Source: Atrina japonica
Taxonomy: Eukaryota > Mollusca > Bivalvia > Pterioida > Pinnidae
DNA: 64,000 nucleotides
Direction of reading: 5' to 3'
Assembly (NCBI GenBank): GCA_030159075.1
Contig: BROG01000472.1
Coordinates: 434,001 to 498,000 of the forward strand
Below are positions 1-64,000 of this stretch, in pieces; the stretch's first letter is position 1; every line of letters begins with the position of its first letter. The translations under genes and the position numbers were made by a program. The notes under the pieces were generated by a model. The model was not told the origin of the DNA and ran no database searches. It saw only the letters and a program-made list of their open reading frames with translations.

Positions 1-770
1 AAGCTGTTTTATCAGAGATGCAGGACAAAATTGCACTAGACCTGACTCCCTTTTCAACTTACTTACAAGCAACGTAACTACGAAGCAAATTTTCATTTCT
101 GTGGCCTGTGTTTCTTTTCATAAATTGACCTAGATCTATCGCAATAGGCCTATGATATAGGCATCTACAGTGTGCTTCAGATGCAGGCCTAGTCTTGTGT
201 TTTCGATTTCTTTCAGTGATTTTTATTTGTTTTGTGGTAATGAATGGCTTTAAATAAAAATATGGAATGAATGTGTGTTATTTTATTCTTTATTGATTCA
301 TTCATATGTTCAGCAAATACTTGTCCGACAAATCGCTGCCGTAACATGGTCATGGAAAGGGTTAAAAGATATTCAGGTATTCCTACGCCTAGCGGTTAAC
401 ACTTAGATCACTTATTTTTTGATACAACAATACAGTCATTCTGTATAACTGTAATGAAGGAAATAACAGTCGGTATGTAAATATTTATTATTGTTTTAAA
501 AGAAATGAAAGTCTAAGCAAATTGTGGTATCTTTATTCTTCAAAAAACGTCCATTGACAAACTAATTAACAAAGAGAAATTTAGCAGACATAAGCTGAAT
601 GTTCCATTTTTAAAGTTGGAATTTCCAAGAAAAAAGTTAGAAAAATCTAGAACAGGCTTGGAAAAACCAACTTTAAAGTTTGAAATTCGAAGAAAAAAGT
701 TGAAAAAGCCAATTCTACAGTTAGCAAAATGAGAAATTAAAAATAAATTAAGGTGGCCCTAATACGCTTC
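1..770. other. No gene seen; short imperfect direct repeat
   Basis: AT-rich sequence without a recognisable coding region or RNA gene. Between about 600 and 715 a motif built from AAGTTGGAATTTCC and AAGAAAAAAGTT recurs two to three times, which looks like a degraded local duplication. Nothing else could be supported. Confidence 0.6.
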
Positions 771-774
771 GGTA

Positions 775-2215
775 CATAACAATATAAAACATTTTCAGAT
801 ACCAAAGTATAAATCAATAGAATGTCCAGGACATAGATACAAATCCGGTAAATATGGACAAACACGGACCTCTGGAAAGCAAGAGGTGGGATCAGGTGCC
901 ATGGAGGAGTAAGCATCCCCTGTCGACCGGTCACACCTGCCGTGAGTACACAGTCAAGTCCAATGAAACACGTGAGGAGTGTATCTTCGTCACAATTGGT
1001 ACAGACGTCTCAACAACCGCCAACGAAAAGGCAACTCAACATTTCACTTAGTGAAACAGAGTAGTCGCAAACAAGACTATTATACCGACCGTAAAATTTG
1101 CGGAACGTTGACATTAAACGCGGTTTTCGATATCCCTGTGTCAATAATTTGTTAGTGAGTAGTTTATCTCTGTGTATGAAATCTTCATATGTTCTACACG
1201 CCCTGGCATATCGGATCATTTGTGAAATATAAACTCCATATGCGGGTGACTGAGGGATATTACTACTTAAATGTGGAAAATTTACGATGGGAAAGCCGAA
1301 ATCGTCGCGTTTGTCGTATAGCTTAGTTGCTTATTTCCCGACTGTGTTTATATTAAGTAAAATGTCTAAGTATGAAGCGTGTGTGCTTGATTCTGTGGTA
1401 TCTTTAATTTCTAGTTCGCTGGGATATATCGCATTGACATATGTATGAATATTGTCACTATTAATTGACTTAACGTCGTCGATATATCTAAATGTCATAT
1501 TAAAGGACACCGCTAACATTTTCTTCTTTTGATTCAGCAGTTTCTGAATGAAGTCTGCTTCGTATGAATAAAGGAACAGTTCGGCCAATAAAGAAGCACA
1601 ATTAGCTCCCATAGGAATGCCCGCAGTTTGTTGAAAGACCACGTCTCCGAACATTACAAATATATTGCTCATTAGAAATGTTTTTTATATCAACTTCAGT
1701 ATATTTATGTGTAGAATCAGAGTGGTGTTTGACGAAATAAGTATCCTGATAGCCAATCACTAGATATTTAAATTTTCGGGTACCACCTTTATTGAAAAAA
1801 GTATGATGCTGAAAAGTCTTTCTTTTAATTTTTTTATGTGGAATAGTAGTGTAAAGAGTAGAGAAGTCATAAGTTTTGATACTGTGAATTCAAGAAAAAT
1901 TGTGTGCCTTCAAATTTTCTAAAAGCTGTTTAGAATTTTTAAGTATCCACATCTGATTTACTCCGCTTCTGGAATAAGCAAGTGTACAATATTGTTGAAG
2001 CTTTTCCTTAACGGGTGTCAATATCCTGGTAAGGAGTAAAGACAAAGGTTTGGTAGAACATTTGCTGGATCCTGCTATGTATCTTTGCTTATATGGGGTT
2101 TTATGAAGTTTAGGTATCCATTTATAATTTTGTTGTAGCTCGAAATCGGTATCCGTTGTAGGTATATCAAACAATTAAGAAAACTGATTCATTGTTATCT
2201 TAATAAATATACAAG
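775..2215 (-). mobile_element. Penelope-like retroelement, family 1, copy A (5'-truncated)
   Basis: A minus-strand retroelement remnant. Its 3' end (about 775-1100) is a non-coding segment found at least five more times in this window: 4185-4683, 53975-54130, 55345-55625, 57195-57500 and 61850-62130. Upstream on the minus strand lie pieces of a reverse transcriptase in several frames (see the pseudogene entry). The order of motifs (PKLHKTPYKQRYIAG, then STLYTT, IPMGxNCAxLLA, RYIDDV, YDKRDDFGFPIVNFP) resembles Penelope-like elements. No GIY-YIG endonuclease is visible, so the superfamily assignment is an inference from motif order. The copy is truncated at its 5' side near 2215. Confidence 0.72.
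1010..2174 (-). pseudogene. Reverse transcriptase of PLE family 1, copy A (broken)
   Basis: Three minus-strand open pieces belong to one RT. 1890-2174 carries WIPKLHKTPYKQRYIAGSS, the conserved block before the palm. 1331-1672 carries GIPMGANCASLLAELFLY and FRYIDDV, the latter containing the catalytic aspartates. 1010-1219 holds the end of the protein (RYARAC..., RKFYGRY). The stretch 1672-1890 has lost its frame, and a break follows the ILLNIN segment near 1331. The better preserved relative at 57498-58836 shows the same order, so these are frameshifts within one protein and not separate genes. Not functional. Confidence 0.75.
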
Positions 2216-2257
2216 TGTTTCCAGTTTATAGTTGACTTCCAAGAAAAAATTCGTCAC

Positions 2258-2345
2258 AAAGAGATATTATTACTTAAATGTGGAGGGTTGACAATAGGAA
2301 AGTCGACATATGTTTTGTCGTATTTAGCTTGTTTGTTAATTTTCT
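2258..2345 (-). mobile_element. Short PLE-related remnant
   Basis: A minus-strand stretch diverged from, but alignable by eye to, the PLE segment encoding the YDKRDDFGFP...NFPHLSSN region: it shares the GATATTATTACTTAAATGTGG core. It sits just upstream of copy A on the element strand but is clearly older. The following 350 bases (2350-2700) hold no recognisable feature. Confidence 0.45.
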
Positions 2346-2707
2346 AGATTGCTAAACCTAGTTTTCTCGAACATAACTTGAATTGGAGAAAAACTGGGCT
2401 TAACTGAGAAAAACTGTTTTAACTTGAGAAATATCAGGTTGTACAGAGGTTTTACTGATTAATATGACATCGGCGTGCCATCTATATCGGCGTGCATTCT
2501 ATATTGTTCAACAATTCAATAAAAAATCACTAATTATTAAAATAATTATACTTATCGCAGACATGTGTAATTAATTGCAAAAGATATATTGGATATTGTA
2601 AATAAAATCGAATTGGTGAATTATTTTCAAAATTTAAAATTATATCGTTATGGATACATAATCTATAGAAGAATAATTTCTATTACATATGGTGAGGGAA
2701 GAAGAGT

Positions 2708-4163
2708 CTAGGACGTAAATCCATTTAGCCTAAAACGAATATGTAAAGGATAACGCCCAAGTTCACAATAAATCATAGCATTGCATGTTGACCTTTTAAC
2801 CCCTAAGATATATTTGCAGAAATCCATGTGTACTTTCTCTATATCTGGTGCAGAATGTAATCCCCAAACTACCAATACTCGTAACGTAGGTGTCAAACAA
2901 TGATAATAATGTAACGTAATTAAAATCCATGTGCATATATTTGTCAAGTGCCAACATAGCCTTTCTACATTGTAATGAGAAATGTTTTGTTTGACACCAG
3001 AATCACCATTATAATATAAGTCGGACTCCAAGATATGTAAATTCATTAACAATCTCAAATTCCTCGACACCAAATTCCATTTATCTTTTATATCAATGTT
3101 ACTGTTTTGGGACACCATAACTTTTGTTTTGGCTACATAAACAGTGAGTAACCACTTTTTGTATATTTTAGTAATTCATTTAACACATTTTGAAGGCCTT
3201 GCGCACTATCAGAAAAAAAATACATAAGCAGCTAGAGAGATACCTCTTGGGGTTCTGTTGACGTTAAATTGCTTTTAAGAAATTTACTTTCACAATCGTT
3301 GACATACAAAGAAAATAATAATGGTGAGATTAGTTCTCCTTGTAAAACTCCATTATTATTGGTGAAGAATTTAGAATATTTTACATTCAGTAAAACGCTT
3401 GATTTACTGTGTTTATACAAAGACTGAATAACTTTTAAGATATTTCCCTCCAAACCCAATTTCGCAATTTTTCCCCTAATTTCAACCCATTTACTCGATC
3501 AAATGTTTTTTTTTTTTTTGTAATCAATAAAACGGCTATAAAGTTTCATCTTTCTACCAAGAAATTTAGTGATAATAGATGAAAAAGCAAAGATGGCATC
3601 TACTGTTCCAAGTTTCGGCCGAAATCAGTATTGAGCATCTGAAAGTATATCTTCATTGTCTGCCCACGTGATAAGTTTATGGTTTACAATAGGCGTGAAA
3701 AATTTTCCGAAATGACTACGAAGGCTAATTCCCGGATAGTTACCAACCTCAGAAAAATTGCCTTTCTCATATAAAGGAACAATCAGGGCATTAGAAATCC
3801 ATTCTGGGAAATATCCTTTCGAAAACATAGCATTAGATAGTTTAAGGGTTTATTGGATTAAGGTATTCTTTTAGTTCTGTAAAGTACTCATTTAATACAT
3901 CATCAAAACCCGGGCTCTTCTCCCGTTTTAATCGACTTATTGCTTTGTATATTTCATTTATTGTTATTTCATTATTTAAATAACCAAAATATTTCTTCGT
4001 CAATATTTTGAGGATCTGTTTCCATTTCAGTAGCAAAATTTGTTATATTCCTAAAGTATTTAAAAAATGAATCTGTTTGCGGCATAGCCATTATTTTGTC
4101 CTTCTTATTCGAAAATTTGGCATAAAATAATTTTGGATTGCCCTTTGTGATTGTTTCTAACAT
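2708..4163 (-). pseudogene. LINE-A ORF2: reverse transcriptase and C-terminal domain (broken)
   Basis: Minus-strand fragments in several frames. 3972-4163 is the segment before the RT (ITKGNPKLFYAKFSNKKDK). 3842-4036 carries EIYKAISRLKREKSPGFDDV. 3625-3828 has the finger region (FPEWISNALIVPLYEKGNFSEV). 3232-3459 has NNGVLQGELISPLLFSLYVND, the RT motif before the active site. 2708-3118 is the C-terminal part with WGLHSAPDIEKVHMDF and ILGVK. The catalytic YxDD motif, expected between 3119 and 3231, is not readable and appears mutated. A poly-T run at about 3507-3519 marks another break. A dead copy. Confidence 0.78.
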
Positions 4164-4184
4164 GTCGCCTTCTGTACGATAATA

Positions 4185-4683
4185 AAAAAAAATTCAGATA
4201 CCAAAGTATAAATTAATAGAACGTCCAGGACATAGATAAAAATCCGGTAAAAATAGACAAACACGGACCTCTGGAAAGCAAGAGGTGGGATCAGGTGCCA
4301 TGGAGGAGTAATCATCCCCTGTCGACCGGTCACACCTGACGTGAGTCCTCAGTCAAGTCCAATGAAACACATGAGGAGTGTATCCTCGTCACAATTGGTA
4401 CAGACGTCTCAACAACCGCCAACGAAAAGGCAACTCAACATTTCACTTAGTGAAACAGAGTAGTCGCAAACAAGACTAATATACCGACCGTAAAATTTGC
4501 GGAACGTTGACATTAAACGCGGTTTTCGATATCCCTGTGTCAATAATTTGTCAGTGAGTAGTTTATCTCTGTATATGAAATCTTCATATGTTGTACACGC
4601 CCTGGCATATCGGATAATTTGTGAAATATAAACTCCATATGCGGGTGAATGAGGGATATTACTACTTAAATGTGGAAAATAAA
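4185..4683 (-). mobile_element. PLE family 1 3' fragment inserted in LINE-A
   Basis: About 500 bases nearly identical in layout to 775-1270 (GTCCAGGACATAGAT..., CCTCTGGAAAGCAAGAGG, CAACTCAACATTTCACTTAG). The fragment ends abruptly after TACTTAAATGTGGAAAA. It lies on the minus strand and splits the LINE-A linker from its RT, so it arrived after LINE-A. It is 5'-truncated and keeps only the last part of the coding region and the 3' tail. Confidence 0.8.
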
Positions 4684-5116
4684 TGCGTTTTAATGTACAT
4701 TCTGTCTTTTTAAATTCTTTTTTTACAGTGTTTCAGATATTGATGAATTTCAGGTGATTTATCTCTTAATGTATTAAAAGCATTAAGAGGACTTTTGTAT
4801 TTAAAATATAAATGTTTACAACCTCTGATCGAACCAATGTTTGTCGAAATCGTCCCTGAGTATGTTTCTAGTATTTTGAGTCCATTTTCCTACTCTAATA
4901 GTCTTCCTTACTGCGTTGTGGTATTTAGACATTAGACTATTAATATTCTCAATACATTTACATTATTCAAATTATGTGAACTTAACAAATCTTCGATGAG
5001 ATAATATTTTCTAAAATAACGTTTTTACTCTCTTCCTGAAAGTTATTATTCCATCGATATGTATCATGCTTTCCTTCAACATGTACAGTTTGTGACATAC
5101 CTTCTACACGTATATT

Positions 5117-6290
5117 TCAATTAATTTCAAAATGTAAAGGTGCGTGGTCTGAATGTGTATTAAAGCTGCAGACTATGAATTTGCTAATTGAGTTGAACAT
5201 TTCCGGAACTGCAATTGTATAATCTATAACACTATATAAGTTTGGACCACAGTATGTGAAATCATTTGAAAAATTATCCTTATGTCGGCCATCTAAAATA
5301 CGTATACCACATTCAATACATAACTGAATCAATTTTAGACCGAAGGAATTTGATGGCGAATCTGGACAGTTTCTGTTAGCCATACTTACATCCACCCGAT
5401 AGTCATGTGTACCTGGGATATTATTGAATATATTGCCAGGAATGCAATCGTCTATATTATAATCTTTTAGATTTGCAGATCTACTGTTAAAGTCACCAAC
5501 GACCATAACTTTACCTAATTGTGAATAAAAAGCAATTTGGCTTTCTAATTCTGCAAATATATCGCAATAGACCATTTTTGAGTTCTTACGTAATCCGTTT
5601 TTGGATCCGGATTTTTCATGCGCCGATTCAACTTATTTAGCCCTAGAGATTTCCGGTTTGTCTTTGCAGTGATCAGGAAATAAAATACAATTATATCTGA
5701 AAGGCAAATTATTGTCACTAGTCTATTTATATCAAAAACAAATTACGTTAACGTGTACACTCTATACCAAACATGGAATAATGTGACATTTTTATTCATT
5801 GTATGAAATTGAGCATTTTATTTCTTGATCGACGCAAATACACTTACCGGAAATAGCTAGGGCTAGCAGAGTTGAAGCGGCGCAAAAAAAATCTGGATCC
5901 AAAAACGGATTTCGTAAGAACTCGAAAATGGTCTATTATATAAGTGTAATACACAGAACGATCAGGTAGAATATACAAACATATATGTATAACTCATTAC
6001 CGTCATACCTGTATTGTTTGTAAATTTTCAACCAGACAAGGGAATAAAAATATATATATGCTCTAAGGCAATAACACCACTGTATTTGTCCTCGATAAAT
6101 AATGAAATGCCACCCCCTGCTTGCTTTTTGTCAGACTCCTCGGGATAAATGTTGCCCTATAACCTGGGAAGTATACGAGAAGTCTTTCTCTATCCAGCAT
6201 TTCGTAAAACAAATAACGTCATGTGAAGTAATATAATTTGCGAATGTTTTAGTATTTTGTTTTCTATTCAGATTGTTCATGCCTTGTTTG
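5117..6290 (-). pseudogene. LINE-A apurinic/apyrimidinic endonuclease domain, split by a MITE
   Basis: 5117-5575 is an open minus-strand stretch of about 150 codons with VMVVGDFNSR (metal/DNA binding), SFGLKLIQLCIECGIRILDGR, then DFTYCGPNLYSVIDYTI and SDHAPLHF. The SDH box supplies the catalytic His and Asp typical of the exonuclease-endonuclease-phosphatase fold. The upstream half of the domain continues beyond the MITE at 5936-6290: LYILPDRSVYYTY immediately precedes the insertion, and a GVAFH-type segment lies near 6100. The minus-strand ATG at 5573-5575 straddles the MITE end and is not the true start. Frames upstream are broken. Confidence 0.75.
5570..5933. mobile_element. TA-flanked MITE with ~90-bp terminal inverted repeats
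   Basis: The left arm begins GACCATTTTTGAGTTCTTACG and the right arm ends with its near reverse complement (CGTAAGAACTCGAAAATGGTC). The arms match over roughly 90 bases each, including TCCGTTTTTGGATCC and TAGCCCTAG. The element is 364 bp and is bordered on both sides by TA (5568-5569 and 5934-5935), as expected for a Tc1/mariner-type target duplication. It has no coding capacity. It splits the LINE-A endonuclease reading frame. Confidence 0.82.
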
Positions 6291-7030
6291 CCTCTGAAGT
6301 CTGGCCCAGCCAGACACGTTGGTTGTATTCGTCGGTCCGATCGCGTCGTTTCGTGCTCGGTTTTCGAATTGCGGTTTTTGGTAACTGATACAACTGACCA
6401 TCTACATAAAGGCGATTTTCATTTTCACAGTGTGTCCTTCCCTTTTTTTCTTTTTCATAACTACTCTTTTGAACTGACTCTTCTTTCGTCTTCAATGTTT
6501 GCGGAAAATTGTTCGTTTATGACAAACGGCTTGCCTTGCGTTTGAGTTTGTATGCAGAGCTTTTCACTTTCTTGAGGTCTCTTTGGTATAAGAATCGTGC
6601 GACGATAAGGCGATTTTTATCACCCACTTTCTGACCATATCTCTATATGGTCTTCATTGTCAAGTTCATAGTACAAGAAGTCGCGTATGTCAAGTTCAAA
6701 GTACAAGAAATCGCGTATTTTACTCCCTGTGACCTTCAGGTTGATTTCACCACCAAGCCCTGTAAAAATTAAATTCATCCTCATTGACCTGCATTGTAGG
6801 TCTACCACTGTATTTTGTAACGAATCCCTCTCCGCCACTACCATATCCAGCTCAGTTTTCTATTTGGTGACTTTTGTGTTTTGTTCATTTAGATCTGTGA
6901 TTAATTGTTCTACCTGTGTACCCTTTTCGGCAAGCTTTGTCATCTGATCATTGATAATTTTAATGGATTTCTCAATATGTTGACTTTTGTTATTAAAAGC
7001 ATCCATCTAACCTGAGACAAAGGCTACAGA
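6277..7030 (-). pseudogene. LINE-A ORF1, C-terminal part (broken)
   Basis: Minus-strand remnants of an L1-like ORF1 protein. About 6840-7030 reads as a heptad-rich coiled coil (KSQHIEKSIKIINDQMTKLA...). 6620-6844 has VVAERDSLQNTVVDLQCRSM and then RMNLIFTGLGGE, the junction between coiled coil and RNA-binding domain, but contains a local 21-bp duplication that repeats IRDFLY. 6277-6495 contains a C-terminal piece with NRLYVDGQLYQLP. In-frame stops occur in the coiled coil. The N-terminal part lies at 8822-9031, separated by inserted DNA. Confidence 0.6.
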
Positions 7031-7044
7031 TTTCTCAAATTTTG

Positions 7045-8815
7045 CAATATGCAATATACAATGCGCATTGTAATATTCATAAAATATTTCACATCAGATC
7101 TTTAATTTTTGAGAAATAAGGCGCCATACAGTTAAGGGCTGAGGAGCATTTGACGTCACGCGTGGCGCGTTTTGAGGCGTAATTTTGATTTCAAAATTTT
7201 ATTTCAAAGTCTCCGAATTGATAAAGTACCCAAAAGTGAAGAGCTGATTAGTTTTTGATATAATTTTGTTGAAAAATAAAGAAAATACAGCTCAAGGACG
7301 AATTTTCGTTTTTTGGCAATTACGTCGTCACGGTAGACGATGGCCTATAATGTGAAGTAATCAATTATTTCGTTGGAACAATACTTTACCAGATATAGCT
7401 GAAAAAAGAAAGTAAGGACGTTTTTATCCAAATTTGCAGAGTCAGGCCTAACAATATGAAATAAAACCCAATACCGGACCATGTCGACAACAAGTAGGGT
7501 AATCCGGAATCGCTTCATTACCTTAGTTGTATTTTTCTTTGTTAAATATCTCAGAAACTAAAGACTTTTTGTGTAGACATAAATATGAAACTTCTGTAGA
7601 GAATTCAATAAAGAAATTGTATGTAAGCTTACAAGGTCATCCAGCAAAATTTCAAGGTCAGAGGTGAATTTTATATTCAGTATTTTAGCGGGCATATTTA
7701 TTTTGTAAAGACAAATGCAAGAGAGAGAGACAGACAGAGAGAGAAAGAGAGCGAGAGAGAGTCAGACAGAGTGAGAGACAGACAGAGAGACACAGTTTTA
7801 CTTCTGCTTACATGAACGAAAACACGTTTTATTTCTGTCTACATAAACAAAAAACACGCTCATGCGCAGAAAAACACGCGGATGCGCACACAAAACTCGC
7901 GCATGTGCACACGAAACAAATACATACATTCTTACAATAAAACATACACACACGAATGCACACATCCCTTTATTTCGGTTTTTCTATTCATTTCACTATT
8001 CATAAATTGAAATATATCCCCATACACACACATGCTCGAAATCACGCATACACGCACATACTCTTGCTTATTTACATTTTATTATTGGTGCTTATAAATT
8101 GAATTGTATCTCCTTGTCACGCGCACACAAAATATCGAACATATAAAAACATTCACACATACAAATACGCATGCTCGCATACTTACACGCACGTTCGCGC
8201 AAACATACACACATACACACAAACATTCAAAAACAAATAAATTTCTTTATTTTTAATAATGCGTGCCTCTCAGTTCAGGTATGTTATCATAAGTAGCCGT
8301 GATAATGCATTTGCTATCTTTTTGGACTCTTACTTCAAAACAGGTAAAGAAGGAAGGCTATTTGTAGGTCACGGCATGTGTACAGTATAAACATTCTTAC
8401 TTGTAATCTTCATTCTGCAAAGAGATTTAAACCACATTTTTACTCTTCGCAAAAAAAGAAAAGAAGTCCCACTAAGGTCATGCCTAGCATAGGTACCCGC
8501 TACCCCCATGCATCTACTATAGCGACCTTGACACTCTTAGCTCTAGGCCCCTGTCACGTGAATTTTTTCTCCTTCAGTCAGTGCTAGCCACGATCGAGAC
8601 TATTCACATCAATCATTTTCCGCATTCAAAGCGGGTCAGTTAGTACAGCTCTCTTCTAAATTTCCTGCAGAAACCCGTGTACTCTATAAGTTCTGGCTTA
8701 TTTTTCATTACATCTTTTAATTCTATGATAATTATTTCATTTCTCCACAAATTTAAACTCATGACTATTTCAAGGTCAAATTCGTATGGAAAGCCGATCG
8801 TATTCGTATTCGATA
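7045..8815. other. Foreign insertion in LINE-A ORF1; simple-repeat-rich, no gene
   Basis: This block of about 1.8 kb separates the two halves of LINE-A ORF1. It contains a GA/GACA-rich run (about 7719-7798) and a long CA-rich, CACACG-rich stretch (about 7800-8240). Short ORFs near 8378 and 8677 have no recognisable domain. No terminal inverted repeats or long direct repeats could be confirmed, so the nature of the insert is unknown. Confidence 0.5.
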
Positions 8816-8821
8816 CGCATA

Positions 8822-9031
8822 CTAGTCTATATTTGTCACTAGTGAGTCCATTTTTGTCAAACTCTGTCCTAATTTGGTCTCTATGATTTCCATTTCCTCA
8901 AATTTTATCATAATAATGTCTAGTTTTCGATGAATAGTGCTATTATCTGTATCAGTCTTGTCTGTACTCATAGGTGTTGAGGTTAACGGTGTATCGTACA
9001 CGCCTATCAACACTTTTTGAAAACGATACAT
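8822..9031 (-). pseudogene. LINE-A ORF1, N-terminal part
   Basis: A minus-strand open stretch of 69 codons rich in charged heptads (TIHRKLDIIMIKFEEMEIIE, then TKLGQSLTKMDSLV). It fits the region just before the coiled coil of an L1-type ORF1 and aligns in order with the 6840-7030 piece across the insertion. The next 550 bases (9035-9590) are probably LINE 5' leader and then unassigned sequence. Confidence 0.45.
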
Positions 9032-9591
9032 AAGCGGCCTCGGTCAAAGTTCACCCGGACATAATTACGGTTGACAACGGCAAACGTAACAAAACAACTG
9101 AGCGAAAAAGTTTCATATCGTCGATTGTAAACACTTGATACGGACGGAATGTACATCAACTAGATAAATAAGTATCTCAGTGATTAAAAATAACGTATAA
9201 CATTTGAAGTATTCAATTACAGAGTTTCATTTTAAAAAGTGAGTTTTTCTTTCATGCAGATCTACTGATGTGCAGTACTGCAGTAAAGTAGGCCTACCTG
9301 TACATGTATCGATATACAACATGGTGTAATCTTCTCTCAGTCCCAAATGCAGTATACTTACATGCATATCGAAAAACATACACACACTGTCTCTCTGTTC
9401 TTTTGTCTTTGATTACAAATAGATCTCGGGGATTCATAGACTGCTTTGGTCTCCGTTTACACTTACAGGACCAATTTACAATGCAAAAATGGCTTGCATC
9501 CCCCTCCAAAAAAAAACATTAAAAAATTGCAAAAATACCAATTAGGGCCTAAGAGTTTGAAAATAAGAATTCGGAGGTAGGAAAATCTCTG

Positions 9592-9611
9592 AATATATAT
9601 ATATATATATA

Positions 9612-9687
<76 letters not shown>
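9592..9687. repeat. (AT)n microsatellite
   Basis: Interrupted dinucleotide AT tract. No coding meaning. Confidence 0.95.
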
Positions 9688-9857
9688 GATAGGTATAATT
9701 TAACTGAACCTTATTAATCCTTTTCTAGCATGGAGTTGTAATCGTTTTTGTTTTTCAAAGTTATTTAGACACTATGTCCACCAGGTGCTGTGATTTTAAT
9801 TCATGTTCAAACAATGCTACAAAAAAACAATTTTTTGATATATATATACAACATTCA

Positions 9858-11199
9858 TCATGGGCTTGGTTGCTGTATATGTGAGCCCCCTTTCTATCGT
9901 TTTCCTTTTCCCACTGAACTGAAAGACATTTATGCAAGACAAAAATGGGTCAGTATTGTTAATAGGAAGAATGGATCCGAAAACTGGAAACCCAAAGAGG
10001 ATTCAAAGATTTGTTCAGAGAATTTTGTTGATGGCAGGCCGACTGGAGCAAACTCTTACCCTGCATTGAAATTGGGATATACACCCCACAAACCCATTAC
10101 AACTAGACCTCCCCCCCCAAAAAAAAAGGGCACCACTACCTGAAGTAACACCCACAAAAAGAAAAAGGCTTATTCCACAGGTCTCAGTTATAGAGGAATG
10201 ACATTATACAAGTATCAGTGAATCAAATGACTATGACACAGAGGATATACAGTTTAAATGGATAGTGACTAATTTACCTTCTAATACAACTGAAAATGAC
10301 AAAAATGTCCAGTTGGAGGCAAACGTTAAGGAACTTAAAATTAAACTTGCATCAAATACTAATGCAAAATCTAAGGTACAACCAGAAAAAAAAAGATTTC
10401 AGTTTCTCTCCGTAATGTAGTCAGATACTAAAGTAAAATTTTATACAGGTTTCCCCAACATAGCATTATTTAATGTTATTTACCAAAGCATTTTACCCCA
10501 TTTGCAAAAAGTGCGGTATCGGAAGGGCCCAAAGGCTGTACAATCTTTTGAAACAAAAATAAAAAACAAGAGGAAATGATCATGTGCTTAATAAAACTCA
10601 GGTTGGGTCTGGTAAATGAAGATATTGCAGACAGATTTGGTGTGTCAGTCACACATGTATCTAGTGTATTAAATACTTGGCTTAAGATCTTAGGCCAAGT
10701 GTTGGGTACTTTGATATTTAATCCATCAAAGGAAGTAGTTACTGTTAATCTTCCCCCATCTTTCATGAATAATACATATAGAGACGTGCGTCATATAATT
10801 GACTGTACTGAAATTTTCATTGAAACTCCAAATAATTTAGAGGTTGCTGCACAGACATGGAGTGATTATAAACATCATCACACTGCAAAGATACTTGTTA
10901 GCATTACTCCATCTGGTATGATAAATTTTGTTTCAGAGGCATACACAGGTCGTGCAAATTCTGTTTTTTTAAATATTGTTGAGCCATATGACAAGGTCTT
11001 GTCAGATAGGGGGTTCCCCATTAGGGAAGAGCTCATGCTTCTCTATGCAGAGCAGATAATTCCTCCAGGAAGGCGTACTGTGTCGCAAATGTCAACCTCT
11101 GATGTTGCTAAAACAAACACACTTATTCATCATATTGATGATATGGTAAATATAATTGCAGGAATCTGCCATCTTTATCCTCCTGTACCAAGATACTAG
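9858..11199 (+). pseudogene. THAP domain + DDE_Tnp_4 transposase (PIF/Harbinger-IS5 type), decayed
   Basis: A DNA-transposon transposase in pieces. 9858-10100 encodes a THAP zinc-finger-like DNA-binding segment (CCICEPPFYRFPFP, W, ICSENFVDGRPT, P.LKLGY), though the first zinc ligands are atypical. About 10440-10560 carries the YTGFPN linker. 10576-11199 is a 207-codon frame with a helix-turn-helix (MCLIKLRLGLVNEDIADRFG, VSVTHVSSVLNTW), then RHIIDCTEIFIETP with the first catalytic Asp and LSDRGFPI with the second. After GRRTVSQMS the protein jumps to NTLIHHIDDMVNIIAGICHL. The segment that in this family holds the catalytic Glu (the R.H.ER.I helix) is missing. There are stops between the THAP and DDE parts. 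Inactive. Confidence 0.78.
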
Positions 11200-11337
11200 A
11201 AAACATATTATGGGTGTGTTTCATTACTTATATAGAAAAAAAGAAACAATTGTATCATATATGTACATGTAAGCTTTATATGTATAATTCTTTATTTGGT
11301 ACGAAATAATTGTATGATACTTTCCCAGCCAGCATGA

Positions 11338-12205
11338 CTATATCGGCCCGATATCGGTTGTAAGTCGGAATATCGGTTCGTTTTCCAACGTCTGCCCGAC
11401 ATTGGCCCGACAACTGCCCGATATTGACAGTAACCCAGCTTTGCGTATCGGTTTGCCGACATCGGCCCGACGTTGGCCAGATATTGGCCAACTGCAAGTA
11501 AAATTTAAAGCTAGTCTTCGTGAAAAGTCATTGAATCAAACTGTCATTCACCAACATCAGCCCGACATCGGCCAGATATTCGCCTACTACGGTAAAATCC
11601 AGCTGTTATTTATTCTTCATTCTTGTATGAGGTCGATTTAAATCTGTTATCTCTTCGGGTATTTCTAAATTCAACGGTGGTCATTTAGTCAACAGTCGTT
11701 TAATGTCATTGGCTCAACAGGAAACCGGCAGGTTTATTCATTATATTGGGTTTGCCGACGTCGGCCCGATATCGGCTAGATATCCGCCTATTAAAGTCAA
11801 AGTCAGCTGTGTTAAACTTGTGTGGGATCGATATTACCCCCCCCCCCCCCGGCAATATCTGCAACATGTACATAGTTCTAAAATCGACGCCAGTCTTCGT
11901 GAAAAAGTAGTTCAGTCATCAGTCGTTTAAAGACATCGGCCCGACATCGGCCCGATGTCGACAGGAACCCGGCAAGTTTCTGTATTATATTGGGTTTGCC
12001 GATAACGGCCCGACATCGGCAGGATATCCACATACTGCAATCAAAGCCAGTTTATCCTTGTATGGAAAATGTTGTTGGACTCGTATAAATTCGCTAACTG
12101 AATAGATAATAGAAATGTTATAGTGCTTTCCTCTGAAGAGTCATTATTATTAGGCCCAGTCCTTTAGCGTCGTCGGTACAATATTGGCCCGACATATGTC
12201 TCGGA
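11338..12205. repeat. Left subterminal repeat field of the CACTA-like element
   Basis: At least a dozen copies, in both orientations, of a 10-15 bp motif close to CGGCCCGATATCGGC (variants with ACATCGG, ACGTTGG, ATATTGG). They cluster at 11340-11500, 11560-11580, 11750-11800, 11930-12030 and 12170-12195, with ordinary sequence between. In plant CACTA elements such subterminal motifs bind the accessory protein; the matching field at the right end supports the same role here. A poly-C run lies at 11840-11850. Confidence 0.8.
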
Positions 12206-12314
12206 CAAAACTAACGGCATATTTTCCCTTGGAAATTCGGTGTTGTGTTGGTATTAGATTTTGTTATAAATCTGCTACGAATAGAATAGTAATTTTAAAA
12301 AAAAATTAAAGGGA

Positions 12315-12400
12315 AAAAAATTTCAGGTGTTCAAAGGATTCGAACCGGGAGCCTCTGGGTTTTTAATCCGCACACCTTACCTCTACACCACAGTTCCACT
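12315..12400 (-). repeat. tRNA-like SINE head (minus strand)
   Basis: On the minus strand a perfect B box GGTTCGAATCC (12336-12346) follows an A-box-like GTGGTGTAGAGGTAAGG about 45 bases upstream. A full cloverleaf with paired acceptor arms is not convincing, so this is read as a tRNA-derived SINE promoter and not as a working tRNA gene. It lies inside the CACTA-like element upstream of the transposase. Confidence 0.55.
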
Positions 12401-13015
12401 TATCAAACGTAATGCTTTTGTAGATATAAATAAAAATTTCATTTACCCTTATCATTCTGACACGTGTATTTAATTTATATCGACAGATATACAATACACC
12501 AGATAGAAAATTATTAATGTCAATTTTAAAAATTAATCCATGCAATACCAGACATGTTTCACTTCCACACTTCATCACGTTTGGAAACGATAGAAGCGTG
12601 GGTTGAGTTTACGCATGCGCCTTTCAACTTTCCCCGCGCGCTTTGTTTGAATGGTACGCATGCAGAACGCGGCAACAGTAAAAGTCGTCTGGTTGGCCGA
12701 GACAAAAAAAAATTAACATTTGTATGACGGTGAGTTAATAATGGGTGATATTGTTAATTTCGGTGATGTTTTGATATTTTGGTAGCGTTTTTGTTACGAA
12801 AAAATCATGGTCAAGGCGTAAATTAGCATGGCTACAAGGACCACGTGTTTACGCCAGTCGGCCCAAAAATGAAATGCATGTTTTGTTCATACTATATTGT
12901 CTGCTAAGATTTTTCGAATTCTGTTAAAATCAATCACTTCTGATAAACATGGCATCCGATTCTTATTGGAAGTCGTATAGAAATATAAGATCTAGGCCCT
13001 AATGTTAATAATCAC

Positions 13016-15017
13016 TTGGCAAACGTCTACTCTGGGCTTGATGGCACTGTCCCCAACACAATCCAAACACCAGAACAAAATAATGATTTTCAGAATGAAC
13101 CTTGTGTGATAGATTTAGATGTTACAAGTAGGCCTTATGCCTGTAGCTCCAGAATACGTGCCCAACCAGATGAAATTTATAATATCCATGATCCAGGCTT
13201 AGATTCAGAAAGTAACAGAAGTCTAGAAGAAATTAACTGTGCAGATGACCAAGACAGTTTGACAGGTTGGGTTTCTGACGACGAGGATTCTGACGATAAC
13301 ATGGCTAGATCAGACGATGAGGAAAACCTAGATCTTACTAATGAACTTGCATCATGGGCATCAAAGTTCAATATATCTCATAGTGCTCTACACAGTCTTT
13401 TACAGATATTACGGAAATTCCACCCATACGTACCAAAAGATCCTAGAACTCTGTTAAGCACGCCTGTAAAATATGATGTGTTACAGATTGAAGGAGGTTC
13501 ATACCACCATTTTGGCATTGCTACATGTTTGAAGAGGGAATTACTTACAAATTCCTCTGTGTCTCCTAATGACATATTCTCAGTATCATTCCAAATTAAT
13601 ATAGATGGTTTTACCACTTTTCAAAAGTGCAAATACCCAGTTATGGCCAATTTTAGGAAGAGTAATTCAGCCTTACACTTCAGAACCATTTATAATTGGA
13701 CTTTATTTAGGGGAACAAAAGCCCAAAAATGTGCACGAATTTCTTGGGATGTTTATAAATGAAATGAAGTTGTTACAAGAAACTGGATTACACATTCCTG
13801 AAATTGAACATACCATAAGCATGATAAAATATCATGTGTTATATGTGACACACCTGCACGTGCATATGTAAAACAAGTAAAAGGTCACAGTGGGTATTAC
13901 GGATGTGATAAGTGTTGTCAGAAGGGTTTATGGAATGGTAAAATGACTTTCCCAGAAATCAATGCACCAGTGAGAACAGATGCACATTTTGATGAAATGG
14001 CGGATGCAGGACATCACTTAGGACCGTCTCCTTTTAGAAGTATCTCTCTTGTTATGGCTGTGGACGAAGGGACCTCTACATTGTAGACAAGGAGCTGGCA
14101 TCATTTCTCGGATATCTGGTCACCTGCAGGATTTACAAAGTTACTTGCCACGTGAATTTTTACGGAAAGGTAGACCCCTATGTGATGTGGATAGGTGGAA
14201 AGCAACAGAGTTTCGTCAATTTCTGTTATATACAGGCCCAGTGGTTCTGAAAAGTTGTTTACCGACTGCATTTTATGCACATTTCCGTTTGTTGTTTGTG
14301 GCAATATACTGTCTGTCAAGCCCTTATTTTTGTAGTGCATACTGTCGGTATGCACACCAGATTTTGTGCATGTTTGTTTTTCAGTTTGGCCAGTTGTATG
14401 GAGAAGACCAGTGTGTATACAATGTTCATTCACTTGTTCATTTAGCAGACGATGTTTCACACTTCGGTGCTCTCGATAACTATTCTGCATTTGTTTTTGA
14501 AAGTTTTTTAGGGAAATTGAAACGTATAGTAAGAAAGCCTAATTTTCCACTTCAACAGGTCATAAGACGCGTGTCAGAAAAGCAAAAACAGATGGCGTCC
14601 GAAGATGTCAAACCAGTCGCTGCAGTTGGTGTTGTGAAGAAACACCATAAATATGGTCCAATTAGCAGACCTTATCAATCATTTTCTCAGTACAAGGAGT
14701 TGCTTTTACCTACATATTGCCTGTCCGTTAATCGTGGTGATAACTGTGTTCTTGTAGATGATAAAGTTGGCATTATTAGAAACATTCTGTCTGAAAGTGA
14801 TGCTTTGGAAAAACTCTTGGTGATTGAGATGTTCAGAGATGTAGCAAGTTTTTTCAGCAGTCCATTGGAGTCGTCCGATTTAAGAGTATTTATTGTATCA
14901 CAACTGAGTGAACAAATGACAACAATAAAAGTTACGGATATAACATGTAAATGTGTTCTCATGCCATACAGGAATGACTTTGTTGTTGTTCCACTGATTC
15001 ATTGTTTTGGCTTGTAA
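13016..15017 (+). pseudogene. TNP2-like (CACTA-type) transposase, frameshifted and internally deleted
   Basis: The N-terminal 248-codon frame (13016-13762) has an acidic region (SDDEDSDDN...) and then the conserved core ending in NIDGF, the STDGF-type catalytic Asp block of TNP2 transposases. The frame changes near 13605, where 13605-13871 continues with PLFKSANTQLWPILGRV and PFIIGLYLGEQKP. A further shift near 13830 leads to ARAYVKQVKGHSGYYGCDKC, a zinc-knuckle-like block. Around 14050 roughly 20-25 residues are missing, including the expected DYMHL block with another catalytic Asp. The last 322-codon frame (14049-15017) is open: LHCRQGAG, GRPLCDVDRWKATEFRQFLL, VYNVHSLVHLADDV, FESFLGKLKRIVRKP. 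AATAAA sits at 15057-15062. Confidence 0.8.
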
Positions 15018-15848
15018 TTAGCTAGGCCACACTTAATTAAGGATACAGTGATTGGCAATAAATGAGTTCCTACTACAAATTTTCACTACATGTATATATT
15101 CTTAGTTATTTAACGTTTTTTAAAATTAATCGCCTTGCATTTATTTTCAACCCCATATATTTTAAAATTGGACCATCAAATGTTGATGTTATTGCGCTGA
15201 TTTTGATACTGGTAGTAAAATACTAGGCTATCTGTTTATTGGTCACCGAATAATAATTAATTATGTCCTCCAGTACTAACAAATTACATCACGGAGATCC
15301 CTCTTTGCATTTGTATTTAATGGGGAAATCTACATTACCTTCGTGATTATTAGTGATCTCTGTCCATCAGAAATGAATTGCTTTCAAAATACCCTGGTAC
15401 TATTAAATGAACATGTCAAGTAAATTTAAATCTGATAAAATAAACATACAGGACAGTTTATTTAAAGTCCCATGTTTTTGCCAATGTTTTGCATTCAGCA
15501 AACCGAACAAGTGATATATCAAACTATTTATTTTGCATAAACATGTAAAGTTGTGTTATAAAATACGAGTGTATTTTGAAAAAAATATCCTATAATAAAA
15601 ACATGAAAAAGAAATAAAATTTTCCAAGTCAGGCTGACTTAGGCCAAACAAAATTATAAATGTACATGGTATCATTGTATTCCAAATAATTTATGTGATT
15701 TGTAATGGGATAATTATCAAGCAGACAATACAGTATTAACTTAACCTGTATAGGGGTATAGAATTGACCTGTATATGCTATCAGCTATAAATTAATATTC
15801 AGTCAAAAAAATAAAGAATTTTAGAGATTTTTTTTTGGACTTTTCAAG
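15018..15848. other. Spacer between the two transposon genes
   Basis: AT-rich spacer with a candidate polyadenylation signal for the transposase at 15057. No gene, repeat or clear TATA motif was recognised before the ATG at 15849. Confidence 0.5.
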
Positions 15849-18800
15849 ATGTACTATTTAGTGGTAGAATTCACCGATGAGAAGGAATTGGCTGTAATAC
15901 CAGACAACTGGTTAGATGGCACCAAGTGTGCGCTGTGGCCTCCTTATAAGTCAAGTGATCGAATTATGAATGCAGTCACAAGCAGTGAGTTGCCAGGACA
16001 AGACTGGAAGTCCTTCCCCACCAGGGAACTCTACAGAAATGGTATGTTTTTCAAGTTTTTCTCTTTTTTGAAACTGTTAATGCTCCACCTAGTCTAAGAA
16101 AGTTGTCACTTGCTGCAAGTTGGTGGTTTATTCTGGGTACTTCAGTTTCCTCCACCATATCACAACTGACATGTCTGTAAATGACCTATATGTGTTGATC
16201 GGACAATAAAAATCAATTTCCTTCCCTGTTAATGCTCTAATTAGATCTACATGAATTTCCAATTCAATGAACTCAATTTTCAGCATGTCTTATTAGAGAG
16301 GTCACGATACGGCTGTAGCATATTGTGATATATTGCAATACAGGACTGTTACATTGCAATACGTATCAAGATACTGGTATAATGCCCATGTGTACATTTA
16401 AAAAACTGTGTTATAAAATGCAGTCGGAACTGCCGCTGACCATGCATGCAGGGATGAACTCAGCCTTTTTTATCATTTCGCTGCAATGTTAATTCTTTAA
16501 ATTCTCCATAAAACCTCTTTGAAAAGAAGGTTTTCAGCCTTTTTCATCTAACACCTGCTGCTTTAATCTCTAATAGAAGTATTGTGAAAAACCATTTTTA
16601 CAGCATTCATATCGCAATACGATACAATAAAGGTAATGTATTGCAATATACCGGTATAGGCTACTTGTGTGGTGTAATCTTTCAGGCTGAGTGCCTCGAT
16701 TTTGCCATCATCACTGGATAGATACAAATACATCTAATCTATATCATTGACAGGCTGGATTAAAGGTGGCTTTGGGAAAGCAGCTGTTTATTGACTAGTA
16801 CAACTGTATTGTGCTTTGAAAAAACTCTGTAGCAAGCTTTGTAATAATGAAACAGTTGTGTGAAAACAATTATGTCTGAATTCGCTGTCCGATTGTGTCT
16901 TGCATGTTCTACCAGTACATACAGTTTGTGAACTCACTGTGATGTAAATGATTTTAAATGTATAATTTTGTATGATGAATGTACACTGCAGGTGTTAGAT
17001 AAGTTAAGATAACTAATTAAGAAAATTACAGTAATTAAACTAAATAAACATGTCAAACTTGTATTCTTTTTTTTAGAAAGCTATGAAAGAGCAAGGAAGA
17101 AATTAAATATTGCAGAACTGCAGTCAGATTTGCAGTCGACCGCATCTGATCAGGATGAATCTGAACAGGAATCTTATCGCCGATCCAAAAGAAAGCGAAG
17201 GTATACTGTAACTGTACAATATCTTATGTTTAGCTCACCTGGAGGTAATGAGGGGTGGGGGGCTTTTGGAATTGCCCCACAGTTGGCATCGTCATTGGCT
17301 AAGAAGTTAAGGTCGGATTTACAGGGTTCTAATGATTCTACTGGTGCTACATCAATCAAATTTGGCTGGATGATGTGTATTATGTTCCGTAGCACATGTC
17401 ATGCTACAGATGCTGCATCTGACTTAGATTTTTTGACAAATTGACACCCTTTGGGCTTTCTAGACTTAATAAAGGGTATTATTGCCAACAGCCAGGTTAT
17501 GAAGACTGGTAAAGGTCATGTTTGCATGGTTCTACATCAACCAAACTTGGCTGAATGATATGTATTATGTTCTGTAGCACTAGGCATGCTTCAGGTAATT
17601 GTCAGACAGTTCCTCAACATTTTCAAGATAGAAACATTATGTGAATTCTGTAAAGGAGGGTGCCCAATTTTTCGACGTTTAGTAACAGTTCGTTATTCCC
17701 TCAATGTTAACTAACCTACTTACACAATAAGTTACATACAATCACGTACCATTTCTAAATAACCTGTTCAATTGCAATGTTAATGTACCACATCTTAGTA
17801 TAATGCAATACACTTTGTCTACAATTACATTCCAGTTTTCAATCAGTTGTTGAATGTTCATATAATTTGGTATCTTAGGGGTTTCAAAAAGTTTGTTGAA
17901 TAGCAGAAAATGCATCATGCTGGAACACTCCTACCTGATTTTAGTCAGCTGTCAATCACATAGGCTATAAATAAACCAAGAGAATCCTAAATGACAAGCA
18001 AAGATGATAATTAAGCATAATCCTTTTGTGGTGTTAGGTCTGTTGAAAGATAACCGGAGGGTGCAGAAAAAATTTGTGTCAGAACTGAGATCACCCAGAC
18101 TATTGCCTCCCCTGTGCTGAACTTTTCCGCGACGGGGAGATTGTGTACCTCTACGACCTGAAAAGCTATGCAACTTGACTCCTGTGACAAATTAAAAATT
18201 AATTTAAATGTAGCAGGTGTATTAATATTATGATTATAATTTAATTTTTTTCTAGGTCAAATTACAATCGGTTCTCTTCTGATGATTCATCACCGGAAAG
18301 TGTACCAAAAGAAAAAAAGAAAAATAATCGACCCACTTCTGGATATACTACTCCTTGTCCTCCACTAAAACTACCTACACCACAGAGGAATACACAAACT
18401 CCAGCTGCAGACAATCATAATTATGATGCAGTGAACGTGTTAGAGCAGTCTACTGCTAGTTCGGGAAGTGCAGTATCGACAGGGTCAAATTCATCAACTG
18501 CAGCAACATCTTACCAGCAGCTCAGTCACAATCTGTCACATGGTAAACCACATTTTATTTCAATCATTGAGAATTGGAAGCCAAAGACTCTATCCATAAT
18601 CATAAAGTCCTGTGTGTGTACAATTAAACAGAACTACATAAATATTCTGACTGACAGCCAGTTTTCTAAGTTTGAAACCCAGGTTTTTCATTCTCTCCCG
18701 ATTATTTAATGTCCAGCTTTTTTCCGTTCTGTATATTAAAAGTAGTAATTGTACAACAGACACACCCAAAAATTATTAATGGCATTTTTGGAAATTAATT

Positions 18801-21800
18801 TAGTTTTAGATATATAGACTCGGGTATGGGCAGGCAGAATAATTTTAGCTACACTTAAATGCATTTGGTTACATGTTTTGGCTACATGGCATTACAATGT
18901 TTTCCTGGGGTTTCGGCTTTCAAATATTTAGATATTTAGCACCACTGATGTGGAAGTATTTTCCGAAATACACATAGTGCATCAAAATTCCGTACTAATA
19001 TGTTAATTTATGAAGTGTACATTGTGAAACATAATATTATTTGAACAACTTGAAGCACATTTATATTCAAACAATGTATCCTTTATTTGGTTGGGGCTTA
19101 ACATCTGTGCAACAGCTAGGGTAATATGCAGACGGTGTCATGGGTGCATGACACGTGTTTGTGTGTGGTGAGTATTCTGGACAGCTTGTACTGGCGCGCA
19201 CTTATGGCATAGAGTGCCAACCCACTGAGGTACCGTGACACAGCCAGACATGAACATATTATACTGACACTGAGCGCCTGGCAAGGAAGGGATAACACTG
19301 TCGAACTTTTGGTCTTAGGTATGACCCGGCCAGGATTCGAACACGCGATCTTCCGCTCACGGGACAGACACTTTACCACCATGCCATCAAGGCAGTTATT
19401 CCTTTCTTTTGTTATAAAAATTTGTCTCGGACATATTTGGCTACACCAACTGACTACAAACTGAAATTTGGCTACTCAAAATCAGTGTTGGCTACATCAA
19501 TTGTCAGACAACTACCAAAACATTTCCAGGGTGAGCCCTGCAGACTACCGAAATTTTTTTTTTAAACCAATGCAGATCTCGCTTATGCTTAATAGAATTT
19601 TTGTAGGCACAAAAAAATAAAGCAAAATGGGGTAACCCGACCGACCCAACTGAGACTCTTGATGCCATATTATGATGAAACATTCATGAAACCCTTGCCT
19701 TGTATCTTTCAGCTCGAGATGTGCGCATTTTTACTACTTTAGAAAAAATGCGTGCTGAACAACAAGATCAAAAACAGATACTGAACCTGATATTACAAAA
19801 GTTAGATGCCACAGTCACTAGAGGGGTTAATGCAACAGAGGATACATTGCCCGAGAACATAAATTTCCCACTCAGATCAAGTGAAGAGGTTGCTGATTTA
19901 GAATCAGAGTTAAAAGATAAATCAGTATTTAAGGCTGTGGTAAGTTAATTTTCTGGTTTCAATACACCAGTTAAATCAGTCAAACTCATTTTAGCTCACT
20001 TGAGCAAGGCTCTGTCATGCGAGAGTAGGCGAGACCCTATGCAAAATAACTCGTCAAAAACAAAATACAAAATGAAAAAATTGAATCGCTGGTGGATGTG
20101 TAGACCTAAAATAGTCTTCTGACTATACACATTGAACAATGATTGAAATGTTGTGTCGTAACTTGTTTATTTTTGACCAATCAAACAGCTTGTTATGAAC
20201 TGTGACAATAACTTGTGCAAATAAACATTGAAACCTAATTAAACATTCAAATATGCACCCGGAAAATAATTCCTCTTCAGTAGTGCTCAGCATCAAAACA
20301 ATTGAAAACTAGTGAACAATTGGAATTCACATACTTTAATCCCAAACTACCAGAATGTGGATCAAAACCATCTAAGGACACATCTTTGCACAAATCTCGC
20401 ACAGTTGTTGCCTATCTTGTCAGACATGGATCTACACAACTCAAAGATGATATGGCAGCTATATATTTAATTGAAGGTTGGCTGTATGGTATATTATCTA
20501 TTTTATTTAGATTATGTAAAGGATTAGACTCGATTACTCATGCCTGTGCACAAAGCCTGCCCTACCATCACACTGAATTCTAAGCATGTTAAGGGGCTGT
20601 CGCTCTGTTGGGTACTTTATTATCGTCTTTTACTGCCTGCATTGGTACATGGCTAGCTGATCAGAATAGTAGAATTAGTCTCCTGGTAAACTAGTAGGAA
20701 ACAACTGACAGGCACTGTCCCTAGATGACTGTTATTCAGACATTACACTCTGGATACTTCCCAATATGTCACCATTATTGTAGAACATGTAACATCTCAA
20801 TTGGTTTCTGTAATGAATGACTTATATGATTGAAAGATGTTTTTTTTTTACTTACAGGTAAATCATCTTGCTATTTTTGGAGGAAAAAATCTTAAACAAA
20901 CTGTTTTTATGCTGCTACAAGAGACACTGACTAATCCCTTGGCCAAACAATATAACTGGCACGGGAAAAAACATAAAAGCCCATTTGGAAACCTTCAACT
21001 GGTTGCTGCTTTCTACAGTAAGTATCACATACCATATACTCTCCTTTAAGTCCTTATAAGATCTTATTGTATAGGTGAATAGTGCATGCCAAATTTTTCT
21101 TCCAGGTTATGTTCTGCTTACAAATTGATGCCATGTATAATTACAACATCACATTCACAATCCAAAAATGACATCTGGTTGTGATGTAAGTCATATGGTG
21201 ACAATGTATTTTTCAATCTAAGGGCTATTCCAGTGAAATATCTACCCCACCCCCTGACTCCACCTTATGTAAAGGTGCACCACCCATAGAACTACTTTTT
21301 ATAATTTACATTGAATCAATAGCAAACATCCTCAACAATATCCAGCCATGGATAGAAGTGAATTTTTACTGGAGTCCTCCCCCTGTGTAGATATTTTATT
21401 GGAATAGCTCTAAGGTGAGAAAATTGCTTGGTATATTTTGCAGGTTCAAGGGTTACTCCACTTCAGTTTCCTCCACCATTCTACAACTAACAGTCTGTAG
21501 AAAACCAAAATGTGTTAATCAGACATTAAACCCCATTCCCTACCTCATAAATCTATTGCTACAGCTAATCTTTCATAAATGTGTTCCTAAAAGCAGTTCA
21601 AGGTTTTCCACATTACTGAATAGGTATGCTTTATATATTTTCAGAATGTATACAGAGGAATGTATCTACCAAAACGGCCACAATGAAAGAGATGGAGGAT
21701 GTAATAAAGGACTGGTTGAGAGGTGCAGGAGACCGGGATGGTGGCAGGAAGAGGAGAGCATCTGTACCGTTGCCACAAGTGGACACTGAAATAGAAGACC

Positions 21801-21805
21801 AATGA
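15849..21805 (+). CDS. DUF4806-domain protein, six exons, apparently intact (transposon accessory gene)
   Basis: The exons read through without a stop: 15849-16041, 17077-17200, 18256-18542, 19713-19939, 20858-21017 and 21645-21805, with GT donors (five times GTA) and AG acceptors. Total 1152 nt, 383 aa. Exon 1 has the start (YLVVEFTDEKELAVIPDNWL, CALWPPYKS) common to DUF4806 proteins. Exon 2 ends in a basic RRSKRKR run, a possible nuclear signal. Exon 3 is Ser/Thr/Pro-rich and low-complexity. Exon 4 begins with a coiled-coil-like EKMRAEQQDQKQILNLILQK. Exon 5 is the DUF4806 domain (FGGKNLKQTVFMLLQ, PLAKQYNWHGKK). Exon 6 gives a basic tail (GGRKRRAS). By position it is analogous to the subterminal-repeat-binding partner of CACTA elements; that function is inferred. 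AATAAA at 22345. Confidence 0.83.
19100..19400 (-). repeat. tRNA-derived SINE in intron 3 of the DUF4806 gene
   Basis: On the minus strand, GATGGCATGGTGGTAAAGTG (A-box region) is followed by GTGTTCGAATCCTGGCCGGG with the B box at about 19333-19342. It is antisense to the host gene. The tail to about 19100 is only roughly bounded. Confidence 0.65.
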
Positions 21806-22870
21806 AAATGATTATTATGTTTTGGGACTGTATGGATTTTGCATGACCGTTACCATTTTTGTGCAGGGCGTGGGGCACCCCTGACTTTCAAATACTTTTT
21901 TCAAGCTATTTTCTAGTTTTCGTTTTGTTGCATATAATCATATTATAGAATAGATATTATCATGTTTTTGTTATACGCCCACCCTGAAGGGACAGGCGAA
22001 GACAGGTGAGAGATAAATTCATGTTTACATAAAAGAAAATCTTTTTGATGTTAGTCAAACCAAATTCTGGTCATGCTATTTTTATGTAATATGAATTGTT
22101 TCCTTTGTTGAACTATATATCATGCATGTGAAGTTTCCACATTCTAGTTGTTTTTTCCCCATCAGATTGGCCTAACAAATATACTGCAAAATGTTAGTGA
22201 TGGGGGAGTAGGTTCCCTATGTCAGTAATTGGGAAACAATGTTTTAGTGCTGTTTTTTTTTCTAACAGCTTTCTAACCCGTGTTTCTAGTGACAACGATA
22301 GCTTAGGTCACAGTTAAAACATTTATTGATTGTACATTTACATGAATAAAATATGTGTTTATTTTACGAATCACTATGGCTTTGTGATCTTAGATGTAAG
22401 TTTGTTATAACTGTCACCAATACATTATACATACAATATTCAGGGGCGTAGTTCATTTTTAAGATTACTATTTTTAGATATCATGAACAAGTTATTCAAT
22501 ATTGTGAACAATGGTAAGGATCACTTGCTCGACCCATACAATTGGTTGAGAATTATGTACAAATTATTGTTGTTTTTGTAGCAATATTATATCTACAGAA
22601 AGTTCAAATAAATGTCACAATACAGCATACATGTTTCAAGCATTATTATTAAATCTAGTTTAGTAATGCAATTACAACTTACAGTTACTGCATACTGAAT
22701 TGAATGTGGGGTTTTTATATCTGATCATCAGGAAAAATGGCCATTTCCAAATAGGAAATACTGGATTTAAGTAATATATTGTAAATTTGGTATTGTCAGA
22801 CTTATGTGGAGGAATTTACCAATACCAGACTCTGGACAAGCTGAAATGGAGCGGAGGATATTTCATTGCA
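21806..22870. other. 3' region of the CACTA-like element, no further gene
   Basis: Non-coding. It contains a possible polyadenylation signal at 22345-22350 for the DUF4806 gene and otherwise AT-rich sequence up to the right subterminal repeats. Confidence 0.5.
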
Positions 22871-22874
22871 AGTA

Positions 22875-23150
22875 ACCGTCAGCGGGCCGATATTAGTGCA
22901 CAACAGCCAAATATCTAATTGTTAGCGGGCCGATATTTAACCATCAGCGGACCGATATTGGCGCATAACAGCCCTATATTTAACCGCCAATGGCCCGATA
23001 TTCTTGTTTATTGGCCCAATGTCGGCCCTATATCGTTTTCGATATCAGGCCGATACCGACAATGTTTGCAAAACCGCTATCAAGCCGATATTGACGACCG
23101 ATAAAGGGCCGATATTACAAAGTATATTGGGCCGAGAATGGCCCGATATT
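22875..23150. repeat. Right subterminal repeat field of the CACTA-like element
   Basis: About ten copies of GGGCCGATATT-like motifs in both orientations (AGCGGGCCGATATTAG, GGACCGATATTGG, AATGGCCCGATATTC, AAGGGCCGATATTAC, GAATGGCCCGATATTAA). They match the left field and end directly at the right terminal repeat. Confidence 0.8.
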
Positions 23151-23666
23151 AAATGCTGGCTGGGTTTTTACATTACGAGATCAGCAATTTTTTTGATAAT
23201 TATATGTAATTCAATAAGCCTTTACTAGGGTTGATGAACTTTTTATGGGACATAAAATTACAGAAATGGTACAATGTCAGTCACCAAATTTTTTCAAAAC
23301 TCTCAATTAACTTTTATCTTCCTATTAAAACTAAATAGTTTTAAATTCATGGAGTTTTTATATTCAAGTGAGCTTTGCTTTTTATTATTTTTTATTACTT
23401 ATATCGTATGCAAAGTACATGTATACCAGTATGAGAATAAAAATGTCAGGTTACAGTATACAGTATACAGAACGAGCACTTTCCTATACACAGATATTTG
23501 TGCCTGCATAATTCCACCGAACCAGCTCAATGGCAGAATCTAGTCTTACCTAACGGGAATAATCCAGCTGTTATATTTCTATCACTATCGATACGTTAAC
23601 GCTTTTCGTACAACAAAATAATAATTAAGTTGACACCGCAAATGTAAACAAATTCTGCTAACAATA

Positions 23667-23859
23667 GACCGTTTAGCAGTAACTGTTGTAATGTGAATTT
23701 GCAAGTCTTCCGGTTGACAAAATGATAGAGATACCCGCAAAATCATAGACGTCGTTATAGTAACTGATTGTTTCTTGACGTCATTTTCCGGGAATCTGTA
23801 TCATTTTGCCAACCGGAAGACTGGCCAAGTCACAGGATGGGAGTTACTGCTAAAGGATC
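23667..23859. mobile_element. TA-flanked palindromic MITE, 193 bp
   Basis: The left arm begins GACCGTTTAGCAGTAACT and continues with GCAAGTCTTCCGGTTGACAA; the right arm is the near reverse complement (TTGCCAACCGGAAGACTGGC, AGTTACTGCTAAAGGATC). TA borders both ends (23665-23666, 23860-23861). It starts with GACC like the MITE at 5570, but the arms are otherwise different. It contains TGACGTCA-like sequence in the centre. No coding capacity. Confidence 0.75.
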
Positions 23860-23861
23860 TA

Positions 23862-25320
23862 TAACACCAAATTCATCCGATATTGATTTCATTCATACAA
23901 CAAAAATCGAGTGCATATTATACAATGTATATAATTCTATGACGCAACGGAGTCAAGCGTTTGGGTTTTGACATCACAGACAGTTTAGCGGATATTTTTG
24001 TTTGTTTTTAATGAGACAACTGGCTTGAAAATGAATATCTACATGTGCACTTAAAAACTCGCAAATTCTGTGAAAAACCACAAATTGACTAGGACAATAT
24101 AATAGGATAATAGGCAAATAAACCATTTTTAGATGTGTGCCAGTCGGTCTTGTGAACAAATTAATAGAAATTTTTCAGAATTTGTGCACCATATATATAA
24201 CATATGACTTACCCTGCAGTAGGCCTAGATATATAGCCTATGTACGATGGTTGTGTAAATAGATTTTCCCTAAATATATGCTCTACAACTGTGTAAATAG
24301 ACTCGTCTCGTCTGCCATACTAGATATTTACCGGATACATTTATCCTACAATAATAATTTGTCCAGTATCATACTGTAATATCATTTGTTTAGTTGGTTG
24401 CGACAATAAAGTTATACTTAAGAGTTACCCGACTTGTCTTAGTACTTACGCAAAATTTTCACACTTAAGTGTAAGTCTAAATTTCTTTGTGAATATGTAC
24501 GTACTCTTAGAGCTGAACTTAAGTGTAAGTCTTAGACTCAAGTTTCTTTGTGAATAAGACCCCAGAAGTTTGGATCTGTTTGGATGGTCGCATATTGTAA
24601 GTCATTATTTTCACGTCGGGAGTATGTCAAAAGACTAAATTTAAGTCGACTCTTTGTACAATGTTCCCTAGAACTGACTTGATAAGGTCGGTTTCACAAA
24701 TTTATCGGTACACCGTTGTTTGGTGTCATTATATTCAGTATAAAATATATTCTTTGAGATTTATTATTTGGTCATGTCTGATACCACTTTCTCTTTAGAA
24801 TATCTATTTAAAATTGGAGATCAACTAATGAAGTCTAGTTGACAGAAACGATCGTATTGCGCATTATAAATTTTTAAAATTGTTTATAATATATATAAAA
24901 CAGTGTTGTCATAATTATGAAAATTGTTTATTTTGTCAAGAAAAACGATTTAAAGTAAAAGGTAAATATTTCATGCGAATGAAGACCTGTACAAACCCAT
25001 ACTGTGTTGACACAACAGTTACACATATAAGATATAAACAAAATGTTTAATACAGTACAATAAATATGATTAAAGCTGAACTATATTTATATTATCACAA
25101 ATTTCCTGAGAACTTGCTATAATAATATCATTTGAACACGAAATAAAAATATCACATATGCACAACAATGGCGATATATTTCCTTTGTAACAATCTCCAA
25201 CATATACGTACACTTTGACTCATTGAGTCCATTTCATGTCCTTTCCTTTTACACGGGAAATGGGAACGACACTTGAATTGTTTTAGATCTAATTATCCTG
25301 GTATTAACATTTTGAGCTCA

Positions 25321-25323
<3 letters not shown>
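23862..25323. other. No gene seen
   Basis: AT-rich sequence. Around 24420-24560 the motif ACTTAAGTGTAAGTC occurs twice about 60 bases apart, a small direct repeat. No domain, RNA gene or transposon recognised. Confidence 0.45.

Positions 25324-25414
<91 letters not shown>
25324..25414. repeat. (AT)n microsatellite
   Basis: About 90 bases of almost pure AT dinucleotides with one TATTATAT interruption. Confidence 0.95.
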
Positions 25415-25416
<2 letters not shown>

Positions 25417-26038
25417 TTCATCTTCCACCCACCATATCTTTCGTTGCCACCCCACACAATATGATGTATTCTTTCTTTTCAAAATCATATTCCTAATTCC
25501 ATTGTGTTCGTAACGCCTTCAAACTACAATAATCCGGGCATTGATTTACCACCGATCCGACTGCATGGAGTAATATGGATACTAGATTAGGAAGTGATAT
25601 TACAACGAGTTGATTGGATAGATAAAATCAACAATGAAACTCCACCTTTGTAATACAGGGAATTCCCATGGTCATGTATATTCATCAAAATTGTAACAAT
25701 ATCACACCTACAATTCTACCCTTGCCTTCTACTTTCCCTATACAAACTTCGAGTTAAAAGTAAACCAGGTAAATGTAGATTATTTTTACAATCGTGTCTA
25801 TTTCTGATTTAGGCAGTACCTGACAATTTAGGCCATACCTGACAATTTAGGTCATACCTGACTAACTGATATCACGTATCACAGAAGCAAGAAAAATCGC
25901 GATGCTACAAAATACACATTAATATGGTTGAAAATTTAAATGCAAGCTACCATCAAATAAATTAGAAATATAAAAAGCTGCCTGAATGGGACGACTAGAT
26001 GTTTTGATATCACAGATTTACATTCAGTCATACGTTTT

Positions 26039-28615
26039 TTAACTTTGTTTTCTCAGCTGTTTCTTGTTTCGTTTTCTTTGTTGTTTACCCTTTCTATTCT
26101 TACGACGTCTCCTATTCTTTTTCTTGTCTTTCTTATTCTTACTCTTCCTTTTAATTTTTCTACACTTCTTACTATCAACTAGTCTACCTTTTTGCAACTT
26201 CTTTTGGATACATGTATCCCAGTACGTTACGATTTCATCAACTATAGTTGCAATGTGATCCAGTACCTCAAATTGCAAATTTATTCCTTCAGAAGTGTTC
26301 AATTTGTTTAGATCACACTGTATTCGACGTCTTGACTTACAGGCTGTTAGTATTTTGTTTGCTTTTTTCGACATTTTATTCGAGTTTTTGCAATGCAATT
26401 TTTGGTTGAGTTTATACATATCACACATCGCACTCATTAGTTTCGTCTTCACCTGTTGGCTGTGAGTATGTAGATCTGATGAGATGCTGCTTATTTCTTC
26501 CAATAAATCATGCGCAAAACTCAAATTAGCATACGTTTCGTGCACGAATCTTGTCTGAAAAGAAAACAGATATGGTTTGTGATATGAATATGATCTAGGT
26601 GATTATTATTTATTTTGATTTATTTTATAATAATAATAATAATAATAAAAGTTTTTCCGTTTAAAGACTTGTAATTACTTTTGACAATAATATCAATTAC
26701 GTAATCGTCATTCACTTTCATACTTTTTACTGAAGGTAACAAATTTAAACTCGATATCTGAACACTCAGAGTAAATGTTAGTAGGGTGTATAGACTCACT
26801 TTGTGACGTCTAGGTAGCTTTCTTTTCAGTTCATCTAGTGGTAATCTTATATCACAGGTTTCAATTTTCACACCGCTGACAGGGTTGGCCACATTCTTCT
26901 TTCCAACAAAATAATAATAACAAAAAGTTTATCTTCTTCATCATCATTGGACGGTATTCATCGAAAATATGAAAATAACTGAATAGTTTATATAAATCTT
27001 AGGAATCTTAATTTATGGTCTATATAAATGACCATATGCTTGAAAGTGAATAAAATGTTTTTATAAGTTAATTCGTATCAGCCTGTAGATAAAGTTAGGA
27101 AAAGTTAAGGGACTTTTTATACGTGTATAGAGGTGCGTGCGTTTATATAACCTCAAATTATTTTTTTATAGCTAATTGTATATATAGAAAAGTTAATAAT
27201 TTTACTCACCCGCTGATCTGTCAATGTCTTTATATCATTCACAATGTCTTTGAAATGCGATATCATCAATTCCTTGGATTTGATTCTATGGTTACAAGTG
27301 GGTTCTGATTCTTTTATAGTGTATGGTCTGGATCCGTCACATGGTCGGCATGTGTTACTGGTTACTGAAGTAATCGAAATAAGCAGGAAAAGACATTTCA
27401 CCACAAAATCTGTAAGATAATTTGATAAGCAAATGATTGATACATCAATAATTCCTATTTCGAATGCATTGAAAAATTAAGGATTATCATTTTGAAATAT
27501 ACGGAATATATATATATATATTTCAAAATAACAAACCAGAAAAAGTAATGTTCCACACAGTAACCATACTGAATTTGTGCACATTAATACGGGTGATCAT
27601 TTTTCTGTTCTGGTCACTGTGAACATTCTCAAAATACCCAAAGACCATTCTATATTTATTCGAAAATTATCAGTACCCTAAAAGTGGATGTAATATTGCC
27701 ACATTAGAATGGAATTAACGGATCTTGAAATGAAACGAAAGCAGGTCAACTATTAATGGATTACATGGATCCTATAACGATAAAACAAGAATAACTGAAT
27801 AAGTTCCGAAACCATTGAAATCAAAATCCCCTCAGTACGTAGTTTAAAATAGATTTGACAATGCGGAACTTCGTTAGTTTCGTTTTAGTTTTGTATGTAT
27901 GAACAAAAGTAAATGCTAAATGTACAACCAAAATAGAACTGAATTTCCGAAATTAAATTTAGAAAATCGATAATTATTTTAAGATCACCAAGTTACCTTA
28001 CAACTTATATATTGTAGTCTAATCTGGCATTTAAATAAAGTAGGTTTATTTATTGTATAGTTTATTCATAGTAGGGGTATAGTTTCGTTTGTTTTAAATT
28101 TGTATAGTTGGAATCTATCCTCATGTATGGACAGGACGTTTTTAACAATAACAATTAACATACGATTTCAAATTAAATTCATGCCATAAGAGTAAGGCGG
28201 TACAGAATTTCATTGTCTTTTAGTTTTCGTTCTTATAATATGTACATTGCTTCAAACATTCAACCCGAAATAAGACGAATTGGTTAAATAAGAAATATAT
28301 GAAACTCCTGATTGAAATATGTAATGAGAGCCTTCCTGGTTATAAGCTGTTAGTCGTGTTCAATTCACCAAGCTATTCACTAAAACACAGATTTATGCCA
28401 AAATAAATATTTAACTCTATACAATCTGTGTAAGAGTGTCTGTAGAAGAGGATAGTTTTTAATCTGACAATAACAGAATAAAATCTAGAATCAAATAAGG
28501 TTGTATTATCATTGACTTTGTTGTACGGCAAAGTGAGAGATTTATGGGACAAGTGTTAAGTATATAGTACTTTTGTGTAATCTAAGGTCCTACTGAACAA
28601 ACCTGTTGCTTGCAT
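26039..28615 (-). CDS. Secreted helical protein gene 1 (cytokine-like candidate), multi-exon
   Basis: Minus-strand exons: 27409-27210, 26898-26800 and 26554-26039, each with AG acceptor and GTGAG donor where applicable. The first of these lacks an ATG but starts in a phase satisfied by a 13-nt candidate exon at 28615-28603 (ATGCAAGCAACAG, weak GTTTG donor), giving 275 aa. A signal peptide (VVKCLFLLISITSVTS) precedes a Cys-rich start (NTCRPCDG) and a helix (ELMISHFKDIVNDIKTL). The 33-codon exon has VKIETC and LPLDEL. The last exon begins TRFVHETYANLSFAHDLLEE, followed by two more predicted helices. It ends in about 50 very Lys/Arg-rich residues. The main introns are phase 0. It is related to the genes at 49728 and 62280. 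No known family was recognised with certainty; class I helical cytokine is the working idea. Confidence 0.68.
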
Positions 28616-30590
28616 TTCTGTCCCTGAAGCAATAGCATCCACAATAAAAAATAAAAATGTTTGTTTTGCCTTTTTAATTATGAGTTGTGGAAATTCCATT
28701 GACAATGGATTGATGGATTTATATTTGAAACCGAGTGGGTTGAAAAATTCTTCGAGTCCAAATTAATAACGCATTTACAATAAGTGCTTAGAAACTATAT
28801 GACTATATTTCAGCTATTTATATACGAGGAAACGACGGCATCGCTCATAAACACTTCATTTTAATAAGTAATTAATAATGCAATCTAGCTTTTCTACTTG
28901 ACTTTTGAACTTTACCTTTCAGCATTGATTAATTTTGAAAAATAGTGGCTCTATTAAGAGGTATAAATGTATTAATGTGTTGATAACAGCCACTATGACT
29001 GTACGTACATAAGGCGTAAATCGTAAAGATGAACTTCAGGGGCTAAATATCCTATCTTAATTTCTATACAACTTGAACTCAACTGAAAAACGTCAATGTT
29101 ATAAATATATCAATGACAGACGGGTAGACACAACCCTTACACGTTTATCCTAGAATGGTGAGACATGGACTATCAAATGTGTAAACATTTATATGCGAGT
29201 CGTGAAAACCATAGTACACGTCTTTGTAGAAAAGAAGCCACCTACTTGAGGTTGGTTCCTTTTGCATGGACTTAAAAAATGAAATATCATCGATAATGAG
29301 GAGTAAAATGATATAACTTAAAAACTGCCAGTTTCATAATAGCTATTAGGACGTAAAGAAATGAATTTTCTTGCAACTGGTTTTCAAAGGAACTAATTAT
29401 CTTGAATGAAAATACACATGAAAGCAGACGACATGTTGAAACACATCAGCTTCCTATAAACATATGTAATCATAATGTAGGCCACCATCCTAGAATAGCA
29501 TCAGTTATATCAAAAGAAATATTAGGACAGACACGATATGATTAAATAGAAATAAATCAATGAAGTTACTATCTTCAAATTGAAAAAAGACAAATTTTAA
29601 AAGCAGACATGAAAAGGACTTGTATGTATGAATATCATATAATTACAATACTAACCTGTACAACACATTTTTAAAAGTGTAAAATTTCTTCTTTTGAAAA
29701 TCAGTTATTCTTTCAGTAATTTATCAGTATGCAAAAAAAGATGTTTTTTTTTGGCTGCAATAGTGAACACTATAGTAACTTGCATGGGTCCTGAATATAT
29801 GGGTTCAGGTAAAAGAATTTTCAAAGTCCCTAAGTGGTACAAACTAGTATTTGCATGATGTTTAATCATGTCGGTGTTAGTAAGTCATTACGAGTACGGT
29901 AGAATGGTAATTTGAACTTTAAGTATTTTCTATTGGTGTTGCAATACTATATTTTCAATTATTATTTCAATTCCGCCTGGTACTTTTTATTTCCGACTGT
30001 CACCAGGAAGTTTTATCTATATCATTATTGTATCGCTAACAATGTTTACATTTGAAACATGACGGGAAACTGTTTTACTAATATCCCCACGTACTTGACA
30101 TCGTCATGATTCTCTGGTCTAGTATTTGATCGTCGTAATACGATCTATCAGTTTCAGTTATTTTACGTGTAGCATAGTTTGCATCTTGTCACCATTTGTC
30201 ATACTTTAAATGTCACAGTATCAAATGTTATGTTTTAGGGGCTTATTTATTTATATTTTTTTAGTTTTGATTGTTAATTTTTAACGTAATTAAAACGAAA
30301 ACAATATATATGTTTGCTAATCTCCTAATATGGAAAAATGAACACATGTATAAATTGGACAAATTAATATGTGAAATTTATTAGTTTACCGACAATTTAC
30401 ATACCCACAGGTTTAAATTCCGAACTCTAAAAAATAAATAAAATAAAATTCTCACAAAAATAATTTTCTGCTATATTGAATTTTTGATTACAAATGTATT
30501 TCTTAAATAGGCTATATCAGCATTTTAATTTTTGATTGTTTAATTCCTGCTAAGAGCTTTCAGTGATACAAAGACTGTACAAGGGCAATG
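28616..30590. other. No gene seen
   Basis: About 2 kb of AT-rich DNA without recognisable coding, RNA or transposon sequence. If the 13-nt exon at 28615 is real, the promoter of gene 1 lies here. Confidence 0.4.
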
Positions 30591-30599
30591 AATGGCAAT

Positions 30600-30725
30600 G
30601 TCTGACCCATAATTTATTATGCCAATGTATTGAGGGTTATTTAACGTGCCACGACTTAAATGTCATACGGACCTCTGTCCTATTTTCAACCGAAACAGGC
30701 GTGATCACACACCAGCACTCAATGA
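30600..30725 (-). repeat. Degenerate SINE core (minus strand)
   Basis: The sequence TTATTTAACGTGCCACGACTTAAATG followed by ACGGACCTCTGT matches, in reverse orientation and with many changes, the body of the SINEs at 37498 and 59095 (CCCGTGTCAC...GGCACGTTAA). The tRNA head is not recognisable. Confidence 0.4.
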
Positions 30726-31377
30726 AATCAGATTACTGTATAACCAAGGTAAATTTGTGGTAGTAAAAGAAGTTGATGAAGATTTCGTAAATGGCAAAGA
30801 TGATTTTAATTTTGAATTGATGGTGGGCGGAGTCAGGAAATTCCTAAATCACACCCCTGTTTCCATACAAAGGCCTAAATCCTCACTGGGTAAAATACCA
30901 ATGTACAAAATGTATATAGCACTATGTAATGATCGCATGTAATTGTTCTTTAATTTCTAGAGAAGTATTCTCGGCTGTCCACACAGGAAGTATTATCATG
31001 TGTTGACAGGTGATACTCATGGTCGCTCTCTATTGAAGATATTAAACGTGTTGTTTTATATATTACAGTCACAATAGATGTGAATGGAATTGCTTGCTCA
31101 GAAATGCATCAATGGAAAGATAAGATTATGTACGTTTGTAATTATACACTTAAATTTCTTTTAGATAAAATGTCCAAATATCACAAAATATAATTTTCAG
31201 TCTAAAATGTAAATTTAGCACGGTGATAACCGTATGACAGTAATAATCTAGAGCAGAAATTACAACCCAATGGTATACCTGTATTGAAAGCAATTCTCTG
31301 AAGGGACGGGATAAGCATTGTCATTGATATTTTGTTTATAGTTTCGGATTGTCAGTCTAATGTCTAATTGTCGTATG

Positions 31378-31380
<3 letters not shown>

Positions 31381-31462
<82 letters not shown>
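31381..31462. repeat. (TC)n microsatellite
   Basis: 82 bases of pure TC. The open frame that runs through it (Leu-Ser repeats) is an artefact. Confidence 0.97.
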
Positions 31463-31465
<3 letters not shown>

Positions 31466-32019
31466 AGAATTCATATAAACACTTCACATTTGCGGATTCA
31501 AGTGGGCTGCGGGGTTGCAAACCCCCTTTGATGAATTCAATATTATCATCACGTCTGGAATCCAGAAAAAGGCTTCCCAAAGCTGCCGAAATTTTCGCGC
31601 CTCGCTAAGCTCAACAAAATCAATTATAAATTATACTCTTCTCTCATACTCAAAATCCTGGAACCACCCTGTTTTTTTCTGTATATTTTAGATTTTATGG
31701 ATTTGGACTACCGGCTTTGCATTATGGGTTGTGTTTACCCTAGGTTTTCGCTTTTATTTCAGCATGGTTACTCGGGCTTTCCAAACAGTGGAAAACCCTA
31801 TTGTTATTGTCGTGTTTATAATAATTTTTTTTTTTTTTTTTTTTCTCTCTTATCTACAAAATTTATAGAAATTGGTTCATTCAATTCAAAATCTCTTATG
31901 TCTTCTGAGGACGAGCTGGCAATTTTTGGGTCTACCATCTTAGCCCCTCCTTGGACCAGGACTATTTTTGTACCTTTTCAAAATGACTCAACATTGCAGA
32001 AACTATTCATGCGACTTGA

Positions 32020-33620
32020 GTAGTACTATGCAGCTCCATAGCACGTCTTTTGAAATTAATCGTCACTGATGACGTCATCAGAATCTTCTGATTGGGCAAT
32101 TCAAAAAACGTGCTATAGAGCTGTGACGTCATAACCGGAAGTAGGTCATACCACAAATGAGGTCATACCGGAAATACGTCATACCGGAAGTGTCATGTTG
32201 CCATGGCGACAAGGAGAAAGAACCAATCTTAAAGTTTTGGGGTGTGTCTATGACCGGAAGCGAAAGTCTGAGAGCGAATCTATTTTTAGAATCGAAACTT
32301 TGGATTTTTCCAGGTTTTGGTTTGGAATGACAACAGCAGTAGGTGTCGCCAGAGTCGGCGAGAGATGACGAGAGTTGTTCAGAGTTGCCGATCCCTTATC
32401 AAGTACGCAAGCGCGAGAAGCGGTAGGTCGAACTCGTAATTGCGAGTCAAGCTTGAACATGTCATCATTGTACTTAGACTTTGTTTGTACAAAGGGAGAT
32501 CACTCTGTATAAACCCTAGGCATGGAACAAAGGGAGATCACTCTGTGTAGACTCTATAGGTGGAACAAAGTGGATATCACTCTGTATAGACTCTAGGATT
32601 GGAACAAAGGAGATATCACTCTGTATAGACTCTAGGTTGGAACAAAAAGAGATCACTCTGTATAGACTCTAGGATTGGAACAAAGGGAGATCACTCTGTA
32701 TAGACTCTAGGCTTGGAACAAAAAGAGATCACTCTGTATAGACTCTATAGGTGGAACAAAGGGAAGAACACTCTGTATAAACTCTAGGGCTGGAACTAAG
32801 GGAGATTACTCTATATGGACTGTATACACTAAAACAGAAAGGGAAGGGTGGGAAGTGAAACCGGAAGTGAAGGAAGGGTAGCCATCTTGGATATGGAATC
32901 ATGGGATATCTAGTTTCATGGATAGGCAGGGAATCCTGGCTAATGAGGGATTATTCATTTTACCGGAAACGAGGGACGGACTAATCTCACGGCAGGAGAG
33001 ATGCATAGAACATGAAGTGTGTAACGTACTAATCAAGCGTGTAACGTTATCATTTTTCAAAGTTTGCAAAGTGATCAAGTGTGTAACTTTCTCGTGTTTC
33101 AAAGTTTGCAAAGTGATCAAGTGTGTAACGTTCTCATGTTGAAAAGTTTGCAAAGTAATCAAGTGTGTAACGTTCTCATGTTGCAAAGTTATAAAGTGAT
33201 CAAGTGTGTACCGTTCTCATGTTTAAATTTTGCAAAGTGATCAATGTGTAACGTTCTTATGTTTCAAAGTTGCAAAGTGTGCAACGTTCTAAGTTATGAA
33301 GTCTCAAAAGGACAAAGTACAAAAGTTACAAAGTTGTGCAGTATGAGGTTGTTCACTGTTCTCTCATTTCAACAAGTTTCAAAGTTCATACAGTTAAAAA
33401 AGTATCTATAGTATTTTATCGTTTTGTACTTCTGTATATAAAATAAAAATTTAAACACTCACCCAAAGGATTTTTCTGACGATGTTGCTTCGGATGCCAA
33501 ATGAGCCCTCAGAGGTCTAACTGAACTTTTTCTCTAGTCTTTAAAGTTACTATTTTTAGAATTTGCAAACCAGTTTGGATTTCTGTCCAATAAAATCTAT
33601 CGATCAAGTAAAATACTAGT
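32020..33620. repeat. Complex repeat unit, copy 1
   Basis: First of two directly repeated blocks (the second is 33885-35160). Order: a hairpin-forming palindrome (32029-32120) next to TGACGTCA sites, ACCGGAAGT-rich sequence, a CAAGCGCGAGAAGCG segment, about nine copies of a 38-39-bp minisatellite (GGAACAAAGGGAGATCACTC type, 32480-32830), an AGCCATCTTGG segment, several copies of a ~42-bp minisatellite (AACGTTCTCATGTTTCAAAG type, 33010-33300), then a shared tail ending in CACTCACCCA and GACGATGTTG. No ORF of interest. It may belong to the ends of the adjacent viral element or be an independent repeat. Confidence 0.6.
32040..32215. promoter_or_regulatory. Cluster of CRE-like and ETS-like sites
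   Basis: Within 180 bases there are two GTGACGTCAT/TGACGTCA motifs (CREB/ATF type) and repeated GGTCATACCGGAAGT-like motifs (ETS type). Short direct repeats of GTCATAcc suggest local amplification. Such density resembles a promoter or enhancer, but no start site can be assigned. Confidence 0.4.
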
Positions 33621-33884
33621 GAATGATAAAATACTAGAAAAATAATCTACTATTAACCTGGACTTAAAAGGTCAACTTGTTTTCAGGTTAAAAACCCTGT
33701 GCTTTACAGACACAGGCAATAGGATGTACCAGGGATTCAGCCTCCATGAAAGTACTACGTTCATCATAAATGTTAAAGTTTGTGTCTTCTGAAATGAATT
33801 GTGCTGAAAATAGACGCGCACAGCTTTTTATATGACCACTATAGCGCACGCGACGTACTCCGTCTCATCAATTTTGACCTCTGA

Positions 33885-35160
33885 GTAGTTATAGGCGGCT
33901 CCATAGCGGGCCATTTGAATTTAGCCGCCACTGATGACATCATCAGAATGCTGGCTTCTGATTGGTCAATTCAAATGACCCGCTATAGAGCCGCCTGTGA
34001 CGTCATAAAAGGAAATTGAGTTTTTCCAGGTTTGTGAAACCAGCAGTAGGTGTCGCCACAGCCGATGAGAGTGCTGTATCATCTGCGCAAGCGCGAAAAG
34101 CGTTAGGCCGAGCTCGAATCAAGCTTGAACATGTTGTCCTTGTAATAACACTTGTAGAGTTACGAGTATGCGCAAAGGAGGATCACTCCCTATAGACTCT
34201 ATAGGTGGAACAAAGGGAGATCACTGTATAGCCTGTAGGGATGAGACAAAGGGGAGATCACTCTGTATAGACTGTATGGGTAGGACAAATGGAAAGATCA
34301 GTGTGTATTGACTGTAGAGATGGGGCAAAGGGGAGATTACTCTGTATAGCCTGTATACGTAGGACAAAAGGGGGATTACTCTGTATATACTGTATAGGTG
34401 AAACAAAGGGGAGATCACTGTGTATAGACTCTATAGGTGACACATCACTCTATATAGACTGTATAGGTGAAACAAAGGGAGATTACTCTGTATAGACTAT
34501 AGGGGTGGAAAAAAGGTGAGATGACTCTATATGGACTAAACCAGAGAGGGAGGGTGGGTAGTGAAACAGGAAGTATAGGGAGGGTAGCCATCTTCGCTTT
34601 GGAATCATGGGATATCTAGTTTTACAGGGACTGATTAATCTCACGGCAAGAGAGAACCATTGAACATGAAAGTGTGTAACGTACTCAAAGTTTGCAAAAG
34701 TGATCAAGTGTGTGTGTGTGTCGTTCTCAAAGTTGTCAAAGTAATCAATTGTGTACCGTTCGCATATTTCAAAGTTTGCAACGTGTGCAACGTTCTAAGT
34801 TATGAAGTCTCAAAGTGACACAAGTGACAAAGTGACACAAGTGACAAAGTGACAAAAGTTGTGAAGTATGAAGTTGTTCACTTACATCGTTTCAACAAGT
34901 ATCAAAGTTCAGACAGTGAAAACAGTATCTGTATTATTTTATATTGTTTCTTGTACTTCTGTATATAAAATTTAAAAAATGAAACACTCACCCAGAGGTT
35001 TTTTCTGACGATGTTGACTCTTCGAGCTTTGGATGCCAAATGAGCTATCAGAGGTCTAACTGAACTTATTCTCAAGTTTTGTAAAGTTACTATTTTTAGA
35101 ATTGACTAGTTTAAATTTCTATCTAATAAAATTTTATCAATCAAGTAAAAGAACTAGTGA
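33885..35160. repeat. Complex repeat unit, copy 2
   Basis: Repeats the order of copy 1 with divergence: palindrome (33894-33995), GTGACGTCAT, TTTTTCCAGGTTTGTG, CAGCAGTAGGTGTCGCCA, CAAGCGCGAAAAGCG, about ten copies of the GGAGATCACTC minisatellite (34165-34540), GTAGCCATCTTCG, a shorter array of the second minisatellite (34670-34870), then the CACTCACCCA tail. It directly abuts the viral fragment that starts near 35200. Confidence 0.6.
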
Positions 35161-35243
35161 ATGTTCACATTTACTTACTACAGTATAACACATACAAAAA
35201 ATTGCATGCTTTCAGTTAAGGTTTCTTTTCGTGTAAGTTGGGA

Positions 35244-35259
35244 GGCCCTTAAAAGGGCC
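35244..35259 (-). terminator. Histone-mRNA-type 3' stem-loop
   Basis: On the minus strand this reads GGCCCTTTTAAGGGCC, an exact match to the metazoan replication-dependent histone stem-loop consensus (GGCYCTTTTMAGRGCC), with a CAAC 5' flank and a TCCCA 3' flank. A purine-rich GAAAAGAAACC (35230-35220) follows about 13 nt downstream, where a histone downstream element would pair with U7 snRNA. It lies 26 nt after the stop of the minus-strand gene at 35286. The gene itself is not a histone. Confidence 0.7.
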
Positions 35260-35285
35260 GTTGAAATTTTCATGTTGGTGAAGGC

Positions 35286-35568
35286 CTATTCCCCGTCAAA
35301 CAGGCGCTGCAGTCTACTGACTTGGAGTTCTTTTTCCTCGATCAGCCGTCTTATCTCTGCCTCCCGCAGCCTCAGTACCCTCAAGTATACTGTAGCTCAG
35401 GTAACGGGGGCGCTGATGGCACAGCTCTGGGTGGAGGACGTCTAGACGGTTGTACCCTAGACCTGTAAGGTGGTGGTGGCGTGGACGGGCTAAAAATGGT
35501 GACCGACGGTGAGTAGGCTTCACAACAGCTACTTTTCTCTCCAATCCTGCATCTTCGAATCTGTCCAT
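35286..35568 (-). pseudogene. Small Pro-rich/coiled-coil gene of viral copy A (frameshifted)
   Basis: Divergent from the viral ATPase. It starts at the ATG at 35568 (MDRFEDAG), moves in a second frame through a Pro/Ser-rich stretch (PSTPPPPYRSRV, RRPPPRAVPSAPPLP) and in a third frame ends with a helical coiled coil (LREAEIRRLIEEKELQ, VSRLQRLFDGE) and TAG at 35286-35288. Two frame breaks are needed, so this copy is broken. The start region has a counterpart at 45970 in copy B (VDSFED). Function unknown. The histone-type 3' stem-loop just after the stop is the remarkable part. Confidence 0.5.
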
Positions 35569-35796
35569 GATGATGAACTGATACCGAGTAAAACCAGTTG
35601 TGTTGCATATATAGAGACTTCGAACGCGCACGCAATCAATGACGTCAGAGGTCTATTCGGAGTATGAGTTGTTTCATGACTCCTACTACTACTATTCGGA
35701 ACGTTTTTGTCTTATACCTTAGATGATTTATACATACATTACTCAAGTGACCATGAATATAATACTACATCTCTCAGTTTCTTTACTAGTATTAAA
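35569..35796. promoter_or_regulatory. Divergent promoter region between viral genes (copy A)
   Basis: The intergenic gap separates two head-to-head genes. It contains TATATA on the minus strand (about 35605) some 40 bases before the minus-strand ATG, a CGCGCACGC run, ATGACGTCAGAGG and a TCCTACTACTACTA run. Copy B (45790-45960) keeps the same layout, including TCTATATAAACC and CTGACGTCA. Conservation between copies supports a bidirectional promoter. Confidence 0.5.
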
Positions 35797-36446
35797 ATGG
35801 CTTACTATCGGTCCATATTCCCCGATACGATACAATTAAAGCATGAATTTACCATGGTTGTGACGGGACCTGCCAAATCAGGGAAAACTGAATTTGTAAC
35901 ACAGTTGATAGAATGGAAGGATCAATGGATTCATTATCCTCGCGACAAAATTGTTTGGTGTTATCGTGAATGGCAACCTTATGAAATTTTACAACGGGAA
36001 CATCATTTTCACTTCCTTCAAAATATACCTGAGGATGACGAAGTCTTAGTTTCTGATCCAACTCGTCGTCACCTACTTGTCTTTGATGATATGATGGGTA
36101 GTAAAGCTCTCTCTGGTTTACACGTAAAGCACATCATCGGAACACAAGTTTGATCTACATCACTCACAACTTGTTTGGTCGTGCTAAACAATATCGTACC
36201 ATAAGTCTGAATGCTCATTATATCGTCCTGTTGAAGAATCCTAGAGATAAATCTCAAGTGACCAGCTTATCACGTCAATTAGAGCTACCAGGGTTAAACC
36301 ATGCTTATCACGATGCTAAAAATCGTCCTCATGGTTATCTCTTGATTGATCTCACATCGTTTACCCCTGATAATCTAAGATTAAGATCAGATATGTTTCA
36401 TCCTTGGTATACGGGAGGAATAGTGTTCTATACACCTTATAAGTAG
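35797..36446 (+). pseudogene. Virion packaging ATPase (FtsK/HerA-A32 type), copy A, frameshifted
   Basis: Expected role: pumping viral DNA into capsids. It starts at ATG 35797 (MAYYRSIF). Walker A is VTGPAKSGKT near residues 23-32 and Walker B is HLLVFDDMM near residue 95. The second half (36150-36446) is in another frame and contains IYITHNLFG, YIVLLKNPRDKSQ and GYLLIDLTSFTPDNLRLR. Compared with copy B, roughly 13 bases are missing near 36115, which causes the frame change. The total length of about 215 codons is normal for this family. It is followed after 50 bases by the basic-protein gene. Confidence 0.78.
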
Positions 36447-36498
36447 ACAGTAACTTTCTCTAGGCCGTCATTTCTCGTACTCCTGTTAACGTAGAATC

Positions 36499-37285
36499 AT
36501 GAATCCTTTACATTTACAGTAAACTGGTAACTACTTTAAGAAAATTGCTATTGGAGAATGATCCCGTCAGACGTCAAAAACTGTTAGAATTAGGTAGAGA
36601 CGCTTTATTGAAATGGTTTGGTATTGGGGCTAAAAATCTTCTGTCTGGTACTATTCCAGTGACCAAACCTAGAGCAACGTTAATACAGAGAAATGCTGAT
36701 CATTTAAAAATCATTGCTGACCCAAAAGCTGAAGAGGAAGCTAAGAAGTCTGCTATCTTAAAACGGGGAGGAGCAGGGTTATTAGGTGGGGTAATCATTC
36801 GATCCCTATTACAGTGGGCTGGTCGTCTCAAGAAAAACACTGCACCTAAAAAGAAAAAAACACCCCCTCCTCCTAAGCAGAAAAATAAGAACCCTAAGAA
36901 GAAGAAGAGCCCTAAGAATAAGAAGAGTGATAAGAAGAAGAACCCACAATTGGTTCTAAAACTGAATCTGAAACAGATTCGTGAAGCAGACACACTGGAT
37001 CAGGCTTCTCCTACACGAATACCGTCTCCACCTGTAACCAACAGTCCTGTAGCAGGGACTTCTGCTACTGCAACATCTATCTTTGGACAACCTATACGTC
37101 TTCCTGGTAGACCTAATATCAAAATTACACAAAGGAAACAACCCCCTTTTACTAATACTAAAGCAGTCCTACGGACGCTGAATGTACCTAAGAAGTCTAC
37201 TCCTACTGCTACTCCCAAGCAGTCCTTGTTATTTCCCTTATTACAAAAACTTTTAACTGCAAAAGATGTATCATCTCTGCTATAA
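36499..37285 (+). pseudogene. Basic Lys-rich viral protein, copy A
   Basis: The ATG at 36499 matches that of copy B, but copy A meets an early TAA through a small deletion; the frame is then open from 36545 to 37285 (about 246 codons). Features: an N-terminal helix (DPVRRQKLLELGRDALLKW), a glycine/hydrophobic segment (GGAGLLGGVIIRSLLQW), a long KKKK/PPPP-rich run, a Ser/Thr/Pro region, and IFGQPIRLPGRPN. A hydrophobic helix followed by a highly basic part suggests a minor virion or DNA-condensing core protein, but that is inference. No named family recognised. Confidence 0.6.
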
Positions 37286-37291
37286 CGTGTT

Positions 37292-37487
37292 GTATGCAGG
37301 TATTCAACCTCTCTATCGAGAAGTGAAATGTCGAAAGTACCCCATTTCTCTAAATGAGGTCAAACAATGGTTGAAAGAACAAGACACGTATACGCTTCAT
37401 AAATCTATGAAGAGAAAGTTTCCTCGTAACCAAAACGAGAGTGACCGATATGGATGAACAATGGCAATTAGATTTAGCTGATGTATT
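37292..37487 (+). pseudogene. Polinton-type integrase, N-terminal fragment, copy A
   Basis: Contains LYREVKCRKYPISLNEVKQW, then DTYTLHK and RKFPRNQ, followed after a frame slip by DEQWQLDLADV. This order (SL..V..WL..Q..YTLHK...FPRN...D.QWQ.DL.D) is the region leading into the retroviral integrase core of Polinton integrases; the D of DLADV would be the first catalytic Asp. The remaining core and chromodomain are lost at the SINE junction. Confidence 0.7.
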
Positions 37488-37497
37488 CAACCTCAAG

Positions 37498-37800
37498 AGA
37501 GCCGGCCTGGCTCAGTCGGTAGCGCGCTCGACTCTGGATCGTGAGGTCGTGAGTTCGAGTCTCGCCGGCGGCAGGTTGGTTTCCTGTCTTTCGGATGAGA
37601 CAGTAAAAACTGGAGGTCCCGTGTCACAATAGGTGTCGGCACGTTAAAGAACCCTCACTGCTCAATGGCCGTAAGTGCCGAGCATAGGCCAAAATTTGAA
37701 GCCCTTCACCGGCATTTGGTGACGTCTCCATATGAGTGAAATATTCTTGAGTGGGACGTTAAACAACAATAAACAAACAAACAAACAAACAAACAAACTT
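37498..37800 (+). mobile_element. tRNA-derived SINE, full length
   Basis: tRNA-like head with A box (TGGCTCAGTCGGTAGCG) and B box (GAGTTCGAGTC), then a body with ACTGGAGGTCCCGTGTCAC, GGCACGTTAAAGAACCC and CATATGAGTGAAATATTC, and a tail GTGGGACGTTAAACAACAAT followed by (AAAC)n to about 37797. The head starts as TGGCTCAG, Arg/Lys-like. A second copy lies at 59095 and a tail fragment at 58833. It abuts the broken integrase. Confidence 0.85.
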
Positions 37801-38455
37801 ACCGTCTGTTCCACATTGTTATTTTCATTTGGCAATTTTTTTCTACCATTTTGTTAAGGCTTTACTCATAAATTTAATATATTTGACTCGTGAATGAATA
37901 TATATGTATATCGTTTCTATCATTCCAAAATTCAAATCCTTATTAGTTTTCACATACATTTATTCATTTTAATGTTAGACATTTTGTCACTTTATAGTAT
38001 TCTAAAGAACTTACGAGTACTATCGTAGAATTACAAACTGGTATAATCTGAAACCACTATTCACATCTTCACGGTGATTTATATGTTATGTCATTACATT
38101 TCATTCTATTGTTTATATTTTTGTATATATGTTTTTTCCTTCACTACCTATGTCCTTCAGCTCCTATCCTCACCTGTTCAATGGTGCACGTGACAATTGT
38201 GTTGCTAATGCGGGCATGACTGGTTATGATCGCATTCATTTGAATAGAGATATTTTTGACAATGGATAATAGTTACCTGTGTCACAGAATCGCGATCGGG
38301 ATTTACTATTTGAAAGCATATAGTGTTTGTACAAACATGAATAAGTTAATCATTAGGCTAAATTTTTCATTATCTTCACTACTAAAGATTGTTTCTATTT
38401 TTTTTTTGTCGTGAATATTTGCAATTTTGTTCTACTATTGATTATTCATAATATA
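37801..38455. other. No gene seen (possible LINE-B 5' leader)
   Basis: AT-rich sequence after the SINE. The last part may be the untranslated leader of LINE-B. No motif recognised. Confidence 0.4.
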
Positions 38456-38458
38456 TAA

Positions 38459-38518
38459 AGTATTATATTATTATATTTGTTGTTAATTAGCATGGATGTT
38501 GAATCAAATCCAGGACCA
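38459..38518 (+). other. 2A-like ribosome-skipping motif at the start of LINE-B ORF2
   Basis: The frame opens after a TAA at 38456-38458 and reads a Leu/Ile-rich run followed by MDVESNPGPN. DVESNPGP matches the DxExNPGP consensus exactly, and the preceding LLLIS resembles the hydrophobic lead of active 2A sequences. Skipping would cut between the last Gly and Pro. 2A sequences are established at the N-terminus of some non-LTR elements of sea urchins and other invertebrates. Confidence 0.75.
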
Positions 38519-41500
38519 AATGTACACGAGCTATCTATTTTTCATCTTAATATTCGTAGTATTAGGAATAAATTAGACTTTATTGAGGATATTGCAAGTG
38601 ACTACAACATAATATCTCTAACTGAAACTCACCTTGACGAAACTGTATCTTCCAATGATTTAGTATTACAAGGTTTTAATGAGCCCTTCAGAGTAAAAAT
38701 TTTGCAGGGGGTGGAGTTCTAGTCTTTGTATCAGACCAAATAAAAGCCACTAGAAGAGCCGACTTAGAATTTGTAAACAGTGAACTAATATGGCTTCAAC
38801 TTGATTTTCCCTCCCGTTGTGTTTTACTAGGTACAATTTATAGACCACCCAACTCTTTCTGGGATCAATTCCATAATTCTGTAGAACGAGCATTTGATAT
38901 TTCATCAAATATTATAATTGTCGGTGATATCAACGTTGATTTAATTACAGTATCACAATATCATAGATTTTCAGATATTCTTAGTAACTTTAGTTTGAGG
39001 AATGTAATTACAGAACCTACAAGAATAGGACCGACACGTGTCAGTCTTCTAGATCCCGTTTTAATTTCACAATCTATTAAATGTATAGAACAATTAGTAT
39101 TCTCTATAAGTAGGGATATTAGTGATCACGAAGCATGATTAGCATATATTGAAGTAGATAGTAAAATAATTAAGTCCTATAAGCGGGAGGTTTGGTGTTA
39201 TAAACATGCTGATTTTATCAAGTTTAATACTCTAATTGAAAATTTTTCTTGGGAAAATATGTTCTTAGAATCTGAAAATATCGATGAAGCCTGTTTAAAT
39301 TTTACAAATAAATTTTTATCATTTGCAAAGCAGAGTATCCCATTTAAACAAGTCACTACAAGACCTAACGATAAACCGTGGATGACATCAGAACTGCGTA
39401 AAAGTATTAGAATTAGAAATAGATTGCACAAAAAATCCAGACTAAGTAAAAATGATGTTGATATATCAAATTTTAAGTCAGCTAGAAATCGAGTAAATAA
39501 TATGAAAAAACACGCACGCGAATATTTTTATCAAAATCTAGATGAGGTCATTGACAACTATAGTTCATCAGATCCTAAAGCATACTGGAAATTACTTAGG
39601 AGTTTAATTAAATCCAAAAATAAGTCAAATGAAATTCCATCTCTCATTGATCCACTGAGTGGCAATATTAAATACCACGATATAGAAAAGGCTGAACTAT
39701 CAAATAATTATTTTATCTCTATTACTGAATTAGAAGATACAAATGTTCGTGTTCCGTCTCTAGATCTAAAAACAAATTCAACGTTTAGTCATATAGACAT
39801 TAATTGACATTCTTAAAATACTAAAACTAGGAAAAGCTTCTGGTATAGATGGTATAAGTCACCATATGTTACGCAACACAGCAAATACCGTTTGCAAACC
39901 TTTAAAAACTTTATTCAACATGTCATTAACTAACTGTGTTTTTCCAGATTTGTGGAAACAAGCCATTATTATGCCATTGTTTCTAAAAGATAATAAATAC
40001 TTACCATCAAATTATAGACCTATAGCATTACTATCTGCAGTAGGGAAAGTTCTTGTACGGGTAATTTTTAAACATATGCACAACTATTTCTTGGCAAATT
40101 CTTTATTTTATTCAAGGCATTCTGGTTTCATGCCAACTCACTCTTACAGTTCATCAACTCATAGAAATATATCATAATATTTGTCTAAATTTAGAAGAAA
40201 AGAAACACACTAGTATTGTTTTTTGTGATATTTCTAAAGCATTTGACAGGGTTTGGCACAAAGGGATTATAGAGAAGCTCAAAGCTTATGGTATAACAGG
40301 AAATCTTTTAAACTGGTTAATTCATTACTTGAAATTCAGAAAACAAAAAGTGTTTGTAGGTGATTCTTATTCTCATTTTCAAAACATAAAATCTGGAGTT
40401 CCTCAAGGTTCTATATTAGGACCTCTTTTGTTTTTGATTTATATTAATGATATTACTGATGATTTAACAAGTACATCTCGTCTTTTTGCAGACGACACAT
40501 CATTGATTTATAGTTCATCCTCTAAATTAGAAATAGAACATGTTTTGAATTCCGACTTACAAATTATAAGTGACTGGTCCAAAAAATGGTTAATTACGTT
40601 CAATCCCAATAAAACGAATGTTATTTTTATTTCTAATACTGAACGTGATAATAATGTTAATTTAATTTTCGGTGAAACTAATTTGGATATGTCGGAAAGT
40701 CACAGACATCTAGGAGTTATTTTAAGTGCTAATACCAAATAGGGAAACCATATTGATTCTATCTATCTGTCTGTATTGCAAAAGATTAATGCTTTAAGGC
40801 AGCTAAAAGTTTTAGTTAATATAAATATTCTCTCAAAAATATATATATCATTCATTCTCCCTGTCCTTGAATATGCATGCGAGGTTTGGAGTGGTTGTCC
40901 AATTACTCGAAAAATTGCAGCTTGAAGCCGCTAGAATTGTGACAGGTTTACCCAGTTATGTTAATAGACAAGCCCTATATTTCGAAACTGGTTGGGAAAC
41001 TTTAGAGAGTAGAAGAGATAGGAGAAGAATAACTTTATTTTATAAAATTCATAATAATCTTACTTCATCTTACCTACACGAACTATTACCTCCACAAACT
41101 AGAGATATAAATAGATAATAATGATTATGTAATACCTAACTATAGACTCACCAGTACTAGACTATCTTTTATACCTTATACTACTAGACTTTGGAACAAT
41201 CTTCCTGAAATGACCCGAAACCAAACTTCTGTATCTAGATTTCGAAGTGCTATATCACATCATCAAAATAAACCTCCTGACTTCTTCAGTTACGGACTGC
41301 GTCGCATCAATATAATTCACACAAAACTTAGATATAACTGTAGCTCTCTAAATAATGATCTCTACCGTGTAAATTTAACAGATTCTCCTGCATGCCAATG
41401 TGGCCATAGTTGTGAAAATGCTTTCCACTACCTGCTGGAATGTCCAATATACTATATCTTGAGAAATATAATGTTCACTAAACTCCAGCCATATTACCCA

Positions 41501-41608
41501 ATAAGTTTAGATATTTTGTTGTCTGGTAACCCAGAGCTCCCAAATACTGAAAATGAAGAAATCTTTAAAATTGTACAAACCTTCATACGTGCTAGCAATC
41601 GATTTTAA
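38492..41608 (+). pseudogene. LINE-B ORF2: endonuclease-reverse transcriptase (broken)
   Basis: 38492-39170 is the endonuclease: FHLNIRSIRNKLDFI, LTETHLDE, GGGVLVFVS, GTIYRPPNS, IVGDINVD, LLDPVLIS and SDHEA, with a frame break near 38700 and a stop at 39136. 39259-39807 is the linker (RPNDKPWMTSELRKSIRIRN, KHAREYFYQNLD). 39810-40742 is the RT: GKASGIDGIS, PLFLKDNKYLPSNYRPIALL, then FCDISKAFDRVWHKG, GVPQGSILGPLLFLIYIND and LFADDTSLIY, whose ADD is catalytic. There is a frame change near 40155 and a stop at 40740. 41210-41608 has the terminal knuckle CQCGHSCENAFHYLLECP. Several frameshifts and stops; inactive. Confidence 0.82.
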
Positions 41609-42204
41609 ACGTCAGCCTCTATAACAGGTGCATCCTTCTCGTTCTGTTCTTTTCCATCTCTCTACTATCCTTTCCCTATCAACTTTACGTTCAAACCGTT
41701 GATTGAAGAAATATGATGTGTCAGTCTTAAAATATTGTAAGAAAAATAAATACTTGGGAGGAATGTCTACCTGGTACTTAGTTAGATTACTTGGAAGGAC
41801 CGGAATGAGATGAGAAAGTCTACAAGGAATGTTTTCATGGACATTTTGCTAGCGAGGGTATTTGAATGTATTGTTATAATAAGTACCAGGAGGTTGTTGG
41901 GTTTTCTTAATTGTGATATCAAATAACATGTATATTATATAAATCTGCTAAATACCTTATACTTCTCTTCTCTATGACTTTCTTTCTATCTTTGATTTTA
42001 TTTAATATTTAATACATGTATTTGATTATGCTGTCGCTATCAAATTATTTGTATATATTTGTTGTGGAGAGAGCGTCAATAAGTTGAGATAACTTGTGCT
42101 CAATCCAATTGCATTAAAAGCAATAAATTATGTTTAAACTAAACAAAACGATCGTTTTGTAAAGGCTCAATGTTTCTTCTTCTTGGTATAGGTTGATGAA
42201 ATAA

Positions 42205-42613
42205 CTATTGAAATAAAACATGACTAGGGACACCTCGATGTCTTTGACGTAAATAATACACACAGAAATGTCCACAAACTTTGGTGCGAGGGTATTGATA
42301 CATCTGTTGATTATAAATCACTCGATCTGCATGGCGTTTCATAAATTGATAAATATCAGGATAGATCCATGGAGGTAGTCCGTAAGAGTAAAAATATTCA
42401 GCAGTCTGATGACCTATGAAATGAATGGCAACCCATTTTTCTTCTGGTTGATCGTGGGGGATCTGTATTGACGATAAATGAATGTTTGCCATAAGGTAGA
42501 GAGTCGGGTAAAACGTCTCTTGGGTATACTGCGCCGAACGAGGGTCCTACATAAGGGTCTCGTGATAAAATACTATTGATTTGATGAGCATTCAAACCTT
42601 GAATACTTTGCAT
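42205..42613 (-). pseudogene. Adenain-like cysteine protease of viral copy B, frameshifted
   Basis: Family role: maturation cleavage of capsid proteins. The N-terminal frame (42613-42398) has LNAHQINSILSRDPYVGPSF and DVLPDSLP. The C-terminal frame (42492-42205) has EEKWVAIHFIGHQTAEYF, then YGLPPWIYP and VCGHFCVYYLRQRHRG, the last holding the active-site Cys (first Cys of CGHFC). In adenain/ULP1 proteases the catalytic His precedes the Trp of HW and an Asp/Asn follows in the YFDS-type strand. Here those positions read K (KW) and Y (YFYS), so the triad looks incomplete. The two frames overlap around 42400-42490, indicating one frameshift. Confidence 0.72.
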
Positions 42614-42734
42614 GGTTTCAATAGTCTATAGCCACTTTTCTCTGATTGTTGATTTATAATACGTTATAAAATTCTCTATAGACAATTCAGTTCACACTCT
42701 CTGCTAAAGCTTGAGCAAATGATGCGTACATTCC

Positions 42735-42960
42735 CTGTTTTTATCCATAGTAACTACATCAGCTAAATCTAATTGTCATTGTTTATCTATATTGGTCACT
42801 CTCGTTTGGTTACGTGGAAACTTTCTCTTAAAAGATTTATGAAGCGTATACGTGTCTGGTTCTTTCAACTATTGTGTGACCTCATTTAGAGAAATGGGAT
42901 ACTTTCGTCGTTTCACTTCTCGATAGAGAGGTTGTATACCTGCATACCCACACCGATTAG
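42735..42960 (-). pseudogene. Polinton-type integrase, N-terminal fragment, copy B
   Basis: Minus-strand counterpart of 37292-37487: LYREVKRRKYPISLNEV, a stop where copy A has a Trp codon, DTYTLHKSFKRKFPRNQ, and DLADV. The rest of the integrase core is absent; after about 100 bases the protease gene starts. Broken. Confidence 0.65.
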
Positions 42961-43108
42961 AGGGAACATAATAGATGGATGTTAATTTGGCATTTTGCGA
43001 AGATTTTGAGTTTTTATCCCTTCTGGAAGATGAGAACTCTTTTGGGAATTTTTAATGGTAGACCAGGCCGTAGGAGTCGATCTTTGCCAATCCTGAACAA
43101 TTTTCTGA

Positions 43109-43811
43109 CTAGGGGGGTGTCTTTACAGAATCGTTTATGTCAATAGAAGGAAGAGTAGGTATAACATCAAGGAACCCAGTGTCATCTTCATCATCATCAT
43201 CAAGATGTTTAGGGGTACTCATAGCCTTTGGTTTTACCGTAAGTTGATTTATCACTTTCATATAATTAGGGTTACGTATCCAATCACTAGCGACATTCGA
43301 TTCTACTAATTCTTTTACAAAACTATCAAGTCCCGAGGGTTGATACCATAGGTTGTGGCCGTAAGGCATCAGTTACGAGATCGACCATATTTGTCCCAGG
43401 TACGGTCTTCCCTTTGTATTGTATTTGGCCATCTTTTTCCCATGTTAGTATATCAGAATGTTTCTTGAGATGTTTAAATAACAAAGGGATTTTTGGTTTT
43501 AATGGAGCAGTGACACTGGATTTTATTTTTTGACTTCTTTTACTTTTTCTGTTTTCTGAGACCAAGTTCTCTGTTCTTCAGGATGACGAACTTGTTGTAG
43601 ATACGTACGGTATCGATGAAGTTGTAGACCAAACTTGGCTACCTTAGCTTCAGGAGTCAAATCATCACGATTTACAATCTAATTCATTACCTAAAGGTAC
43701 CGAAGATGCTACTTCCGGTGTATGAGGCGGAGGGCGTAAACTTCTTTCTCTCCATTGTTTGAGTTCTTCCATGGTCCTCTCGCGAACTAAGATAATTTTT
43801 CGTGTGGTCAT
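43109..43811 (-). pseudogene. Viral hypothetical protein 2 (copy B), several frameshifts
   Basis: Starts at ATG 43811 (MTTRKIILVRERTMEELKQW), continues in shifted frames with KIPLLFKHLKKHSDI, TWEKDGQIQYKGKTVPGTNM, VDLVTDALRP (43565-43326) and SGLDSFVKELVESNVASDW (43369-43109), and ends in an acidic DDDDEDDTG stretch. I recognise this layout from proteins encoded beside adenain and ATPase genes in invertebrate Polinton-like elements, but it has no named function. At least two frame breaks. Confidence 0.55.
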
Positions 43812-43899
43812 AGGATATATTTTAAGATAGGAGAATCTATGGGCCCTATTAATGGCGCTAACAAGGGTAAGATAGTTAAAGCACCACCCTGCTGATTCG

Positions 43900-44172
43900 T
43901 TAGAATACGACGTCATTGAGGATGTCATTTGAGGATGAACTAGTTTTTTTTAAGATCCGTTTCTTTGAACCCAAGTGATGTTTCTGACGTTTTGTTAAAG
44001 GAATCACTCCTTTTAAGATGTTATACACTACCTCACAATTTTTCATGATTGTGTCATCAGGGCCGTACCGTAAGATCATCTTTTTAAACTCAATAGGATA
44101 CTGTTTTTGTCCTAAGACTTTAATCAAAGCGGCTTGAGATTCAAGCCCATGCTTCCTTTTTCTTGGTGCCAT
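43900..44172 (-). CDS. Viral hypothetical protein 1 (copy B), 90 aa, open
   Basis: ATG at 44172, stop at 43900. Basic N-terminus (MAPRKRKHG), central helical region (YPIEFKKMILRYGPDDTIMK, NCEVVYNILKGVIPLTKRQK) and a basic tail (KKRILKKTSSSS). The pattern of a Cys-containing helix followed by G.IPLT..QK..L..KK..L is one I associate with small proteins of invertebrate Polinton/adintovirus-like elements; function unknown. It is the only viral ORF of normal size here without a visible break. Confidence 0.55.
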   Translation of the reverse strand: MAPRKRKHGLESQAALIKVLGQKQYPIEFKKMILRYGPDDTIMKNCEVVYNILKGVIPLTKRQKHHLGSKKRILKKTSSSSNDILNDVVF

Positions 44173-44238
44173 GATATAACTACAACTAAGTATTCTATAC
44201 AAATTACTCAATACATGATCTGAGGTAGTTTTATAAAC

Positions 44239-44334
44239 CTATATCAACATAGGATGTTGAAGTCGTTTGTGATCTTGAAGTTCTTTACTCGTATTAAAAA
44301 GAGCCCGACACAATACACATTTGTAGCTATTCAT
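44239..44334 (-). CDS. Tiny single C2H2 zinc-finger ORF (31 aa) of viral copy B
   Basis: ATG at 44334, stop TAG at 44239-44241. It contains YKCVLCRALF...LQDHKRLQH: Cys-x2-Cys-x12-His-x4-His, a canonical C2H2 finger with the hydrophobic core residues in place, and almost nothing else. It lies between the basic protein and hypothetical protein 1, all on the same strand. Too short for ordinary gene finders. Its interval is deleted in copy A. Whether it is translated alone is unknown. Confidence 0.55.
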   Translation of the reverse strand: MNSYKCVLCRALFNTSKELQDHKRLQHPMLI

Positions 44335-44399
44335 ATATGAAGGTTTTGTCTTAGACTAACTAGTGATCCAAAGGTAGAAGCAAACAAAGGTAAACGAGT

Positions 44400-45030
44400 A
44401 GACACATTTGTTCAACTGAGATGATACATCTTTCGCAGTTAAAGGTTTTGGTAATAAGGGAAATAACAAGGATTGCTTTGGAGTAGAAGTAGGAGTAGAC
44501 TTCTTAGGTACATTCAGTTTCTATAGGACTGCTTTAGTCTTAGAAATATGAGGTTGTTTCCGTTCATATTAGGTCTACCAGGAAGACGTATAGGTTGTCC
44601 AAAGATAGATGTTGCAGTAGCAGAAGTTCCTGCTTCAGGGGTGTTGGTTACAGGTGGAGAGGGTATTCATGTAGAAGCCTGATTCAATGCGTCAGCGTCA
44701 CGAATCTGTTTCAGATTCAGTTTTGGATTCTTCTTCTTAGGGTTCTTATTTTTCTGCTTAGGAGGAGGGGGTATTTTTTCTTTTTAGGTGCAGTGTTCTT
44801 CTTGAGACGACCAGCCCACTGTAATAGGGATCGAATGATTATCCCACCAAAGAACCCTGCCCATCCCCGTTTTAAGACAGCAAATTTCTTAGCTTCTTCA
44901 TCAGTTTTTGGGTTTCATTTCAATAAAGCGTCTCTGCCTAATTCTAACAGTTCTTGACGTCTGACGGGATCTTTCTCGAATTGTAATTTTCTTAAAGTAG
45001 TCACCAGTTTACTGGTGGCTTTAGGTAAAG
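44400..45030 (-). pseudogene. Basic Lys-rich viral protein, copy B (broken)
   Basis: Minus-strand counterpart of 36499-37285. The ATG lies near 45034, within GAATCATGAATCCTTTACC. Recognisable blocks: DPVRRQELL, PPPKQKNKNPKKK, LKQIRDAD, IPSPPVTNTPEAGTSATATS and IFGQPIRLPGRPN. Several stops and frame changes. The Lys-rich run is shorter than in copy A. Confidence 0.6.
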
Positions 45031-45089
45031 GATTCATGATTCTACGTTTACATGAATACGAGAAATGACGGCCTAAAGAAAGTTACTGT

Positions 45090-45770
45090 CTACTTATAAG
45101 GTGTATACAATACTATTTCCCCCGTATATCAAGGATGGAACAGACCTTATCTTAATCTTAGATTATCAGGGGTAGACGATGTGAGATCAATCAAGAGATA
45201 GCCATGAGGACAACTTGTAGCATCGTGATATTAAAGCATGGTTTAACCCTGGTAGGTCTAATTGACATGATAAGCTGGTCACTTGAGATTTATCTCTGAG
45301 ATTTATTAACAGGACGAGATAATGAGCACTCAGACTTATGGTACGATATTGTTTAGCACGATCAAACAAGTTTTGAGTGATGTAGATCATACTCGTGTTC
45401 TGATGATGTGCTTTACGTGTAAACCATTCTACGATAGAATCGAGAGCTTTACTACCCATTATATCATCAGAGACAAGTAGGTGACAACTAGTTGGATCAG
45501 AAACTAAGACTTCGTCATCCCCAGATATATTTTGAATGAAGTGAACATGATGTTCCCGTTGTAAGATTCCATAAGCAGGTTGCCATTCACGATAACACCA
45601 TACAATTTAGTTGTGACGGGAATGAATCCATTGATCCTTCCATTTTATCAACTGTTTTACAAATTCAGTTTTCCCAGATTTGGTAGGTCCTGCCACAACC
45701 ATGTAAATTCATGCTTCAATTGTATCGTATCAGGAGATATGGACTGATAGTAAGCCATTTTAATACTAGT
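45090..45770 (-). pseudogene. Virion packaging ATPase, copy B (broken)
   Basis: Minus-strand counterpart of 35797-36446. The Walker A region is at about 45665-45690 (GPTKSGKT-like, in a shifted frame). The C-terminal half is open at 45459-45187 (SIVEWFTRKAHHQN, MIYITQNLFDRAKQYRTISL, YLVLLINLRDKSQ). It retains the bases that copy A has lost before the IYIT block. Other frameshifts are present. Confidence 0.7.
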
Positions 45771-45959
45771 AATGAAACTGAGAGATGTAGTATTATATAC
45801 ATGGTCCCGTTAGTAGTGTATGTATAAATCATCTAAGGTATAAGACAAAATCGTTCCGAGTAGCAGTAGTAGGAGTCATGAAACAACTCATACTCCAAAT
45901 AGACCTCTGACGTCACAGCTTGCGTGCGCGTTCACAGTCTCTATATAAACCAGACATTT

Positions 45960-46230
45960 GGTTTTACTCGGTATCAGTTCATCGTGGACAGCTTTGAGGA
46001 TATCCCTTCAGAAAGTGATTTCCGTATAGGAATTTATCGGTGTTCGTCGACAAAGAGAAAAGTGATATTTGTGCTGCCTACTCCATGAACGCCCATGTTC
46101 ACGAGCCGTCCGCCACCACCACTCTTCCCACGGGAATATCTGTGTTGTCCATGCGATGTCAGATAATTGGTTCACCTGAGTAATCATTAATATTCTCGAG
46201 CCTCTCTTGACATGAGTTATATGCAGGGAA
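45960..46230 (+). pseudogene. Divergent small gene of viral copy B (remnant)
   Basis: Reads VDSFEDIPSESDF after TCGGTATCAGTTCATCGTG, matching the TCGGTATCAGTTCATCATC context of the copy A small gene, then STKRKVIFVLPTP, a stop, and a short Pro run (RPPPPLFP). The coiled-coil end and the histone-type stem-loop of copy A were not found here. The region 46250-46680 holds nothing else recognisable. Confidence 0.4.
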
Positions 46231-46689
46231 ATAACTCCCAATATATACATTATTGTCGTAAGGAATCGGTGATTGTTTCTTAACAGATTAGTGGACCAGG
46301 CGAAATCAGTATGACCAATAACTGTTGCCTTTCTTTTACTTCCGCTCTCAAACTTCGAAAGATGGCCGCCATTACATATATGTAAGCGAATAACTAGTAC
46401 AAAACAGATTAATTTTTATTTGTCATGGACGTGGATAATTAATGGAGTATGTATAGGATACCGCTACCTTAAATTTAAGTGGTAGTTATCAACCATTTTA
46501 CTTTAATCAGCCAAAACCAACGGACAAATATGACTTGGGACAAATTATAAGAGGTCTTTCCACTGAAAGGTGGAAAGCCCTAATTATCAGATCACAAAAA
46601 AGATAACTCTAACAAAAATAAACAAAATAAGGCCATAAGAGTTATTCCTCTTGTACATGTATATAAACATTCATTATTTAGGTAATGAT

Positions 46690-48540
46690 AGGTTTGCTGT
46701 ACAACAATTTTGTTGATATCTGTTATACTTTCTATTTTGTACAACAGGTTTGTTGATATCTATATACTTATGCTGTCCTAAAGATTTGTTGATCTCTACA
46801 TACTGTCTATGTTGTTCAACAGGTTTGTTGATACACACACACACACACACACTTATCGACGATGTTCGGTCCATAAATAATTCAGAATTTCAGAATTACT
46901 TCGGCCAGATTTATCCTGTTGAGCTAGAGATCAATGAGACGACAGAGAGCAATACATCTCCTTCTTACCTAGATTTCTCCTGTCTATTCGAAAGGACTGT
47001 CAACTTTAAATTTCTCTTTATGACAAACGCGACGACTTCAATTTCCATATCACAAACTTCCCGTTTCCAAGTAGTAATAGTCCATCTTCCCCTGCCTGTG
47101 ACGTTTTCAATTCAAAACTTATACGTTATGCCAGGGCGTGCTCTTTTTATGAATGTTTTATTCTGAGAGCAAAACGACTAGCCAATAAACTACTTACATA
47201 ATGTTGTTGATCGCTTGGAGTCGTCGTTTAAGAAGTTTTATGGTCGATACGGGGATGAAGTCCCCATCCCTGAAATATTAGATAGTATTCGGGAGCACGG
47301 CCACAGACAGTGACACCCTTTCACCAATCGTGCTTTTCACTTAACTTGACCTTATCACCAAACTTGACCTTTTACCCAAATTGACAAGAAAGGTTTCCAT
47401 GGTACGTTTACCACGGGTGTGGCATACCAGCAGAAGACGCTGACACCTTCCGGACACCTGGTCTTATTCCGTTTGGGATTCGCAATTGTTTTTCATGTTG
47501 AGACCATTTACACATCTAATTGGTCGTCTTATAATGGTTTTGATTATCGATTGGTATTTCTTCAATTTTACTTTCTATGTTGTTCTAAAGGTTTGTTGAT
47601 ATCTATTTACTTTATATATTGTTCAACGGGTTTATTGATGTCTATATATTTACTATGTTGTTCTAAAGGTTTGTTCATATCTATATAATTTCTATGTTGT
47701 TGGACATGTGTCTTGATATTTATATAATTTCTATGTTGTTCAACAGGTTTTTTATATCTATATACTTTCTATGTTGTTGGACAGGTTTGTTAATATTTAT
47801 ATACTTTCTATGTTGTTTAACAGTTTTTTTATATCTATATACATTCTATGTTATTAACATCTTTGTTGATATCTTGGATAGGTTTATTGATATCTATATA
47901 TTTTCTATGTTGTTAGACAAGATTGTTGATATCTATATACTTTCTATGTTGTTGGATATGTTTGCTGATACCTATATACTTTCTATGTTGTTTAATATTT
48001 TTTCATATCTTTATACGTTCTATTTTATTAGACAGGTTTGTTGATATCTATATACTTTTTGTTGCTTGACAATTTTGTTGATATCTATACACGTTCTATG
48101 TTGTTAAACAGCTTTGTTGATATCTATTTACTTTATATATTCTTCAACAGGTTTGTTGATATCTATATACTTTATATATTGTTAACAGGTTTGTTGATAT
48201 CTATATACTTTATATATTTTTCAACAGGTTTGTTGATATTTACATTCTTTCTATGTTGTTGAACAGGTTTTTTGATATATACGTTGTATATTTTAAGGGC
48301 AGCTTTGTTGATATCTATATACTTTCTATGTTGGTCGACAGGTTTGTTGATATCTATGTACTATCTATGTTGGTCGACAGGTTTGTGGATATCTATGTAC
48401 TTTCTATGTTGGTCGACAGGTTTTATGATATATACTTTTTATGTTTTGTACAGGTTTGTTGATATCTATGTACTTTCTATGTTGGTCGACAGGTTTGTTG
48501 ATATCTATGTACTTTCTATGTTGGTCGACAGTTAATATAA
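46690..48540. repeat. ~39-bp minisatellite, about two dozen units, split by a PLE fragment
   Basis: Unit close to TTCTATGTTGTTCAACAGG followed by TTTGTTGATATCTATATAC. A first block (46690-46830) and a main block (47575-48535) are separated by a PLE family 2 fragment and a short (CA)n run. Units near 48300-48530 are more uniform (TTGGTCGACAGG variant), suggesting recent amplification. Open frames through the array (DIYILSMLL repeats) are artefacts of unit length 39. Confidence 0.85.
46853..47555 (+). mobile_element. PLE family 2 fragment inserted in the minisatellite
   Basis: Plus-strand RT remnant: DDVRSINNSEFQNYF, IYPVELEINETTESN, SPSYLDF, then broken frames with YVMPGRA and KKFYGRYGDEVPIPEIL. 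The non-coding 3' part (TTCCGGACACCTGGTCTTAT, CCGTTTGGGATTCGC) is the reverse complement of sequence at 55650-55720, defining a second family. The RT active-site Tyr-Ile-Asp-Asp is cut at the 5' end of the fragment. Confidence 0.65.
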
Positions 48541-48950
48541 TTTCATTTTTTGTAAAACATCTCATTAGATTGGAAGAAAATGCTAGGCTAAATGTGTGTA
48601 ACCTACTTTGCTATGACGCAAGTAACTACGTCAGCCGTCACTAGGACAACAAGAGCAGCTGTTCAATATATCATTGCGCTTCATCATCCATTGTTTGTGT
48701 TGTATTTTTTAAATATCGTAATAAGAATTTAAAATTGAATTTAAAGGATTGTATTTTTCACTTATTAGATTATAAGGATTAACATTAACCTTTCAGTTGT
48801 TTACTGAAAAATAACCAATGTTGAGGCAGAGTACACTTTTTTGTATTGCGCTTCGCAAGTGAGAAAGACTTATTCAGCCTCCAATGTCATATGAATTCCA
48901 CAGTACAGTATGTACCATCTTGCAGAATGAGAATGTTCTTACTAAGATAT
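48541..48950. other. No gene seen
   Basis: Spacer between two minisatellites. No recognisable feature. Confidence 0.4.
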
Positions 48951-48952
48951 AA

Positions 48953-49470
48953 GCAGCTTAGCAATGCCACCACCCGACATTTTATAAACAGCTTAGCAAT
49001 GCCAGCACCCGGCCGACATTTTATAAGCATCTTAGCAATGCCAGCACCCGACATTTTATAAGCAGATTAGCAATCGCACAACCCGACATTTTATAAGCAG
49101 ATTAGCAATGCCTCCGACCGGTATTTTATAAGCAGATTAGCAACACAACCATCTGACATTTTATAAGCAGATTAGCAACGCCACCATCCGACATTTTATA
49201 AGCAGATTAGCAATGCCACTACCAGACATTTTATAAGCAGATTAGCAATGCCACCGACCGGTATTTTATAAGCAGATTAGCAATACAACCACCAGACATT
49301 TTATAAGCAGATTAGCAACGCCACCAACCCGACATTTTATAAGCAGCTTTGCAACGTCACCGACCGGCATTTTATAAGAGCCTAGCAATGCCACCACCCG
49401 ACATTTTATAAGCAGATTAGCAAGGCCACCCCCGGCATTTTATAAGCAGCTTAGCAATGCCACCATTTTT
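48953..49470. repeat. ~35-bp minisatellite, about 14 units
   Basis: Unit close to TTATAAGCAGATTAGCAATG followed by CCACCACCCGACATT. Variants alternate between ACCCGACATT and GACCGGTATT, hinting at a higher-order arrangement. No spacer-like unique sequence, so not a CRISPR array. Confidence 0.88.
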
Positions 49471-49727
49471 TATTCATACCATTTTCTTTAATAAATAAAT
49501 AGCAAACATATTCTTGCTTTTTATTTTATATTCATAGAAAATAAGTTGAACTCTAGGCCTATATCCCTTAATCAAATCAAAATGAACATTGAATATGTAA
49601 CAAGACATAAACGAATAGATATAAATAAGTATTCAGTCATCAATTTCTTGCATTTCTGAAGTTCACACACAAAAATTTAAAAACTGCAGATACAAACACA
49701 CATACATATACATCCACCAACAAACAC

Positions 49728-51765
49728 TTAGACATTTGAACACCTAACAACATTTTGTTCGTGTATCTGCAAATTGTTTAAGATAAACAGAAGCTGATAT
49801 GGAACACAGTATTCGGTAATCACAGTCTGTTCGGCTCTTTCGAGTGCACTATTTTCTCCAACGCCGTGATTATCAGCAATAATTCTAGTATATGCCAAAG
49901 TCACAGTGTAATACGGCAATATATTTCTCCGGATGTATCTGCTGAACGATCTTGATGTTACTCCTGTTCTTTCCCACAGCCTTTCCTGTGCTGATATGGA
50001 CCTCATGAATGCATAATAGGTCGAAATATTATCATATATTTCTTGGAATGATATCTATAAAAAGATAAAAACATACTTTTTATCCATTATAACTTTGGTA
50101 CACAAATTTCCAATCAAAGAAAACAAATTGGTCAATATTCATTAAAATGTTTTATAACTTTTTCTGCACTCAACTTTGTTTGGATTTAATTATGATGATT
50201 AAGCTCATATACTATTAAAATGATATAACTTTAAAAGGGAAAAGGATGTGAAACTGTAACAATCTGTTCTAAGTTTTTGTTACAAAATATGGAAGGTTCA
50301 ATTGAAAGTTGGACAGTAAAGGACTAAACTCAAATTCTGGCTATTAGTCAGTTCAACATACAGAATAACCGTACTAGATTATGTCACCTTTTGATAAAAA
50401 ATAGCAAAGCAAAGGTGCGTTTGTGTATATATAGGACAGAGAAAAATCGAATTTGTGCGGAAAATAAAAACCATGTGTACTAGTACATCAAAGTATTTCT
50501 AAATATAATTCATAACACATACGCAAATTTCAAAATTTTGATCCAGAGATGTGAAAGTTGTCTATAAAACCTAATGTAAAATACGTGTCGAAATTTACCT
50601 CAAATCCGACGTGTTTATTTACTAAATTGAACAGCGGTAATGAATTGTAAACCGTATAGGGGCCGTCTCAGAAAGCCAAAATTATAAAATTATTTAGATA
50701 ATTCGAACCTCAGTCTTTCGTGAAATATTAGTAAATGTACAAAACCAATGATACTCAGCCTCGTCGCGCCTTTCGTGACATTTATGATATTTAGGCGAAA
50801 CTCATGTAAAAGACATACTTATAATTTGTTTAGGTACCGACTATTTTCGTAGACGCTGTTTCTAAGTAAGCCGATAATGTGACTACTTCGCAACACTGTC
50901 TATGAACATAAATAAATAAATGAATAAAATTGAGTAACATATCCATTGTAACATTGATTTTTATGTTTTCCCGGCTGCCATAGGCATACCGAAGATGTTG
51001 CAGCGTGAATAATCTGCAAATAAAACCGAAATTGTGAGGTCACCAATCATTCAAGCAAGTTTGGTGCCCAGCGGAATTGTCCTACACAAGTCCTCATTTT
51101 ACAACCGATTATATGGTTTGATTTTAAACATTTAAAAAATATATAAACACCATTTATATGGAACATGAAGTGGCCACCTAGATCTATTTCGCTAATTTTT
51201 TGTTGTGGAATAAACACAAATGATTGATCAAAATATCAAAAATGGCACTTTCAACACCACAAATCTCCGAAACTAGACTTTTCTCAGATATAAAGCATAT
51301 ATTCTAAATCGCATCGACGTGTAAAACTCAAATTCTGTCCAACTGTTTCCTTCTTCCCAAGATGCTACAATGCGCTATTAAAACGGCTGTCAGCTCTGTT
51401 AGCATTTCTCTCCGAAAGAATGAAATATTTCTGCTCAATTCAATATTAATCTTTGACACAACCCCTTCAAATTTTATTTTATGTAGGTAATACAACATAT
51501 CTTCTGTTGATTGCTTTAAACCATTGTCATGAAATGACAGAAATTTTTAGGAATTTCTAAGAGTACAGGGCTCAATCTTGTGGATGGATTTATGTAGTAA
51601 ATTCTGTGTAGATACGTATTGTACAGGCGAATTCATTAACGTAAGATAATGGATCAAGATATAGATGCCTTTGAGAAAATCGCGAAAATATTGTCCTATA
51701 TGTACCCTAACACACTATACATTATATATCACAATATTTGTTTTAGTCGATTTATTACAACAATT

Positions 51766-51848
<83 letters not shown>

Positions 51849-53124
51849 GAGTATGTGTTACTGGTATTGTCGCAGCTGTTCTAATTCTAAACCCATCTAT
51901 GTCTATAAGAAGTGAATTTTCCAAGCAGGAAGAATGTGAGCTTAATTCTGTAGTTCAAGTTCGTTGGGATATATTGTATTCATATCTCCTATGTAAATTA
52001 GATATATCTCTAATTTATATTCCGTCACATTTTATCTATGGTACTTTTGATTAATTTCAGGTATTTCCGCCTGACCACGTAAATTACCTACTTGAATACA
52101 TGACTCACGGACAAACTGGGGTAGATCTGTGACACATTCAGCATGAATCCTAGTCACGTTCGGAATTTGATTTCTTTTTGTCTGCAAAAAAAAAAAAACA
52201 CTTTAAGAATATCAATAATATGGATTTGAAAGTGTTATTGGTTAGAAGGCCATTAAAACAATGTATAATTTAACACATTGTTAATTGTCAAACACGGATA
52301 TGTGTGCCATCACTCAATATGAGATAACAGTTTGTAACAATATATAAATTGACGGAAAATATCTAAATATATGAATTTAATTTTTTAAAAAAAATACGAG
52401 ATCAAATGTCAATATAGGTCATAACAAATATAAAATTTTGCGTGGATGTGTATCGACGGCATTTGTAAAAACACAACTTGTAATAACATCACCATTTTCA
52501 AAATCATGTTTTACTGCAGTTCGACTAGCTGAATGAAGTTTAGTTTCGTTAACGATTATTTCATTCAGTTAATTAAAATTTACAACTATACGTGGTGCCT
52601 CCGCATCGATGGTTAAGTGCATGGCTATTTAAACCATGAAGTCTCTCTATTGTCAACTGAGGTTTGAGTCCCGCTGAAACCTAAGCTGATTTCATGAGAA
52701 AGTTTAGTTTACTTCCAGAAGGCCGGTGGTTACTGAAAAATTCTTAGGTGTGTTGTAAAACACTATTTCAGTTAAGGCATTGGATCCTCAAGTACGATTC
52801 GGACTGCTGTTTCCTTCCTCGCCAAGAACAGAAAAAATTAAAATCCGACTGTTGATGAACAAATATCTCTTATCAGATTAGTAGAGCTTGGATGTTTAAC
52901 ATTTTATGTACAAAAACGTATTTGCATTATATTGACCATTAATTTCAAAATATAAAAATGCTTACTATTTTATTTCTAAGCACCCTAGTACTGTGTATCA
53001 GACTATGTATACTGTTGTGGAGAACATCCAGGTTTTGCTGTTGCTCATTGTCACTGATGAAGACATGTGAGGATACGATACTTAGAGAAAATAACAATAC
53101 ATTTAGTCGGAGGAAATGCAACAT
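49728..53124 (-). CDS. Secreted helical protein gene 2 (cytokine-like candidate), three exons
   Basis: Minus-strand exons 53124-52966 (53 codons), 52181-52092 (30 codons) and 50054-49728 (108 codons plus stop) join in phase 0 with GTAAG and GTAGG donors and AG acceptors to give 191 aa with no stop. A signal peptide (MLHFLRLNVLLFSLSIVSS) precedes a helix (LDVLHNSIHSLIHSTRVLRN). The short exon has VTRIHAEC and DLPQFV, aligning with VKIETC...LPLDEL of gene 1. The last exon starts ISFQEIYDNISTYY and has two further helical stretches (SFSRYIRRNILPYYTVTLA, TVITEYCVPYQLLFILNNLQ). No transmembrane segment besides the signal. The large introns contain microsatellite DNA. No known domain recognised by sequence alone. 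Confidence 0.7.
51769..51847. repeat. (AT)n microsatellite in intron 2 of gene 2
   Basis: Pure AT dinucleotide run. Open frames of alternating Tyr-Ile through it are artefacts. Confidence 0.95.
52595..52690 (+). repeat. tRNA-like SINE head
   Basis: A-box-like GATGGTTAAGTGCATGG followed by a B-box-like GGTTTGAGTCCCGC (52661-52674), with a leucine-tRNA-like long spacing. Acceptor pairing is poor; read as a SINE promoter or a decayed tRNA copy. It lies in intron 1 of gene 2, antisense to it. Confidence 0.45.
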
Positions 53125-53775
53125 TTTCCTTGCTTGACGACAAGTTTCATACACTGATTCATCTTAGACATGAAGCTTGTCTTTATATATACTGCAAATT
53201 TCCTAAAATAGAAAAATTGGTCGAAAATGTTAGTAGGTTTCAGTTATACCATGAAAGATATATATAATTCCATTTTAAGAAAAACATAAAATACATCCTG
53301 AAGAGATAATATTTCAATTACCTTTTCTAAAAATTCTAATCTTTTACACCGGAAGATACATATATATGATTTTATGTTAAACCTATCGATTTCATTATTC
53401 TATGGAAATCGTAGAAAATCGTCAATTAACACCCACCCTCACAATAAGAGAAATATCTGAATATGATACTATAATCAAAAGTAATCTTATTACATTATCA
53501 TTGCAATATCACACTACATTTAGAAGAAAATACTGTAATATATTTTCCTAACATTGAAATGTCCAACTAACTCTTATTAGGAATTTTTTAATTACTGGCA
53601 TAAGTATGGGATTATTGATCATGATAGGGCACTACTGTTGTCCATTACAAAACTTCTTTCCGAAACAAAGGTAAAATTTGACAGGCACCAAAGTCATATA
53701 AAGCCTCCCAATACACAAAATGATAGCGCATATAAAACACCATGAATGATTTCATTAGCTAAAAAAATGACATGT

Positions 53776-53777
<2 letters not shown>
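53125..53777. other. 5' flank of gene 2, nothing recognised
   Basis: Upstream (promoter side) of the minus-strand gene 2. AT-rich. No TATA box or known binding-site cluster could be singled out. Confidence 0.4.
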
Positions 53778-53814
<37 letters not shown>

Positions 53815-53838
53815 AACACACACACACACACACACACA
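53778..53838. repeat. (CA)n microsatellite
   Basis: Two CA blocks separated by TACAAA. Confidence 0.95.
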
Positions 53839-53974
53839 TTTTAAAAAGAGTATTACCGCAAACAACGAGTTTCGTAGATAACTTACAATCTATTTTATCC
53901 GTGAAAACAAAACACTGTGACGTTATCGAAATGGTCGAGGATTAGGGGGGGTGTACAACACAATGAAATTTTGA

Positions 53975-54135
53975 TTATCTGTTCGATCTGTTGTTGCATC
54001 GTCTCTACCAATTGTGACGAGGCTTTGTTTATCACTTATTTCATTTGGATTTAACATAACTGATGTGACCGATCAACAGGGTATGCTTACTCCTCCATGG
54101 CACCTGACCCCACCTCTTGATTTTCAGAGGCCGGG
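53975..54135 (+). mobile_element. PLE family 1, 3' tail fragment (plus orientation)
   Basis: Contains ACCAATTGTGACGAGG, TGTGACCGATCAACAGG and ATGGCACCTGACCCCACCTC, the reverse complement of the tails at 775 and 4185 with some divergence. Only the extreme 3' end remains. Confidence 0.65.
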
Positions 54136-54193
54136 TTTGTATCAAGTGTATCATATCACATGATCACACAAACATACGCATATACCAGTATAA

Positions 54194-54194
<1 letters not shown>

Positions 54195-54271
<77 letters not shown>

Positions 54272-54291
54272 GTGTGTGTGTGTGTGTGTGC
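54195..54291. repeat. (TA)n followed by (TG)n microsatellite
   Basis: AT run to about 54270, then a TGTGTG run and CGCGCGCC. Confidence 0.95.
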
Positions 54292-54796
54292 GCGCGCCAT
54301 GTTTACTGCCAATGACTTGAGATACATGTCCAGATATAAATTGTTATTTGTTATCAATATCCATGATGTGAAATAAATACCCAGCTATAAATAAGGGACT
54401 ACAAGTCATTTTACTAATGCTGTAGGCATATGCGATTCTCTAAATCGTGTTTCCCCTATATGTCCTATATGCCATCAAATGGAAATCTAACGGATATATC
54501 AACACTGATATAAAGGTCATATTTCACTAGATATTCATAGGCAAATCGTCAAAGTTATTGAAAAAGTTTTTAAAAAATTCCCTCTGGTTTTTATGCATCA
54601 ACAACTCTCTTTTGGGGGAAAAAGTCAAATCATTTCATGTATGAATCTAAAAACTGGTGAAATTCTCGCTTTATCAATACAAAAGTATGAAACTTGCCAA
54701 TGACTGGTAAGGGAAGTGCAAATATTTTAGAACGAGCTATGTTGTTATGCATTGGATGACGCATGACTCAAGTGTACTCCGTATTCCCTAGTAGAA

Positions 54797-54858
54797 ATAG
54801 TACTAAAAGTAGCAGTAGTAGTAGTAGTAGTAGAAGTAGTAGTAGTAGTAGTAGTAGT
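54797..54858. repeat. (AGT)n trinucleotide repeat
   Basis: Imperfect AGT/AGC trinucleotide array of about twenty units. Confidence 0.9.
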
Positions 54859-54936
54859 GGTAGTAGTGATGGAATTAGTGTATGTTGAGTAAGCTTTTAC
54901 ATATAGGATCATCTAGAAATATGAACAGCACATGCG

Positions 54937-55350
54937 AGCCAATAAGAGGTAACACTTTCAACTCTAAGTATCCAGATAGTATCATTTTTTCTATTGTTTA
55001 GATCTGTCTAGGCCAATAAGAGGTAACACGTTCAACTCTAAGTATCAAGATAGTATCTTTTTTCTATTGTTTAGATCTGTCTAGGCCAATAAGAGGTAAC
55101 ACTTTCAACTCTAAGTATCCAGATAGTATCATTTTTTTCTATTGTTTAGATCTGTCTAGGCCAATAAGAGGTAACACGTTCAACTCTAAGTATCAGATAG
55201 TATCATTTTTTTCTATTGTTTAGATCTGTCTAGGCCAATAAGAGGTAACACGTTCAACTCTAAGTATCAAGATAGTATCTTTTTTCTATTGTTTAGATCT
55301 GTCTAGGCAAATAAGAGGTAACACTTTCATCTCTAAGTATCTAGATAGTA
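54937..55350. repeat. ~74-bp tandem repeat, five and a half units
   Basis: Unit starts AGGCCAATAAGAGGTAACAC and ends TGTTTAGATCTGTCT. Units differ by a few bases (CTTTCAACTC or CGTTCAACTC; TATCCAGA or TATCAAGA). The last unit is interrupted by a PLE tail at about 55350. Confidence 0.9.
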
Positions 55351-55625
55351 GACAGTCAAGTCCAATGAAACACGTGAGGAGTGAATCTTCGTCACAACTG
55401 GTACAGACGTCTCAACAACCGCCAACGAAAAGGCAACTCAACATTTCACTTTGTGAAACAGAGTAGTCGCAAACAAGACTATTATACCGACCGTAAAATT
55501 TGCGGAACGTTGACATTAAACGCGGGTGACTGAGGGATATTACTACTTAAATGTGGAAAATTTACGATGGGAAAGCCGAAATCGTCGCGTTTGTCATATA
55601 GCTTAGTTGCTAATTTTCCGTCCGA
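55345..55625 (-). mobile_element. PLE family 1 3' fragment with internal deletion
   Basis: Minus-strand fragment starting within the tail (CAGTCAAGTCCAATGAAACA). It matches copy A but lacks about 130 bases after GACATTAAACGCGG, and joins a PLE family 2 piece at about 55622. Confidence 0.75.
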
Positions 55626-56910
55626 TGATGTTCAAAAAATGAAAAACAATCCTTAAATAGTCTCAACATGAAGAACAATCCCAAACGGGATAAAACCGGG
55701 TGTCCGGAAGGAGTCTGTGAACTCTGTTGGCATGCCACATCCGTCCCAAACGTTCCATGAAAACCTTTCTAGTTCGATGAATGGGTCAAATTCGGTGAAA
55801 AGACATAGTTCTTTGAAAAGCATGACTGGCGAAAGGGAGTCCTTATCTGTGGTCGTACTCCAGAATACTCACTTATATTCCTGAATGGGGACTTCATAAT
55901 GTTTAACAAGATCCTAATATTGACCATAAAACATTTTAAACGACGATTTCAAGCATTCAACCTCGTGTAAGTTGTTTATTGGCGAGTCTTTTCGCTCTCA
56001 GAATAAAACATTCATAAGAAGATCATGCCCTGGCATAAGGTATAAGTTGTAAAATGAAAACGCCATAGGCAGGGGAAGATGGAATATTACTAATAAGATA
56101 CGGGAAGTTCGCGATATGAAAATTGAATTCGTCGCGTTTGTCATAAAGGAGTTGCGAAGTTGATCATCCTTTCCAATCGACAGGAGAAAATCTAGTTAAG
56201 AAGCAGATCTGGCCGAGGTAATTCTGAAATTCTGAATCATTTATGGACATAACGTCGTCGATATTCCTGTTAGTAAAATTGAATCGAGATTATGTTTGTG
56301 TCCTTTCGAGAGCAGAGACTTATATATTCCGTTTCATATGAATACAAAAAAGATGTCGGTCAAGAGTTGTGCACAATTGATACTCATTTGAATGCCGCCA
56401 ATTTGTTGGAAAACTTTTCCTCCAAAACCCACGTAGATGTTGTCCCAACATCATGATAATATCGTCTTCAGTGTACTTGTTATTGGAATCAGAGTGTTCC
56501 TTAACAAAATAAGGTTCTTCATGACCTAACACTAGATAATTTTCATTCATATATGCGATTTCCATTTTTGTATATAAAGAAGTTTTGTATAATAAATGTT
56601 AATCTGTTCTTGGCGAGTAATTGTTGTGTAAAGGGTCGAAAAATCGAAAGACTTGATGCTTGTCATATGTTTGAAATTTGGAGACTTTAAATGCTCCAAC
56701 AATTCTTTTGAATTCTTTAGTATCCACATCTAATTGACTTATTGAGTAGGCCGTTTTACAGTACTTCCGAAGACCTTGTTTAATATATGTAAGAAGTTTG
56801 GCGATAAAGATAAAGGCTTGATGGAGCACTTAGATGACCCCGGAATGAATCAGTGTTTATAGGGATTGTTGTGCATCTTTGGTACACGGATGGTTTTTTT
56901 TTCACTTTTG
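55622..56910 (-). pseudogene. PLE family 2 reverse transcriptase, broken copy
   Basis: Minus-strand fragments: 56547-56829 with MWILKNSKELLEHLKSPNFK, MTSIKSFDFSTLYTTI and KPLSLFIAKLLTYI-type sequence; 56320-56565 with NYLVLGHEEPYFVKEHSDSN and KYTEDDIIMMLG. The later part is recognisable only in pieces down to the 3' tail with CCGGTTTTATCCCGTTTGGG. Same gene order as family 1 but clearly diverged. Inactive. Confidence 0.65.
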
Positions 56911-57194
56911 ATACATACGTTCCTGAATGAAGCTTTAAATGTATAAAGGGGAAATTGGCTACAAAATGGCCACAATGGTTCAATAAGCGAATGAATTTTA
57001 AATAACTGAAAACAATTTGCAATTAAGATAAATGACTTATAATTTACAGAATAATAATAATAACAATGTCGATGTCTTCTAGTGATATATAGATTTGCAG
57101 GAAATTACTTAGTTAAGATTACAAGCAATTTGCATTGCCATTGTTTTATTTTAAATCAGAGTTGTCGAAAGTAATTTCCCACATGTTCAGAAAT

Positions 57195-58836
57195 TAGACA
57201 ATATAAAAATTTCAGATACCAAAGTATAAATCAATAGAATGTCCAGAACACAGATACAAATCCGGTAAAAATGGACAAACACGGACCTCTGGAAACCAAA
57301 AGGGGGATCAGGTGCCATGGAGGAGTAAGCATCCCCTGTCGACCGGTCACACCCGCCGTGAGTCCACAGTCAAGTCCAACGAAACAAGTGAGGAGTGCAT
57401 CCTCGTCACATTTGGTTCAGACGTCTCAACAACCCCCAACGAAAAGGCAACTCAACATTTCACTTAGTGAAACAGAGTACTCGCAAACAAGACTATTCTA
57501 CCGACCGTAAAATTTGCGGAACGTCGACATCAAACGCGGTTTTCGATATCCCTGTGTCAATAATTTGTCAGTGAGTAGTTTACCTCTGTATATGAAATTT
57601 TCATATGTTGTGCACGCCCTGGCATATCGGATCATTTGTGAAATATAAACTCCATATGCGGGTGACTGAAGGATATTACTACTTAAATGTGGAAAATTTA
57701 CGATGGGAAAGCCGAAATCGTCGCGTTTATCGTATAGCTTAGTTGCTAATTTCCCGTATGAAGCGTGTGTGCTTGATTCTGTTGTATCTTTAATTTCTAG
57801 TTCACTGGGATATATCGCATTGACATATGTATGAAAATTGTCATTATTAATTGACAAAACGTCATCGATATATCTAAATGTATGTCAAATTAAAGGACAC
57901 CGCTACCTTTTTCTTATTTTGATTCAGCAGTTTCTGAATGCAGTCTGCTTCGTATGAATAAAGGAACAGGTCGGCCAATAAAGGAGCACAATTGGTTCCC
58001 ATAGGAATGCTGATAGTTTGTTGAAAGACCACGTCTCCGAACATAACAAATATATTGTGTATTAGAAATTCCAGCATGTTTTTTTATATCAACTTCAGTA
58101 TATTTATGTGTAGAATCAGAGTGGTGTTTAACGAAATAAGTATCCTGATAGCCAATCACTAGATATTTAAATTTTGGGTACCACCTTTAGTGAATAAACA
58201 GTTGTCTATGATGCTGAAAAGTCTTTCTTTTAATTTTTTATGTGGAATAGTAGTGTAAAGAGTAGAGAAGTCATAAGTTTTGATACTGTGAATTCGAGAA
58301 AAATTGTGTGCCTTGAAATTTTCTAAAAGCTGTTTAGAATTTTTAAGTATCCACATCTGATTTACACCGCTTCTGGAATAAGCAACTGTACAGTATTGCT
58401 GAAGTTTCTCCTTAATGACTGTCAATATCTTGGTAAGGAGTAAAGATAAAGGTTTGATAGAACATTTGCTGGATCCTGCTATGTATCTTTGTTTATATGG
58501 GGTTTTATGAAGTTTAGGTATCCAGTGTAAATGTGGTAGCTCGAAATCAGTATCCGTTGTAGGTATATCAAATGAGCGTAATACGGACACGTGATTTTGA
58601 AGGATCTCGTCCTTTGAAAGTGAGCTACGTGTGTATGTAGGATTTCCAGAATTCGTATTAAACCCAAGTTCTTCTAATAAACAATTATAGTAATGTGCCT
58701 TACAAATAAAAACTATATTATTTGAGGCTTTGTCTGCTGGTACCAGTACATATTGGTCATGTAACCTATCCAGTTCAGTTACTACTTCTGGATCATTAAA
58801 TACAGAGGGATAACGTGTTTTCATAGAATCTTTCAC
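57195..58836 (-). mobile_element. PLE family 1, best preserved copy in the window
   Basis: Minus strand, with 3' tail (57200-57500), RT C-terminus, palm and N-terminal region. It ends at 58836, where a SINE tail begins. The region 56910-57195 upstream of its tail is unassigned. Confidence 0.8.
57498..58836 (-). pseudogene. PLE family 1 reverse transcriptase, best copy (two or more breaks)
   Basis: 58836-58159 is open for 225 codons: RYPSVFNDPEVVTELDRL, YVLVPADKASNNIVFICK, HLHWIPKLHKTPYKQRYIAG, MWILKNSKQLLENFKAHN, TYDFSTLYTTIPHKKLKERL. A frame change follows; 58077-57874 has NIFVMFGDVVFQQ and IPMGTNCAPLLADLFLYSYE, and the YIDD active-site block lies at a small insertion near 57875. 57857-57498 has NAIYPSELEIKDTTESS, KLYDKRDDFGFPIVNFPHL and YGVYISQMIRYARAC. 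The expected LDILL strand is missing by deletion near 57755. Reverse transcriptase role is clear; activity is lost. Confidence 0.78.
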
Positions 58837-58945
58837 TCATATGGAGACGGCATCAAATACTGGTGAAGGGTTTCAAATTTTGGCCTATGCTCAGCACTTA
58901 CGGCCATTGAGGAGTGAGGGTTCATTAACGTGTCGACATTGATTT
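58833..58945 (-). mobile_element. SINE tail fragment (minus strand)
   Basis: Reverse complement of the SINE body/tail (TCACTCATATGGAGACGGCA, GGCCTATGCTCAGCACTTAC, GGGTTCATTAACGTG). It lacks the tRNA head. It is flanked by an 80-bp perfect inverted repeat of PLE sequence (see findings). Confidence 0.75.
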
Positions 58946-59040
58946 GGAAATCCTACATACCCTCTGTATTTAATGATCCAGAAGTAGTAACTGAACTGGA
59001 TAGGTTACATGACCAATATGTACTGGTACCAGCAGACAAT
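58946..59040 (+). mobile_element. PLE family 1 5' RT fragment, plus orientation
   Basis: Encodes YPSVFNDPEVVTELDRL and DQYVLVPAD on the plus strand. 58960-59039 is identical to the reverse complement of 58730-58809. Confidence 0.8.
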
Positions 59041-59094
59041 GAAATAGCAAAATATTAGCATAACTTTTTTTTCGGAAGATTTACGAACACTAAT

Positions 59095-59365
59095 TGAGTT
59101 GCCTTGCTCAGACGGTAGCGCATTCGACTCTTGAAAGTTCGAGTCCAGCCGGCGACAGGTCGGATTCCTCTCATTCGGATGAGACCATAAAAACTCGAGG
59201 CCCCGTGTCACAGTAAGTGTCGGCACGTTAATGAACCCTCACTCCTCAATGGCCGTAAGTGCTGAGCATAGGCCAAAATTTGAAACCCTTCACCAGCATT
59301 TGATGCCGTCTCCATATGAGTGAAAGATTCTTGAGTGGGACGTTAAACACAAATACAACCAACAA
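59095..59365 (+). mobile_element. tRNA-derived SINE, second copy
   Basis: Head TTGCCTTGCTCAGACGGTAG with a B box AAGTTCGAGTC; the middle of the head has a small deletion relative to 37498. Body GGCCCCGTGTCAC, GTCGGCACGTTAATGAACCC and tail GAGTGGGACGTTAAACAC. No long (AAAC)n remains. Confidence 0.82.
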
Positions 59366-59649
59366 CTAACATCTATTTGTAGTAATCTTAAATGTCTAAA
59401 CATGCATACAGATTTCCCCTAAACAACAGTTTTCTGAGAATTGTTTAATTATTGAAGTGGTATATTTAGTCATTTTAAAATGGTTTCAATTGGGTGTTTC
59501 TTCTTCCATGTAAGCACATTAATTCCATGATATATATATATATTCAATCCATCGTCATTAACATTAGGATTAAATACCTTTCATCTTTCTTTACGACCGA
59601 GTTCTCATATTCGGAATTCTTTGCACGGCCTTGAAACATGCTTTTTTGG

Positions 59650-59745
59650 TGAATGCGTAGATGGCGCATGGTTAGGACGTCGTGCATGGGCGCCAGGCGA
59701 TTGGTGCCGTAGGTCGAGGGTTCAAACCCCAGCCGGGGCATGGTG
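59650..59745 (+). repeat. tRNA-like SINE head, other family
   Basis: A-box-like TGGCGCATGGTTAGGACG and B box GGGTTCAAACCCC (59718-59730), with AGCCGGGGCATGG after it. Different from the 37498 family. No tail could be bounded. Confidence 0.5.
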
Positions 59746-59871
59746 AGTTTATATGTGCCTTTTTATTTCTTATTATATTGTATTTGTGCTGTTTGAATGA
59801 TTTATTTTCACAGAATAGTATCATTTCTGATCCAAGGTCCATAGTTAATGTTCAATGATGTAGTGATAGTT

Positions 59872-59874
<3 letters not shown>

Positions 59875-59931
<57 letters not shown>
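59875..59931. repeat. (AT)n microsatellite
   Basis: Pure AT run. The stretch from 59932 to 60540 that follows has no recognisable gene. Confidence 0.95.
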
Positions 59932-59932
<1 letters not shown>

Positions 59933-60544
59933 TATTTATTAATTCACAAGCAATTTCTTTATCTGAAAAGTTCAGTGTAAATACCATAAACATTTCAGTG
60001 AGTAACCCACGCAGACCGCCAGAACATCTCTCTGACAGTCATATTACATCATTACACTGCCACTGCAGTTACATTGTGATGAATACGTGGCGTATTGTAA
60101 ACAATATGCACAAAACATTTCAATATTATCATTTACATCAAACCATCACCAACTGTCCATATATTCCATTTCGTTTAATACAAATGGTCAATATTCAGTC
60201 GCTCCGACCGTAGAAATAATTTCCCATCAAGCTTTGAGGAATTTAGTTTTAATTTCACGCACAATTACCATGTAAAAGCTCGTGCTGGCTCTCATGTACG
60301 AAACTGATGTCGGACGGTAGCCTACACTCTAGTTGCATCATTGTCAAGATTTGAACCATTATTTCTTGACAATGAAAATATTGTAGTTTAATTTATTTTA
60401 TTTAATTCTTATGAATGAAATTGAGTGATAGGCAATGAACTGCATTTTATTTTCGGTGAATTTCACTGAATTTTGACTGGGACATTTTTTTGCATAACCT
60501 GCTAACAGCTACAAAAATTGAGTCAGCCATGAAAACACCTTATT

Positions 60545-61850
60545 AAGTAGTAACCGAGCTTGATAGATTACATGACCAATATGTACTGGTCCCGGCAGAC
60601 AAAGCCTCAAATAATATAATTTGCTATTTGTGTGGCACATCACTATAATTGTTTATTAGAAGAACTAGGGTTTAATACGAAATCATCTAGTAATTCTACA
60701 AACACATGTAGCTCACATCAAAAGGACGAGAAACTTCAAAATCACGTGTCCGTATTACGCTCTTTTCATATACCTACAACCGATACTGATTTTGACGTAC
60801 CATATTTATATTGGATACTTAAACTTCATAAAACCCCATATAAGCTGCAGTATACAGCAGGATCCAGCAAATGTTCTACCAAACCTTTATCTTCACTCCT
60901 TACCAAGATATTAAAAGCCGTTAAGGAGAAAGTTTAGCAATAGTACAGCTGTTTATTCCAGAAGCGATGTTAATCAGATGTGGATACTTAAAATTCTAAA
61001 CAACTTTTAGAAAATTTGAAGGCACACACTTTTGCTCAAATTCACAGTATCAAAAGTTAAGACTTCTGTACTCTTTACACAACAATTCCACACAGAAAAT
61101 AAAAGGAGAGACTTTTTAGCATCCTAGACAACTGTTTTTTTTCACTAAAGGTGATACTCGAAAATTTAAAGTTCTAGTGATTGGTTATCACTATACTTAT
61201 TTTGTTGAACACCACTCTGATTCTACACATAAATACACTTAAGTTGATATTAAAATGATGTTGGAATTTCTAATCGACAACATATTTGTAATGTTCTGAG
61301 ACGTGGTCTTTCAACAAACTGTCGGCATTCCGGAACCAGTTGTGACCCTTTATTGGCTGATCTGTTCCTTTATTCATACGAAGCAGACTGCATTCAGAAA
61401 CTGCTGAATCAAAAGAAGAAAAAGGTAGCGGGGTCCTTTAATTGGACATTTAGATATATCGACGACGTTTTGTCAATTAATAATGACAATTTTCATGCAT
61501 ATGTCAATAAGATATATCCCAGCGAAATTAAAGATACAACAGAACCAAGCACACACGCTTCGTTCTTAGACATTTTACTTACTATAGACACAGACGGGAA
61601 ATTTGCAACTAAGCTATACGACAAACGCGACGATTTCGGCTTTCCCATCGTAAATTTTCCACTTTTAAGTAGTAATATCCACAGTCATCCGCATATGGAG
61701 TTTATATTTCACGAATGATCCGATAAGCCAGGGCGTGTTCAACATATAACATTTCATATACGGATGTAAACTACTCACTGACAAATTATTGACACACGGG
61801 TATCGAAAACCGCGTTTGATGTCGGTATAATAGTCTTGTTTGCGATTAGT
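60545..61850 (+). pseudogene. PLE family 1 reverse transcriptase, plus-strand copy (broken)
   Basis: 60632-60937 has HYNCLLEELGFNTKSSSN, the PTTDTDFDVPYLYWILKLHK block and SKCSTKPLSSLLTKIL. After a stop near 60935 come MWILKIL-type pieces; 61353-61718 has LFLYSYEADCIQKLLNQKKK, FRYIDDVLSINNDN with the catalytic YIDD intact, THASFLDILLTIDTDG and LYDKRDDFGFPIVNFPLL. The GIPMG block before it is damaged. This copy keeps the strand that the 57498 copy has lost. Confidence 0.75.
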
Positions 61851-62130
61851 CTGTATAACTAAGTGAAATGTTGAGTTGCCTTTTCGTTGGCGGATGTTGA
61901 GATGTCTGTACCGATTGTGACGAGGATTCGTTCACCACGATTTGATTTGGATTTGACTGTGGACTCACGGCCGGTGTGACCGGTCGACAGGGGATGTTTA
62001 CTCCCCCCATGGCACCTGATCCCACCTCTTGTTTTCCAGAGGTCCGTGATTGTCCATTTTACCAGATTTGTATCTATATCCTGGACATCCTAAAGATTTA
62101 TACTTTGGTATCTGATATTTTCATATAGCA
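60545..62130 (+). mobile_element. PLE family 1, plus-strand copy
   Basis: Runs from the N-terminal RT region through the palm and C-terminus to the 3' tail (61850-62130, with CCTGATCCCACCTCTTG and TCCTGGACATCC). Orientation is opposite to the copies at 775 and 57195. Both ends of the RT are present but with many breaks. Confidence 0.8.
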
Positions 62131-62279
62131 TTCATATTTTTAGATACGTGTGTAATATAGTTACATGTATGATATTTACAATAAAAATCGAAACTTTTTT
62201 ATATGTATAATTATAACTTTTATGATATCTGTTTATAGTACAGAAGTTATACATTAATATGTTACTGGACTTCCTCATA

Positions 62280-62606
62280 TTAAGCTGCAATTTGCCTTTT
62301 GTACTTTTTTAGGATATTATCCACCAATGACGCAGTGTCTCTCAATAAAACGATATTCCACATGTACCTTGATGTATGACTCATGGTTCTGTACTTTTCT
62401 GGTATATATGATTCACTTACAAGGGACTGCAGCGAGGTGCCATTCCCAATTATAACATACAATTCACATAGGTAATCCAGCGCCAATTGTTCTATACTTG
62501 ACGTCATGTTTTTAAATTCATTCGTTGATTCTGTAGTTCGCATCAGCTCTAAATAGATCAAGGCTATTGATATTTTTCTATAATCTTCCACAAACATTTG
62601 ATTCAC
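62280..62606 (-). CDS. Secreted helical protein gene 3 (cytokine-like candidate), last exon only
   Basis: Minus strand: AG acceptor (TTTCACAG) directly before 62606, then 108 codons and a stop at 62280. The exon is exactly as long as the last exon of gene 2. It opens VNQMFVEDYRKISIALIYLE, sharing F.E.Y..IS with gene 2 (FQEIYDNIS) and with gene 1 (FVHETYANLS). Two further helical stretches follow (SIEQLALDYLCELYVIIG and YMWNIVLLRDTASLVDNIL). One N-glycosylation sequon (NGTS) lies between them. The upstream exons must lie beyond 62606; Gypsy-like DNA fills 62820-64000, so they are probably outside the window. Confidence 0.62.
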   Translation of the reverse strand: MNQMFVEDYRKISIALIYLELMRTTESTNEFKNMTSSIEQLALDYLCELYVIIGNGTSLQSLVSESYIPEKYRTMSHTSRYMWNIVLLRDTASLVDNILKKYKRQIAA

Positions 62607-62697
62607 CTGTGAAATTAAAATGAAATATTACGAATTACTGCAAACAAATATGGCTGATATGAATGACATAAAACAATGGCAACAATGATAGAATTTG

Positions 62698-62760
62698 CAA
62701 CAACAACAACATCATCATCATCATAATCATAATCATCATCATCATCATTATCATCATATT
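62698..62760. repeat. (CAT)n/(CAA)n simple repeat
   Basis: Trinucleotide-rich tract (CAACAACAACATCATCATC and similar). Confidence 0.9.
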
Positions 62761-62819
62761 TATCATAATAATTGTTTAGAGTTTTGTTCATTTTGTTTTA
62801 TTTTAAGTTTTTGTTGTTC

Positions 62820-64000
62820 GACCTTAGTTGACACGGGGACAGATATATCTATAATATCTACTGAATTTTTCAATAAAGCGAAATTGCACAATGAATTCAA
62901 ATTAGAACATGCAACAATGCTCATCAAAGGTATAACAGGCACTCGTATTAAAGTCGATGGCAAAGCGACGCTCAAAATTCAAATTGGCAGATTGGAACGT
63001 TACCACTTATTTTTCGTAGCAGAAAACGTCGGTCAAACTATCATTTTGTGTTTAGATTTTTCTCAGAAAACAAGATGCGAATATAGAATTTGACACTGGG
63101 TTGTTAAACCTACAATAGGGGATGGCCGAAGTAACGTTCTGTCCGAGAGGCGAAAACTACATAATTATGCTTAGTTTCCTTAGTACAAGATGTTATATTA
63201 CCTGCTAGATCAGAAGTAATTTTAAATGTACAACCAAAGCAAAACACAAAAATCTTGTCAAAATTAGGAATAATTGAAATGAACCACGCTTTAATGGGAT
63301 CACATTCGGTTATAGGAGTTACTTGTTTAGTTCACATGAAAAATAAATTAGCTGTTGTCAGGGTCCTAAATCCCACAAATACACATGTAAAATTGCAGAA
63401 AAATTTAACCTTAGGGAACATTTTGGAGGTACAAAACAAAACATCACAACAAGATGAACAAAGCAATCGCAAATTCTATTTCTTCAATTGAAATAAAAGA
63501 GTTAGAAACTGCAAATGGATTAGGAATCGACTTAACAGAATAGAAATTGTCAGTAGAGGAAAAACTCAGATTATTGAAATTTTTAGGCCGAAATCGTGAA
63601 GTATTTGCGTAAGACCTATCAGAATTAGGTTGTAGTGATTTATCACCACATACAATCGACACCGAGGACGCGACACCCGTGAAACAAAGAATGTATCGTG
63701 CATCTCCACTGGCAAAAACGGAAATTTCTCGGCAAATAAAAGAACAACTTGAGAATAATATAAAAAAAAAAACGTCCGTTAGTGAGTGGGCGAGTCCGGT
63801 AGTTCTCGTTAAAGAAAAGGATAATATCGGTTTGCCGTCGATTACAGAAAACTAAACGCAGTATCTAAACCTCAAAATGACCCCTTACCGCTAATGGAGG
63901 ACATACTTGACACACTCGGTGAGAGGTAAAGCCAAAATATTCAATTAATGAGATATGTTCTCGGGTATTGACGATTCAAATTAGACCCTAAAACTAAAGG
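62820..64000 (+). pseudogene. Ty3/Gypsy-like pol: retropepsin and RT start, decayed, cut by the window end
   Basis: 62820-63093 carries the protease active site (LVDTGTDISIISTEFF) and a later IILCLDFSQK in place of the usual ILG.DF strand. 63190-63480 is the linker between protease and RT (ILPARSEVILNVQPK, RVLNPTNTHVKLQKN). From about 63650 the RT begins (ATPVKQRMYRASPLAK, then SVSEWASPVVLVKEKDN and remnants of YRKLNAVSKP). Several stops and frameshifts occur. Ty3/Gypsy is the best fit to the RT start; no LTR lies within the window. Confidence 0.72.

Follow-up and report, generated by a model that had tools for sequence, protein, structure and literature searches.

A clustered multigene family of putative small secreted proteins with an intron layout and predicted fold resembling those of IL-6/LIF-type class I helical cytokines

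Class I helical cytokines of the IL-6/LIF subgroup are small proteins, secreted by way of a signal peptide and folded as up-up-down-down bundles of four helices in which the AB and CD links are long and the BC link is short. In the GH, IL-6 and LIF genes, the first intron interrupts the signal peptide in phase 1 and later introns are in phase 0, and the LIF and OSM genes, unlike IL-6, encode the last three helices in a single exon. The Drosophila Unpaired proteins (Upd1-3) resemble the family described here in proposed role, that of an invertebrate JAK/STAT ligand, a likeness drawn from role independently of sequence comparison. Two further invertebrate proteins are likened to it by description, namely a chordate one, the 208-aa GH-like type I helical cytokine of amphioxus, which has low identity to its vertebrate counterparts (PMC9010856, available text), and the oyster protein CgIFNLP, reported as cytokine-like in a mollusc (PMC8218723, available text). 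Helical cytokines are described as hard to detect from sequence, and the same article depicts interferon-lambda genes that are clustered, as ours are, and in IFNL2/3 follow a similar plan, opening with a tiny exon that is left in phase 1 and having their later introns in phase 0, but unlike our family encode a class II cytokine in five conserved exons (PMC2654155, in the portion available). A 2026 survey records IL6R, JAK and STAT in molluscs, and its available text names no invertebrate IL-6-like ligand beyond insect Upd and a crustacean IL-like lectin (PMC13203501). Among the matches listed in our search of the open-licence PMC literature, no report of a family such as the present one in molluscs was found. 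If the genome analysed is lophotrochozoan, the family would supply candidates for the IL-6-like ligand; with clustered candidates at hand, activation of such receptors would be directly testable, and the family would help to show how old class I cytokines are.

We analysed a window of 64,000 nucleotides, positions 434001-498000 of contig C472 (584 kb) in an assembly of 832 Mb. A preliminary description of this DNA had proposed three related minus-strand genes in a mollusc-like genome, and all three gene models were reproduced (Table 1). As to the mollusc origin, a search for haemocyanin of the mollusc type gave no match, its control being silent as well. Gene 1 consists of four exons and gene 2 of three, with a 191-aa product, and gene 3 is represented by one last exon; its length of 327 nt is, as described, equal to that of the last exon of gene 2. 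Earlier exons of gene 3 were not found, and the sequence upstream looks retroelement-like by eye. When the gene models were re-read, the introns between the main exons proved to be in phase 0, as had been claimed. The shared motifs held less strictly: only gene 2 carries V..I...C...LP exactly, where gene 1 reads V.I..C...LP, and the last exons open with a common pattern whose spacing differs, FV...Y..LS in gene 1 and F[VQ]..Y..IS in the other two. Gene 1 also ends in a Lys/Arg-rich C-terminal tail of ~43 residues (window 26039-26170, minus strand) that is absent from the other last exons read.

Table 1. Coordinates of the gene models, given as positions in the window
Feature	Position	Strand	Remarks
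Gene 1, exon 1	28603..28615	-	13 nt, with ATG; left in phase 1; weak donor GTTTGT; provisional
Gene 1, signal peptide and helix A exon (predicted)	27210..27409	-	entered in phase 1, left in phase 0; AG acceptor, GTGAGT donor
Gene 1, short AB-loop exon	26800..26898	-	33 codons; phase 0/0; carries C...LP
Gene 1, last exon	26039..26554	-	by analogy helices B, C and D; extended by a long basic tail at the C terminus
Gene 2, signal peptide and helix A exon (predicted)	52966..53124	-	53 codons
Gene 2, short AB-loop exon	52092..52181	-	30 codons; phase 0/0; carries V..I...C...LP
Gene 2, last exon	49728..50054	-	109 codons with stop
Gene 3, last exon	62280..62606	-	109 codons with stop

Searching the genome with the last exon of gene 3, we detected nearly complete relatives, free of stops, on four further contigs (E = 1e-6 on C315, 1.6e-4 on C23, 0.035 on C1059 and 1.4 on C840), and a profile built from these four paralogues recovered gene 3 in a leave-one-out test with an E-value of 7.5e-14 among 2647 ORF segments of at least 40 aa each. 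A hand-made consensus query added five copies on C92 and one each on C27 and C889 (E = 1.4e-6 to 1.1). Its E-values were weak for C27 (0.03), C92_714k (0.45) and C889 (1.1), all of which were kept in the count, and leave-one-out E-values back these rows (1.5e-15, 8.6e-20 and 3.8e-8, respectively). Clustering beyond the 64 kb, which the preliminary description had left as a check, was borne out on C472 itself, where four copies of a gene designated g4 lie outside the window at 338, 362, 373 (broken between frames) and 404 kb, together with a further gene, g5, at ~424.3-425.6 kb. In total we count 19 loci, eight on C472, five on C92 and six single, so that the tandem, fast-diverging family proposed from three genes is real and larger than supposed. 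Gene 3, C315, C23, C1059, C840, the five C92 copies, C27 and C889 form a firm core (12 of the 19). Matches on C177, C82, C1137, C168, C1418, C267 and C48 were left out of the count owing to weak E-values or partial length. Two exon-2-like matches in the window (4401-4336 and 57415-57380) sit in contig-repeated sequence and were judged to be chance.

Close copies are under purifying selection. Across last exons, dN/dS was 0.17-0.31 in the six pairs formed by four C92 copies and 0.40-0.57 in the three pairs formed by three g4 copies, and for C23 and C840 it was 0.41; between C23 and C315, dS was saturated and gave no value. The C92 copy at 640 kb has a stop within its signal peptide exon. A transposon origin of the exons was rejected in view of the few genome copies (genes 1 and 2 are each single copy in genome searches seeded with them), the purifying selection and the lack of a Pfam match.

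The exon layout recurs across the family. Signal-peptide exons were entered in phase 1 in nine of the ten genes read, several of them by eye (gene 1, two g4 copies, g5, C23, C840, C92_655k, C92_640k and C92_714k), the exception being gene 2, in which the ATG lies inside this exon. These exons end in phase 0. The exon that follows is short and in phase 0 on both sides; of the 11 genes in which it was read, nine have LP or FP in it. The phase data are partly non-independent, because some exon scans admitted only the expected phase: for the g4 gene at 362 kb, the signal exon was obtained in a scan admitting phase 1 entry only, and several short exons came from scans admitting phase 0 only. Y..[IL]S opens the last exon in 13 of the 19 loci, one Cys is invariant across the 10 last exons of our alignment A4, and the N-terminal exons of genes 1 and 2, g4, g5 and others are hydrophobic by eye and in a hydropathy scan. 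The order found, a first intron in phase 1 within the signal peptide and phase 0 thereafter, is that of the vertebrate class I genes outlined above, and the last three helices would share one exon, unlike IL-6. Because introns in phase 1 are generally common close to signal peptides (PMC1626468, available text), the layout alone is no proof.

For the last exon of gene 3, AlphaFold predicted, in a model that lacks helix A, three long helices with middling confidence (pLDDT 69), the first link being 3 residues long and the second 23 residues with two short helical turns. We compared this model with known structures, of which 678 of 685 chains were aligned and 50 matches listed. The top match was IL-6 residues 80-184, a C-terminal stretch containing helices B-D, and chains named as IL-6 or CLCF1 occupied ranks 1, 3, 5 and 9. 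Identity to human IL-6 (PDB 1alu) and CLCF1 (8d7h) was 10-14% in the structural alignment, and neither was detected by sequence. An IL-6-type fold of the family seems likely.

Searches against known families returned no homologue: no Pfam family scored above cut-off for genes 1, 2 or 3, the PDB sequence search gave nothing significant (best E = 0.08 for gene 1 and 1.3 for gene 2), and none of 5.8 billion protein database entries matched gene 1 or gene 2 at an E-value of 1 or better; sequence homology to known cytokines was found in none of the three databases. On the signalling side, the same genome contains STAT_bind exons on C551 (two exons) and C149. The JAK domain FERM_F1 was not found in a genome search in which the control was silent too, and matches to the class I receptor domain PF09240 look like repeats or low-complexity sequence in what was a weak exon-level search. 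IL6Ra-bind matches on C198, C106 and C15 were rejected as lying in repeats, low-complexity sequence or unrelated frames.

That a multigene family exists is near certain, and judged by sequence gene 3 belongs to it beyond chance. It could be argued that gene 3 is the only member in the window, each of the other two being a separate gene or a chance model. Pairwise alignments among genes 1, 2 and 3 were no better than shuffles; an unrelated-looking ORF outscored the gene 1 ORF against the core profile (11.9 versus 11.5 bits), and locus L026, a weak g4 match, outscored gene 2 against the g4 profile (13.3 versus 11.1 bits). The core profile misses gene 2 (129 of 2000 shuffles scored as high) and three g4 copies (674, 1069 and 1725 of 2000), and the g4 profile misses gene 1 (440 of 2000). 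The last exon of gene 1, on the other hand, scored 13.1 bits against the core profile, reached by one of 2000 shuffles, with 4.9 bits for its reversed sequence, and that of gene 2 scored 11.1 bits against the profile of three g4 copies, reached by none of 2000. These scores support family membership of both genes beyond chance, and we regard separate origins as very improbable.

As to what the family is, we consider it reasonably probable that it comprises small secreted proteins built like IL-6/LIF-type long-chain class I helical cytokines. The class I reading of the preliminary description has gained support from the modelled gene 3 fold and the intron layout and is not proven: ferritin-like bundles tie with IL-6 in the structure comparison, and neither a sequence match nor a receptor nor a transcript was found. 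The tie, together with the failed receptor search, the strong divergence of the paralogues and the long basic tail of gene 1, would also suit a lineage-specific secreted helical bundle that is no cytokine, for instance a protein of gamete recognition like abalone lysin, an antimicrobial or a reproductive-tract protein, evolving fast in clusters and bundle-shaped by convergence. Against this stand the ranks of the IL-6 and CLCF1 chains, aligned over the helix B-D part of the cytokine, and the exon split and 1-0-0 phases, which fit cytokine genes, IFNL2/3 included (PMC2654155, available text); we hold such a protein to be rather unlikely. The IFNL2/3 plan with its tiny first exon could also point to another branch of helical cytokines, class II (interferon/IL-10-like) or otherwise. 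However, chains of the IL-6 family match best in structure, with no interferon or IL-10 chain among the 50 listed, though such chains may lie lower, and the modelled gene has its three last helices in one exon as against the five-exon IL-10-type genes (PMC2654155, available text), which makes this branch improbable.

If the family is of the IL-6/LIF type, the start exon would open the signal peptide, the next exon would complete it and encode helix A, the short exon would form the AB loop and the single last exon helices B, C and D. The secreted proteins would be cleaved and, with helix A packed in place, fold as up-up-down-down bundles, each possibly acting as the ligand of a cytokine receptor, gp130/Domeless-like or CRLF3-like, upstream of JAK and STAT, in immune or developmental signalling. 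A bolder reading, to which we lean slightly less than evenly, is that genuine class I cytokines of the IL-6/LIF-like kind have diversified and are expanding in tandem in an invertebrate, probably protostome, genome. They would be the ligands that its gp130/Domeless-like receptors have lacked and would have kept the intron plan of vertebrates, so that IL-6-type cytokines would predate vertebrates.

A DDE transposase ORF is found at window 10552-11199 (plus strand; DDE_Tnp_4, E = 7.2e-21), and an RVT_1 reverse transcriptase at 40065-40742 (plus strand; E = 5.1e-25) falls inside a LINE-like ORF run at ~38683-41608. ORFs at 35680-37285 (plus strand) resemble by eye an ATPase of the Polinton/adintovirus-like type, its P-loop reading GPAKSGKT, together with a partner; they have no Pfam match. 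Nor have the reverse-transcriptase-like pieces recognized by eye (YIDDVLSINN) at 58159-58836 (minus strand) and 61254-61718 (plus strand), and a similar ORF is present elsewhere on C472. Outside the window, at ~390.7-398.2 kb, this contig carries ~7.5 kb of C-rich simple sequence in which several frames are open.
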